Source of the DNA: Candidatus Rokuibacteriota bacterium
Lineage (GTDB): Bacteria > Methylomirabilota > Methylomirabilia > Rokubacteriales > CSP1-6
Assembly: GCA_003221635.1 (NCBI GenBank)
Contig: QHSR01000246.1
Location: 1-44,567, forward strand
Reading direction: 5' to 3'
DNA length: 44,567 nt
Positions 1 to 44,567 of this stretch are shown piece by piece. Below the pieces are notes generated by a model. It had not been told where the DNA came from, did not search any database, and saw only the letters and a program-made list of their open reading frames with translations. Position numbers and translations under genes: made by a program. Every line of letters starts with the position of its first letter. The first letter of the stretch is position 1.

Positions 1-1
1 C

Positions 2-346
2 GAGGCCCGCGGCGTGGAACGGAGCCGTCATCTTCGCTGCGGCCGCTGCGGCGGCGACTGGCGCGGAGACGGGCTGGGTTGCCCCTTCTGCGCCAACGCG
101 GACCACGCGATGCTGGGCTCGCTGGTCGGCGACGAGCCGCGGGAGAGCCGAAAGATCGAGACGTGTGGCGCGTGCGGCGGCTATCTGAAGTCGATCGCCA
201 CGCTCCGGGCCACGCCAGCCGACGCGCTCACGCTCGTCGACCTGGACACGGTCGAGCTCGACATCGCCGCGCTCGAGCACGGATACGTGCGGCCCGACGA
301 GCCGGGCTATCGCGTGAGGGCGCGGGTGGTCGGCGCGTCCCAGTGA
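2..346 (+). CDS. fdhE: FdhE, formate dehydrogenase accessory protein (C-terminal part)
   Basis: The frame is open to the left edge, so the gene begins outside the window and only about 114 C-terminal residues are seen. They hold the paired-cysteine layout of FdhE: C-G-R-C followed by G-G, then C-P-F-C, then C-G-A-C before a G-Y-L-K stretch, and a tail with the family's L-D-L/A-A-L-E-x-G-Y pattern. FdhE is a cytoplasmic rubredoxin-like iron protein needed for formate dehydrogenase maturation. The context matters because bacterial formate dehydrogenases are often selenoproteins and four selenoprotein candidates follow in this window. The codon at 14 (GTG) is in frame but is not the real start, since homology should extend upstream. 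Confidence 0.8.
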   Translation, partial: EARGVERSRHLRCGRCGGDWRGDGLGCPFCANADHAMLGSLVGDEPRESRKIETCGACGGYLKSIATLRATPADALTLVDLDTVELDIAALEHGYVRPDEPGYRVRARVVGASQ

Positions 347-348
347 GG

Positions 349-387
349 CGTGGAGCCAGGAGCGACCCGGCTCCGCACGCCCGTTTT
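349..387. terminator. Possible terminator between convergent fdhE and acyl-AMP ligase
   Basis: A GGAGCC/GGCTCC stem (about 352-357 with 369-374, extendable by a GU pair and a GC pair) has a 10-nt loop and is followed by a short T run at 384-387. It lies in the 72-bp gap between two convergent genes. The T run is short, so confidence is limited. Confidence 0.4.
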
Positions 388-418
388 CGTCGGTGACGTC
401 TGCGAGCCCGGCACCCGG

Positions 419-2026
419 TTAGTCCCCATACACGATGCGCTCACCGAGCTCGCCCTCCTGGATCATCTGCGCCAGCCGCGAGTGCTGGATCTTGCCGCTC
501 GACGTCTTGGGGATCGTGCTCGATCGGACGAGGATGACCCGGGCCGGCCGGTGGCCGCGCGCCTTGTGGACGCGGCTGGTGATCTCGCGCACGAGTCCGT
601 GGTAGTCGTCGGGCGACGCGTTCTCGCTGCGCACCTCCGCGACGACGTGGAGCCGCTGGGTGCCGGTCCGCTCGCTGTCGATGCCGACGGCGGCCGAGTA
701 GCGCACGCCCTCGATGTGGTCGACGACCTCCTCGATGTCGGCCGGCAGCACGTTGACGCCGCCGAGGATGATGAGGTCCTTGAGGCGCCCGGTGATGTAG
801 AGGAAGCCTTCGGCGTCGACGAAGCCGAGGTCGCCCGTGCGGAGCCAGCCGCCCGGCATCAGGACCTTCGCCGTCGCCACCGGGTTGTTGTAGTAGCCCT
901 TCATGACGCCGGGGCTCTTGACGCAGATCTCGCCTTCCTCGCCCATCGGACGCTCGGCGTTCGGCGCCTCGTCCTGCGGCGCCAGGATGCGGACGGAGAC
1001 GCCGCGGCACGGCTGCCCGACCGAGAGGAAGCGCCCCTTCGCGTCGAGCCGGAGCGGCGCTCCACGCGGCACGATGGCGACCGCCAGCGTCGCCTCGGCC
1101 AGGCCGTAGCAAGGCCGGACGATTCGCTCCAGGCCGAAGTGCGACTCGAACGCCGCGATCGTCGACGTGCGCACGGGCTCGGCCCCGGAGAGCGCCGCCT
1201 TGAGGCTGCTGAGATCGATCCCGGTCGTGTCGCGGACGTTGCGCACGCAGTTCCGATATCCGAAATCGGGCGAGACGGTGAACGTCGCACGCACTTCCGT
1301 GCACAGCGTGAGCCACTGGCGCGGGTTGCGAAGGTCAGGCGGCAAGAGCCAGAGCGGCGTGGCGGTGAGCGGCGGCGTGAAGGAGCAGCCGATCAGGCCC
1401 ATGTCGTGGTAGAGCGGCAGCCACGACACGACGCGGTCGTCGGCGGTGAGCCCGGCGGCCTCGGCCATGAAGTGGATGGTCGACATCACGTTGGCGTGCG
1501 TCAGCATCACGCCGCGCGGCTGGCCCGTGCTCCCCGACGTGTACTGCAGGAACGCCAAGTCCTCGGCCTTCACCTCGACGAACGGCGACGAGGACGTGTC
1601 GACGTCGAGGTCGGGCGGCTCCAGGACCATGCGGACGTTGGACGCCAGCGCGCAGCTCTCGTCCACGCCGGTGCGGAACCAGCCGATGGTCGCGACCGCG
1701 ACCGCCTCGGAGTCACGGAAGATGTTGGCCGTCGTCTCCACGCCGAGCGTGGGGTAGAGCGGCACCGGAACCGCGCCGATCCGGAGCGCGCCGAAGAACG
1801 TGTAGAAGAACTCCGCGCACGTCGGATAGATGAGGCAGACCTTGTCGCCGGCGCCCACGCCCGCCCGCGCGAGCCCGGCGCCATACCGCGCGCTCTGCGC
1901 CCACAGCCGCCCGTACGTCACGGTCTCGTCGAAGAGCCGAAAGTATTGCCGATCCGGCGAGCGCGTCACGCGCCGCCGCATCATCTCCGTGAGGGTCGAG
2001 GCCGCTCTCACGTCATCGTCGACCAT
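419..2026 (-). CDS. Fatty-acyl-AMP ligase / AMP-dependent synthetase
   Basis: A 535-residue adenylate-forming enzyme that should activate a carboxylic acid, probably a fatty acid, to the acyl-adenylate. Visible motifs in order are the P-loop YTSGSTGQPRGV (about residues 162-173), PLYHDMGL near 205, GLAEAT, GWLRTGDLG, the hinge GRLKDLIILGGVNVLP, and PKTSSGKIQ with the A10 catalytic lysine at about K512. The overall pattern resembles the FAAL branch more than acyl-CoA synthetases, but no carrier protein or PKS gene is adjacent, so the acceptor is unknown. The ATG at 2026 follows a strong AGGAGG. It is the last gene of a minus-strand run, 29 nt after the M28 peptidase. Confidence 0.85.
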   Translation of the reverse strand: MVDDDVRAASTLTEMMRRRVTRSPDRQYFRLFDETVTYGRLWAQSARYGAGLARAGVGAGDKVCLIYPTCAEFFYTFFGALRIGAVPVPLYPTLGVETTANIFRDSEAVAVATIGWFRTGVDESCALASNVRMVLEPPDLDVDTSSSPFVEVKAEDLAFLQYTSGSTGQPRGVMLTHANVMSTIHFMAEAAGLTADDRVVSWLPLYHDMGLIGCSFTPPLTATPLWLLPPDLRNPRQWLTLCTEVRATFTVSPDFGYRNCVRNVRDTTGIDLSSLKAALSGAEPVRTSTIAAFESHFGLERIVRPCYGLAEATLAVAIVPRGAPLRLDAKGRFLSVGQPCRGVSVRILAPQDEAPNAERPMGEEGEICVKSPGVMKGYYNNPVATAKVLMPGGWLRTGDLGFVDAEGFLYITGRLKDLIILGGVNVLPADIEEVVDHIEGVRYSAAVGIDSERTGTQRLHVVAEVRSENASPDDYHGLVREITSRVHKARGHRPARVILVRSSTIPKTSSGKIQHSRLAQMIQEGELGERIVYGD

Positions 2027-2055
2027 TCGCCCCTCCTGGGTTTCCCGACCGTCGG

Positions 2056-3786
2056 CTAGTCAATACGGGTGCCGAGGGTCGCCGACGTCGCGTGCGCTTC
2101 GCCGTCTCTCAGATAGAGCACCGAGACCGTGTCGCCGGGCCGGCGAGCGCCGATCGCGGTTCTGAGATCCTCGAAGCCGTCGACGGGGCTTCCGGCGAGG
2201 CGGACGATCACGTCGCCATCGCGCAGGCCCGCCTTCGCCGCCGCCGTCCCAGGCAGGACGCTCGAGAGCCGAAGGCCATCGGCTCCCGGGCGGGGAAGGG
2301 CGACGATGCCGAGGAACGCGCCATCGGGAGCGCCGCCCTGGCGCCGGGTCGGCGGCGGGACCTTCGCGTAAACCGGACGGGCATCCGTGGCGAGACGCTC
2401 GATGACGCGCACCGCGACCGCGGCCACGCGAGCCATGCCGGCCGCGTCGATCTTGTCCGCGGTATCGGTCGGACGGTGGTAATCGCCGTGGGTATCGGTG
2501 TGGAAGAACAGGACCGGCACGCCGGCCTCGTAGAACCGGCTGTGGTCGGAGGGACTGTGGGGCGAGCCCCGGAAATCGATGCCGATCCCCTCGTTCTGCG
2601 CCGCCTCGCTCACAAGCGCCCGAAGGCTGCTGCCGCTATCGCCGCCGCTCACGCTGAGGCGGCGGGCCTGGAGACGCCCGACCATGTCGAAGTTCACCAT
2701 CGCGACGGTCCGCGCGAGCGGCACCACGGGCCAGCCCACGTAGTGACGCGAGCCGATCAGGCCGAGCTCTTCGGCGCCGAACAGCGCGACGACGAGCGTG
2801 CGGCCCGTGCCGCCAGCCGCCGCGAACGCGCGCGCCAGACCGAGGACCACGGCCGTGCCGGAGGCGTTGTCGTCCGCGCCGGGGTAGACGACGCCATCGA
2901 CGCGACCGAGATGATCGTAGTGGGCGCCGATGACGACGGCCTCGTCGGCGAGCGCCGGGTCGGTGCCGGGCAGGATTCCCACGACGTTCGCGCTGCGCAC
3001 TTCGTCGGACGCCATGTCGACCCGGATCCGCGCGCGCGCGCCTGTCGCGAACGACCCGGGCGCCTGTGCCGCGGCGAGAGCATTCGCCGCCTCGGTCGTC
3101 GTGCGGCCCGCCGCGGCCAGCGCGGCATCGGCCGCTTCGCGCGTGAGCGCCCCCGACACGAGCCCGACCCGGGCCACCGTCTGGTCCGGCGACGGTAGGT
3201 CGGTGCCCACGAGCAGCACCGCGACGGCCCCGCGACGCTTCGCGCCGATGAGCTTGTCGAGCCGGCTCACGCGCGCGCCGGCCAGATGGGGGGGCGCCCC
3301 GTCCAGCGCGAGCGCGATCTTGCCGCGGACGTCCACCCCCGAATAGTCGTCGTAGCCGCGCTCGGGGAAGTCGGCGCCGTAGCCCACGAAGACGACATCA
3401 CCGGCGACCTCGCCGCCGAGCGAGCCGCCGTGAGGGATCCAGTCGCGCCCGCGCTCGAACCGCCGCGGGGTCGGACCGGAGAGCTCCATGCTGCTCGCCG
3501 CCCCGATGCGCGACGAGGTCTCGAGGCGGAACGTCTGGAGGAACGATCCCCGGTCGCCGCCGCCACGCAGCCCCTGGGCGGCCAGCGTGTCGGCGATCAG
3601 ACGCGCGGCGCGATCGCCCCCGGCGGTGCCCGAGCGCCGGCCGTCCATCTCGGGCGCGGTCAGCGCGCTCACGGCCTCGGCCAGCTGCTCGGCAGGCGGT
3701 GGGACGACGGCGGCTCGCGCGAACGCGCCGGCGGCGCCGAGCAGGAGGGACACCGTGGAGACGAGAAGGACGTGACGGCGGGTCAC
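2056..3786 (-). CDS. Exported M28-family zinc aminopeptidase with C-terminal PDZ domain
   Basis: This 576-residue protein begins with an n-region MTRRH and a hydrophobic signal peptide of about 25 residues, so it is exported. The middle part carries the M28 di-zinc ligands: GAHYDHLG, PGADDNASG, GAEELGLIGS, VNFDMVGR and a late FFHTDTHGDYH. A protease-associated-like insertion (roughly residues 120-250) precedes the catalytic half. The last 80 residues (from FLGIVALPRPG through SVLPGTAAAKAGLRDGD) form a PDZ domain that would bind peptide C-termini. The likely role is release of N-terminal amino acids outside the cytoplasm. It follows the YbaK gene by 22 nt in the same operon. Confidence 0.88.
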   Translation of the reverse strand: MTRRHVLLVSTVSLLLGAAGAFARAAVVPPPAEQLAEAVSALTAPEMDGRRSGTAGGDRAARLIADTLAAQGLRGGGDRGSFLQTFRLETSSRIGAASSMELSGPTPRRFERGRDWIPHGGSLGGEVAGDVVFVGYGADFPERGYDDYSGVDVRGKIALALDGAPPHLAGARVSRLDKLIGAKRRGAVAVLLVGTDLPSPDQTVARVGLVSGALTREAADAALAAAGRTTTEAANALAAAQAPGSFATGARARIRVDMASDEVRSANVVGILPGTDPALADEAVVIGAHYDHLGRVDGVVYPGADDNASGTAVVLGLARAFAAAGGTGRTLVVALFGAEELGLIGSRHYVGWPVVPLARTVAMVNFDMVGRLQARRLSVSGGDSGSSLRALVSEAAQNEGIGIDFRGSPHSPSDHSRFYEAGVPVLFFHTDTHGDYHRPTDTADKIDAAGMARVAAVAVRVIERLATDARPVYAKVPPPTRRQGGAPDGAFLGIVALPRPGADGLRLSSVLPGTAAAKAGLRDGDVIVRLAGSPVDGFEDLRTAIGARRPGDTVSVLYLRDGEAHATSATLGTRID

Positions 3787-3808
3787 ACGCGCATTTTACT
3801 CCAGAGCG

Positions 3809-4312
3809 TCAGCCTCGCGACTTGACGCAGGCCACCCGGCCACCGGTCATCCGGACGAGGTCGGCAGGCGTCAGCTTGAAGACCGTGTTCGGGTGACCGG
3901 CCGCCGCCCAGATCTCCGGCCACTGCATCAGATCGTCGTCGATCAAGATCGTCAGCGGCTCGGCGTGCGCGACCGGAGCAACGCCCCCGATCGCGAAACC
4001 CGTCCGGGCCCGCACGAAGTCGGCGTCGGCCCGCGCCACGGGCTCGGCGACGAGCCCGGCGACCCGGCGCTCGTCGACGCGGTTCGCGCCGCTCGTGATG
4101 ACCAGCACCGCGCACTGAGTGTGCTCGCCGCGGAACACGAGCGACTTGGCGATCTGGTCGACGCGGCAGCCGACGGCGCGCGCGGCTTCGGCCGAGGTCC
4201 GCGCCGGCCGCTCGAGGGCGACCACGGTGTGGCGGCCTCCCGCGGCGGCGAGCGCCTCCTGGACCCGCCGGACACCCGGGCCCAGCGCGGGGTTCGTCGC
4301 CTCGTCCGCCAT
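3809..4312 (-). CDS. YbaK/EbsC-family aminoacyl-tRNA deacylase
   Basis: A 167-residue single-domain protein of the YbaK/ProX editing family, whose members hydrolyse mischarged tRNA such as Cys-tRNA(Pro). The conserved core is visible: the A-K-S-L-V-F strand with its lysine, V-I-T-S-G-A-N-R, G-F-A-I-G-G-V-A-P and the closing F-K-L-T-P-x-D-L. Its ATG (4312) overlaps the stop of the Sec-peroxiredoxin gene as ATGA, so translation is likely coupled. The exact tRNA specificity cannot be read from the sequence. Confidence 0.85.
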   Translation of the reverse strand: MADEATNPALGPGVRRVQEALAAAGGRHTVVALERPARTSAEAARAVGCRVDQIAKSLVFRGEHTQCAVLVITSGANRVDERRVAGLVAEPVARADADFVRARTGFAIGGVAPVAHAEPLTILIDDDLMQWPEIWAAAGHPNTVFKLTPADLVRMTGGRVACVKSRG

Positions 4313-5046
4313 CAGAGGCCGCGCACGGCTCGCGCCACGTCTCCGGGGTCGGGCCTCACCTGAATGTTGTCGGCCAGCGAGAGCCAGCGGACGATCCCCT
4401 GACGGTCGATGACGACGGTCGTCGGTCTCGGGACGTCTTGCCCCTTGTTACCGCCGCGGGCGTGGACGAGACCGTAGCGTCGCGTCACCGTCAGGTCGCG
4501 GTCGGTGAGGAAGCGGTAGCGCGCGCGCAGCCGCTCGGCGAGCGCCTGGCTTCGCTCGTTCGAATCGGGACTGATCGCCAGGATCTGCACGCCGGCGTCG
4601 CCAAGCTCCGTGAGGACAGCTCCAAGGCCTTGGAGCTCCGAGACGCAGAACGGTCACCAGTAGCCGCGGTAGAAGACCAGGACGACCGGCGTTTGGTTAC
4701 GAAAAGACGTGAGCGCGACCGGGACGCCCGCCGCGTCCGGCAGCGTGAAGTCGGGCGCCGGTTCGCCGACGCGAAGGGTGGTCGCCGCCGTCGGGATCCT
4801 CGCGAGGACGAAGTTGAAGTAACCGCCGACAAGGAGTAAGGCCGCCGAGATCACGAGGGCCGCGAGGTTGGGCCAGCGGGCGGCGCGCCACGACGCGATG
4901 GCCGCGATCGCCGTCGCCAGGGCGAAGGCCGCGAGGTAGAGCGCCGGATGGTTGCGGACGACGGGCGCGCGCAGCAAGGACACGTAGGCGGCGACCGCGC
5001 CCAGCGAGAGGGCCACGCTCAGCATCGCCGGCCAGTACCTGGTCAT
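4312..5046 (-). CDS. Membrane-anchored selenocysteine peroxiredoxin (AhpC/TSA family), UGA-decoded
   Basis: Reading the TGA at 4656-4654 as selenocysteine gives one 244-residue protein with Sec131. Three hydrophobic helices (about residues 7-25, 34-54 and 62-82) precede a thioredoxin-fold domain that starts V-G-E-P-A-P-D-F-T-L-P. The active site reads FYRGYW-U-PFC, where homologues have FYRGYWCPFC, and homology continues after the TGA through ILAISPDSNERS, FLTDRDLTVTRRYGL and the RPTTVVIDRQGIVRW strand. The role is reduction of peroxides or a thiol partner at the membrane. The ATG at 5046 overlaps the PIG-L stop (ATGA), and its own stop overlaps the YbaK start. A hairpin follows the UGA (separate entry). 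Without Sec decoding it would be two useless fragments, yet the conserved overlaps argue for one functional gene. Confidence 0.88.
4618..4637 (-). promoter_or_regulatory. SECIS-like stem-loop after the UGA of the Sec-peroxiredoxin
   Basis: Starting 17 nt after the UGA, the mRNA forms a perfect 8-bp stem (AGCUCCAA with UUGGAGCU) closed by a GGCC loop. The loop guanines lie at +25 and +26. Bacterial SECIS elements, which recruit SelB, have a stem-loop with G in the apical loop in the 16-37 nt range, so distance and shape fit. Confidence 0.7.
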
Positions 5047-5741
5047 CGCGCGAGGACGACCCGGTCGAACGTCTCCGCGTACGCGTAGCCCTTCGGCTTG
5101 CCGAGCTCGGCCGCGCGCTCGCGGATGCGCTTCTCGACCCCCGGGAAATCCGCGAACTGACTCGCGTGGCAGGCCAGCGCCTTGATCTTCAGATCCATGA
5201 CCTCGGTGATGTCGACCACGAGGTGCGGGTTCTCCCACTGCATGAGATGGATTTCGAGCACCTTGTGCGGCTCGTTGTCGGGCATGAGCTCCGGGAACGC
5301 CAGGTGGTCACGCGCGAGCGGGTACACGCAGTCGAGGGCGACCCCTGCAACAATGCGGTGGTCACGATGGGAGCCGCCGAGGTTGTACGTGCGGTGCGGG
5401 TTCATCGAGATGACGAGGTCCGGGCGCCACCGGCGGATCTCTCGGGTGACGTCACGTCGAAGCTCGCGCGTGTCCTCGACCTCGCAGTCGGGATAGCCCA
5501 GGAACTCGACGCGCGCGACGCCGAGCGTGCGGGCGGCGTTTCGCTGCTCCTCCTCGCGGATCACGGCCAGGCGCGCGGACGTCATCGCCCGATCGCCCGA
5601 GCCCTTGTTACCGTTGGTCACGATCACGTACGTGACCTCGCAGCCCTCCTTGACCAACCTGGCGATGGTCCCGCCGGCTCCGAACTCGGAGTCGTCGGGA
5701 TGCGCCGTCACTACCATGACCCGCTCGATCTTCTCGGCCAA
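5043..5741 (-). CDS. PIG-L/LmbE-family deacetylase
   Basis: A 232-residue zinc-dependent N-acetyl deacetylase of the LmbE/BshB type. The zinc site is recognisable as AHPDDSEFGAGGT near the N-terminus, with the later SHRDHR histidine motif. Family members deacetylate GlcNAc-linked substrates, including precursors of low-molecular-weight thiols such as bacillithiol and mycothiol. That would suit its position upstream of a peroxiredoxin, but the substrate is an inference. The TTG at 5741 was chosen because AGGAG lies just upstream; an in-frame ATG sits eight codons further in, directly before V-V-T-A-H-P-D-D. It is the first gene of the five-gene minus-strand operon. Confidence 0.85.
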   Translation of the reverse strand: MAEKIERVMVVTAHPDDSEFGAGGTIARLVKEGCEVTYVIVTNGNKGSGDRAMTSARLAVIREEEQRNAARTLGVARVEFLGYPDCEVEDTRELRRDVTREIRRWRPDLVISMNPHRTYNLGGSHRDHRIVAGVALDCVYPLARDHLAFPELMPDNEPHKVLEIHLMQWENPHLVVDITEVMDLKIKALACHASQFADFPGVEKRIRERAAELGKPKGYAYAETFDRVVLAR

Positions 5742-5827
5742 CGACGTCTCCTTTGTAGCGGGGGCCGTGAGGCCGCATCGGGTCGGGGGTGGCCTGAGAA
5801 AGATGCGGCGCGGCTCCGCAGCGCCCG

Positions 5828-5966
5828 CTCAACCCCAAGATGCCTTAACCAACCCTGTGGCGCCTTGACTCAACCCTGTGGTGCCTTGACTCAACCCTGA
5901 GGTGCCTTGACTCAACCCTTTGGGGCCTTGACTCACCCTTAGAGGTCTTGACCCAGCCCTTTGATG
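5828..5966. repeat. 21-bp tandem repeat, about 6.5 copies
   Basis: The unit is GCCTTGACTCAACCCTGTGG plus one base, with a full-length or near-full-length copy starting at 5842, 5862, 5883, 5904, 5925 and 5946, preceded by a partial copy from 5828. The first full copy is one base short, and the last two are the most diverged. The 21-bp period would keep a reading frame, but no start or ribosome site supports translation. It fills most of the 280-bp gap between the divergent PIG-L and membrane-protein genes. Confidence 0.9.
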
Positions 5967-6009
5967 AACGCTTCCAGCATACCGATTCTGGGCGCGCCGG
6001 GCGAACAGC

Positions 6010-6015
6010 TATAAT
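6010..6015 (+). promoter_or_regulatory. Consensus -10 box TATAAT, leaderless start
   Basis: A perfect TATAAT ends 6 nt before the ATG at 6022, so transcription would begin at or next to the start codon. No good -35 hexamer is visible at the right spacing. Confidence 0.55.
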
Positions 6016-6021
6016 CACGTG

Positions 6022-7749
6022 ATGTCGATCGCCGCCCCGCGCCGGGTGGGGATCGCGGGCCTGCTCGGCCTCCTCACCGGCGCAATCATCCTGCTGCCCG
6101 TGCCCGGGAATCCAGGGGCTCTCAGGCTCGCCGGAGTCGGGTTGCTCTGGTGGTACGCGGCCCTCGCCGCGCCACTCGCCGCGATTCTGCTGGTGATCGT
6201 CGTTCGGCGTGCGTCCGCCGAGGTCGAATCCGGCCAAGCCGGTGCCGCGGCCATCGCGGTGTGGACGTCGCCGGTGGTCCTGGCCCTCGTCGCCGCCCGC
6301 GTTTTCACGGGCGCGCCGGAGGCGCCGACGATCACGCTCGCCGTCCTCGTGGCGCCGCTGGTCGCGTTGCTCGGTCCGGCGGCGAACGGAAAGCGTCGAC
6401 CGAACGTTGTCGCGGCGCTGGCGATCAGCGGTGGCGTCGGATTGGTCCTTTGGGCGAATTTCCTCCTGCTGGCCGACGTCGCTGGCTTGTTCGGCGTCCC
6501 GCGCTGGGTCACGAGCATCGTCGCGGCCGGAGTGACCCTTCTCGTTGTCTCGCTGCTACGCGGCGACAGCGTCGTCGGAGCCGGGCCACGCCTCGTTCCG
6601 GCCACCCTCGGGAGCATCGGCCGGTCGCTCCTCTATATGAGTGGGCTCGGGTTCGTGGCGCTGGTCGCGATCGTCGCTGTGGCTCTCGCCGTGTCTCCAT
6701 GGGACGCCTGGCGGGATATCGCGTCGCGGCCCGCGCTCACGTTCGACGCGCGCAATCCGTGGGTGACCGACGGCCGGACGCTCGCCGCGTTGACGACGCT
6801 CGAGTTCACGGAGGCTCATCGCGTCACGGCCCTGAACCTCGCCACCTACCGCGTCTTCGAGCCCGGCCGGTTCCGCGAATGGCAGCTTCGCGCCGGCGAA
6901 TCGCTGTCGCTCCGTGCGGGCGATCATCTGGTGATCGACGCCGGTGCACGATTGAGGTTCGAGGCCGGCAAGCGCGTCCCGGGAGCAGCTGCCTCGGGCG
7001 TCGCGTGGGCCGATCCGCCGGAGCGGAGCTCCCTCTCGACGGTCGCGCACGCGCTGGGCGCCGCGCTCACGCTGGTCGCTGGCGCGGTCGCCCTCCTCAG
7101 GCCCGCGCAGGCGCTCACCGTCAGGGCCGTCTCCACCGCGTCGGGGCTCGTGGTGGCGCTCGTGCTCGGGGCCCTTTGCCTCGGCGTTTACGGCGCCTAC
7201 TCGGCACCCGGGCTCTTCATCGGCTCGCCTGCGCTCGCGGCCGTCTTCGACGTCCCAGCGGCCGTCGTCCCTGGAGCCGCGGGCAGCGCCATCGTCGTGC
7301 TGAGTGCCCTCGTGCTTCTGCTCCTCTTCTCGGCGACCGTGCTCGCGCTGCGTGGTGTCCTCGGCAGAGCGTGGGGCGAAGTCAGGGCCGGTCGGTCGAG
7401 CGGGACCCAGCCGCGCCGCTCGGTGAGGGACCCCGCCATGGCATTCCTCGTCGTCGCCGCGTCCCTCGCCAGCCTGTGGCCGGGCGACGCGTCGCGAGCC
7501 CTCATGGCCGGACTCGGCCTGGCGGCGTCCGCCGCCGTCGCGCCCCGTCTCGCCGGCGACCGCCCGAGGGCCGGTCTGGCGGGCTCGCTGGTCGGCGTGA
7601 TCGCGTTCGCCGGTCTCGCCATCCTCGGCCGGCGCCTGCCGGCGTGGGCTGACGTCGTGTGGACATACCCCGCGCTCGCCGCCGCGCCCCTCGCGTGGGT
7701 GGTCGCGCGAGCCGAGACCGTGCGACGGGCGAGGCGAGCCTTACAATGA
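6022..7749 (+). CDS. Polytopic membrane protein of unknown function
   Basis: About 575 residues with roughly a dozen hydrophobic segments. A block of six to seven helices lies before about residue 240, then a soluble stretch (about 240-340, containing [11 protein letters not shown] and [12 protein letters not shown]), then further helices to the end. I do not recognise the family. The soluble insert could be an extracytoplasmic beta-rich domain. The start is GTG 6019 or ATG 6022; the ATG fits the TATAAT spacing. The last codons lie inside the first copy of a 52-bp tandem repeat, so the C-terminus ([12 protein letters not shown]) is repeat-derived. Confidence 0.7.
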
Positions 7750-7860
7750 CCGGAGTGCGCGAGCCGAGACCGTGCGACGGGCGAGGCGAGCCTTACAGTG
7801 ACCGGAGTGCGCGAGCCGAGACCGTGCGACGGACGAGGCGAGCCTTCCAGTGACCGGAGT
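7706..7860. repeat. 52-bp tandem repeat, three copies
   Basis: Copies start at 7706, 7758 and 7810, each opening CGCGAGCCGAGACCGTGCGA and ending near TGACCGGAGT. Copies one and two differ at one base and copy three at a few. Copy one contains the stop codon of the preceding gene. The ends resemble the 53-bp REP-like repeat elsewhere in the window (it starts GTGCGAGCCGC and ends CCGAGGCGAGC), but the central hairpin is absent. Confidence 0.9.
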
Positions 7861-7877
7861 CGCGCGAGCGTGGAATG

Positions 7878-7906
7878 TTGCCGCGGCCTCGCGACACTGA
7901 CACAAT
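7878..7906 (+). promoter_or_regulatory. Candidate uvrA promoter
   Basis: TTGCCG (7878-7883), a 17-bp spacer and CACAAT (7901-7906) make a housekeeping-type promoter. The -10 ends 8 nt before the uvrA ATG, predicting a very short or absent leader. No LexA-like box was recognised. Confidence 0.45.
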
Positions 7907-7914
7907 AGATCGCC

Positions 7915-10797
<2,883 letters not shown>

Positions 10798-10800
10798 CGC

Positions 10801-12175
10801 ATGCGGCGGACCAAGATCGTCTGCACGATCGGTCCCGCGAGCAGCAGCACCGCCGAGCTCGATCGCTTGGTCGGGGCCGGCCTGGACGTCGCGCGTCTCA
10901 ACTTCTCCCACGGCACGCACGACGAGCACGCGGAGGTGATCCGGCGGATCCGTGAGGGCGAGGCGCGCTGGGGCCGCCCGGTGGCCATCCTCCAGGATCT
11001 CCAGGGACCGAAGATCAGGCTGGGAACCTTCGGCCCGGGTGGGGGCGGGCGCGTCGATCTCGAAGCAGGTCGGACGTTCACCCTCTGTGCGCGGCCGGTC
11101 GTGGGCACCGTGGAACGGGCGTCGCTCACCCACCCCGAATATTTGAAAGGCGGTGTCGCCGGACGAAGTCCGCTGCCGCGTGGTCGTCGGCGGACGCATC
11201 AGCGATCACAAGGGGCTCTCGCTCCCGCGAGTCACGCTGCCGGTGTCCTGCCTGACGCCGAAGGACTGCGAGGACCTGCGCTTCGGCCTGCGCCAGGGGG
11301 TTGACTTCGTCGCGGTCTCGTTCGTCCGGTCAGCCGACGACATCGACGCGGTGCGGAGCGTCCTGCGCGCCGAGGCGGCGGGGGATCTGCCGATCGTCGC
11401 GAAGCTCGAGCGTCACGAGATCCTCGCCAATCTCCCGGGCATCCTGAACACGGTGGACGCGGTCATGGTCGCGCGCGGCGACCTCGGCGTCGACGTACCG
11501 ATCGAGGACGTGCCCCATATCCAGAAGGAGATCATCCGACAGGCGCGCGGCGCGAAGGTCCCGGTGATCGTCGCGACCCAGATGCTGGAGTCGATGGTCA
11601 CGCATATCCGGCCCACGCGCGCCGAAGTCTCGGACGTCTCGACGGCGATCTTCGACGGCGCCGACGCGATCATGCTGTCCGCCGAGACCGCCACCGGGCG
11701 GTATCCCGGGGAGGCCGTCTCCGTCATGGCGCGGATCGCCGAGCGCGCCGACGGCGCGGTGCTGGCCGTCGAACGGGAGCGGCGGCGGCGCCCGGGCGGG
11801 AGCTTCCCGGAGGCCATCTCCGATGCGGCGGCGACGGCGGCGCACGTGCTCGGCGCGCGCGCCATCGTGGCCTTCACCGAGTCGGGCTTCTCGGCCCGCC
11901 TCATCTCCCAGGCCCGCCCGGGCGTGCCGATCATCGCGCTGACGCCCTTCGTCGAGGTCCAGCGGCGGCTCGCGCTTTCGTGGGGTGTCATCTCCCGTCT
12001 GATCAGGAAGGTCGAGACGACCGACGAGATGATCGAGGAGGTCGAGGCGACGTTGCTGAACGACGGCTCGGTGCGTCCCAACGACGTGATCGTCATCATC
12101 TCCGGATCACCCATGTGGGTCCGGGGAACGACGAATCTGCTGAAGCTCCATCGGGTGGGCGAGCGCCGCGCGTGA
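10801..12175 (+). pseudogene. pyk: Pyruvate kinase with an internal deletion and frameshift
   Basis: The N-terminal part (10801 to about 11145) reads TKIVCTIGPASS, ARLNFSHG, LQDLQGPKIRLG and ends near V-E-R-A-S-L-T-H-P-E-Y. The rest (from about 11153 in a different frame) resumes at S-P-D-E-V-R-C-R-V-V-V-G-G and carries ISDHKGLSLP, VAKLERHE, MVARGDLGVD, ATQMLESM, SAETATGRYP and the C-terminal domain. About 20-25 residues of the B domain, normally containing the G-D-x-I-x-I-D-D-G strand, are missing at the junction and the reading frame changes. Either the gene is inactive or the assembly lost a non-multiple-of-three segment here. The intact protein would catalyse PEP + ADP to pyruvate + ATP. 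Confidence 0.85.
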
Positions 12176-15100
12176 GGGGCGCGCCCAGCCGCCGGAGCCG
12201 GGAGCTCGAGGCGCTGCACGCGGTCGCGGTCGCGACCGGCAGCGGGGACGGTCTGGCTCTCACCGCCGAGCGGACGCTCGAGGTCGTGTGCGGCATCGCC
12301 GGGATCACCGTCGGAGGCGTGTTCCGATTCGACCGCGCGACCCAGACGCTCGTCCTCACCGCTCATCGTGGTCTTCTGCCCGATGACATCGAGCGCTTGC
12401 GCGTCCGGTCGCTCGACCAGAGCCACGTCGGTGAAGTGATCCGCAGCGGTCGGCCGGTCGTCACGGATCTCACCGCCTCGCGCGTGCTGACGCCCGACGT
12501 CGTCGAGCGCGTGAGAGTCGGCGGCTACCGAACCCAGCTCGCCCTGCCGATTCCGGTCGACGGCCAGACGTGGGGCGTCATGGCGCTCATCACGCGGGAG
12601 GCCCGGACCTTCGATGCTGACGAGCTGACGCTGCTCCAGGTGGTCGCGCACCAGGTGGGACAGGCGGTGGCCCGCGCCGCGCTCCTGGCCGAGGGCCGGG
12701 AGAAGAGCCGCCGCCTCGAGACGCTCGCGCGTCTGGCGCAGACGCTGACCGCCACGCTGTCGCTCGACGAGGTGTTTCGCCGCGTGGTCGATGCGGCGGT
12801 CGAGCTGTTCGGGTCGAGCACCGCGCAGCTCTGGCTGGTGGACGACGACGACCGCCATGTCTCGCGGCGGGCGGCCGCGGGGATCCAGCCGTCGGAGGCC
12901 GTCGAGCGCTTGCAAGTCGGGGAGGGGCTCGTCGGGACGGTCGTGGCGACCCGCGAGCCGCTGACGGCGGTCGACCCGCTTCGAGACCCCCGGGCGCGTA
13001 ACGTCGAGCGGGTCCGCGCCGACGACGTGGTCAGCGTCGGCATCGTGCCACTGCCGCTGGGCGACCGGGTGCTGGGCGCCCTGGCCATCGGCGTCCGCGC
13101 CCGGCACGAATACACCTCCGACGAGCTGCAGCTCCTCGGCTCGCTCGCCTCGCACGCGGCGAACGCGATCAACAACGCCCAGCTCTATCGCGAAGCGACC
13201 CGGCAGGCGCAGCGCCTGAGCGCGCTGACCGACCTGGTGCGTCTGGTGTCCGAGACCCTCGACTTCGACCCCGCCGCACAACGCGTCGCCGACAGCGTGT
13301 GCTCGCTGCTTGGTGCCCGCGCCTCGTGCCTGTACCGGGTCGACCCGGCCTCGGACACCCTCGTCGCGGTCGCGACCTCCAGGGATCCCGACCAGCTCTT
13401 CCAGTGGCATACGGTGCTGCCGAAGGGCATCGGGATCGCCGGGCTCGCCGTGAGCCAGCGCCGGTCCGTCGCCTCGCCCGACGTGCTGGTCGATGCGCGC
13501 ATCAGCTTCACGGATGAGATGCGCGCCCGTATCGCGCTGGAAGCGGACCGCTCCCTGCTCGCCGTTCCGCTGCTGGTGCAGGGACGGATGTTCGGCGCGC
13601 TCGCCGTCAGTGATCGCGTCGGACGCGTCTTCGATGACTCCGAGATTCGCCTGGCGCAGGCGTTCGCCGACCAGGCCGCGCTGGCGCTGGAGAACGCGCG
13701 GCTCTACACGGAGGCGAGGCGCCGACGGCTCGAAGCGGAGGAGCTGGCCCGGCTCGCGCGGACGCTGACCGAGAGCCTCGATCCGCGAGCGGTCGGTGAC
13801 CAGATCGCCGAGAGCGTGCTCGCGCTCTTCCTGGTGCGGTCGTCCGTGCTGCGATTGCTGCAGCCCGACGGATCGCTGGTGACCGTGGCCAGCGGGGGGC
13901 GCCGTCGCAGCGCGTCGCCGCTCGGCGCCGTGCTGCCCGCGGGCGTCGGGGCGTCCGGGCGAGCGGCCGTCGAGGGTCGAGCGGTGACGTCGCCCGACGC
14001 CTTCAACGACCCGTCGATCGTCCTCAGCGAAGAGGTCGCGAAGAGGATGCGCCGCGCCGGCGACGGCGCGCTGCTCGCCGTGCCGCTCCGGGCGAAGGGC
14101 CGGATCATCGGCACCCTCTCGCTGGGGGATGCCTCGGGCCGGGTCTTTTCCGAGGCGGAGGTCGGGCTGCTCCAGGCCTTCGGCGACCAGGCGGCGCTCG
14201 CGCTGGAGAACGCCCGTCTCTTCTCGCTCGAGACGGCCCGCCGGGGGCAAATCGCAGCCCTCGCTCAAGCCGAGCGCGAGTTCGCCCCCGAGCTCGACCC
14301 CGACCGCCTCCTCACCCTGGTCGTCGAGCGCGCCACGCGGCTCTTCGATGCCCACGGCGTCATCTACCTCGCGGACGGGGGTCGCGGGCTGGCGCCGCGC
14401 GCCTGGACGCCGGGCGGCGGATTCGGGGACGTCACGATCGCCTTCGGGCACGGCGTGGTCGGGGTCTGCGCCGAGCAGCGCCGGGGCCTCGTCGTCAACG
14501 ACTACGCGGCGTCGCACTTCGCCGTGCGCAGGTGGGTCGACATGGGAGTGCGCCGCGCGATGGCGTTCCCGCTGTGCGTGCAGGACCGGGTGCTCGGCGT
14601 CATCGCGATGAATCGAACCGGCCCGGACGCCGCGCCGTTCCTCGACGAAGACCTGGCCGTCCTGGAGAGCTTCGCCGCCCGCGCCGCCATCGCGCTCGAG
14701 AACGCGCGCCTGTACGAGCAGAACCGGCGGCAGGTCGAGGAGCTGTCGGTGCTGCTGGAGCTGTCGCACGCGGTCACCGGCCAGCTCGATCGAGCGGCAC
14801 TGCTCGACGCGATTCGCGCGCAGGTCGGCCGCATCCTCAACGCCGCCAACATGGCGATCGTGCTCCGCGACGAGGTGCGGGGGGATCTCGAAGTCGTGCT
14901 CCGCACCGTCGACGGCGCGCTCGACATGCGGCCGCCGCTTCGGTACCCGGATCGGTCGGTGGGACTCATGTCCGTCGTGCTGGAGACGGGCGAGGCGATT
15001 CGCAGCGACGACTACTTCGCCGAGTGCGCGCGACGCGGCGTCGAGCCGGTACCGACCTTCGCGGGGGCGCGGCACTGGCTCGGAGTCCCGATGAGGGCGG

Positions 15101-16392
15101 CGGACACGGTCATCGGCGTGCTGACCCTGCGCAGCCCCGAGCGGCCATTCGCCGACGCCGATCAGCGCCTGCTGACCAACATCGCCCATCTCGCCGCGCT
15201 GGCGTTGCGCAACGCGCGGCTCTTCGAGGAGCGGACGCGCGCCTACGGCGAGCTGGCCGGGGCGCAGGATCAGCTTGTGCGCACGGAGAAACTCCGCGCA
15301 CTCGGCGAGATGGCCTCGGGCGTGGCCCACGACTTCAACAACCTGCTCGCGTCGATCCTGGGCCGGGCCCAGCTCACGCTCCAGCGCCTGAAAGATCCGC
15401 AGCTGCGCACGTGGATACAGGTCATCGAGCGTGCTGCCCTGGACGGCGCGCAGACCGTCCGCCGGCTGCAGGAGTTCACGCGGACCCGCCGGGATCAGCA
15501 GCGCTTCTTCGCAGTCGACCTCAACGAGGTCGTGAGCGGCGCGCTCGAGATCACCCAATCGCGCTGGCGGGAGGAGACGCGCAGCCGGGGGGTGGCGGTC
15601 GAGGTGCAGACCTCGTTCGCGGTCCTGCCCTCGGTGGCGGGCGATCCCGCCGAGCTGCGGGAGGCGCTGACCAATCTCATTTTGAACGCGGTGGACGCCA
15701 TGCCGACGGGCGGCACCCTAACGCTGACCACGGCCGTCGAGAACAACGAGGTCGTGGTGACGGTGGCCGACTCCGGCGTCGGCATTTCCGACGCCATCCG
15801 GGGCAAGATCTTCGACCCGTTCTTCACCACGAAGGGCCCGCAGGGCACCGGGCTCGGGCTCTCGATGACGTATGGGATCCTCTCCCGGCACGGCGCCCGC
15901 ATCACGGTCGACAGCCACGAGGGGCGCGGCACCGCGTTCCGCTTGACGTTCGCGCCGGGTGAGGCGTCCGACGTGGAGGCGCCGGGCTCGACGGCCGAGC
16001 CGGCCGCACCCGGCGCGTCGCTCCGGTGTCTGGTCGTCGATGACGAAGAGCAAGTGGGCACGGTGCTCGGCGACGTCCTCGTGGCCGGAGGCCATCGGGT
16101 CGTGGTGCTCACCGACGGCGGTGAGGCGATCGCCCGCTTCCGCGCGGAACCCTTCGATCTGGTGTTCACCGACCTGGCGATGCCGCGGGTCTCGGGCTGG
16201 CAGGTGGCCCAGTCGGTCAAGGAGATCGCGCCCGCGGTGCCGGTGGTCCTTGTCACCGGCTTCGGCGTCGAGCTGTCGGCGGAGGAGCGCCACGCCCACG
16301 GCGTGGACCTGGTGGTGGTGAAGCCGTTGAAGATCAACGACGTCCTGGACGTCGTTGCGCGCGTGACCCGCCGGCGCGCGAAGCGGACCTGA
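12172..16392 (+). CDS. Hybrid sensor histidine kinase with six GAF domains and a C-terminal receiver
   Basis: A 1406-residue soluble kinase starting at GTG 12172, which overlaps the pyk stop (GTGA). Six consecutive GAF domains span roughly residues 15-172, 190-342, 345-516, 523-690, 696-850 and 856-1020; several end with the family's A-L-A-L-E-N-A-R-L helix. The dimerisation motif LGEMASGVAHDFNNLL places the phosphorylated histidine at about H1053. The ATPase part has the N box L-N-A-V-D-A-M, DSGVGI, FDPFFTTK and GTGLGLS (about 1160-1260). The receiver domain (about 1282-1400) has the D-D-E acidic pair, phosphoacceptor D1334 in FTDLAMPR and the K in V-V-K-P-L. No membrane segment is present, so it senses a cytoplasmic signal. 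No cognate regulator is adjacent. Confidence 0.92.
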   Translation: MRGAPSRRSRELEALHAVAVATGSGDGLALTAERTLEVVCGIAGITVGGVFRFDRATQTLVLTAHRGLLPDDIERLRVRSLDQSHVGEVIRSGRPVVTDLTASRVLTPDVVERVRVGGYRTQLALPIPVDGQTWGVMALITREARTFDADELTLLQVVAHQVGQAVARAALLAEGREKSRRLETLARLAQTLTATLSLDEVFRRVVDAAVELFGSSTAQLWLVDDDDRHVSRRAAAGIQPSEAVERLQVGEGLVGTVVATREPLTAVDPLRDPRARNVERVRADDVVSVGIVPLPLGDRVLGALAIGVRARHEYTSDELQLLGSLASHAANAINNAQLYREATRQAQRLSALTDLVRLVSETLDFDPAAQRVADSVCSLLGARASCLYRVDPASDTLVAVATSRDPDQLFQWHTVLPKGIGIAGLAVSQRRSVASPDVLVDARISFTDEMRARIALEADRSLLAVPLLVQGRMFGALAVSDRVGRVFDDSEIRLAQAFADQAALALENARLYTEARRRRLEAEELARLARTLTESLDPRAVGDQIAESVLALFLVRSSVLRLLQPDGSLVTVASGGRRRSASPLGAVLPAGVGASGRAAVEGRAVTSPDAFNDPSIVLSEEVAKRMRRAGDGALLAVPLRAKGRIIGTLSLGDASGRVFSEAEVGLLQAFGDQAALALENARLFSLETARRGQIAALAQAEREFAPELDPDRLLTLVVERATRLFDAHGVIYLADGGRGLAPRAWTPGGGFGDVTIAFGHGVVGVCAEQRRGLVVNDYAASHFAVRRWVDMGVRRAMAFPLCVQDRVLGVIAMNRTGPDAAPFLDEDLAVLESFAARAAIALENARLYEQNRRQVEELSVLLELSHAVTGQLDRAALLDAIRAQVGRILNAANMAIVLRDEVRGDLEVVLRTVDGALDMRPPLRYPDRSVGLMSVVLETGEAIRSDDYFAECARRGVEPVPTFAGARHWLGVPMRAADTVIGVLTLRSPERPFADADQRLLTNIAHLAALALRNARLFEERTRAYGELAGAQDQLVRTEKLRALGEMASGVAHDFNNLLASILGRAQLTLQRLKDPQLRTWIQVIERAALDGAQTVRRLQEFTRTRRDQQRFFAVDLNEVVSGALEITQSRWREETRSRGVAVEVQTSFAVLPSVAGDPAELREALTNLILNAVDAMPTGGTLTLTTAVENNEVVVTVADSGVGISDAIRGKIFDPFFTTKGPQGTGLGLSMTYGILSRHGARITVDSHEGRGTAFRLTFAPGEASDVEAPGSTAEPAAPGASLRCLVVDDEEQVGTVLGDVLVAGGHRVVVLTDGGEAIARFRAEPFDLVFTDLAMPRVSGWQVAQSVKEIAPAVPVVLVTGFGVELSAEERHAHGVDLVVVKPLKINDVLDVVARVTRRRAKRT

Positions 16393-16408
16393 ACGGAGGA
16401 CGACCGCC

Positions 16409-17197
16409 ATGGACTTCCAGTTCTTGACCCTCGAGCGCCGCGACGGGGTCGCGACGATCACGCTCAACCGACCCGATGCGTTCAACGCGCTGAGCCTCGG
16501 CCTCGGCCGCGAGCTCTTTCACGCGGCGCTCGAGGTCGACGAGGACCCGGCCGTCCGCTGCGTCGTGGTGACGGGCGCGGGTCGCGCCTTCTGCGCCGGC
16601 GGTGACGTCAAGGACTTCGCCGACAACCTCGACCGCATCGGGGTGCTCGTCAAGGAGCTGACGACCTACTTGCACGGGACCGTGTCCCGGTTCTGCCGGA
16701 GCGACAAGCCCGTCATCATGGGAGTCAACGGCGTCGCGGCCGGCGGCGGGTTGAGCTTCGCGCTCTCCGGCGACCTCGTGATCGCCGCCGAGTCCGCGCG
16801 GCTCACGATGGCCTACTCGAAGATCGCCGCCACCCCCGACGGATCGTCGTCCTATTTCCTCCCGCGACTCGTCGGCCTCCGCCGCGCGATGGAGCTCTAC
16901 TTCACCAACCGCGTGCTGTCGGCGCGCGAAGCCTTCGAGTGGGGACTGGTGACCCGCGTGGTGCCCGACGCCGAGCTCACCACCGCGGTCACGGCGCTGG
17001 CTCGCGAGCTCGCGCAAGGGCCGTCGAAGGCGTTCGGCGGCGCCAAGCGGCTCTTCCACCAGTCGACGTGGGAAAGCCTCGAGACGCAGATGGAGCTCGA
17101 GGCGCAGGCGATCGCGGCGAGCGGCCACACCGAGGACTTCCGCAACGGCGTGACCGCATTCGCCCGCAAGCAGACCCCGACGTTCCGGGGGCGGTGA
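16409..17197 (+). CDS. Enoyl-CoA hydratase/isomerase family protein
   Basis: A 262-residue crotonase-fold enzyme with both oxyanion-hole elements, GAGRAFCAGGDVKDF and NGVAAGGGLSFALSGD. The active-site region reads S-K-I-A-A-T-P-D-G-S-S-S-Y-F-L-P-R, with Asp rather than the paired glutamates of classic hydratases, which is the PaaG-like isomerase pattern. It should act on an acyl-CoA, but the substrate is not evident. The ATG follows GGAGG with suitable spacing. It lies 16 nt after the histidine kinase, but nothing indicates a shared pathway. Confidence 0.87.
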   Translation: MDFQFLTLERRDGVATITLNRPDAFNALSLGLGRELFHAALEVDEDPAVRCVVVTGAGRAFCAGGDVKDFADNLDRIGVLVKELTTYLHGTVSRFCRSDKPVIMGVNGVAAGGGLSFALSGDLVIAAESARLTMAYSKIAATPDGSSSYFLPRLVGLRRAMELYFTNRVLSAREAFEWGLVTRVVPDAELTTAVTALARELAQGPSKAFGGAKRLFHQSTWESLETQMELEAQAIAASGHTEDFRNGVTAFARKQTPTFRGR

Positions 17198-17252
17198 GTC
17201 GAGTCGCGGTGCCGCAGGCCTGGGCCGACCACGATCCTGCGCAGGAGGAGCT

Positions 17253-17516
17253 ATGCTGAACACGATGGCGTTCGCCCACTCGCTCGCGACCCTGTCCGGG
17301 GCCGTCTACATCGTCTTCTATGCCCTGGCGGTCGTCTGGCGAGACGCGTTCCGGTTCCTGTTCAACGCCCAGTTCTTCGGGGCCGACGTCGCCGCGCTCC
17401 TGCCGCAGCAGCTCACGTATGCCGGCTTCGTCGGCACGTTCATCGCCCTGATCGGGTTCGCGTGGCTCTCCGGGTTCGCCTGGGCATGGCTCTACAATCG
17501 GCTGGCGGCCTCGTAG
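17253..17516 (+). CDS. Small membrane protein, DUF5676-like
   Basis: An 87-residue protein with two or three hydrophobic helices and the C-terminal pattern A-W-A-W-L-Y-N-R-L seen in DUF5676-type membrane proteins. AGGAGG stands just upstream of the ATG. Function unknown. Confidence 0.7.
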   Translation: MLNTMAFAHSLATLSGAVYIVFYALAVVWRDAFRFLFNAQFFGADVAALLPQQLTYAGFVGTFIALIGFAWLSGFAWAWLYNRLAAS

Positions 17517-17574
17517 TAGGGAAGGCTGACGGGCGGGGCCGCCTGAGCGCGTCGACCGGCACGGGGGCCTCGAG

Positions 17575-17580
17575 TACAAT
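17575..17580 (+). promoter_or_regulatory. Candidate -10 box TACAAT for the Sec-glutaredoxin gene
   Basis: TACAAT lies 30 nt before the ATG at 17611, leaving room for the AGGAGG at 17600-17605. No convincing -35 box is visible. Confidence 0.4.
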
Positions 17581-17610
17581 CGCGATGGCGATCTTCTTCA
17601 GGAGGCTCAC

Positions 17611-18390
17611 ATGACCAATAAGGATGCCGCTCGGGTTTCCGGAACAACCGTCAGGCTCTACTACCGGCCGGGCTGATCGTCCTGCGCCAAGACGAAGGAG
17701 CTCCTCTCGTCTTGGGGGGTCGAGTTCGACCCGGTCGACGTGCAGGCGCGTCCGGAGGGCTACGCCGAGCTCAAGCGGCTGGGGATCGGACGGGTACCCG
17801 CGGTGACGGTCGGCGATCGCGCCGCGCACGGGTGGAATCCGCCGGCGTACGCCGAGCTGCTCGGCATTCCGTATTCAGCGGCGGTCAAGCTTGCGCCGAC
17901 CGAGTTGGCCAAGCGGCTCGACATCATCCTCGATACGACGCAGGGACTCATCCACGCCGTGCCGGACCAGCACATGGACTGGCGGCCGCCCGAGCGGAAT
18001 CGGACCGTGCGCAACCTGGGCTATCACGTCTTCCGGCTGTCGCTGGCATTCGTGGACGGTATGGACCTCGGCGAGTTCCCTGAGTCCTGGTTGCTGGACC
18101 AGGCGCCGGCGGACCTCCGTGACGGCCCGGCCATCGCGCGCTACGGCGCGCTCGTGCGTGGCCGTATCACCGGGTGGTTCGAGGGGGCGTCGCCCCGCGA
18201 ATTCGAGCGCGTGATCAAGGTGTACTACGGCCCGCAGTCCGGCCACGACCTGCTCGAGCGCACGACGTGGCACGCCGCGCAGCACTTGCGGCAAATCTAC
18301 GCGCTGGCCGAGCGCCTCGCGATCACACCGCCGGCACCGATGCCGGCATACGCCTTCGAGGGATTGCCGCTGCCAGACGCTCTGTGGTGA
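17611..18390 (+). CDS. Selenocysteine glutaredoxin-like domain fused to a DinB-type domain, UGA-decoded
   Basis: The ATG at 17611 follows AGGAGG. Decoding the TGA at 17674-17676 as Sec22 gives a 259-residue protein. The first about 85 residues are glutaredoxin-like: V-R-L-Y-Y-R-P-G-U-S-S-C-A-K-T-K-E-L-L, then a cis-proline segment G-R-V-P-A-V-T-V-G. Homologues would have C-x-x-C here. From about residue 100 a DinB/YfiT four-helix domain follows, with histidines in N-L-G-Y-H and W-H-A-A-Q-H-L-R-Q-I as likely metal ligands. DinB proteins often act with low-molecular-weight thiols, so the fusion may couple thiol transfer or reduction to a DinB activity; this is an inference. A 9-bp hairpin follows the UGA. 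The next in-frame start (17740) lies after the glutaredoxin active site, so translation from there would lose it. Confidence 0.87.
17687..17715 (+). promoter_or_regulatory. SECIS-like stem-loop after the UGA of Sec-glutaredoxin-DinB
   Basis: A perfect 9-bp stem, CCAAGACGA with UCGUCUUGG, encloses an 11-nt loop AGGAGCUCCUC and starts 11 nt after the UGA. Loop guanines fall at +21 and +22, close to the position of the SelB-contacting bases in the E. coli fdhF element. This is the most convincing of the four elements. Confidence 0.75.
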
Positions 18391-18452
18391 CCGGGGGGCT
18401 CGACCACGCGGCACGCATGCGCTGCCCGGCGGCGCCCCGTCTCGGCGGCTAG

Positions 18453-19388
18453 CTAGTCCTCTTCAACCCACGCCGTCGCGAGGCGACGGGCGAGGTCACG
18501 GTGGCCCTTGAAGAAGTACGCGAGCATGGCGGCCGTCGCGAGCAGATTGCCGAGGAAAACCGTCCACCCGGCGATCTCGTCGAGCACCCACTTCGCCGCG
18601 ATCAGCACGCCGCCGATGAAAAACACCTCGAACGCGGTGAAGAAGATCACCAGGGCGAAGACGAAGAGCGGCTGGCGCTCGGCGCCTGCGATCAGCACGG
18701 CGCCCACGATTCCGAACAACGCGAACGCGATCCCGTGCACGATGGTGTAGGAGGCGACCGCGGCCAGCGGGTCGGTCTGGCGGAGAATCCCCGTGCCGAG
18801 CAGCTTCGGTGTCCGCAGCGGCTCGCCCTGGGTCCAGTCGATCGCCAGGAACCAGACCGCGACGACGGCCGCGCCGAGCAGGCCGGCCACGATGCCCTCG
18901 CGGAGCACGCTGCCCCAGGAGCCGATCAGCGTGCGCGGCAGGGCGCGGTGAGCGCGGAAGAAGTACCAGAGCATCGCGATCGAGGCGAGGAGATTGCCGA
19001 CCAGGATCGCCCACCCCACGAGGGCGCCCAGCATCGACTTCCTGAGCGCGCCGATGATACCGAAGACGAACACCTCGAAGCTGGCGAAGAGGATCACGAA
19101 GGCGACGAACAGGGTGGGCTCGCGCTCACTGACGGCCATGAGGCTCGCGGCGACCACACCGAACGCGATGAACGCCAGCCCGTGGACGATCGTGTAGCCG
19201 AGGACGTTGCCCAGCGTGGGCCGAAGGCCGATCGGGTTGGTCACGCCCTGGAAGACCGCGGCGCCCAGGAGCCCCGGAGTCAGGAACGGTTGGCCGCGCC
19301 AGATATCGAACAAGAGGAACCAGACGGCGACGACGGCCGCGCCGATCAAGCCGGCAACGATCCCTTCCCTCAGGATCGACCGCTGCAC
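18453..19388 (-). CDS. Membrane protein with internal tandem duplication
   Basis: 311 residues made of two similar halves of about 155. Each half opens (S/V)-L-R-E-G-I-V-A-G-L-x-G-A-A-V-V-A-V-W-F-L, contains Y-T-I-V-H-G-x-A-F near the middle, then F-E-V-F and a W-x-x-x-x-G-N-L-L-A segment, and ends in Y-F-F-(R/K)-(A/G)-H-R. Each half has four predicted helices, so eight in total. I do not recognise a transport or enzymatic motif. The start is GTG 19388, preceded on this strand by TACAAT (19401-19396) only 7 nt upstream, which suggests a leaderless message. Confidence 0.72.
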   Translation of the reverse strand: MQRSILREGIVAGLIGAAVVAVWFLLFDIWRGQPFLTPGLLGAAVFQGVTNPIGLRPTLGNVLGYTIVHGLAFIAFGVVAASLMAVSEREPTLFVAFVILFASFEVFVFGIIGALRKSMLGALVGWAILVGNLLASIAMLWYFFRAHRALPRTLIGSWGSVLREGIVAGLLGAAVVAVWFLAIDWTQGEPLRTPKLLGTGILRQTDPLAAVASYTIVHGIAFALFGIVGAVLIAGAERQPLFVFALVIFFTAFEVFFIGGVLIAAKWVLDEIAGWTVFLGNLLATAAMLAYFFKGHRDLARRLATAWVEED

Positions 19389-19443
19389 GGGCCGTATTGT
19401 ATCGGAGCGCTCGGCCCCTTGTATCGCCTGCCGTGAGGCCGGC

Positions 19444-20094
19444 TCAGGCGTTCTCGGTGTCGCGGGCGAATCGGACGCCGTAGTCGGAGTAACGCAGGTG
19501 AGGCGGCAGGGACGAGCGATGGGCGACCGGGCTCCACGGGTCGGCGTGACGCCAGGCGCCGCCGCGGCTCACGCGCCGCGTGCCGGTCTCCGGGCCGCGC
19601 GGATTCCGGGCGGGCGCGCCGCGGTAATAGTCCTCGCCGAACCAGTCGGCGCACCATTCGTGGCAGACGCCGGAGAGGTCGGTGAGCCCGAGCGCGTTGC
19701 TCGGCGTCTCGCCGACCCGAGGCGGACGATCGAACTTGACGGCGGGCTTCGCGTCGCCCCACGGGTAGCGGGAATCGTCGAGACCGCCGCGCGCGGCCTT
19801 TTCCCACTCGGCCTCCGTCGGCAGCCGGGCCCCCGACCACGCCGCGAACGCCGCGGCCTCGGCCCACGAGAGGCCGACGACGGGCTGTCGCGGGTCGGCG
19901 AACGCGGGGTCGGACCAGAGCGGAGGCGGCGGGCCGCCGGTAGCCGCCCTGTACGCGGCGAAGTCTTCATTGGTCGCGGGCGTGCGGGCCATCAGAAAGG
20001 CGTCGACCCACACGCGGTGCGGGGGGCGCTCGCACGGATGGCCGTGCTCCCAGCCCATGCTGAAATCTCCCGCCGGAACGCGCGCGAAGTCCAC
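19444..20094 (-). CDS. SUMF1/formylglycine-generating-enzyme-fold protein lacking the catalytic cysteines
   Basis: A 216-residue FGE-sulfatase-fold protein: M-D-F-A-R-V-P-A-G-D-F-S-M-G at the start, then V-V-G-L-S-W-A-E-A, ARLPTEAEWEKAARGG, Y-P-W-G-D, N-x-x-G-L-x-D-L-S-G-V-x-x-E-W and R-V-S-R-G-G-A-W. True FGEs carry cysteines shortly after the G-G-S-W motif; here that stretch reads R-H-A-D-P-W-S-P-V-A-H-R-S-S-L with none, so it is probably not a sulfatase activator. The fold is also used by EgtB-like and adhesin-type proteins. The start is GTG 20094, with an ATTATA-type -10 five bases upstream. Confidence 0.78.
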   Translation of the reverse strand: MDFARVPAGDFSMGWEHGHPCERPPHRVWVDAFLMARTPATNEDFAAYRAATGGPPPPLWSDPAFADPRQPVVGLSWAEAAAFAAWSGARLPTEAEWEKAARGGLDDSRYPWGDAKPAVKFDRPPRVGETPSNALGLTDLSGVCHEWCADWFGEDYYRGAPARNPRGPETGTRRVSRGGAWRHADPWSPVAHRSSLPPHLRYSDYGVRFARDTENA

Positions 20095-20098
20095 GCCT

Positions 20099-20105
20099 TA
20101 TAATA
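20099..20105. promoter_or_regulatory. Overlapping divergent -10 boxes
   Basis: The plus strand reads TATAAT (20099-20104) upstream of the aminotransferase, and the minus strand reads TATTAT (20105-20100) five bases before the GTG of the SUMF1-like gene. One near-palindrome could serve both genes. Confidence 0.45.
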
Positions 20106-20120
20106 GGGACCTTCCGAGAA

Positions 20121-20140
20121 GTCGCCTATAGTCGCCTATA
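20121..20140 (+). repeat. Direct repeat GTCGCCTATA x2
   Basis: Two perfect 10-bp copies lie back to back directly before the AAGGAG ribosome site (20141-20146) of the aminotransferase. It may be an operator or simple slippage. Confidence 0.6.
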
Positions 20141-20152
20141 AAGGAGAGCCCC

Positions 20153-21325
20153 ATGAACGTCGCCCCGCGGATGGCCCGGCTCGGAACCGAGTCCGCGTTC
20201 GAGGTGCTGGCCCGCGCGCGGCAGCTCGAGCGCGCCGGCCGCGAAATCATTCACCTGGAAATCGGCGAGCCGGACTTCGACACGCCAGTGCACATCAAGG
20301 AGGCCGCGAAGCAGGCGCTCGACGCGGGGGCGACGCACTACGGCCCATCCGCCGGGCTGCCGGAGCTCCGCGAGGCGATCGCCAAGCATGTCGCCGAGAC
20401 GCGCGGCGTGCCCGTCGCGCCCGAGGAAGTGGTGGTCACGCCGGGCGCCAAGCCGATCATGTTCTTCACGATCATGGCCCTGATCGGCGATGGCGACGAG
20501 GTGATCTACCCGAATCCCGGCTTTCCGATCTACGAGTCCGTCATCAATTTCGTCGGCGGCGTCCCGGTGCCGATTCCGCTCCGCGAGGAAAGCGGCTTCG
20601 GATTCGATCTCGAGCTGTTCGAGCGCCGTGTCTCGTCGAAGACGAAGCTGATCGTCATCAACTCGCCCGAGAATCCCACCGGCGGCGTGCTCGACCGTGA
20701 TCAGGTCGAGCGCATCGCGGACGTCGCGCGGCGTCGGGGGATCGCCGTGCTTTCCGACGAGATCTACCGGCAGTTCCTCTACGAGGGCGAGTTCGCCTCG
20801 ATCATGGGGCTGCCGGGCATGCGAGAGCAGACGATCCTGCTCGACGGCTTCTCCAAGTCGTACGCGATGACCGGCTGGCGCCTCGGCTACGGCGTGATGC
20901 CGCCGGCCCTCGCCGAGCACGTGGCGCGGCTCATGGTGAATTCCAACTCCTGCACGGCCTCGTTCGTGCAGCTCGCCGGCATCGCGGCGCTTCAGGGCGA
21001 CCAGACGCCGGTCGCCCGCATGGTGGCCGAGTTCAAGCGACGGCGCGACCTGCTCGTGGACGGCCTCAACCGCCTGCCCGGCGTCCGGTGCGCGCGGCCG
21101 CGCGGTGCCTTTTACGTGTTTCCGAACATCACGGGGACCGGCCGGCCGTCAGCCGAGGTGGCCGAGCGGCTTCTGACCGAGGCCGGCGTGGCCGCGCTCT
21201 CGGGCGCGGCGTTCGGCGCTCACGGTGAGGGCTATCTGCGGTTCTCGTACGCGAACTCGGAGAGCAATTTGCGCCTGGCCCTCGAGCGCATGCGCCCCCT
21301 GTTCGAGAGCTTCGCGAGGAAATGA
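20153..21325 (+). CDS. Class I/II pyridoxal-phosphate aminotransferase
   Basis: A 390-residue fold-type I aminotransferase of the AspC/AatA group. It shows L-E-I-G-E-P-D-F-D-T-P, the T-H-Y-G-P-S-A-G-L-P-E-L-R motif, N-S-P-E-N-P-T-G, D-E-I-Y and the PLP lysine at about K235 in G-F-S-K-S-Y-A-M-T-G-W-R, plus the C-terminal carboxylate-binding R in L-R-F-S-Y-A. It moves amino groups between an amino acid and 2-oxoglutarate or a similar keto acid; the amino acid is not certain. AAGGAG precedes the ATG by the normal distance. Confidence 0.92.
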   Translation: MNVAPRMARLGTESAFEVLARARQLERAGREIIHLEIGEPDFDTPVHIKEAAKQALDAGATHYGPSAGLPELREAIAKHVAETRGVPVAPEEVVVTPGAKPIMFFTIMALIGDGDEVIYPNPGFPIYESVINFVGGVPVPIPLREESGFGFDLELFERRVSSKTKLIVINSPENPTGGVLDRDQVERIADVARRRGIAVLSDEIYRQFLYEGEFASIMGLPGMREQTILLDGFSKSYAMTGWRLGYGVMPPALAEHVARLMVNSNSCTASFVQLAGIAALQGDQTPVARMVAEFKRRRDLLVDGLNRLPGVRCARPRGAFYVFPNITGTGRPSAEVAERLLTEAGVAALSGAAFGAHGEGYLRFSYANSESNLRLALERMRPLFESFARK

Positions 21326-21347
21326 CGGCGGTCGAGCCCGGGTCGGC

Positions 21348-22820
21348 GTGAGCCGGAGCACCGTCGCCGATGTCGTCGTCGACGGCCTGAAGCGAGCCGG
21401 CACGCCGCGGCTCTTCGGCGTGGCAGGTCTTGATGCGAAACTCCCGCTCCTCGAGGCGGCGCGCGCGGGCGAACTTCCGCTGACGCTCGCGTCCGGGGAG
21501 ACCGCCGCGTGCATCATGGCCGCGGTCACCGGCGATCTCGTCGAGGCGCCGGGCGCCGTGGTCGTGGGATCCGGCCGCGGCGTCACGGCGGCGATCGCCG
21601 GCGTGGCCCAGGCGCGGGTGGACCGCGCGCCGATGATCGTCCTGACCGACGACCACCCCGCGGTCTTCGCTGCCTCCAAGGCGAGCCTCCGTGTGCAGCG
21701 AGAGTCAGCGGCGCACTGGATCGCCCACGCGACGCGGCTGGCCGCCACGGAGCCACGTGGCCCTGTCCATCTGGAGGTCCCTGACGAGATCGCGCGGCAG
21801 TCGGCGCTGCCCCTCGCGACGTCGTGCCGACCGGATCGCTTGCCGCCCCCTGATCCCGGCGCGCTCGACGCGGCAGCCCGACGGCTCGCCAGCGCATCCC
21901 GTCCGCTGCTGATCGCCGGCCTCCACTGCCGGTCGACCGGCGTCCCGCAGTGGCTCCGCGCGCTGGTGGAGGCGCTGCCCGCGCCCGTGCTGGTCACGCG
22001 CCGGGCCAAGGGTGCGCTGCCTGACCCGCACCCGCTGGTGCTCGGGGTTCTCGGTAACGAGACCGTCGACGAGCGCCTGCTGAAACGCGCCGATCTCGTC
22101 GTCGGCCTCGGGCTCGACGCGCTCGAGCCCGTGCCCGCCCCGTGGTGGTCGACGGTCCCCGTCCTCGCCTTGGGGCCGCCGCAGGCGCTGGGCGATCGCA
22201 TCCCGGCTGTCGAGGTGGTCGGCGAGGTCGCCGTCGTCCTCGAGGAGCTCGCGCCGCGCCTTCATGACCGGCAGCGAGCCGACTGGGACATCGCCGAGCT
22301 CGACCGCCTCAAGCGCGAGCTCTCGGCGGGGCCTGCCGGGGACGATCAGGCGCTCGCCCGGAGAGGGATCGTCCGCATCGCGCGCGAGGCGACTGCGGCC
22401 GGCACGATCGCCGCGGTCGATGCCGGCCCTCACATGATCGACGTCGCCGTGGGCTGGCACGCTGTCGCCCCGCGCGAGTTCCTGGTGACTCACGGGCTTG
22501 CCACGGCGGGTTTCGCGCTGCCGGCGGCCATCGCGGCGCACCTCGTCCATCCCGATCGCCGCGTCGTGTGTTTCACCGGGGTCGCAGAGCTGACGGCCGC
22601 CGCGCCCGAGCTCGAGACCGCGACACGGCTCGGCGCGCCGATCGTTCTGGTCGTGTTCGGCGCCACCGCGTCGGACTCGACCGCCGTGACGCGGCTGGCG
22701 GAGCGCTTTCGGACGACGTCGTTCGCCGCTGATAGCGAGGCGCGGTTCGCCCAGGCGCTGGGTCGGGCGCTCTCGGGCGCGGGACCGTCGCTGATTTCAT
22801 CTACTACTGGGGCTCGCTGA
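21348..22820 (+). CDS. Thiamine-pyrophosphate-enzyme-like protein with degenerate cofactor motif
   Basis: About 490 residues with the three-domain layout of acetolactate synthase-type enzymes. The catalytic glutamate region is present as A-S-G-E-T-A-A-C-I-M-A near residue 50. In the C-terminal domain, the G-D-G...N-N motif that binds Mg-TPP is missing: the aligned region reads C-F-T-G-V-A-E-L-T-A-A-A-P-E-L-E-T-A and then V-V-F-G-A-T-A-S-D. The protein therefore may not bind TPP normally. The C-terminus stops early at G-P-S-L-I followed by unrelated residues. The start is GTG 21348, 22 nt after the aminotransferase stop. Confidence 0.72.
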   Translation: MSRSTVADVVVDGLKRAGTPRLFGVAGLDAKLPLLEAARAGELPLTLASGETAACIMAAVTGDLVEAPGAVVVGSGRGVTAAIAGVAQARVDRAPMIVLTDDHPAVFAASKASLRVQRESAAHWIAHATRLAATEPRGPVHLEVPDEIARQSALPLATSCRPDRLPPPDPGALDAAARRLASASRPLLIAGLHCRSTGVPQWLRALVEALPAPVLVTRRAKGALPDPHPLVLGVLGNETVDERLLKRADLVVGLGLDALEPVPAPWWSTVPVLALGPPQALGDRIPAVEVVGEVAVVLEELAPRLHDRQRADWDIAELDRLKRELSAGPAGDDQALARRGIVRIAREATAAGTIAAVDAGPHMIDVAVGWHAVAPREFLVTHGLATAGFALPAAIAAHLVHPDRRVVCFTGVAELTAAAPELETATRLGAPIVLVVFGATASDSTAVTRLAERFRTTSFAADSEARFAQALGRALSGAGPSLISSTTGAR

Positions 22821-22894
22821 TGGCGGGCGCGGTGGTAGCGAGCCTCCCGATCGTCGTCTACGTCTGGTTCGATCGCCGGGCCGGCGAGTCGTGA
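22793..22894 (+). pseudogene. Remnant of a sugar ABC transporter permease C-terminus
   Basis: Overlapping the end of the TPP-like gene in another frame is D-F-I-Y-Y-W-G-S-L-M-A-G-A-V-V-A-S-L-P-I-V-V-Y, then a short tail to TGA. This resembles the last helix of MalG-type permeases (W-G-x-L-M-A-G). Read instead from ATG 22820 it would be a 24-residue single-helix peptide. I favour a recombination relic. Confidence 0.45.
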
Positions 22895-22910
22895 AGGAGG
22901 TCGGGGCAGG

Positions 22911-22916
22911 TATAAT
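22911..22916 (+). promoter_or_regulatory. Consensus -10 box TATAAT, leaderless start of the Sec-oxidoreductase
   Basis: TATAAT ends 6 nt before the ATG at 22923, so the transcript would start at the ATG. The GAAGGAGG further upstream is about 20 nt from the ATG, too far to serve as its ribosome site. Confidence 0.55.
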
Positions 22917-22922
22917 GACGCC

Positions 22923-23573
22923 ATGCCGATCCTGACCGCGCGCGACCAGGCCGCTGTTCGCACGGAGTTCGAGCGCATCGCTGGGCCCGTGAAGCTCGTC
23001 GTCTTCTCGCAGGAGCTCGCCGCCGCCGAGCTCTGCCAGCAGAACGAGCAGCTCGTGCGCGAGGTCGCCGAGCTTTCCGACCAGATCACGGTGGAGGTGC
23101 TGAACCTCGCCATCGACCGCGAGCGCGCCGAGGCGTACGGCGTGGACCAGGTGCCGGCCATCGTCGTCGAAGGCAGCCGTGACTACGGCATCCGCTTCTA
23201 CGGCGTCCCCCTGGGCTACGAGTTCAGCAACCTCATCGACTCGATCATCGTGGCGTCCACCGGCGAGCCGGCGCTGGCCGAGGACACCCTGGCCTCGCTG
23301 CGCGCGCTCGCCGCCGACGTCGACATCAAGGTTTTCTCGACACCCACCTGACCCCACTGTCCCCGGGCCGTGCGCCTGGCGCAGCACATGTCGGTGGCGT
23401 CGGACCGCGTCCGCTCGACCGTCATCGAGGCGACGGAGTTTCCCGAGCTGTCGCGGGCCTATCAGGTGATGGGCGTGCCGAAGGTCGTCATCAACGACCG
23501 CGTGCAGTTCGAGGGCGCCGTCCCCGAGCGGGACTTCCTCGGCGCCGTCCTCCAGGCGGTCGAGCCTGCCTGA
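22923..23573 (+). CDS. Selenocysteine thioredoxin-fold protein disulfide oxidoreductase (two-domain), UGA-decoded
   Basis: With the TGA at 23349-23351 read as Sec143 the gene encodes 216 residues built of two thioredoxin folds, as in PDO/glutaredoxin-like proteins. The N-terminal domain (K-L-V-V-F-S-Q...) lacks a CxxC motif but keeps the cis-proline segment G-V-D-Q-V-P-A-I-V-V. The C-terminal domain has I-K-V-F-S-T-P-T-U-P-H-C-P-R-A-V-R, where relatives read T-P-T-C-P-H-C, and then its cis-proline segment Y-Q-V-M-G-V-P-K-V-V-I. It should reduce disulfides or a partner peroxiredoxin in the cytoplasm. The next gene, 27 nt downstream, is a Sec-peroxiredoxin, which suggests a functional pair. The frame continues exactly across the TGA with no insertion or deletion. 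Confidence 0.9.
23370..23387 (+). promoter_or_regulatory. SECIS-like stem-loop after the UGA of the Sec-oxidoreductase
   Basis: GUGC pairs with GCAC, then GC with GC across one bulged A, closing a CUGGC loop. The loop guanines sit at +27 and +28 from the UGA, within the usual range. It is the weakest of the four elements because of the bulge and small loop. Confidence 0.5.
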
Positions 23574-23600
23574 GGCAGGCCGTCACGACGTGGTCGACCG

Positions 23601-24134
23601 TTGAAGGCGCTCGTCCTCGTCCTGCTCACCCTCCTGGCGCCGCCCGCGCTCGCGGCGGACCGCGACAAGCCGGTCGCGGTCAACGAGACGGCGCCCGACA
23701 TCGTCCTGGGTGACCAGCATGGCCGGCCGTTCCGACTGTCCGACGCTCTCGCGCAGCGCGATTTCGTCGTCGTGGCCTTCTTCGTCAAGGCCTTCACCGG
23801 CGGCTGAGAGCGCGAATTCTCCCGGTTCCGGGACGACCAGCCGAAGTTCGCCGCGCTCAACGCCGAAATCGTCGGCGTCTCGGTCGATCCCCCGGAACGC
23901 AACCTCGCCTGGACGAAGCACCTCGGCCTGCCGTTTCGCCTGCTGAGCGACGTCGAGACGCCGGGCCGGGTGAGTCGGCTCTATGGCGTCTGGGATGACA
24001 CGTGGAATCTCTCGAAGCGCGTGACATTCATCGTCGACCGGTCCGGACGCGTCCGCTACGTGGAGATCGGGAGCCTCGCGATCGACACGAGCCGGACGCT
24101 CGACGCGCTGCAGCGGCTTGCCCAGGCCAAGTAG
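23601..24134 (+). CDS. Exported 1-selenocysteine peroxiredoxin, UGA-decoded
   Basis: The TTG at 23601 opens a clear signal peptide (MKALVLVLLTLLAPPALAA), so the protein is exported. The mature part has E-T-A-P-D-I-V-L-G-D and V-V-V-A-F-F-V-K-A-F-T-G-G-U-E-R-E-F, where peroxiredoxins have F-T-P-x-C. The TGA at 23805-23807 thus encodes Sec69 at the peroxidatic position. Homology continues in frame through I-V-G-V-S-V-D-P-P-E, F-R-L-L-S-D, L-Y-G-V-W and V-T-F-I-V-D-R-S-G-R-V-R to TAG. Total 177 residues. There is no cysteine anywhere, so it is a 1-Sec enzyme that needs an external reductant. The adjacent Sec-oxidoreductase is the obvious candidate, but it has no signal peptide, so electrons would have to cross the membrane or the partner is another protein. 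Confidence 0.88.
23820..23833 (+). promoter_or_regulatory. SECIS-like stem-loop after the UGA of the 1-Sec peroxiredoxin
   Basis: UCCCG pairs with CGGGA around a GUUC loop, with G at +18 and U at +19 after the UGA. An outer perfect pairing is also possible between GAGCGCG directly after the UGA and CGCGCUC about 40 nt later. The G-U start of the loop matches the classic element. Confidence 0.6.
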
Positions 24135-24147
24135 CGCTCGACGTCGC

Positions 24148-24660
24148 GTGGAATCCGCCGAGCTCTTGTTCGCGTACGGGACGTTGATGCGGGGGTACGC
24201 GCGGCATCGCGTGCTCGCGTCGGCTGCGACGTTCGTCGGCGCGGGCCGCGTCCGCGGACGGCTGCTCGACCTCGGCCGCTACCCCGGGCTGGTCGACGGC
24301 GCCGGCAATGTCCGCGGCGAGATCTACCGGCTGGACGACCCCGAACTTCTCGCGGTGCTCGACCGCGAGGAGGGGTACAATTTCGATCGTCGCCGCGCGA
24401 CCATCACGCTCGCGAGCGGCCGTCGCGCGCGCGCGTGGGTCTACCGGTATCGCGGACACCAGGAGAACGCCGTCGTCATCCCGGACGGGAACTATCGGCG
24501 GGCGCACCCGTGCCCGCCACTCGCTGAACTGGGGTGGTCGTGCGCGCCGCAGGCCGTCGCGGGGCTGGGGCCCCGCCGGCCGAGGCGAGCGGATGATGAG
24601 AGCCGTGCGCGCCGCAGGCCGTCGCGGGGCTGGGGCCCCGCCGGCCGAGGCGCGCCTTGA
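24148..24660 (+). CDS. Gamma-glutamylcyclotransferase family protein with repeat-derived C-terminus
   Basis: The GTG at 24148 opens V-E-S-A-E-L-L-F-A-Y-G-T-L-M-R-G, the substrate-binding loop of the GGCT/AIG2 fold. Further family marks are G-R-L-L-D-L-G-R-Y-P-G, G-E-I-Y-R-L and the catalytic glutamate in L-D-R-E-E-G-Y. Members cleave gamma-glutamyl peptides, including glutathione, to 5-oxoproline. The fold ends around residue 120 (N-Y-R-R-A-H-P). The final 45 residues are translated from two copies of the REP-like repeat and are probably not functional. It is 13 nt behind the Sec-peroxiredoxin, so thiol metabolism may be the shared theme. Confidence 0.8.
   Translation: MESAELLFAYGTLMRGYARHRVLASAATFVGAGRVRGRLLDLGRYPGLVDGAGNVRGEIYRLDDPELLAVLDREEGYNFDRRRATITLASGRRARAWVYRYRGHQENAVVIPDGNYRRAHPCPPLAELGWSCAPQAVAGLGPRRPRRADDESRARRRPSRGWGPAGRGAP
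24537..24590 (+). repeat. REP-like 53-bp palindromic repeat, copy A
   Basis: Head GTCG, then TGCGCGCCGCAGGCCGTCGC, the GCGGGGC/GCCCCGC hairpin with a TGGG loop, and the CCGAGGCGAGC end. It lies inside the 3' end of the gamma-glutamylcyclotransferase frame. Confidence 0.85.
24605..24655 (+). repeat. REP-like palindromic repeat, copy B
   Basis: The same element 14 bp after copy A, in the same orientation, with a one-base change in the tail (CCGAGGCGCGC). It ends at the stop region of the gamma-glutamylcyclotransferase. Confidence 0.85.
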
Positions 24661-24673
24661 ACAGGAGGAATCA

Positions 24674-26056
24674 ATGGCGATGACCGCCGCCGAGCTCGTC
24701 AAGGCCGATCAGGAGCACCTGATCCATCCGCTCCACCACCCTGTCGACAGCGCGGAGCCGGTCATCTACGTCCGCGGACGCGGCGCGACCATCCAGGAGA
24801 TCGGGGGCCACGAATACATCGACGGGCTCTCCGGGCTCTGGAACGTCAACGTGGGCCACGGACGCACCGAGCTGGCCGACGCCGCGTCGGCGCAGATGAA
24901 GGATCTCGCGTACTTCTCCGGCTACGTGGGCTCCTCGAACATTCCGGCCATCACGCTGGCGAACCGGCTCATGGAGATCACGTACGACAACATGCAGGCC
25001 GTGTTCTTCACGTGCGGCGGCGCCGAGTCGAACGAGTCGGCGTTCAAGACGGCGCGCTTCTACTGGAAGGCGCAGGGCAAGCCCGATAAGGTCAAGATCA
25101 TCTCCCGCCAGCAGGGCTACCACGGCGTCACCCTCCAGGCGATGAGCGCCACCGGGATGGGCGCCTTCTGGAAGATGTTCGAGCCGCGCGTTCCGGGCTT
25201 CATCCACGTCCAGACCTGCTACCCGTACCGGTTCCAGGGCGCGAAGCCCGGCGAGAGCGTCGGGCAGGCGGCGGCCCGGGAGATCGAAGAAGCAATTCTG
25301 CGCGAGGGACCCGACACGGTCGCCGCGATGATCGGCGAGCCGATCCACGGTGGCGGCGGGGTCATCTACCCGACCGACGACTACTGGCCGCGGGTTCGCG
25401 AGGTGTGCACGCGCCACAAGGTGCTCCTGATCGCGGACGAGGTCATCACCGGCTTCTGCCGGACCGGGCGCTGGTTCGCGCTCGGGCACTGGAACGTCAA
25501 GCCCGACATCCTCTCGTTCGCGAAGGGCGTGACCTCCGGGTACCTCCCGCTCGGCGGGATCATGGTCAGCAAGGCGATCAAGGACGCCATGGACTCGGTC
25601 AAGCCTGAGGACCGCTGGATGCACGCCTACACGTATTCCGGCCATCCGACGTGCTGCGCGGTCGGGCTGAAGAACGTCGAGATCATGGAGCGCGAGCGGC
25701 TCTGGGAGAACGCGGCGACGATGGGTACCCGGCTCCATCAAGGACTCCAGCAGGCGTTCGGCGGCCACCCGAACGCGGGCGACATCCGGGGCGGCAAGGG
25801 GTTGCTCGCGGCCGTCGAGCTGGTAGAAGACCGCGCGACCAAGAAGAACTTCGCCGGCGATCGGAAGGTCGCCCCGCGGATCCAGGCCGAGATGATGAAG
25901 CGTGGCGTCGTCACGCGGACGCGCGCCGCGGCCGGCGCCCATCCGGCGCCCGGCGACTCGGTCTACTTTGCGCCGCCCCTCGTCGTGACCGAGGCGGAAA
26001 TCGATCGGCTTGTCAGCGTGGCGCGAGACGCCGTCAAGGCCGTGCTCGGCGCCTAG
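24674..26056 (+). CDS. Class III (omega) aminotransferase
   Basis: A 460-residue PLP enzyme. Visible features are L-S-G-L-W-N-V-N-V-G-H-G near the N-terminus, T-C-G-G-A-E-S-N-E-S-A, the G-Y-H-G-V-T motif, A-M-I-G-E-P-I-H-G-G-G-G, L-I-A-D-E-V-I-T-G-F-C-R-T-G and the PLP lysine at about K284 in S-F-A-K-G-V-T-S-G-Y. This pattern fits beta-alanine, taurine or putrescine-type pyruvate aminotransferases; the exact donor is open. The ATG at 24674 has a strong AGGAGG 6 nt upstream. Confidence 0.92.
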   Translation: MAMTAAELVKADQEHLIHPLHHPVDSAEPVIYVRGRGATIQEIGGHEYIDGLSGLWNVNVGHGRTELADAASAQMKDLAYFSGYVGSSNIPAITLANRLMEITYDNMQAVFFTCGGAESNESAFKTARFYWKAQGKPDKVKIISRQQGYHGVTLQAMSATGMGAFWKMFEPRVPGFIHVQTCYPYRFQGAKPGESVGQAAAREIEEAILREGPDTVAAMIGEPIHGGGGVIYPTDDYWPRVREVCTRHKVLLIADEVITGFCRTGRWFALGHWNVKPDILSFAKGVTSGYLPLGGIMVSKAIKDAMDSVKPEDRWMHAYTYSGHPTCCAVGLKNVEIMERERLWENAATMGTRLHQGLQQAFGGHPNAGDIRGGKGLLAAVELVEDRATKKNFAGDRKVAPRIQAEMMKRGVVTRTRAAAGAHPAPGDSVYFAPPLVVTEAEIDRLVSVARDAVKAVLGA

Positions 26057-26069
26057 CCAGGACCGTCGC

Positions 26070-26261
26070 GTGAAGCTGATCACCGCCCACCGTATCCTCA
26101 TCGGCGCGGGGATCGCGTTCTTCCTCTTCTATGCGGCGTTCCAACTGCGCCTCTTCGTGCGCGACGGCGCGACGGCCGCGCTCGTGCAGGCCCTGGTCGC
26201 GGTGGTCGTGGCCGCGGGCTTCGTCCTCTACTACCGCACCCTCAGGGGATGGGGCCGGTAG
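26070..26261 (+). CDS. Small two-helix membrane protein
   Basis: 63 residues from GTG 26070 with two hydrophobic helices (about 9-25 and 36-55). Its stop codon TAG is part of the GTAG head of REP-like copy C. It is 13 nt after the aminotransferase. Function unknown. Confidence 0.55.
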   Translation: MKLITAHRILIGAGIAFFLFYAAFQLRLFVRDGATAALVQALVAVVVAAGFVLYYRTLRGWGR

Positions 26262-26677
26262 TGCGAGCCGCAGGCCGTCGCGGGGCTGGGGCCCCGCCGG
26301 CCGAGGCGAGCGATACGATAAATCCTCGCGCGGTCCTGATCTACGACGGCGAGTGCGCGATGTGCCGGGCGAGCGCGCTCTGGCTCATGCGCCTGGCGAT
26401 CACCGGTGGCGAGCTGGAAATCCTGCCGTGTCGGTCAGCGCCGCGCCGCGCCCGCTTCCCCGAGATCTCGGACGAGGCGTGCATGACGGCGATGCAGCTC
26501 GTGCTGCCCGACGGGCGTACGCTCACGGGCGCCGATGCGGTGCCCGAGCTGCTTCATCGCATCGGCTGGCTCAGCTGGCTCGCGACGGCCTTCGCGCTCC
26601 CGGGGGCGCGCCCCCTCGCCCGACGCGTCTACGCCTGGGTCGCGAAGAATCGGATGCGCCTGTCGTGCGATCGCTAG
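26249..26677 (+). CDS. Thiol-disulfide oxidoreductase, DCC (DUF393) family
   Basis: The core begins A-V-L-I-Y-D-G-E-C-A-M-C, the D-G-x-C-x-x-C motif of DCC proteins, and ends at V-A-K-N-R-M-R-L-S-C-D-R. From the ATG at 26249 the protein would be 142 residues, but the first 20 or so are encoded by the REP-like repeat. The true start is uncertain because no ATG, GTG or TTG lies between the repeat and the core; CTG 26336 is possible. Unlike the four Sec genes, the active site here uses ordinary cysteine codons. Confidence 0.75.
   Translation: MGPVVRAAGRRGAGAPPAEASDTINPRAVLIYDGECAMCRASALWLMRLAITGGELEILPCRSAPRRARFPEISDEACMTAMQLVLPDGRTLTGADAVPELLHRIGWLSWLATAFALPGARPLARRVYAWVAKNRMRLSCDR
26258..26311 (+). 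repeat. REP-like palindromic repeat, copy C
   Basis: Head GTAG, the same hairpin and CCGAGGCGAGC tail. It separates the small membrane protein from the DCC core. Confidence 0.85.
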
Positions 26678-26838
26678 TCCGGCTGCTCACCCCTTCAGCA
26701 GGCCGACGCTCGCCGCACTGAAATTCGGCAGCCCGACCCGCGCCCCCGATCCCCCACCGAGGACAAGTGCCCGTATAAGCTGATCTCCCCTCGCTGAGCC
26801 GCACTGGCACGCGCGCTGCACCTGCTTGCCCGCAGCGT

Positions 26839-26919
26839 GCGTCCACGCTCGGACGCCGCGGAATCGACAGCGATGGCGCTGTTGCCTCGATCGGAGGCAC
26901 GGCGCCATTTTTCTTTTTT
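26839..26919 (+). terminator. Leader with terminator hairpin upstream of nrtA (putative attenuator)
   Basis: The gap from 26678 to 26929 holds no gene. A 6-bp hairpin with a 6-nt loop (GCGTCC/GGACGC, 26839-26856) comes first. A terminator follows: ATGGCGC (26873-26879) pairs with GCGCCAT (26902-26908), with an inner TGCCTC/GAGGCA stem, then a T-rich run to 26919. An alternative hairpin (26865-26884, CGACAGCG with CGCTGTTG around ATGG) uses the terminator's 5' arm, so the two are mutually exclusive. The run ends 10 nt before the nrtA ATG. This layout suggests transcription attenuation, as known for nitrate genes controlled by ANTAR proteins, but the loops do not match the A1/G4 consensus. Confidence 0.65.
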
Positions 26920-26929
26920 GGAGGACGGC

Positions 26930-28168
26930 ATGCAGGTGACGCGGCGGGAGCTTATCAAGGCGACGAGCACGGCCGCGCTGCTCGCCGGCGTGCGCGGCGG
27001 CTGGGCCGGAGGCGTGTACGCGGCCGACGGGCCGGAGGTACCGAAGGTCAGGATCGGCATCATCGCGCTCACCGACTGCTCGTCGATCGTGATGGCCCAC
27101 GAGCTCGGGCTTTTCAAGAAGCACGGGATCGAATCGACGATCTCGAAGGAGGCCTCGTGGGCGGTCATCCGCGATCGTCTGACGCTCGGCGAGAACCAGG
27201 CGACCCACATGCTTCTCGGGATCCCGTACGCCGCCACCATGGGACTTCAGGGCTCCCCGGTGAAGCCGATGGTCATCCCCATGTACCTCAATCGCAACGG
27301 GCAGGCGATCACGCTCACGAAGGCGCTGCTCGAGAAGGGGGTGAAGACGCCGCAGCAGGTCAAGCCGCTGGCCCTGGAGGCCAAGGCCAAAGGTGCGCCC
27401 ATGACCTTCGCGATGACGTACCCGCCGGGCACCCATGCGATGTGGACGCGCTACTGGCTGGGCTCGGGCGGGATCAATCCCGATCGCGACGTGTCCCTGA
27501 TCACCATTCCTCCCGCCCAGATGGTGGCCAACATGAAGGTGGGCAAGATGGACGGCTATTGCGTGGGCGAGCCCTGGGGGGCGCGCGCGATCGCCGACGG
27601 CATCGGCTTCACGGCCATCACCACGCAGCAGATCTGGCGGGACCATCCCGAGAAGGTCCTCGCCTTCACGGAGGAGTTCGCCCAGAAGAACCCGAAGACG
27701 GTGAAGGCCGTCATGCGCGCCGTGCTGGAAGCGAGCCAGTGGAACGACAAGCTGGAGAACCGGTCGCGGATGGCGGAAGTCGTCGGCCAGCCGCAGTACG
27801 TCAACGCCGCGAAGGAGATCATCCTCGGCCGCATGCTCGGCGACTACGACTACGGTGACGGGCGCAAGGAGAAGGACAAGTACTACATGACGTTCTTCGA
27901 CCGGCAGACGAACTTTCCGCTCAAGTCCCACGGCGTCTGGTGGCTCAGCCAGTTCCGGCGCTGGGGGATGGTGAAGGAGCCGCCGGACTACAAGGGCCTT
28001 GTGGACCGGGTGCACCGGCCCGACATCTTCCGCGAGGTGGCCCAGGAGATGAGCGTCGAGACGCCGCGAGACGACATGAAGAAGGAAACGCTGTTCGACG
28101 GCGTCACCTTCGACCCGGCCGACCCCGAGAAGTATGCGAAGGGCTTTGCCGTCCACTCCATGGCCTAG
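26930..28168 (+). CDS. nrtA: NrtA-like nitrate ABC transporter substrate-binding protein
   Basis: A 412-residue solute-binding protein of the NrtA/CmpA branch of the NitT/TauT group. The N-terminus has a Tat-like T-R-R-E-L-I-K followed by a hydrophobic stretch ending in an A-x-A-type site (V-Y-A-A-D). The core shows V-R-I-G-I-I-A-L-T-D-C-S-S-I-V, A-H-E-L-G-L-F-K-K-H-G-I and V-G-E-P-W-G-A-R-A. It captures nitrate or nitrite outside the cytoplasm for the NrtB permease. The ATG at 26930 follows GGAGG. The export signal argues against the related cytoplasmic sensor NasS. Confidence 0.88.
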   Translation: MQVTRRELIKATSTAALLAGVRGGWAGGVYAADGPEVPKVRIGIIALTDCSSIVMAHELGLFKKHGIESTISKEASWAVIRDRLTLGENQATHMLLGIPYAATMGLQGSPVKPMVIPMYLNRNGQAITLTKALLEKGVKTPQQVKPLALEAKAKGAPMTFAMTYPPGTHAMWTRYWLGSGGINPDRDVSLITIPPAQMVANMKVGKMDGYCVGEPWGARAIADGIGFTAITTQQIWRDHPEKVLAFTEEFAQKNPKTVKAVMRAVLEASQWNDKLENRSRMAEVVGQPQYVNAAKEIILGRMLGDYDYGDGRKEKDKYYMTFFDRQTNFPLKSHGVWWLSQFRRWGMVKEPPDYKGLVDRVHRPDIFREVAQEMSVETPRDDMKKETLFDGVTFDPADPEKYAKGFAVHSMA

Positions 28169-28180
28169 CCGGAGGGCGCC

Positions 28181-28951
28181 ATGCGTCTCGACCTGTCGCA
28201 GAAGGTGATCCTGCCGCTCCTGGGCGCGGCGTGCGTGCTCACCATCTGGTCGATCGTGAGCGTGACGGTCGCCCCGGATCTCCCGTCACCGGGTCGGACG
28301 TGGCGGGAGTCGCAGCGTTACGTGCTGGAGCCGTTCTTCAAGGACGGCGAGATGAACCAGGGCATCGGGCGGCTCGCGTCGTACTCGCTGGTCCGAGTGG
28401 GCAAAGGATTCGCGCTGGCGCTCGCGATCGGCACGCCGATCGGCTTCCTGCTCGGGCTCTCACGGCGGTTTCACCAGTCGTTCGACCCGATCGTGCAGTT
28501 CATGCGGCCGATCTCGCCCCTGGCGTGGCTGCCGCTCGGGCTCGTGATCTTCCAGAAGTCGGAGCCCGCGGCGGTCTTCACCATCGCGCTGTGCGCCATG
28601 TGGCCGACGGTGATCAACACGGCCGTCGGCGTCCGGTCGATCAACCCCGACTATCTGAACGTGGGGCGCGTGCTGAAGCTCTCGCGCTTCAGAACGCTGA
28701 CCCGGATCGTCATTCCGGCCACGCTACCCTACGTCTTCACCGGCTACCGACTGTCGCTCGGGCTCGCCTGGCTCGTGATCGTCGCGGCGGAGATGCTCAC
28801 GGGGACACCGGGCGTGGGGGGGTTTCTCTGGCAGGAGTACAACAGCCTCGTCTACTCGCACATCATCCTCAGCGTCATCACGATCGGCGCCATCGGGTTC
28901 GTGCTCGATCGCCTGATGGGCCTCGTCGAGGCGCGCGTTCGGCTGAACTGA
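28181..28951 (+). CDS. nrtB: NrtB-like nitrate ABC transporter permease
   Basis: A 256-residue binding-protein-dependent permease with about six helices. The EAA-type loop is visible around I-N-P-D-Y-L-N-V-G-R-V-L-K-L-S and the P-x-x-L-P-Y segment. GGAGG precedes the ATG. Its TGA overlaps the next ATG (TGATG), so the operon is tightly coupled. Confidence 0.88.
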   Translation: MRLDLSQKVILPLLGAACVLTIWSIVSVTVAPDLPSPGRTWRESQRYVLEPFFKDGEMNQGIGRLASYSLVRVGKGFALALAIGTPIGFLLGLSRRFHQSFDPIVQFMRPISPLAWLPLGLVIFQKSEPAAVFTIALCAMWPTVINTAVGVRSINPDYLNVGRVLKLSRFRTLTRIVIPATLPYVFTGYRLSLGLAWLVIVAAEMLTGTPGVGGFLWQEYNSLVYSHIILSVITIGAIGFVLDRLMGLVEARVRLN

Positions 28952-29730
28952 TGGCGTACCTCGAGGTTCGGGATCTGAAGAAGTGCTACCGCACCCGAAA
29001 CGGCCCCACAGCAGTGCTGGGCGGTGTGGACCTGACCCTCGAGGAGGGCGAGTTCGTGGCGGTCGTCGGGTACTCCGGATCGGGGAAGACCACGCTCGTG
29101 TCTCTCATCGCGGGTCTCATCGCGCCCGACCGGGGCGAGATCCTGCTCGACGGTGTGCCCGTGACCGGGCCGGGGCCCGAGCGCGGCATCGTGTTCCAGC
29201 AGTACTCGCTGCTGCCGTGGCTCAGCGTCCGGGGCAACGTGGCGCTCGCCGTCGACGCGGTGAACCCCGGGATGCCGGCGTCCGCGCGCCGACGCATCAC
29301 CGACGAGTTCATCGCCCTCGTCAACCTCACGCCAGCCGCCTGGAAGCGCCCGCGAGAGCTCTCGGGCGGCATGCGGCAGCGGGTGGCGGTGGCCCGCGGG
29401 CTCGCGATGCGGCCCAAGCTCCTGCTGATGGACGAGCCGTTCAGCGCGCTCGACGCGCTCACGCGCGCCACGCTGCAGGACGAGCTGCTGAGGATCTGGG
29501 CCGAGCGCCGGTCGACGATGATGCTGATCACCAACGATGTGGACGAGGCCATCCTGTTGGCCGACCGGATCTACCCGATGACGCCCGGACCCGACGCCGT
29601 GCTCGGGCCTGCGATCGAGGTCGGCCTGCCGCGTCCGCGGCAGCGCCGGCACATGAGCCTCGAGCCGGCGTATCAAAAGGCCCGTCAGGCGCTCGTGGAA
29701 TTTCTGCGCGCCGCCCGGACCACGCGGTAG
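28951..29730 (+). CDS. nrtC: Nitrate ABC transporter ATPase (NrtC/NrtD type), first copy
   Basis: A 259-residue ABC ATPase with Walker A G-Y-S-G-S-G-K-T-T, the Q-loop in V-F-Q-Q-Y-S-L-L-P-W, signature L-S-G-G-M-R-Q-R and Walker B L-L-L-M-D-E-P-F. The H-loop position reads T-N-D-V-D-E-A, with asparagine in place of the usual histidine. It lacks the C-terminal NrtA-like domain of cyanobacterial NrtC, so the symbol only marks its position. Together with the next gene it would form an ATPase heterodimer. Confidence 0.85.
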   Translation: MAYLEVRDLKKCYRTRNGPTAVLGGVDLTLEEGEFVAVVGYSGSGKTTLVSLIAGLIAPDRGEILLDGVPVTGPGPERGIVFQQYSLLPWLSVRGNVALAVDAVNPGMPASARRRITDEFIALVNLTPAAWKRPRELSGGMRQRVAVARGLAMRPKLLLMDEPFSALDALTRATLQDELLRIWAERRSTMMLITNDVDEAILLADRIYPMTPGPDAVLGPAIEVGLPRPRQRRHMSLEPAYQKARQALVEFLRAARTTR

Positions 29731-30501
29731 ATGCCAGCGCTTGTCGAGATCGCTCAGCTCGGCAAGGCGTACGAGACGCCGGCCGGCCCGGCGGTCATCG
29801 TCCGCGATTTCACGCTGTACGTCGACACGGGCGAATTCGTCTGCCTCCTCGGCCACTCCGGCTGCGGCAAGACGACCGTGCTTTCGATCCTCATGGGGCT
29901 CGTCGCGCCGAGCACGGGGGGCGCTGTGATCGCGGGCCGGGAGATCGACGGGCCGGGGACCGATCGGGGCGTCGTCTTCCAGTCCGCGACGCTCCTGCCG
30001 TGGATGTCGGTGCGCGACAACGTGCGCCTCGCGCGCGAGCAGGTTGTCTCGGGGGCCGATGGCGGCGTCGAGTCATACCTGGCGGCGGTCGGGCTCGGCG
30101 GAATGGGCGCGCGGTATCCCCGCGAGCTGTCGGCCGGGATGCAGCAGCGCGTCGGGATCGCACGGGCTTTCGCGCTCGAGCCGCGGCTGCTCCTGCTCGA
30201 CGAGCCCTTCTCGCTCCTGGACGCGCTGACCCGCATGGAGCTCCAGGACGAGCTGATCACGCTCTGGGAGGCCAAGCGTCGGACCGTGATCATGGTCACC
30301 CACGACGTGGACGAGGCGCTCCAGCTCGCCGACCGGATCGTCATGATGACCAACGGCCCGGCCGCGACGATCGGGCGCATCTTCGACGTGCCGTTCCCCC
30401 GGCCTCGCCGGCGCGACGAGCTCCTCGCGCGGCCCGACTACTTCTGGTTGCGGGACTCCATCGTCGCATTCCTCGAGGAGCAGGCGCATGCGACCGCGTG
30501 A
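29731..30501 (+). CDS. nrtD: Nitrate ABC transporter ATPase, second copy
   Basis: A 256-residue ABC ATPase starting directly after the previous stop. Motifs are Walker A G-H-S-G-C-G-K-T-T, Q-loop V-V-F-Q-S-A-T-L-L-P-W, signature L-S-A-G-M-Q-Q-R, Walker B L-L-L-L-D-E-P-F and H-loop V-T-H-D-V-D-E-A with the switch histidine. The partner ATPase has Asn at that position, so this copy probably supplies one fully competent site. Its 3' end overlaps the start of nasA by 14 nt. Confidence 0.88.
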   Translation: MPALVEIAQLGKAYETPAGPAVIVRDFTLYVDTGEFVCLLGHSGCGKTTVLSILMGLVAPSTGGAVIAGREIDGPGTDRGVVFQSATLLPWMSVRDNVRLAREQVVSGADGGVESYLAAVGLGGMGARYPRELSAGMQQRVGIARAFALEPRLLLLDEPFSLLDALTRMELQDELITLWEAKRRTVIMVTHDVDEALQLADRIVMMTNGPAATIGRIFDVPFPRPRRRDELLARPDYFWLRDSIVAFLEEQAHATA

Positions 30502-32656
30502 CGCGGGCGGCGGCGCGGACCCCGACGCCTGGCGAGCGACGATGTGTCCGTACTGCGGTGTCGGCTGCGGGCTCCTGGTGCAGGTCCGCGATGGCCGCGT
30601 GACGAAGGTCAGAGGCGATCTCGACCATCCGGCCAACGTCGGCGACATCTGCGCCAAAGCCGTCCATCTCCCCCCGGTGCTGCGAACGGCGGACCGGCTC
30701 CTTCATCCGCAGATCCGCCTGCGCCGTGGCGCGGAGCTCGAGCGGGTGCCGTGGGAGCTGGCGCTCAGGCTCACGGCCGATCGGATGCGCGAGATCATCA
30801 TGGCGCACGGACCGGACGCGGTCGCTTTCTACGCGTCGGGCCAGCTCCTCACCGAGGAGTACTACCTCGGCTCCAAGCTCGCGCGGGGGTTCGTCGGCAC
30901 CAATAACTTCGACACGAACTCCCGGCTCTGCATGGCCTCGGCCGCGGCGGGGTACGCGCGCTCCCTGGGATCGGATGGTCCGCCGGCGTCCTATCAGGAC
31001 ATCGATCTGGCCGATTGCTTCCTGCTGCTCGGCACCAACACCGCCGACTGCCATCCCGTTACCTTCAAGCGGATCAGGAAGCGGAAGCTCCGGGCGCCCG
31101 ACGATGTGACGATCATGGTCGGCGACCCGCGCTGGACCGAGACCGCCGACGTCGCCGATCTCCATCTGTCGCTGCGACCCGGCTCCGACATCGCGCTGCT
31201 GAACTCGATGCTGCACGTGCTGTGGCGCGAGAGGCTCCTCGACACACGCTTCATCGCGGAGCACACGAGGGGCTGGGAGCGTCTTCGCTCGGTGATCGAA
31301 CGCTATCCGCCCGAGCACGGCGCGGTTCTGACGGGGCTCTCGCGCGAGGCCATCGTCATGGCCGCGTTGAGATTCGGTCGCGCGCGGGCGGCGCTCTCCC
31401 TGTGGTCGATGGGGATCAACCAGAGCCACGTCGGAACGGACAAGAACACGGCGATCATCAATCTGCACCTTGCGACGGGCCAGATCGGCCGCCCGGGGGC
31501 GGGGCCGTTCTCGCTGACCGGACAGCCGAACGCGATGGGCGGGCGCGAGACCGGCGGCCTCACCCATCTCTTGCCGGGCTACCGGCTCGTCAGCGACGCC
31601 GCCGCGCGCGCGGCCGTCGAGCATCACTGGGCGATTCCCGCCGGGCGCCTGCCGTCGACGCCCGGGCGCTCGGCGCTGGAAATCTTCGAGGGCCTCGCGA
31701 GCGGTGAGGTGCGCGCAGTGTGGATCATGTGCACCAACCCGGCGGCCTCGATGCCCGATCTCGACCTCGTCGAGAAGGCGCTGCGGCAGGCCGAGCTCGT
31801 GGTTGTCCAGGACGCCTATCACCCGACGGAGACGACACGTTTCGCCGACGTGCTCCTTCCCGCCGCCCAGTGGCCGGAGAAGGACGGGGTGATGACCAAC
31901 TCCGAGCGGAGGCTCACGTACCTGCCCAAGCTCGTCGACCCACCGGGCGAGGCGCTGCCGGACGCCGTGATCCTGACACGGTTCGCCCACGAGATGGGCT
32001 GGAAGGAGGCATTTCCATGCGCGAGCACGGCCGAGATCTTCGACGAGTTCGCGGCGTTGACGGCGGGAACGGTCTGCGATTACTCCGGGGTGAGCCACGC
32101 GCGCCTCCAGGCCGACGGCCCCTTGCAGTGGCCCGTGCCCGCGCCCGACCACCCCGGCACGGCCCGTCTCTACACGGACGGCGCCTTCGCGACGCCCGAT
32201 GGGCGCGCGCGGTTCCTCGCCGTCGAGCACGCGGAGCCGCTCGAGGCGCCCGACGCCGACTTCCCCCTGGTCCTCACGACGGGTCGTGTGCGCGACCACT
32301 GGCATACGCTCACGCGAACCGGCAAGTCGCCGGCGCTCGCCTCGCGCACGCCCGAGCCGATCCTCGAGGTGAATCTCGGCGACGCGCGACGCGCCGGTAT
32401 CCACGACGGGGATTTCGTCGAGGTCACCTCGCGCCGCGGCAAGGCCGTGGCTCAGTGCCGCGTGAGCGCCGCCATCCGCGAGGGCACGTGCTTCCTGCCG
32501 TTCCACTGGGGCCGGCACGCCGGGTTCTACAAGAGCGCCAACAACCTGACGCTGAGCGGTCGCGATCCGGTGTCGGGGCAGCCCGAGCTGAAGGCCTGCG
32601 CCGTGCGCCTGCGCCGGCTTGCGGAGTCGATCGGGGGCGTGGAGTCGATCCGATGA
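30488..32656 (+). CDS. nasA: Assimilatory nitrate reductase catalytic subunit
   Basis: A 722-residue molybdopterin enzyme of the NasA/NarB group that reduces nitrate to nitrite in the cytoplasm. The [4Fe-4S] site is C20-x2-C23-x3-C27 with C55. The molybdenum ligand is a cysteine at about C148 in N-S-R-L-C-M-A-S, so this enzyme does not use Sec. Later come S-M-G-I-N-Q-S and the C-terminal molydopterin-binding domain with T-G-R-V-R-D-H-W-H-T. There is no Tat signal and no C-terminal [2Fe-2S] extension, as in ferredoxin- or flavodoxin-fed forms. The nirA ATG overlaps its stop. Confidence 0.93.
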   Translation: MRPRDAGGGADPDAWRATMCPYCGVGCGLLVQVRDGRVTKVRGDLDHPANVGDICAKAVHLPPVLRTADRLLHPQIRLRRGAELERVPWELALRLTADRMREIIMAHGPDAVAFYASGQLLTEEYYLGSKLARGFVGTNNFDTNSRLCMASAAAGYARSLGSDGPPASYQDIDLADCFLLLGTNTADCHPVTFKRIRKRKLRAPDDVTIMVGDPRWTETADVADLHLSLRPGSDIALLNSMLHVLWRERLLDTRFIAEHTRGWERLRSVIERYPPEHGAVLTGLSREAIVMAALRFGRARAALSLWSMGINQSHVGTDKNTAIINLHLATGQIGRPGAGPFSLTGQPNAMGGRETGGLTHLLPGYRLVSDAAARAAVEHHWAIPAGRLPSTPGRSALEIFEGLASGEVRAVWIMCTNPAASMPDLDLVEKALRQAELVVVQDAYHPTETTRFADVLLPAAQWPEKDGVMTNSERRLTYLPKLVDPPGEALPDAVILTRFAHEMGWKEAFPCASTAEIFDEFAALTAGTVCDYSGVSHARLQADGPLQWPVPAPDHPGTARLYTDGAFATPDGRARFLAVEHAEPLEAPDADFPLVLTTGRVRDHWHTLTRTGKSPALASRTPEPILEVNLGDARRAGIHDGDFVEVTSRRGKAVAQCRVSAAIREGTCFLPFHWGRHAGFYKSANNLTLSGRDPVSGQPELKACAVRLRRLAESIGGVESIR

Positions 32657-34158
32657 ACAAGATCGAAGCGCTCAAGGCCGAGCGTGACGGTCTCGATGTC
32701 ACCGAGGACCTCGTGCGCTTCGCCCGGGAGGGATGGCGGACGATCGCCGACGACGACAAGGAGCGACTGAAGTGGGTCGGCGTGTTCCACCGGAAGCCGA
32801 CCCCCGGGCACTTCATGATGCGCATCCGCATGGCCAACGGCATCGTCACCGCAGCCCAGGCGCGCCTGCTCGGCGAGATCACGAAGGCGACCGGCCGGAA
32901 CATCGCCGACGTGACCACGCGCCAACAGATCCAGCTCCGCTGGGTGACGATCGAGGGCGTGCCCGACGCCATGGCACGGCTCGAGGCGGCAGGGCTGTCG
33001 AGCTTACAAACCGGGATGGACAACATTCGCGGCATCGTCGGGTGCCCCGCGACCGGCCTCACCACGCACGAGCTGTTCGACACCGCGCCCATCGCGGCCG
33101 CGTTCCAGCGGATCTTTCTCGGCAACAAGGCGTTCACGAACTTGCCGCGCAAGTTCAACGTCACGATCACCGGCTGTCTCGAGCACTGCACCAGCGGCGA
33201 GACTCAGGACATCTCCATGACCCCGGCGCTCGCCACGCTCGACGGGGTGGAGGTCGCCGGGCTCAACGTCGCCGTCGGCGGCAAGCAAGGATCGGGCGGA
33301 CCGCGGTTCGCGACCGATCTCGACGCCTTCGTGGCTCCCGGTGAAGCGGCGGACGTGTGCGCCGCGATCGCCCTCATCTTTCGCGATCACGGCCCGCGCG
33401 AGGCGCGCAGCAAGGCCCGCCTCGCCTTTCTCGTGGACGAGTGGGGAGGCCAGCGGTTCCGCAAGGAGCTCGAAGCGCGCCTCGGGCGCGCGCTGCCGCC
33501 AGGCGGGCGCGACGCGCGCGGGGCCACCACCACCGATCACATCGGGATCTTCCGCCAGCGGGAGCCGGGCCTGAACTACGTCGGGCTCAAGACGCCCGTG
33601 GGCCGTGTCACCGGCGATCAGCTCCTCGACCTGGCGCGCCTGGCCGAGCGCTACGGCCACGGCGAGCTGCGCTTCACGCCGTCGCAGAACGTGGTGATCC
33701 CCTGGGTCCCCGACGCGCTCCTGGGCGAGCTGACCCAGGAGCCGCTGCTGCGGGAGCTGCCGTACAACCCGTCCGAGATTCGCCGCGGTCTCGTCTCGTG
33801 CACCGGCACCGATTTCTGCAATCTCGCGCTGATCGACACGAAGACCCGAGCGCTGGCGCTGGCGCGCGAGTTCGAGCAGCGGCTCGGGACGGCGCGCCCT
33901 CTGACCGTGCGGTGGTCGGGCTGCCCGGCCTCTTGCGGCAACCACCACACCGCGGACGTCGGTCTGCAGGGCTGCAAGGTGAAGGTGGACGGCAAGATCG
34001 TCGACGGCGTCCACGTCTTCGTCGGTGGCCGGGGCGGGCTCGCGCCCCGGGCCGCCCAGAAGATTCTGGAGGACGTCCCCTGCGACGAGCTAGGGGAAGT
34101 GCTGGACCGCCTGGTCCGGTTCTTCCCGCGCGGCGACCGGAGGAAGGAGGAGACATGA
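32653..34158 (+). CDS. nirA: Ferredoxin-type assimilatory nitrite reductase
   Basis: A 501-residue siroheme/[4Fe-4S] protein that reduces nitrite to ammonium with six electrons. It has two ferredoxin-like half-domains and the cofactor cysteines C-T-G-T-D-F-C (about C383 and C389) and G-C-P-A-S-C-G (about C424 and C428). The single-subunit form without FAD/NADH domains fits the ferredoxin-dependent NirA branch. The ATG at 32653 overlaps the nasA stop. Ferredoxin-NADP reductase is encoded 8 kb downstream and could supply electrons, which is an inference. Confidence 0.93.
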   Translation: MNKIEALKAERDGLDVTEDLVRFAREGWRTIADDDKERLKWVGVFHRKPTPGHFMMRIRMANGIVTAAQARLLGEITKATGRNIADVTTRQQIQLRWVTIEGVPDAMARLEAAGLSSLQTGMDNIRGIVGCPATGLTTHELFDTAPIAAAFQRIFLGNKAFTNLPRKFNVTITGCLEHCTSGETQDISMTPALATLDGVEVAGLNVAVGGKQGSGGPRFATDLDAFVAPGEAADVCAAIALIFRDHGPREARSKARLAFLVDEWGGQRFRKELEARLGRALPPGGRDARGATTTDHIGIFRQREPGLNYVGLKTPVGRVTGDQLLDLARLAERYGHGELRFTPSQNVVIPWVPDALLGELTQEPLLRELPYNPSEIRRGLVSCTGTDFCNLALIDTKTRALALAREFEQRLGTARPLTVRWSGCPASCGNHHTADVGLQGCKVKVDGKIVDGVHVFVGGRGGLAPRAAQKILEDVPCDELGEVLDRLVRFFPRGDRRKEET

Positions 34159-34925
34159 ACCGCAGCGTCGTCTCGTTCGTGGGCGCCGGCCCCGGCGATC
34201 CCGAGCTGATCACGCTCAAGGGGTTACGCCGGCTGCGCGAGGCCGAGGTCGTCCTGCACGATCGGCTCGCTCCGCCAGAGCTCCTCGACGAGGTCAGCCC
34301 GGGCGCCACCGTCATCGACGTCGGCAAGGCGCCAGGCCGTGCGTGCGTCGGTCAGGGGCAGATCAACTGGCTGCTCGTCGACTGGGCGCGCCGGCGCGAG
34401 CGCATCGTGCGGTTGAAGGGCGGCGATCCGGCCGTCTTCGGACGCCTCGGCGAAGAGATCGAGGCGGTGCGGTCGGCCGGGATCGCCTTCGAGGTCATCC
34501 CGGGCGTCACCGCCGCGACGGCGGCGGCCGCGCGGCTCGGCATCTCGCTGACCGAGCGCGGCCGCGCGTCGATGCTCGTGTTCACGACCGGCACGGACCA
34601 TACGGGCCATCTTCCGGCCGCGCTCGATTGGGATGTGCTCGCGCGCACCGAGGGCACGCTCGTCTTCTATATGCCGGTGGGCGCGCTCGACTCGATCACC
34701 GCGTCACTCACGTCGCTGGGCCGTGATCCCCGCGAGGCGGCGATCCTGGTCGAGCACGCCGGCGTCGCCGGGGAGCGGGTGATCGCCGGCCGGCTCGGCG
34801 ACATCGCCGCAGAGGCACGCGCGGCCGGCGTCGAATCGCCGGCGGTGCTCATCACCGGGCCCACCGTCGCGGCCGCGTCGGTGCCATTGACCGTTCGACG
34901 CGTGCTGAGTCACGCTGCGGTATGA
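34155..34925 (+). CDS. cobA: Uroporphyrinogen-III C-methyltransferase
   Basis: A 256-residue SAM-dependent methyltransferase that makes precorrin-2 on the way to siroheme, the cofactor of the upstream NirA. It starts V-S-F-V-G-A-G-P-G-D-P-E-L-I-T-L-K-G-L, with later D-R-L-A-P, L-K-G-G-D-P-A-V-F-G-R and I-P-G-V-T-A-A motifs. The ATG at 34155 follows GGAGG and overlaps the nirA stop as ATGA. Confidence 0.93.
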   Translation: MNRSVVSFVGAGPGDPELITLKGLRRLREAEVVLHDRLAPPELLDEVSPGATVIDVGKAPGRACVGQGQINWLLVDWARRRERIVRLKGGDPAVFGRLGEEIEAVRSAGIAFEVIPGVTAATAAAARLGISLTERGRASMLVFTTGTDHTGHLPAALDWDVLARTEGTLVFYMPVGALDSITASLTSLGRDPREAAILVEHAGVAGERVIAGRLGDIAAEARAAGVESPAVLITGPTVAAASVPLTVRRVLSHAAV

Positions 34926-35664
34926 GCCCTGCCTGACTACTTCCCCGCATTCCTCGATCTCCGCGGGCGGCGGTGCCTCGTCGTCGGCGGTGGCGCGGTC
35001 GGTGAGCGCAAGGCGCGGGCGTTGCTCGAGTGCGGCGCGCGGGGCACCGGGGTGAGCCCGGCCGTGACGCCGGGGTTAGCGGCGCTCGCCGCGAGCGGGC
35101 TCATTGCGAATCGCTCGCGGAGGTTCCGACGGTCGGACCTGAGAGGCTGCGTGCTGGCGGTCGCCTCGACCGGTGACCCCGTCGTGGATTGGGCGGTGGA
35201 GCGAACGGCCCGCCGGTCGCGGGTGCTCGTGAACGTGGTCGACCGGCCCGAGCAATGCGACTTCATCCTGCCCTCGGTGCTCCGCCGCGGAGAGCTCCAG
35301 ATCGCCGTCTCGACCGGTGGTCGGAGTCCAGCACTCGCCCGCGAGATCCGGTACCGCCTGGAGAGTCTCTTCGGCCCGGAGTACGCCGAGTTGATCGCGC
35401 GGGCGGGCGATGCGCGTCGGCGTGCCCGCGCGGCGGCCCCGACGGCCGCGGCGCGGCTCGAGGCGGGTGAGCGCGTCGCAAGGTCTACCCTCGTCCCCCG
35501 GCCCGAGTGCGGCGCGAGGTGTTTTGGCGGCTCTCCACCTGACCGCGGACACGCGACGAGGCAGATGCCGGCGCGAGCCGGCCCACGTGGTCTGTCGATC
35601 GAGTCCGGGCTTCGCGCTACAATCGGTGCGTTCGGGCAGCGCGATCGTTCTCAGAGGGGTGTCA
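34922..35664 (+). CDS. Met8/CysG N-terminal-like precorrin-2 dehydrogenase, start frameshifted, end unclear
   Basis: From 34926 the frame reads D-Y-F-P-A-F-L-D-L-R-G-R-R-C-L-V-V-G-G-G-A-V-G-E-R-K-A, the NAD-binding start of Met8/SirC. It continues through V-N-V-V-D-R-P-E-Q-C-D-F-I-L-P-S and S-T-G-G-R-S-P-A-L-A-R-E-I-R. It would oxidise precorrin-2 to sirohydrochlorin. The natural operon start would be the ATG at 34922, overlapping the cobA stop like its neighbours, but that frame stops after four codons (M-S-P-A). Removing one T near 34934 would join it to the Met8 frame. Alternatively CTG 34929 is used. There is no stop before the next gene, whose domain lies in the same frame; the end given is only the region before that gene's ribosome site. 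Confidence 0.65.
35618..35623 (+). promoter_or_regulatory. Candidate -10 box TACAAT for the cyclic-nucleotide-binding gene
   Basis: TACAAT lies 46 nt before the GTG at 35670, with an AGAGGGG ribosome site in between. It supports separate transcription of the downstream gene. Confidence 0.4.
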
Positions 35665-35669
35665 CACCC

Positions 35670-36134
35670 GTGAACGCATCCGAGATCCGGAATGGTATGC
35701 ACTCGTTGCTCCGCGGGCTGACCCCGCAGCAGGTCGAGCAGCTCGCCCAGGCCTCGGTCGGCCAGAAGGTCGCCAGCGGGCACGCGCTGATGAACGAGGG
35801 CGACCGGCCGAGCGGGCTCATGTTCCTCCTGCAAGGCCGGGTCGAGATCTTCAAGCATGGCGCTGACGGGCAGCGCGAGTTGCTCGCCAAGATCGACGCG
35901 CCGACTCTCCTGGGCGAGATGAGCCTCATCACCGACCGTCCCACCTCGGCCACCGTCATGGCCGTCGCCGAGTGCGAGCTCCAGCTGCTGACCAAGACGC
36001 AGTTCCAGCGGCTGATCGCGAGCGACAGCATCGCCGCCTACAGGCTGGTCGTGATCATCGCCGAGGTGCTCGCGCAACGGCTCGCCCGACTCGATCGGAA
36101 GGTGCTCGAGCTGACCGGCCACTGGAACCTCTAA
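35670..36134 (+). CDS. Stand-alone cyclic-nucleotide-binding (CRP-like) domain protein
   Basis: 154 residues from GTG 35670. A beta-barrel CNB domain is clear: A-L-M-N-E-G-D-R-P-S-G-L-M-F-L-L-Q-G-R-V-E-I, then the phosphate-binding-cassette-like L-L-G-E-M-S-L-I-T-D-R-P-T-S-A-T-V. No helix-turn-helix follows, so it is a sensor or partner domain rather than a complete CRP regulator. A ligand is not known. The frame is open upstream into the Met8-like gene, but the bridging sequence is low in conservation and a promoter and ribosome site precede the GTG. Confidence 0.78.
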   Translation: MNASEIRNGMHSLLRGLTPQQVEQLAQASVGQKVASGHALMNEGDRPSGLMFLLQGRVEIFKHGADGQRELLAKIDAPTLLGEMSLITDRPTSATVMAVAECELQLLTKTQFQRLIASDSIAAYRLVVIIAEVLAQRLARLDRKVLELTGHWNL

Positions 36135-36430
36135 GCGCGCGCTGACGCGATCGGCGCCGCGACGAGGCCGTCGTTCTCCAGGCGCGCATTCTTCACGGCG
36201 AAGGGCACGCCGGCGAGCGGCCCGGGATCGCCTCCGGCGGCGACGAGTCGGTCGATCCGTTCCGCATCTGCAAGGGCGGTGTCGTCGAGGACGCGGGTGA
36301 AGCAGTTGAGCGCGGCGTCACGCCGGGCGATGCGCTCGAGCGCGGACGCCACGACCTCGCGCGCGGACGCGCGGCGGGCACGTATCGCCTCGGCGATCGC
36401 GACGGCCGGGGTGTCTTCGCCGGTGCTCAT
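36131..36430 (-). pseudogene. AtzE-like amidohydrolase with large internal deletion
   Basis: The ATG at 36430 opens a typical AtzE/GatA-type N-terminus: A-I-R-A-R-R-A-S-A-R-E-V-V, then L-N-C-F-T-R-V and G-P-L-A-G-V-P-F-A-V-K-N, including the first catalytic lysine. The normal sequence then breaks off and only A-R-L-E-N-D-G-L-V-A-A-P-I-A remains, which looks like the C-terminal end of the same family. About 350 residues with the Ser-cisSer-Lys centre are missing. It cannot be active. Relatives hydrolyse 1-carboxybiuret or similar amides for nitrogen salvage. Confidence 0.72.
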
Positions 36431-36597
36431 GGGCGGAAGATCGGCGCGGGTTCGACCTCGTCGGGCAGCGGGAACTCCGCAAACAGACGCGCGAAGCTGA
36501 GGAGCCCTGTCAGCTGCTCGGCCACCGAAGCGGCGCTTCCTGGCTCGAGTGGGAGCCCGAGCAGCCCGGCCAGACGCTCGATGTCGGCCTCGGTCAC
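36427..36597 (-). CDS. AtzG-like small subunit (DUF4089)
   Basis: 56 residues from GTG 36597: T-E-A-D-I-E-R-L-A-G-L-L-G-L-P-L, ending in F-P-L-P-D-E-V-E-P-A-P-I-F-R-P, the hallmark of AtzG-like proteins that partner AtzE. The stop overlaps the atzE ATG (ATGA). With AtzE destroyed it probably has no function. Confidence 0.7.
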   Translation of the reverse strand: MTEADIERLAGLLGLPLEPGSAASVAEQLTGLLSFARLFAEFPLPDEVEPAPIFRP

Positions 36598-36710
36598 GGC
36601 AGGATATGCGCCGCAAGATAGGCCCAGGCCACGACGGCAGCCAGGTTCCGGTTCAGCGCGAGCCCGCGCATCCGGGCACTGGTGATCGGCGGGCCAATGT
36701 TCGAGGTCAT
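36594..36710 (-). CDS. Short open frame before atzG
   Basis: 38 residues from ATG 36710 with a hydrophobic C-terminal half; the stop overlaps the atzG GTG. It overlaps no homologous gene I recognise. It may be the end of a lost permease or just chance. Confidence 0.2.
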   Translation of the reverse strand: MTSNIGPPITSARMRGLALNRNLAAVVAWAYLAAHILP

Positions 36711-36739
36711 CGGCCGACCGTAGCGCCTGCTCTCGGAAT

Positions 36740-37066
36740 AGGCAACCTCTCGCTGATGCCTCATTCCTGGGCAAGAGACACCAGGAGGCAAAGCGGCTGG
36801 CGGCCGCCGTCGGTGTGGATGTCGAGACGGCGATGGCGACCACCGCGATGCCGCTGCGCACCGACTTCCCGCTGACGACGGATCCGTTCAAGTACCGCCT
36901 GATGGAGCTCGTCGGCGTGTACGGCGACGCGCTACGGGACCGGTGCAACGGGCTCTTCAGCGACGGGATCCTCTTGGCGATCTACTGCGTCGTGAAGCTC
37001 GAGAAGAAGGGCGAGCGCGGTGTCCCGACCATCGACGCGAAGTTCCTGCACTACAAGGAGTACTGA
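36740..37066 (+). pseudogene. cynS: Cyanate hydratase (cynS) fragment, 5'-truncated, catalytic Ser replaced
   Basis: The frame shows A-S-F-L-G-K-R-H-Q-E-A-K-R-L-A, then P-L-T-T-D-P-F-K-Y-R-L-M-E-L-V-G-V-Y-G and F-S-D-G-I-L-L-A-I-Y, ending K-F-L-H-Y-K-E-Y, which aligns with CynS to its C-terminus. Catalytic Arg and Glu (Y-R-x-x-E) are kept, but the serine of G-I-x-S-A-I is leucine here. The N-terminal helical domain is missing and no ATG is in frame; GTG 36815 would give 83 residues. CynS converts cyanate and bicarbonate to ammonia and CO2. Confidence 0.65.
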
Positions 37067-37071
37067 GATGG

Positions 37072-37257
37072 GGTGCCCGGCGCGTGAGCAAACCACGGTG
37101 TCTGCTTATTCGGCGGGCACCGGTTGCGGAAGACGCAACGCTAAGTTCGCGTCAACGTTGGACCCCCTGCGCGGCACGCGCCTTGCTGCCGCGAGGGACG
37201 CGCGACAGCGACGTCGCAGAAACGGGTAATGGCGCCCGAGGCGGGGCGCCATTTTTT
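37072..37257 (+). terminator. Structured leader and terminator hairpin upstream of amtB (putative attenuator)
   Basis: The 234-bp gap before amtB contains no gene. It has a long-range 8-bp pairing GGTGCCCG (37072-37079) with CGGGCACC (37114-37121), a 6-bp hairpin GTTGCG/CGCAAC (37123-37139), and a strong terminator: AATGGCGCCC (37228-37237) with GGGCGCCATT (37244-37253), then T6. The GTG of amtB follows 44 nt later. The terminator arms share ATGGCGC/GCGCCAT with the nrtA leader. Confidence 0.7.
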
Positions 37258-37300
37258 GCCGGGCGACTGCGCTAGCGCGCGGCCCGAGGAGGGCACGACC

Positions 37301-38977
37301 GTGGCGGAATTGGAATCCATCAAACGCACGCTACCGTGGAGGATCATCGCAGCCCTGGTCGTCGCCTGCCTGCTGGCCGTCGGCGGTTGGGTGTTCGCTC
37401 AGGACAAAGCCGCCGCACCGGCCGCGCCTGCGGCGCCGGCCGCTGCTCCCGCTCCGCCGCCGAAGCCAGACCCGGGAGGCATCGCCACAGGCGGCATCGC
37501 AGACGTCACGGCCAAGGAGGCGGGCAAGCCGACGCTCGCCGAGATCGCCGACTTCGCGGGCCACAACCGGGTGTCGATCAACCTGATGTGGACACTGCTC
37601 ACCGGCTTTCTCGTCATGTTCATGCAGGCGGGGTTCGCGCTCGCCGAGACCGGCTTCACGCGCGCGAAAAACGTCGCGCACACCATGATGATGAATTTCA
37701 TGGTCTACGCGATCGGCATGACGGGCTACTGGATCATGGGCTTCGCGCTCCAGATGGGCGGCGCGAGCCCCCTCGCCACGCTGGGCGGCACCGGCGTGCT
37801 GGACGGCGAGTTCACGATCTCGCTCTTCGGCAAGGACTTCGGCCTCTGGGGCACCAAGGGCTTCTTCCTGGCCGGCTCGACGTACGACGTCGGCGTATTC
37901 GCGCTGTTCCTCTTCCAGATGGTCTTCATGGACACCGCGGCCACGATTCCGACGGGCGCGATGGCCGAGCGGTGGAAGTTCTCCTCGTTCGTCACCTATG
38001 GCTTCTTCATCTCGATGATCACCTATCCGCTCTTCGCCAACTGGGTGTGGGGCGGAGGCTGGCTCTCACAGCTCGGCAAAAACTTCGGCCTGGGCCACGG
38101 CTACGTGGACTTCGCGGGCTCGTCGGTCGTGCACATGGTGGGCGGCGTCACCGCGCTGGCCGGCGCCATGGTGCTCGGACCGCGCATCGGCAAGTTCAAC
38201 AAGGATGGCTCGCCCAACCCGATCCCGGGTCACAACCTGCCGATGGCGGCCCTCGGCTGCTTCATCCTGGCGTTCGGGTGGTTCGGCTTCAATCCGGGGA
38301 GCACGCTGGCCGGCGGTGACCTGCGCATCGCGGTGATCGCGGTCAACACCATGCTGGCCTCGGCGTCGGGGGCGATCTTCGCGATGTTCTACATGTGGGC
38401 GAAGTACGGAAAGCCCGATCCGAGCATGATGATCAACGGCATGCTGGCTGGGCTCGTGGCGATCACCGCGCCGTGCGCCTTCGTGTCGAGCTTCTGGGCT
38501 TTCGTGATCGGCGCGTTTGCGGGAGTGCTCGTCTGCTGGTCCGTGTTCTTCATCGAGCGGACGATGAAGGTGGATGACCCGGTCGGCGCGATCTCCGTCC
38601 ATGGGACCTGCGGCGCCTGGGGCGTGCTGAGCCTCGGAATCTTCGCCGACGGCACCTATGGCGACGGCTTCAACGGAGTCCCAAGCACGGTGAAAGGGCT
38701 CTTGTACGGGGACCCGAGCCAGCTCGTCGCCCAGATCATCGGTCCGATCGTCAACCTCTGCTTCATCTTCGGCGCGTCGTGGGCCTTCTTCAAGATCTAC
38801 GACGTCGTCTTCAGCATGCGCGTCAGCCCCGAGGTCGAGCTGGAGGGTCTCGATGTGCCCGAGATGGGCGCTCACGGCTACCCGGAGGTGCATGGGCCAG
38901 CGACGCTCGTCCACGCGATGGGCACATCGGCGGTGAAGCCGCCCACGATGTCGATGGCGCCCGAGCGCTCGCGGTAA
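37301..38977 (+). CDS. amtB: AmtB-type ammonium transporter
   Basis: A 558-residue Amt/Rh channel with about eleven helices after an N-terminal hydrophobic segment and a Pro/Ala-rich linker. Hallmarks are M-Q-A-G-F-A-L-A-E-T-G, D-F-A-G-S-S-V-V-H-M-V-G-G-V with the first pore histidine and V-H-G-T-C-G-A-W-G-V-L with the second. It moves ammonium into the cell. The GTG at 37301 follows GAGGAGGG. The glnK gene follows 18 nt later, the usual partner that plugs the channel at high nitrogen. Confidence 0.95.
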   Translation: MAELESIKRTLPWRIIAALVVACLLAVGGWVFAQDKAAAPAAPAAPAAAPAPPPKPDPGGIATGGIADVTAKEAGKPTLAEIADFAGHNRVSINLMWTLLTGFLVMFMQAGFALAETGFTRAKNVAHTMMMNFMVYAIGMTGYWIMGFALQMGGASPLATLGGTGVLDGEFTISLFGKDFGLWGTKGFFLAGSTYDVGVFALFLFQMVFMDTAATIPTGAMAERWKFSSFVTYGFFISMITYPLFANWVWGGGWLSQLGKNFGLGHGYVDFAGSSVVHMVGGVTALAGAMVLGPRIGKFNKDGSPNPIPGHNLPMAALGCFILAFGWFGFNPGSTLAGGDLRIAVIAVNTMLASASGAIFAMFYMWAKYGKPDPSMMINGMLAGLVAITAPCAFVSSFWAFVIGAFAGVLVCWSVFFIERTMKVDDPVGAISVHGTCGAWGVLSLGIFADGTYGDGFNGVPSTVKGLLYGDPSQLVAQIIGPIVNLCFIFGASWAFFKIYDVVFSMRVSPEVELEGLDVPEMGAHGYPEVHGPATLVHAMGTSAVKPPTMSMAPERSR

Positions 38978-39334
<357 letters not shown>

Positions 39335-39340
39335 CCCGAG

Positions 39341-40528
39341 TTGAATGCGCCCGTGTATGGCCAGGTCCCCAAGCCCGAGGATGCGAAGCCCGCGGAGACC
39401 AAGCCCGCGGAGAAGAAGGAAGAGAAGCCGAAGACGCTCTGGGAGGAGAATGTCCTCTTCGCCTACATCGAGAACAGCTTGGTGTGGAACATGGGCCGGT
39501 CGGGCCGGGACCACACCAACAACGAGCTACGCGTCTTCGACAACGAGGACGGCTACACGTTCAATGCGGCGGAGTTCAGTATCAAGAAGGACCCATCGGA
39601 GAAGTATCCCTTCGGATACGGCGTCGTCCTCACGACGGGAATCGATGCGCAGAAGATCCATGCGCTCGGTATGTTCCGTGGCGACAACGACACGTATCCG
39701 TTCCGCAACACAGCGAAGTTCGATGTCAAGGACGCTTACGCCTCTTACACGATCCCGATCGGAAGTGGCCTCACCGTGAAGGCCGGGAAGTTCGTTACGC
39801 TGCTCGGGTACGAGGTCATCGACGGGCCTCTAAACCCGAATTTCTCACGATCGTTCATGTTCGGCTTCGCGATCCCGTTCACCCACGTGGGCGGTCTGCT
39901 GTCGTACTCGCCTTTCGAGTGGCTTACGGTCACCGCAGGCCCGGTCGTCGGCTGGGACGTTGCCCGGGACAACAACAGCCAGATGTCCGTCATGGGGCAG
40001 TTCGCCGTGACGCCGATCAAGGACCTTCCGCTGACGCTCAGCTGGATCACCGGTCCCGAGCAGGCTCGCCAAAACGGTAACCCGCGCACCGTGCTCGACT
40101 GGGTCGGCAACTACACCGGCATCAAGGGGCTCACGCTCGGCCTGAACGTCGACTACGGCTGGGAGTATAACGAAGCCTCGCTCGTTGCTTCGAGGACTCG
40201 CTCCGATAGCACCACCGCCTCGTGGTGGGGATGGGCGGGCTACGCGATCTACGACTGGACCGACAAGCTACGCACCTCGCTTCGGCTCGAGTACTTCAAG
40301 GACGCCGAGAGCGTCCGTACCCTCGCGGCCCCGGTGGGTACGAAGCTCGATCTGTACGGTGTCACCGCCACGATTCAGTACAACATCTGGAAGGGGCTGT
40401 TTGCTCGGCTCGAGTACCGACACGACTCGGCGAACCAGAAGGTCTTCGCGATCCGTGCCCCCGGCTATGTGCCGACCGGGAAGTCCCAGGACACCATGAC
40501 CCTGGCTGTTCATTACAGCTTCTTTTGA
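39341..40528 (+). CDS. Outer-membrane beta-barrel porin, OmpL-like, signal peptide missing
   Basis: 395 residues with alternating amphipathic beta strands, many aromatic girdles and a terminal H-Y-S-F-F, typical for an outer-membrane barrel. It begins L-N-A-P-V-Y-G-Q-V-P-K-P with a Lys/Glu/Pro-rich stretch, then T-L-W-E-E-N-V-L-F-A-Y. A signal peptide is expected but the frame is closed by the glnK stop directly upstream; only the end of one (A-P-V-Y-G-Q) seems left. The TTG at 39341 is the only start available. The porin may supply the cell envelope with nitrogen compounds, judged by position only. Confidence 0.78.
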   Translation: MNAPVYGQVPKPEDAKPAETKPAEKKEEKPKTLWEENVLFAYIENSLVWNMGRSGRDHTNNELRVFDNEDGYTFNAAEFSIKKDPSEKYPFGYGVVLTTGIDAQKIHALGMFRGDNDTYPFRNTAKFDVKDAYASYTIPIGSGLTVKAGKFVTLLGYEVIDGPLNPNFSRSFMFGFAIPFTHVGGLLSYSPFEWLTVTAGPVVGWDVARDNNSQMSVMGQFAVTPIKDLPLTLSWITGPEQARQNGNPRTVLDWVGNYTGIKGLTLGLNVDYGWEYNEASLVASRTRSDSTTASWWGWAGYAIYDWTDKLRTSLRLEYFKDAESVRTLAAPVGTKLDLYGVTATIQYNIWKGLFARLEYRHDSANQKVFAIRAPGYVPTGKSQDTMTLAVHYSFF

Positions 40529-40544
40529 TCCACGAGAGCACGAC

Positions 40545-40868
40545 ATGGCCGAGCGTGCGGACGGTCACGGCGAGAGATTGGCGGAGCTGAACGGTGTCGC
40601 GCGCGCGCTTGCCGAGACCGTGCCGCTGCTCGTCGAGCGGCTCTCGGCGGCGCGGTCAGGACAGCTCTACCGAGAGGCGCTCGAGCTGCTCGAGCGGCCG
40701 TTACTGGGGCACGTTCTGTCGATGACCGGAGGTAACCAGCTCCGCGCCGCCCGGCTGCTCGGGCTCAACCGCAACACCCTTCGCAAGCGCTGCCGGGAGC
40801 TATGCCTCGCGTTGCCAGGGAGATCGGGACGCGCCCCCGGCGGCCGGGCCGCCGCGCCCATCCCCTAG
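40545..40868 (+). CDS. Fis-type helix-turn-helix protein
   Basis: 107 residues; the C-terminal half reads H-V-L-S-M-T-G-G-N-Q-L-R-A-A-R-L-L-G-L-N-R-N-T-L-R-K-R, the DNA-binding helix-turn-helix of Fis and NtrC C-termini. The N-terminal half lacks an AAA+ or receiver domain. It may regulate the amtB block, but no binding site is identified. Confidence 0.8.
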   Translation: MAERADGHGERLAELNGVARALAETVPLLVERLSAARSGQLYREALELLERPLLGHVLSMTGGNQLRAARLLGLNRNTLRKRCRELCLALPGRSGRAPGGRAAAPIP

Positions 40869-40877
40869 ATTTGATAG

Positions 40878-40930
40878 GCTCGCCTCGGACGGCGGGGCCC
40901 GGCCCCGCGACGTCCTGCGGCTCGCACGAC
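40878..40930 (-). repeat. REP-like palindromic repeat, copy D
   Basis: The element on the minus strand, head GTCG at 40930, with a GGGCC-variant loop. Copies D and E lie in tandem after the Fis-like gene. Confidence 0.85.
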
Positions 40931-40939
40931 TGTCAGTAG

Positions 40940-40993
40940 GCTCGCCTCGGAAGGCGGGGCCCCAGCCCCGCGACGTCCTGCGGCTCGCACTAC
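40940..40993 (-). repeat. REP-like palindromic repeat, copy E
   Basis: Minus-strand element with head GTAG at 40993, hairpin GCGGGGC/GCCCCGC and tail CCGAGGCGAGC, 9 bp from copy D. Confidence 0.85.
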
Positions 40994-41057
40994 TAGCTCG
41001 CGCCCGGCAAGATCGCTGCGCCTCGAAGTCCCCGCCGCTCTCCGTGGGCCGGTGCCG

Positions 41058-41063
41058 TAAAAT
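41058..41063 (+). promoter_or_regulatory. Candidate -10 box TAAAAT for meaB
   Basis: TAAAAT ends 13 nt before ATG 41077, consistent with a short leader. No -35 box stands out. Confidence 0.35.
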
Positions 41064-41076
41064 GGCTGACGGCACC

Positions 41077-42063
41077 ATGATGTCCGACGTCGACACGCTC
41101 GCGAGCCAGATCGTGGAAGGCTCGACCCGTGCCCTCGCGCGCGGGCTCACCTGGGCCGAGTCCGGGGGCAAGCGGGCCGAAGCGCTGAGCGCCCGGTTGT
41201 ACCCCCACACAGGGCGCGGCCAGATCGTCGGCGTCACGGGGGCGCCCGGGAGCGGCAAGAGCACGCTGGTCCGCGGGCTGGCGCTTGTCGCGCGCGCCCG
41301 CGGCCGCACCGTCGGTGTCGTCGCGGTGGACCCTTCCTCGCCGTTCTCGGGTGGCGCGATCCTCGGCGATCGGATCCGCATGAACGACCTGGCCCTCGAT
41401 CCCGGCGTCTTTATCCGCTCGATGGCGACGCGCGGCGCCCTGGGCGGCCTCTGTCGCGCCGCGGCGGACGCCGTCGACCTCATGGATGCCGCCGGGCGAA
41501 GCCTCGTCCTCGTCGAGACCGTCGGCGTCGGGCAGGACGAGGTGGAGGTGATGCGTCTGGCTCACACGGTCCTCGTCGTCTCGGTGCCGGGTCTCGGTGA
41601 CGACGTCCAGGCGCTCAAGGCCGGTGTTCTCGAGATCGCGGATGTGCACGTCGTCAACAAGGCCGATCGCGACGGCGCCGACCGCACCGTCGCCGAGCTC
41701 CGCGCGATGCTCACCCTGCTCCCCGCGGCGGAGGAGGCCTGGATGCCGCCCGTTCTGCCCGCGGCGGCGGCGCGCGACGAAGGCATCGAGCCCATCGCCG
41801 ACGCGCTCGACGGCCACATGGCCTACCTCAAGACGAGCGGCGAGCTCGAGCGGCGGCGCCGACGGATCGTCACCGCGCGCGTGCTGAGGATCGCGCAGGA
41901 CCTGGTCGCCGAAACGGTGCTCGGCGGTGAGGCCCTCAGCGCGGAGGGGGCGGCCAGCGTCACCCTGATCGAGCGGGTGGCCCGACGCGAGCTGGCGCCT
42001 CATGCCTGCGCGCGGCTATTCTTGGCCCAGATCGCCCGCAGAACAGAAGGAGGAGTCGGATGA
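41077..42063 (+). CDS. meaB: MeaB/ArgK GTPase, methylmalonyl-CoA mutase chaperone
   Basis: About 328 residues with the G3E GTPase motifs G-A-P-G-S-G-K-S-T (P-loop), V-D-P-S-S-P-F-S-G-G-A-I-L-G-D-R-I-R-M, L-V-E-T-V-G-V-G-Q and N-K-A-D. It protects and reloads the B12-dependent methylmalonyl-CoA mutase. No mutase gene is in the window. Three in-frame ATGs (41062, 41077, 41080) are possible; 41077 fits the -10 spacing best. Its stop overlaps the next ATG. Confidence 0.92.
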   Translation: MMSDVDTLASQIVEGSTRALARGLTWAESGGKRAEALSARLYPHTGRGQIVGVTGAPGSGKSTLVRGLALVARARGRTVGVVAVDPSSPFSGGAILGDRIRMNDLALDPGVFIRSMATRGALGGLCRAAADAVDLMDAAGRSLVLVETVGVGQDEVEVMRLAHTVLVVSVPGLGDDVQALKAGVLEIADVHVVNKADRDGADRTVAELRAMLTLLPAAEEAWMPPVLPAAAARDEGIEPIADALDGHMAYLKTSGELERRRRRIVTARVLRIAQDLVAETVLGGEALSAEGAASVTLIERVARRELAPHACARLFLAQIARRTEGGVG

Positions 42064-42503
42064 ACATCGCGAACATCCTCGCGCGGAAGGGCTCGATGGC
42101 CGTGACGGTGCTTCCCGAGCAGTCGATCCGGGAAGCGCTCGCCCTGCTAGCCCTCCATAACATCGGCGCGCTGGTCGCCGTGCAGGGCGAGCACCCCGTG
42201 GGCATTCTCTCCGAGCGCGATATCGTGCGGGAGGCGGCGCGCAACGAGGGCTTCCTCGCGCGCACGGTCGCCGACCTCATGACGCGCAACGTCATCACGG
42301 GCCAGCCACACGATGATCTGCTCACGGTCGCCCACACGATGACCGAGCGGCGGATCCGTCATCTGCCGGTCGTGGACCAGGACCGGCTGATCGGGATGGT
42401 GTCGATCGGCGACGTCGTGAAAGCGCAGCGCGATCACTACCAGGGCGAGGTCGATACGCTACAGACGCAGCTCCTCGCCGGCGAGGGCGGGCTGGCGCAT
42501 TGA
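42060..42503 (+). CDS. CBS-domain pair protein
   Basis: 147 residues with two CBS motifs, each ending in an S-x-x-D-(I/V)-(V/K) helix: G-I-L-S-E-R-D-I-V-R and G-M-V-S-I-G-D-V-V-K, with the pairing R-N-V-I-T. CBS pairs bind adenine nucleotides or NAD and act as energy sensors. The ATG overlaps the meaB stop and its own stop overlaps the next TTG. Confidence 0.88.
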   Translation: MNIANILARKGSMAVTVLPEQSIREALALLALHNIGALVAVQGEHPVGILSERDIVREAARNEGFLARTVADLMTRNVITGQPHDDLLTVAHTMTERRIRHLPVVDQDRLIGMVSIGDVVKAQRDHYQGEVDTLQTQLLAGEGGLAH

Positions 42504-43903
42504 CGTCACCGACGGGGACGCCGTCGCGGCCGTTGCGCGTCGCGATCATCGGCGCCGGGCCCACCGGATTTTACGCCGCGGACCACCTGCTCAATCACCT
42601 GGAGGTGGTCGTCGAGGTCGACATGTTCGACCGGCTGCCGACACCCTATGGGCTGGTCCGCCTGGGCGTCGCGCCCGATCACCAGAAGATCAAGTTCGTG
42701 ACCAATGCCTTCGACAAGGTGGCCGCCAGCTCCCGCTTTCGCTTCTACGGCGGCGTCGATTTCGGCAAGGACGTGACGCTCGCCGACCTCCGGGCGCACT
42801 ACCACCAGATCGTGTACTGCACGGGCGCGCAGACCGACCGGCGCATGGGGATTCCCGGCGAGGATCTGTCCGGGAGCCATCCGGCGACGGAATTTGTCGC
42901 TTGGTACAACGGCCACCCCGACTATCGGGACTGCGCGTTCGATCTCTCCCAGGAAAGTGTCGCGGTCGTCGGCGTCGGCAACGTTGCGGTCGACGTCGTG
43001 AGGATCCTGTGCCGGACGCCGGAGGAGCTGGCGACCACCGACATCGCCGACTACGCGCTGGAGGCGCTGCGCAAAAGCCGCGTGAAGGAGGTCTACCTGC
43101 TCGGCCGGCGCGGGCCCGCCCAGGCCGCGTTCACCAATCCAGAGGTCAAGGAGCTCGGCGAGCTGGCCGATGCGGACATCACGGCGATCCCGCAGGAAAT
43201 CGAGCTGGACCCTTTGAGCCGCGCCGCGGTGGAGCGCAGCCAGGACCGGGCCACGCTGAAGAAGGTGGAGATTCTTCGGCAATACGCGCGACGCGCGCCC
43301 ACCGGTAAATCGCGCCGGCTGGTCCTGAGGTTCCTGGTCTCGCCGGTCGAGCTGATCGTCGACGACGCCGGGCGCGTCGCGGCGATGCGTCTCGTGCGCA
43401 ACGAGCTCTACGCCACGTCGACGGGCGCGCTGCAGCCGCGCGCGACCGACCGCTTCGAGGAGCTGCCGGTCGGTCTCGTGTTCCGCTCGGTCGGTTACCG
43501 CGGGGTGCCGCTGCCGGGCGTGCCGTTCAACGAGAGCTGGGGCGTCATCCTGAACGACAAGGGGCGTGTGCTCGATCCCGCCACCAAACAGCCGGTCGTT
43601 GGCGAGTACACCGCGGGATGGATCAAGCGCGGCCCGACGGGCGTCATCGGCACGAACAAGCCGGACGCCGCCGAGACCGTCGAGTGCATGTTCGAGGATC
43701 TCGCCCGGGGCGCCGTGCTCGAGCCGGCGCGGCCGGATGCGGCCGCCGCCGAGGCGCTCGTCCGGCAGCGCCAGCCGAGCTACGTCTCGTACGCCGACTG
43801 GCTCAAGCTCAACGCGATCGAGGTCGCGCGGGGGCGCGCCCAGGGTCGGCCCCGGGTGAAGCTGACGAGCGTGGAAGAGATGCTGGCCGCGCTGGGCCGC
43901 TGA
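42500..43903 (+). CDS. Ferredoxin-NADP+ reductase, adrenodoxin-reductase/FprA type
   Basis: A 467-residue flavoprotein. FAD-binding V-A-I-I-G-A-G-P-T-G-F-Y-A-A is near the N-terminus, followed by P-Y-G-L-V-R-L-G-V-A-P-D-H and C-T-G-A. The NADPH site is V-A-V-V-G-V-G-N-V-A-V-D-V, with L-G-R-R-G-P-A-Q-A-A-F-T. The C-terminal FAD motif is G-W-I-K-R-G-P-T-G-V-I-G-T-N. It exchanges electrons between NADPH and ferredoxin and could feed NasA and NirA. The TTG at 42500 overlaps the CBS stop. Confidence 0.93.
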   Translation: MTSPTGTPSRPLRVAIIGAGPTGFYAADHLLNHLEVVVEVDMFDRLPTPYGLVRLGVAPDHQKIKFVTNAFDKVAASSRFRFYGGVDFGKDVTLADLRAHYHQIVYCTGAQTDRRMGIPGEDLSGSHPATEFVAWYNGHPDYRDCAFDLSQESVAVVGVGNVAVDVVRILCRTPEELATTDIADYALEALRKSRVKEVYLLGRRGPAQAAFTNPEVKELGELADADITAIPQEIELDPLSRAAVERSQDRATLKKVEILRQYARRAPTGKSRRLVLRFLVSPVELIVDDAGRVAAMRLVRNELYATSTGALQPRATDRFEELPVGLVFRSVGYRGVPLPGVPFNESWGVILNDKGRVLDPATKQPVVGEYTAGWIKRGPTGVIGTNKPDAAETVECMFEDLARGAVLEPARPDAAAAEALVRQRQPSYVSYADWLKLNAIEVARGRAQGRPRVKLTSVEEMLAALGR

Positions 43904-43914
43904 GCGCTCAGCGG
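43897..43914. terminator. Palindrome covering both stop codons of convergent genes
   Basis: CCGCTGA-GCGC-TCAGCGG is a perfect 7-bp stem with a 4-nt loop. It contains the TGA of the reductase (43901-43903) on one arm and the stop of the FAD oxidoreductase (43908-43910, minus) on the other. There is no T run, so bidirectional termination is only suggested. Confidence 0.5.
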
Positions 43915-44567
43915 GAGATCGTCAGCCGCTCCCCGCCGTAGTTGTCCTCGTCCTGCCAGGGCTGGCCTTGCGCGAAGCGCGTGGACCGGAACGGTGTGAG
44001 GTCCACGGTGCGCGCCTTGCCGTCGACGATCCACTCGGCGAGACACCGGCCGATCGCCGGCGAGGTCTTAAACGAAGTTCCGGAGTCGCCCAGCATGCAG
44101 TAGAGCCCCGCGACCGATGGGATCTGATCGATGATCGGGCGGCCGTCGGCGCTCATCATGATCATCCCGGCCCAGCCGCCGCGCATCGTCGCCTCGCCGA
44201 AGAGGGGCAGGCGGGCGGCCAGCGCCTTGCGGCAGATCGCGACGAACTCTGGGTCGACGCCCTCGTCGAAGCTGTCGGGATCGGCGTGCCCCACGCCGAG
44301 CTCGACGCCGATCAACGTCGCGACGCCGCCCTCGGGACGGAACCACGAGTGATGAATCGCGTCGATGACCACGCAGTGCCGGGTCTTGAAGCCGGCTGGC
44401 CAGCGGAAGATCGAGATCTGGATGCGATGCGGAGTGAGGCCGAAATCGAGCCCGAGTGGCGCCAGCAGAGGTCCGGCCCACGCCCCGGGAACGAGCACGA
44501 CCACGGGAGTGTCCACCCGCCCCCGAGAAGTCTCGACGCCGACGACCTGATCCCGCTCGGCCACGAT
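43908..44567 (-). CDS. FAD-dependent oxidoreductase, DAO family (C-terminal part)
   Basis: The frame is open to the right edge, so about 219 C-terminal residues of a D-amino-acid-oxidase/sarcosine-oxidase-type protein are visible. The segment V-V-V-L-V-P-G-A-W-A-G, the R-P-E-G-G-V motif, M-S-A-D-G-R-P-I-I-D-Q-I-P and the late G-L-Y-C-M-L-G-D-S-G-T-S-F-K-T-S-P-A-I-G match the substrate and FAD-binding end of the family. The substrate amine is unknown. The N-terminal Rossmann motif is beyond the window. Confidence 0.82.
   Translation of the reverse strand: MVAERDQVVGVETSRGRVDTPVVVLVPGAWAGPLLAPLGLDFGLTPHRIQISIFRWPAGFKTRHCVVIDAIHHSWFRPEGGVATLIGVELGVGHADPDSFDEGVDPEFVAICRKALAARLPLFGEATMRGGWAGMIMMSADGRPIIDQIPSVAGLYCMLGDSGTSFKTSPAIGRCLAEWIVDGKARTVDLTPFRSTRFAQGQPWQDEDNYGGERLTISR

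What the first reader, a model, noticed from the sequence alone, without database searches (positions are those of the whole stretch)
4312..24134. Four clustered selenoprotein genes, all thiol-redox, each hidden by an in-frame UGA
At 4656-4654 (minus), 17674, 23349 and 23805 a TGA replaces exactly the catalytic cysteine of a peroxiredoxin, a glutaredoxin, a two-domain thioredoxin-fold protein and a second peroxiredoxin. In all four, homology continues in the same frame after the TGA, and a stem-loop with G in its loop follows at +18 to +28. Standard annotation would split them into six or more fragments or call them pseudogenes. Together they suggest that this lineage has moved much of its thiol peroxide chemistry to selenium.
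Basis: partly seen in the sequence, partly recalled or inferred. Interest (0 to 1): 0.93.

Follow-up and report, generated by a model that had tools for sequence, protein, structure and literature searches.

The report
Four selenium-containing redox genes in Rokubacteria
An uncultured bacterium encodes four redox proteins whose genes contain a stop codon that is evidently read as selenocysteine; three belong to known selenoprotein types, and the fourth joins a selenium glutaredoxin to a metal-binding domain, a combination we did not find described.

Summary
TGA lies in frame at all four sites and coding sequence continues beyond it. The window is one contig of an 88.8% complete MAG; named relatives are Candidatus Rokubacteria. 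Among 57 genomes of the family the TGA is kept in nearly every orthologue found, and the Grx protein has Cys-codon relatives in Proteobacteria. selA, selB and a UGA-bearing selD are in the MAG. tRNA-Sec is missing, but in four same-genus genomes it lies 737-789 bp beyond the point where this MAG's selAB contig ends. The stem-loop after the UGA is well supported in three families, weakly in the fourth. The wider claim holds in part: 10 of 19 listed AhpC/TSA matches and three of four glutaredoxin-domain matches of the MAG have U in the active-site motif. Corrections: the 4656 protein is a UxxC Prx-like oxidoreductase, not a typical peroxiredoxin; only the last two genes are adjacent. Three of the four are known selenoprotein types, and a 2026 review reports a 63-selenoprotein MAG in Methylomirabilota. 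New as far as my searches go: the Grx-DinB fusion, a UxxC glutaredoxin with a DinB/YfiT domain and invariant His triad. There is no protein-level evidence.

The parts
4312..5046 (-). Sec-containing Prx-like (AhpC/TSA) thiol:disulfide oxidoreductase with hydrophobic N-terminal segments (by eye); motif WUPFC
4654..4656 (-). in-frame UGA (Sec131)
4619..4636 (-). 7-bp stem with GGNC loop (SECIS candidate), all 7 pairs formed in 24 of 24 distinct relatives
17600..17605 (+). AGGAGG ribosome-binding site of the Grx-DinB gene
   Evidence: read by eye
17611..18390 (+). Sec-glutaredoxin (UxxC) fused to a DinB/YfiT-type four-helix domain with His triad (H134, H216, H220 in P0002 numbering)
17674..17676 (+). 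in-frame UGA (Sec)
17687..17715 (+). 8-bp stem-loop after the UGA (SECIS candidate)
22923..23573 (+). Sec-containing protein disulfide oxidoreductase (two Trx-fold domains, homologue of the AhpF N-terminal domain)
23349..23351 (+). in-frame UGA (Sec143)
23363..23379 (+). 6-bp stem, 5-nt loop after the UGA (SECIS candidate)
23601..24134 (+). Sec-peroxiredoxin (TxxU motif) with signal-peptide-like N-terminus; TTG start proposed by eye
23805..23807 (+). in-frame UGA (Sec)
23818..23836 (+). short stem-loop with GGTTCC loop after the UGA; weak support

Best explanation
These are four genuine bacterial selenoprotein genes in a Candidatus Rokubacteria genome. SelB with Sec-tRNA(Sec) decodes an in-frame UGA with the help of a stem-loop about 13-41 nt downstream, placing selenocysteine in the active-site motif of (1) a probably membrane-anchored Prx-like UxxC oxidoreductase, (2) a UxxC glutaredoxin fused to a DinB/YfiT metal-binding domain, (3) a protein disulfide oxidoreductase and (4) a TxxU peroxiredoxin. 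They are part of a larger set of thiol-redox selenoproteins in the genome. Shown by sequence comparison: UGA conservation, Cys/Sec exchange (three of four), the Sec machinery, stem conservation. Inferred: actual Sec insertion, the enzyme activities, and that the Sec-PDO hands electrons to a peroxiredoxin as the AhpF N-terminal domain does to AhpC.
For: UGA conserved across the family. Cys codon at the same place in 11 of 77 Grx-DinB rows, all from Proteobacteria; there the 8-bp stem is absent (18% of cells paired, own-codon recodings 25%), whereas 36 Sec forms of 45% identity or more have 92% against 61% and mean energy z -2.31. selA 499 bits and selB 374 bits adjacent on contig C2, SelD with its own UGA. 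tRNA-Sec in 46 of 57 family genomes and 6 of the 8 other same-genus genomes; in the four of these examined it lies 737-789 bp past this MAG's contig end. Stem pairing above synonymous recodings: 1.00 against 0.68 (4656 gene, 24 sequences) and 0.97 against 0.69 (PDO, 34), with rare codons CTT, GGA and CAA nearly fixed in the stem of the 4656 gene. U aligns with the active-site Cys of solved PDOs and of M. tuberculosis Rv2238c. UGA is still a normal stop: it ends 15 of 22 ORFs that I listed.
Against: No tRNA-Sec over the cut-off was found in this MAG itself. Folding energy of U+1..U+14 does not beat synonymous recodings for the 4656 gene or the PDO (mean z -0.32 and -0.35). The fourth hairpin is weak: 0 of 13 sequences exceed 95% of their own recodings. 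The stem structures were derived from the same sequences, which flatters them, and two of the stems hardly vary, so covariation says little. Three distant Sec forms of Grx-DinB (L176, L178, L184) do not show this stem (54% paired against 41%, mean z +0.46). One PDO (G022) has Arg at the site; the fourth gene of G052 appears frameshifted just upstream of the site. No Cys-codon orthologue of the 4656 protein was found. The PDO and the fourth protein may be in different compartments, since only the latter begins like a signal peptide. No protein-level data.
Confidence: 0.95

Rival explanations
1. UGA is reassigned to Trp or Gly genome-wide, or is read through by a near-cognate tRNA, so that the proteins hold an ordinary amino acid.
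For: The frames are open across UGA.
Against: UGA ends 15 of 22 listed ORFs, including three of these four genes. TGAs with coding-like usage on both sides were found in the window only at three claimed sites and two gene junctions. U falls in the redox motif in all cases and exchanges with Cys. Sec machinery is present.
Confidence: 0.02
2. The genes are pseudogenes, or the stops are sequencing or assembly errors.
For: The MAG is fragmented and carries an apparent frameshift in pyk. The fourth gene of G052 appears to be in two frames.
Against: The same codon is kept in dozens of separately assembled genomes with high protein identity on both sides.
Confidence: 0.01
3. The selenoproteins are real, but the 'cluster' is chance linkage in a selenoprotein-rich genome, not a functional unit.
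For: Unrelated genes lie between them (pyk, a GAF kinase and others), and both strands are used. If the genome held 63 such genes, four within 19.8 kb would arise somewhere with probability 0.10; with 40 it is 0.015, with 15 it is 0.0004.
Against: PDO and the fourth gene are within 1.5 kb in 13 of 13 genomes that have both, and Grx-DinB and PDO lie within 40 kb in 17 of 44 (contig breaks make this a lower bound).
Confidence: 0.6

Closest known systems
Sec-containing 'homolog of AhpF N-terminal domain', TIGR02187 (PMC13188914, Table 1)
   Same: The PDO passes TIGR02187 (257 bits, cut-off 185) with U in UxxC, as listed in the review.
   Different: Nothing essential; a new lineage record.
Sec peroxiredoxin, TxxU (PMC13188914, Table 1)
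   Same: The 23805 protein has a T-G-G-U motif; U aligns with the Cys of M. tuberculosis Rv2238c (the name AhpE is recalled).
   Different: Signal-peptide-like N-terminus; below the cut-off of NCBIfam PrxU (44.5 against 270 bits).
Prx-like thiol:disulfide oxidoreductase, UxxC (PMC13188914, Table 1)
   Same: The 4656 protein has WUPFC in an AhpC-TSA domain.
   Different: Has hydrophobic N-terminal segments (by eye).
Sec glutaredoxin, UxxC (PMC13188914, Table 1)
   Same: The N-terminal domain of the 17611 gene is a UxxC glutaredoxin.
   Different: Fused to a DinB/YfiT domain; it stays below the cut-offs of the NCBIfam UXX-star and HUGP/GUXX-star models that it matches.
DinB/YfiT (S-transferase-like) thiol transferases such as BstA (PMC5815605, passages)
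   Same: Fold match to 1rxq (YfiT) and others; three invariant His, two with H-x3-H spacing, as H67, H160 and H164 of BstA.
   Different: 13-20% identity to DinB-type structures; attached to a Sec-glutaredoxin. BshC was found in 0 of 9 same-genus genomes, so bacillithiol made by the BshC route is not supported as partner.

Membership tests
bacterial selenoprotein | in-frame UGA at a position held by Cys in homologues | tested here: met
   Grx-DinB: TGA in 65, Cys codon in 11, site not covered in 1, of 77 rows; PDO and 23805 Prx by solved Cys enzymes. Not shown for the 4656 protein, whose U is the first residue of UxxC.
bacterial selenoprotein | SelA, SelB, SelD and tRNA-Sec in the organism | tested here: inconclusive
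   selA, selB and selD present; tRNA-Sec not found in the MAG, but present in 6 of 8 other same-genus genomes and placed beyond a contig end by the four examined.
bacterial selenoprotein | SECIS hairpin directly after UGA | tested here: met
   Met for three families, weak for the fourth; the energy test failed for two of the three. bSECISearch was not available; SelB binding not testable.
bacterial selenoprotein | selenium in the protein | not testable with these tools
   needs mass spectrometry or 75Se
PDO_seleno_TRX TIGR02187 (23349 protein) | curated score cut-off | tested here: met
   257 against 185 bits
peroxiredoxin (4656 protein) | U at the peroxidatic Cys position | tested here: not met
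   U131 aligns with Ser in one and Thr in the other of 2 solved matches; Cys134 aligns with their Cys
peroxiredoxin (23805 protein) | TxxC/U motif with U at the peroxidatic Cys | tested here: met
   (two alignments shown)
glutaredoxin (17674 protein) | Pfam PF00462 over cut-off with UxxC/CxxC | tested here: met
   44.4 against 22.9 bits
UXX-star selenoproteins (17674 protein) | NCBIfam cut-off | tested here: not met
   Uxx_star 32.4 against 66 bits; the other UXX-star models also below cut-off
DinB/STL superfamily (17674 protein, C-terminal part) | four-helix DinB fold and His triad | tested here: met
   DinB_2 34.1 against 24.8 bits; H134, H216, H220 in 53 of 53; Foldseek to 3dka, 1rxq, 6iz2
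DinB/STL thiol transferase | metal-dependent thiol transfer activity | not testable with these tools
   needs assay

The most novel reading that the evidence does not exclude
The Grx-DinB protein is a new class of selenium-dependent, metal-dependent thiol transferase: the DinB domain activates a low-molecular-weight thiol on its His-bound metal, and the fused Sec-glutaredoxin reduces or exchanges the resulting mixed disulfide. The Sec form is found in Rokubacteria and in records labelled Acidobacteria, Blastocatellia, Terriglobia, SAR324, Alphaproteobacteria and Proteobacteria, with Cys forms in other Proteobacteria. Since BshC was not found in the genus, the thiol may not be bacillithiol.
Probability: 0.3. 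Interest if true: 0.68.

Novelty: new variant of a known kind. Interest (0 to 1): 0.52.

Why it matters
Selenoprotein genes are easily annotated as broken fragments, so the redox biology of lineages rich in them is misread. Here one window leads to at least 15 UGA-bearing redox and selenium genes in a single MAG: ten AhpC/TSA, three glutaredoxin, PDO and SelD. It also gives a natural Sec/Cys pair in a fused enzyme with a metal site, in which the value of selenium can be tested directly.

Tried and rejected
A scan for further conserved UGAs in the window by tblastn against relatives was too noisy in this 70% GC sequence, since wrong frames also look conserved; it was replaced by a codon-usage test, which would miss UGAs close to a start. 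The energy test did not separate two of the families; pairs on the consensus stem were counted instead. The automatic consensus for the Grx gene split its stem (6 pairs, 96% paired against 69%, only 3 of 36 sequences above 95% of their recodings), so the 8-bp stem was counted in columns I set (93% of cells paired, all 8 pairs in 22 of 35 distinct sequences). In one search the Cys forms were recoded with the window's GC-rich codon usage, which biases their z (+1.6); one search repeats this with each gene's own usage. Rfam found no known RNA family in the window at its cut-offs. A bacillithiol partner was tested through BshC and not supported. Considered and rejected: a reassigned code, and pseudogenes.
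Full report
The window is the whole of contig C255 (44,567 bp, 69.8% GC) of a 5.17 Mb, 335-contig MAG, 88.8% complete. Its closest named relatives, 84-91% identical over the Grx-DinB protein, are MAGs called Candidatus Rokuibacteriota; that this group belongs to Methylomirabilota is recalled (one related record, L159, bears that label).

Observation. At each of the four stated positions a TGA interrupts a frame that continues with the same domain. In an independent test with codon usage trained on four long genes of the window, 390 TGAs had enough open frame around them; five had coding-like usage on both sides. Three are the claimed sites 4656, 23349 and 23805; two are junctions where a gene ends and the next begins in the same frame (10795, 23571). 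The site at 17674 does not pass because its N-terminus is only 21 codons long; there an AGGAGG box and an ATG at 17611 mark the start.

Conservation in 57 genomes of the family, G000 included; counts are of rows with a TGA inside the match. Grx-DinB: 49 genomes with a match, 55 rows; all 49 rows that cover the site carry TGA (G041, cut by a contig end, also has a TAG); six rows match only downstream of the site and are left out (four without a stop, one with a TGA, one with a TAA). PDO: 48 of 49 rows; the exception, G022, encodes Arg. The 4656 protein: 34 of 34 rows, 24 orthologue-like (53% identity or more) and 10 paralogues at 35-42%, in some of which the TGA sits at another column. The 23805 protein: 14 of 16 rows; the other two are paralogues with TGC. 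Apart from the G019 Cys paralogue it has no match in the other eight same-genus genomes. Codons read directly in fetched loci (rows include duplicates of one gene): Grx-DinB TGA 65, TGC/TGT 11, site not covered 1, of 77; PDO TGA 51 of 51; 4656 protein TGA 27, other codons in other AhpC/TSA subtypes 11, not covered 1, of 39; 23805 protein TGA 24, TGC 2, GCT 2, of 28, the GCT rows being the out-of-frame start of the copy in G052, which looks frameshifted just before the site. The Cys forms of Grx-DinB are in one alphaproteobacterial and ten beta- or gammaproteobacterial records (classes partly recalled); Sec forms outside Rokubacteria are in records labelled Acidobacteria, Blastocatellia, Terriglobia, SAR324, Alphaproteobacteria, Rhodospirillaceae and Proteobacteria.

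Machinery. selA and selB lie side by side on contig C2. SelD on C122 has a UGA in the motif CAGU. No tRNA-Sec over the Rfam cut-off was found in this MAG, but 46 of 57 family genomes have it, 6 of the 8 other same-genus genomes among them. In the four of these that I examined the stretch aligned to the first bases of C2 is followed 737-789 bp later by a tRNA-Sec (ARAGORN, anticodon TCA). Its absence is therefore most simply a contig end.

Hairpins. After the UGA of the 4656 gene a 7-bp stem with a GGNC loop is fully paired in 24 of 24 distinct relatives, against 68% of pairs in synonymous recodings; CTT (3% usage), GGA (9%) and CAA (10%) are nearly fixed there. In the PDO 97% of cells pair against 69% (25 of 34 sequences above 95% of their recodings). 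For the 23805 gene 95% pair against 76%, but 0 of 13 sequences exceed 95% of their recodings. Slid controls reach at most 0.55, 0.63 and 0.67 for these three. The structures were derived from the same sequences, which flatters them. The 8-bp stem of the Grx gene is 93% paired in 35 distinct sequences, with one pair changed on both sides (A-T to G-C in 4) and that same pair open in 12. With each gene's own codon usage, 36 Sec forms of 45% identity or more have 92% of stem cells paired against 61% and mean energy z -2.31; 11 Cys forms have 18% against 25% and z +0.13; three distant Sec forms have 54% against 41% and z +0.46, so their element, if any, differs. Energy of U+1..U+14 against recodings: 23805 gene mean z -1.16, 4656 gene -0.32, PDO -0.35. 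Codon identity after the UGA exceeds the rest of the gene for Grx (0.221 against 0.053) and PDO (0.239 against 0.052), less so for the other two (0.135 against 0.089; 0.069 against 0.034).

How far has the lineage moved to selenium? The MAG has 21 AhpC/TSA matches at E of 1e-8 or better, of which 19 are listed; 10 of the 19 have U in the active-site motif. By motif, read by eye: five peroxidase-like with U (four TxxU, one AxxU) against three TxxC; five UxxC against six CxxC-like. Of four glutaredoxin matches over the Pfam cut-off three have UxxC; the fourth has Cys and looks, by eye, like an ArsC-type protein. With PDO and SelD this makes at least 15 UGA genes.

The Grx-DinB protein. AlphaFold2 on 41 homologues gives mean pLDDT 91.5: a glutaredoxin-like part followed by four long helices. 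Foldseek finds DinB/YfiT structures (3dka, 1rxq, 6iz2 and others) and NrdH/Grx. H134, H216 and H220 are invariant in 53 of 53 homologues. Passages of PMC5815605 give H67, H160 and H164 as the only residues conserved in all eight B. subtilis bacillithiol transferases of this superfamily, whose activity is metal-dependent; the H-x3-H spacing is the same. BshC was found in 0 of 9 same-genus genomes (control 3 of 14), so the thiol partner is unknown.

Arrangement. Unrelated genes lie between the four. PDO and Prx are within 1.5 kb in 13 of 13 genomes with both; Grx-DinB and PDO lie within 40 kb in 17 of 44, the 4656 protein and Grx-DinB in 9 of 23, lower bounds because of contig breaks. Four within 19.8 kb would be rare by chance with 15 such genes (P 0.0004), less so with 40 (0.015) or 63 (0.10). 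The pairing of a PDO, homologous to the AhpF N-terminal domain, with a peroxiredoxin suggests an AhpF/AhpC-like relay, but the Prx begins like an exported protein and the PDO does not; this step is inference.

Known work. The 2026 review PMC13188914 (passages, and section 7 parts 1 and 2 of 3, read) lists Prx TxxU, Grx UxxC, Prx-like UxxC and TIGR02187 UxxC among 119 prokaryotic selenoprotein families or subfamilies, and reports that a Methylomirabilota MAG was predicted to hold 63 selenoprotein genes (citing Deng et al. 2026, not held). The word DinB does not occur in the main text of that review, of PMC9312934 or of PMC12013277 (passages only), and a search for DinB with selenoprotein gave two papers that look unrelated (search listing). 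Haft and Tolstoy 2025 is not held. Searches for selenoprotein with Rokubacteria, selenoprotein with Methylomirabilota and selenocysteine with Rokubacteri gave 1, 2 and 2 papers, that review among them and none dedicated to the group by title (search listings). Whether Grx-DinB is among Deng's candidates could not be checked. That the peroxidatic Cys of peroxiredoxins corresponds to the second Cys of CxxC is recalled and agrees.

Noticed in passing
window 10801-12175 (+): Pyruvate kinase is split over two frames (10801-11304 and 11153-12175): an apparent frameshift, natural or an assembly error.
   Followed up: no
window 5043-5741 (-): A PIG-L deacetylase overlaps the start of the 4656 gene; best NCBIfam model is BshB1, below cut-off (105 against 182.5 bits), yet BshC was not found in the genus.
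   Followed up: partly
window 11980-16392 (+): 1470-aa histidine kinase with about six GAF domains, HATPase and response regulator domains.
   Followed up: no
L026 (G000 contig C122): SelD of this MAG carries a UGA in CAGU, so the selenium donor enzyme is probably itself a selenoprotein.
   Followed up: yes
L193 (G022:C122): PDO with Arg instead of Sec, TPTRPHC: a real loss or a one-base error.
   Followed up: partly
L096 / L139 (G052:C203): The copy of the fourth gene seems frameshifted a few codons before the UGA.
   Followed up: no
L176, L178, L184: Distant Sec forms of Grx-DinB lack the 8-bp stem of the Rokubacteria genes; their SECIS, if any, is elsewhere.
   Followed up: partly
window about 5850-5945, 7600-7900, 24500-26700: Short repeated segments between genes, seen by eye as repeated readings.
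   Followed up: no
L179, L180, L181, L186: Records labelled Bordetella parapertussis carry the Cys form of Grx-DinB; the MAG labels look doubtful.
   Followed up: no
L224, L225 (G000 C100, C310): Two further UxxC glutaredoxin genes with in-frame UGA.
   Followed up: partly
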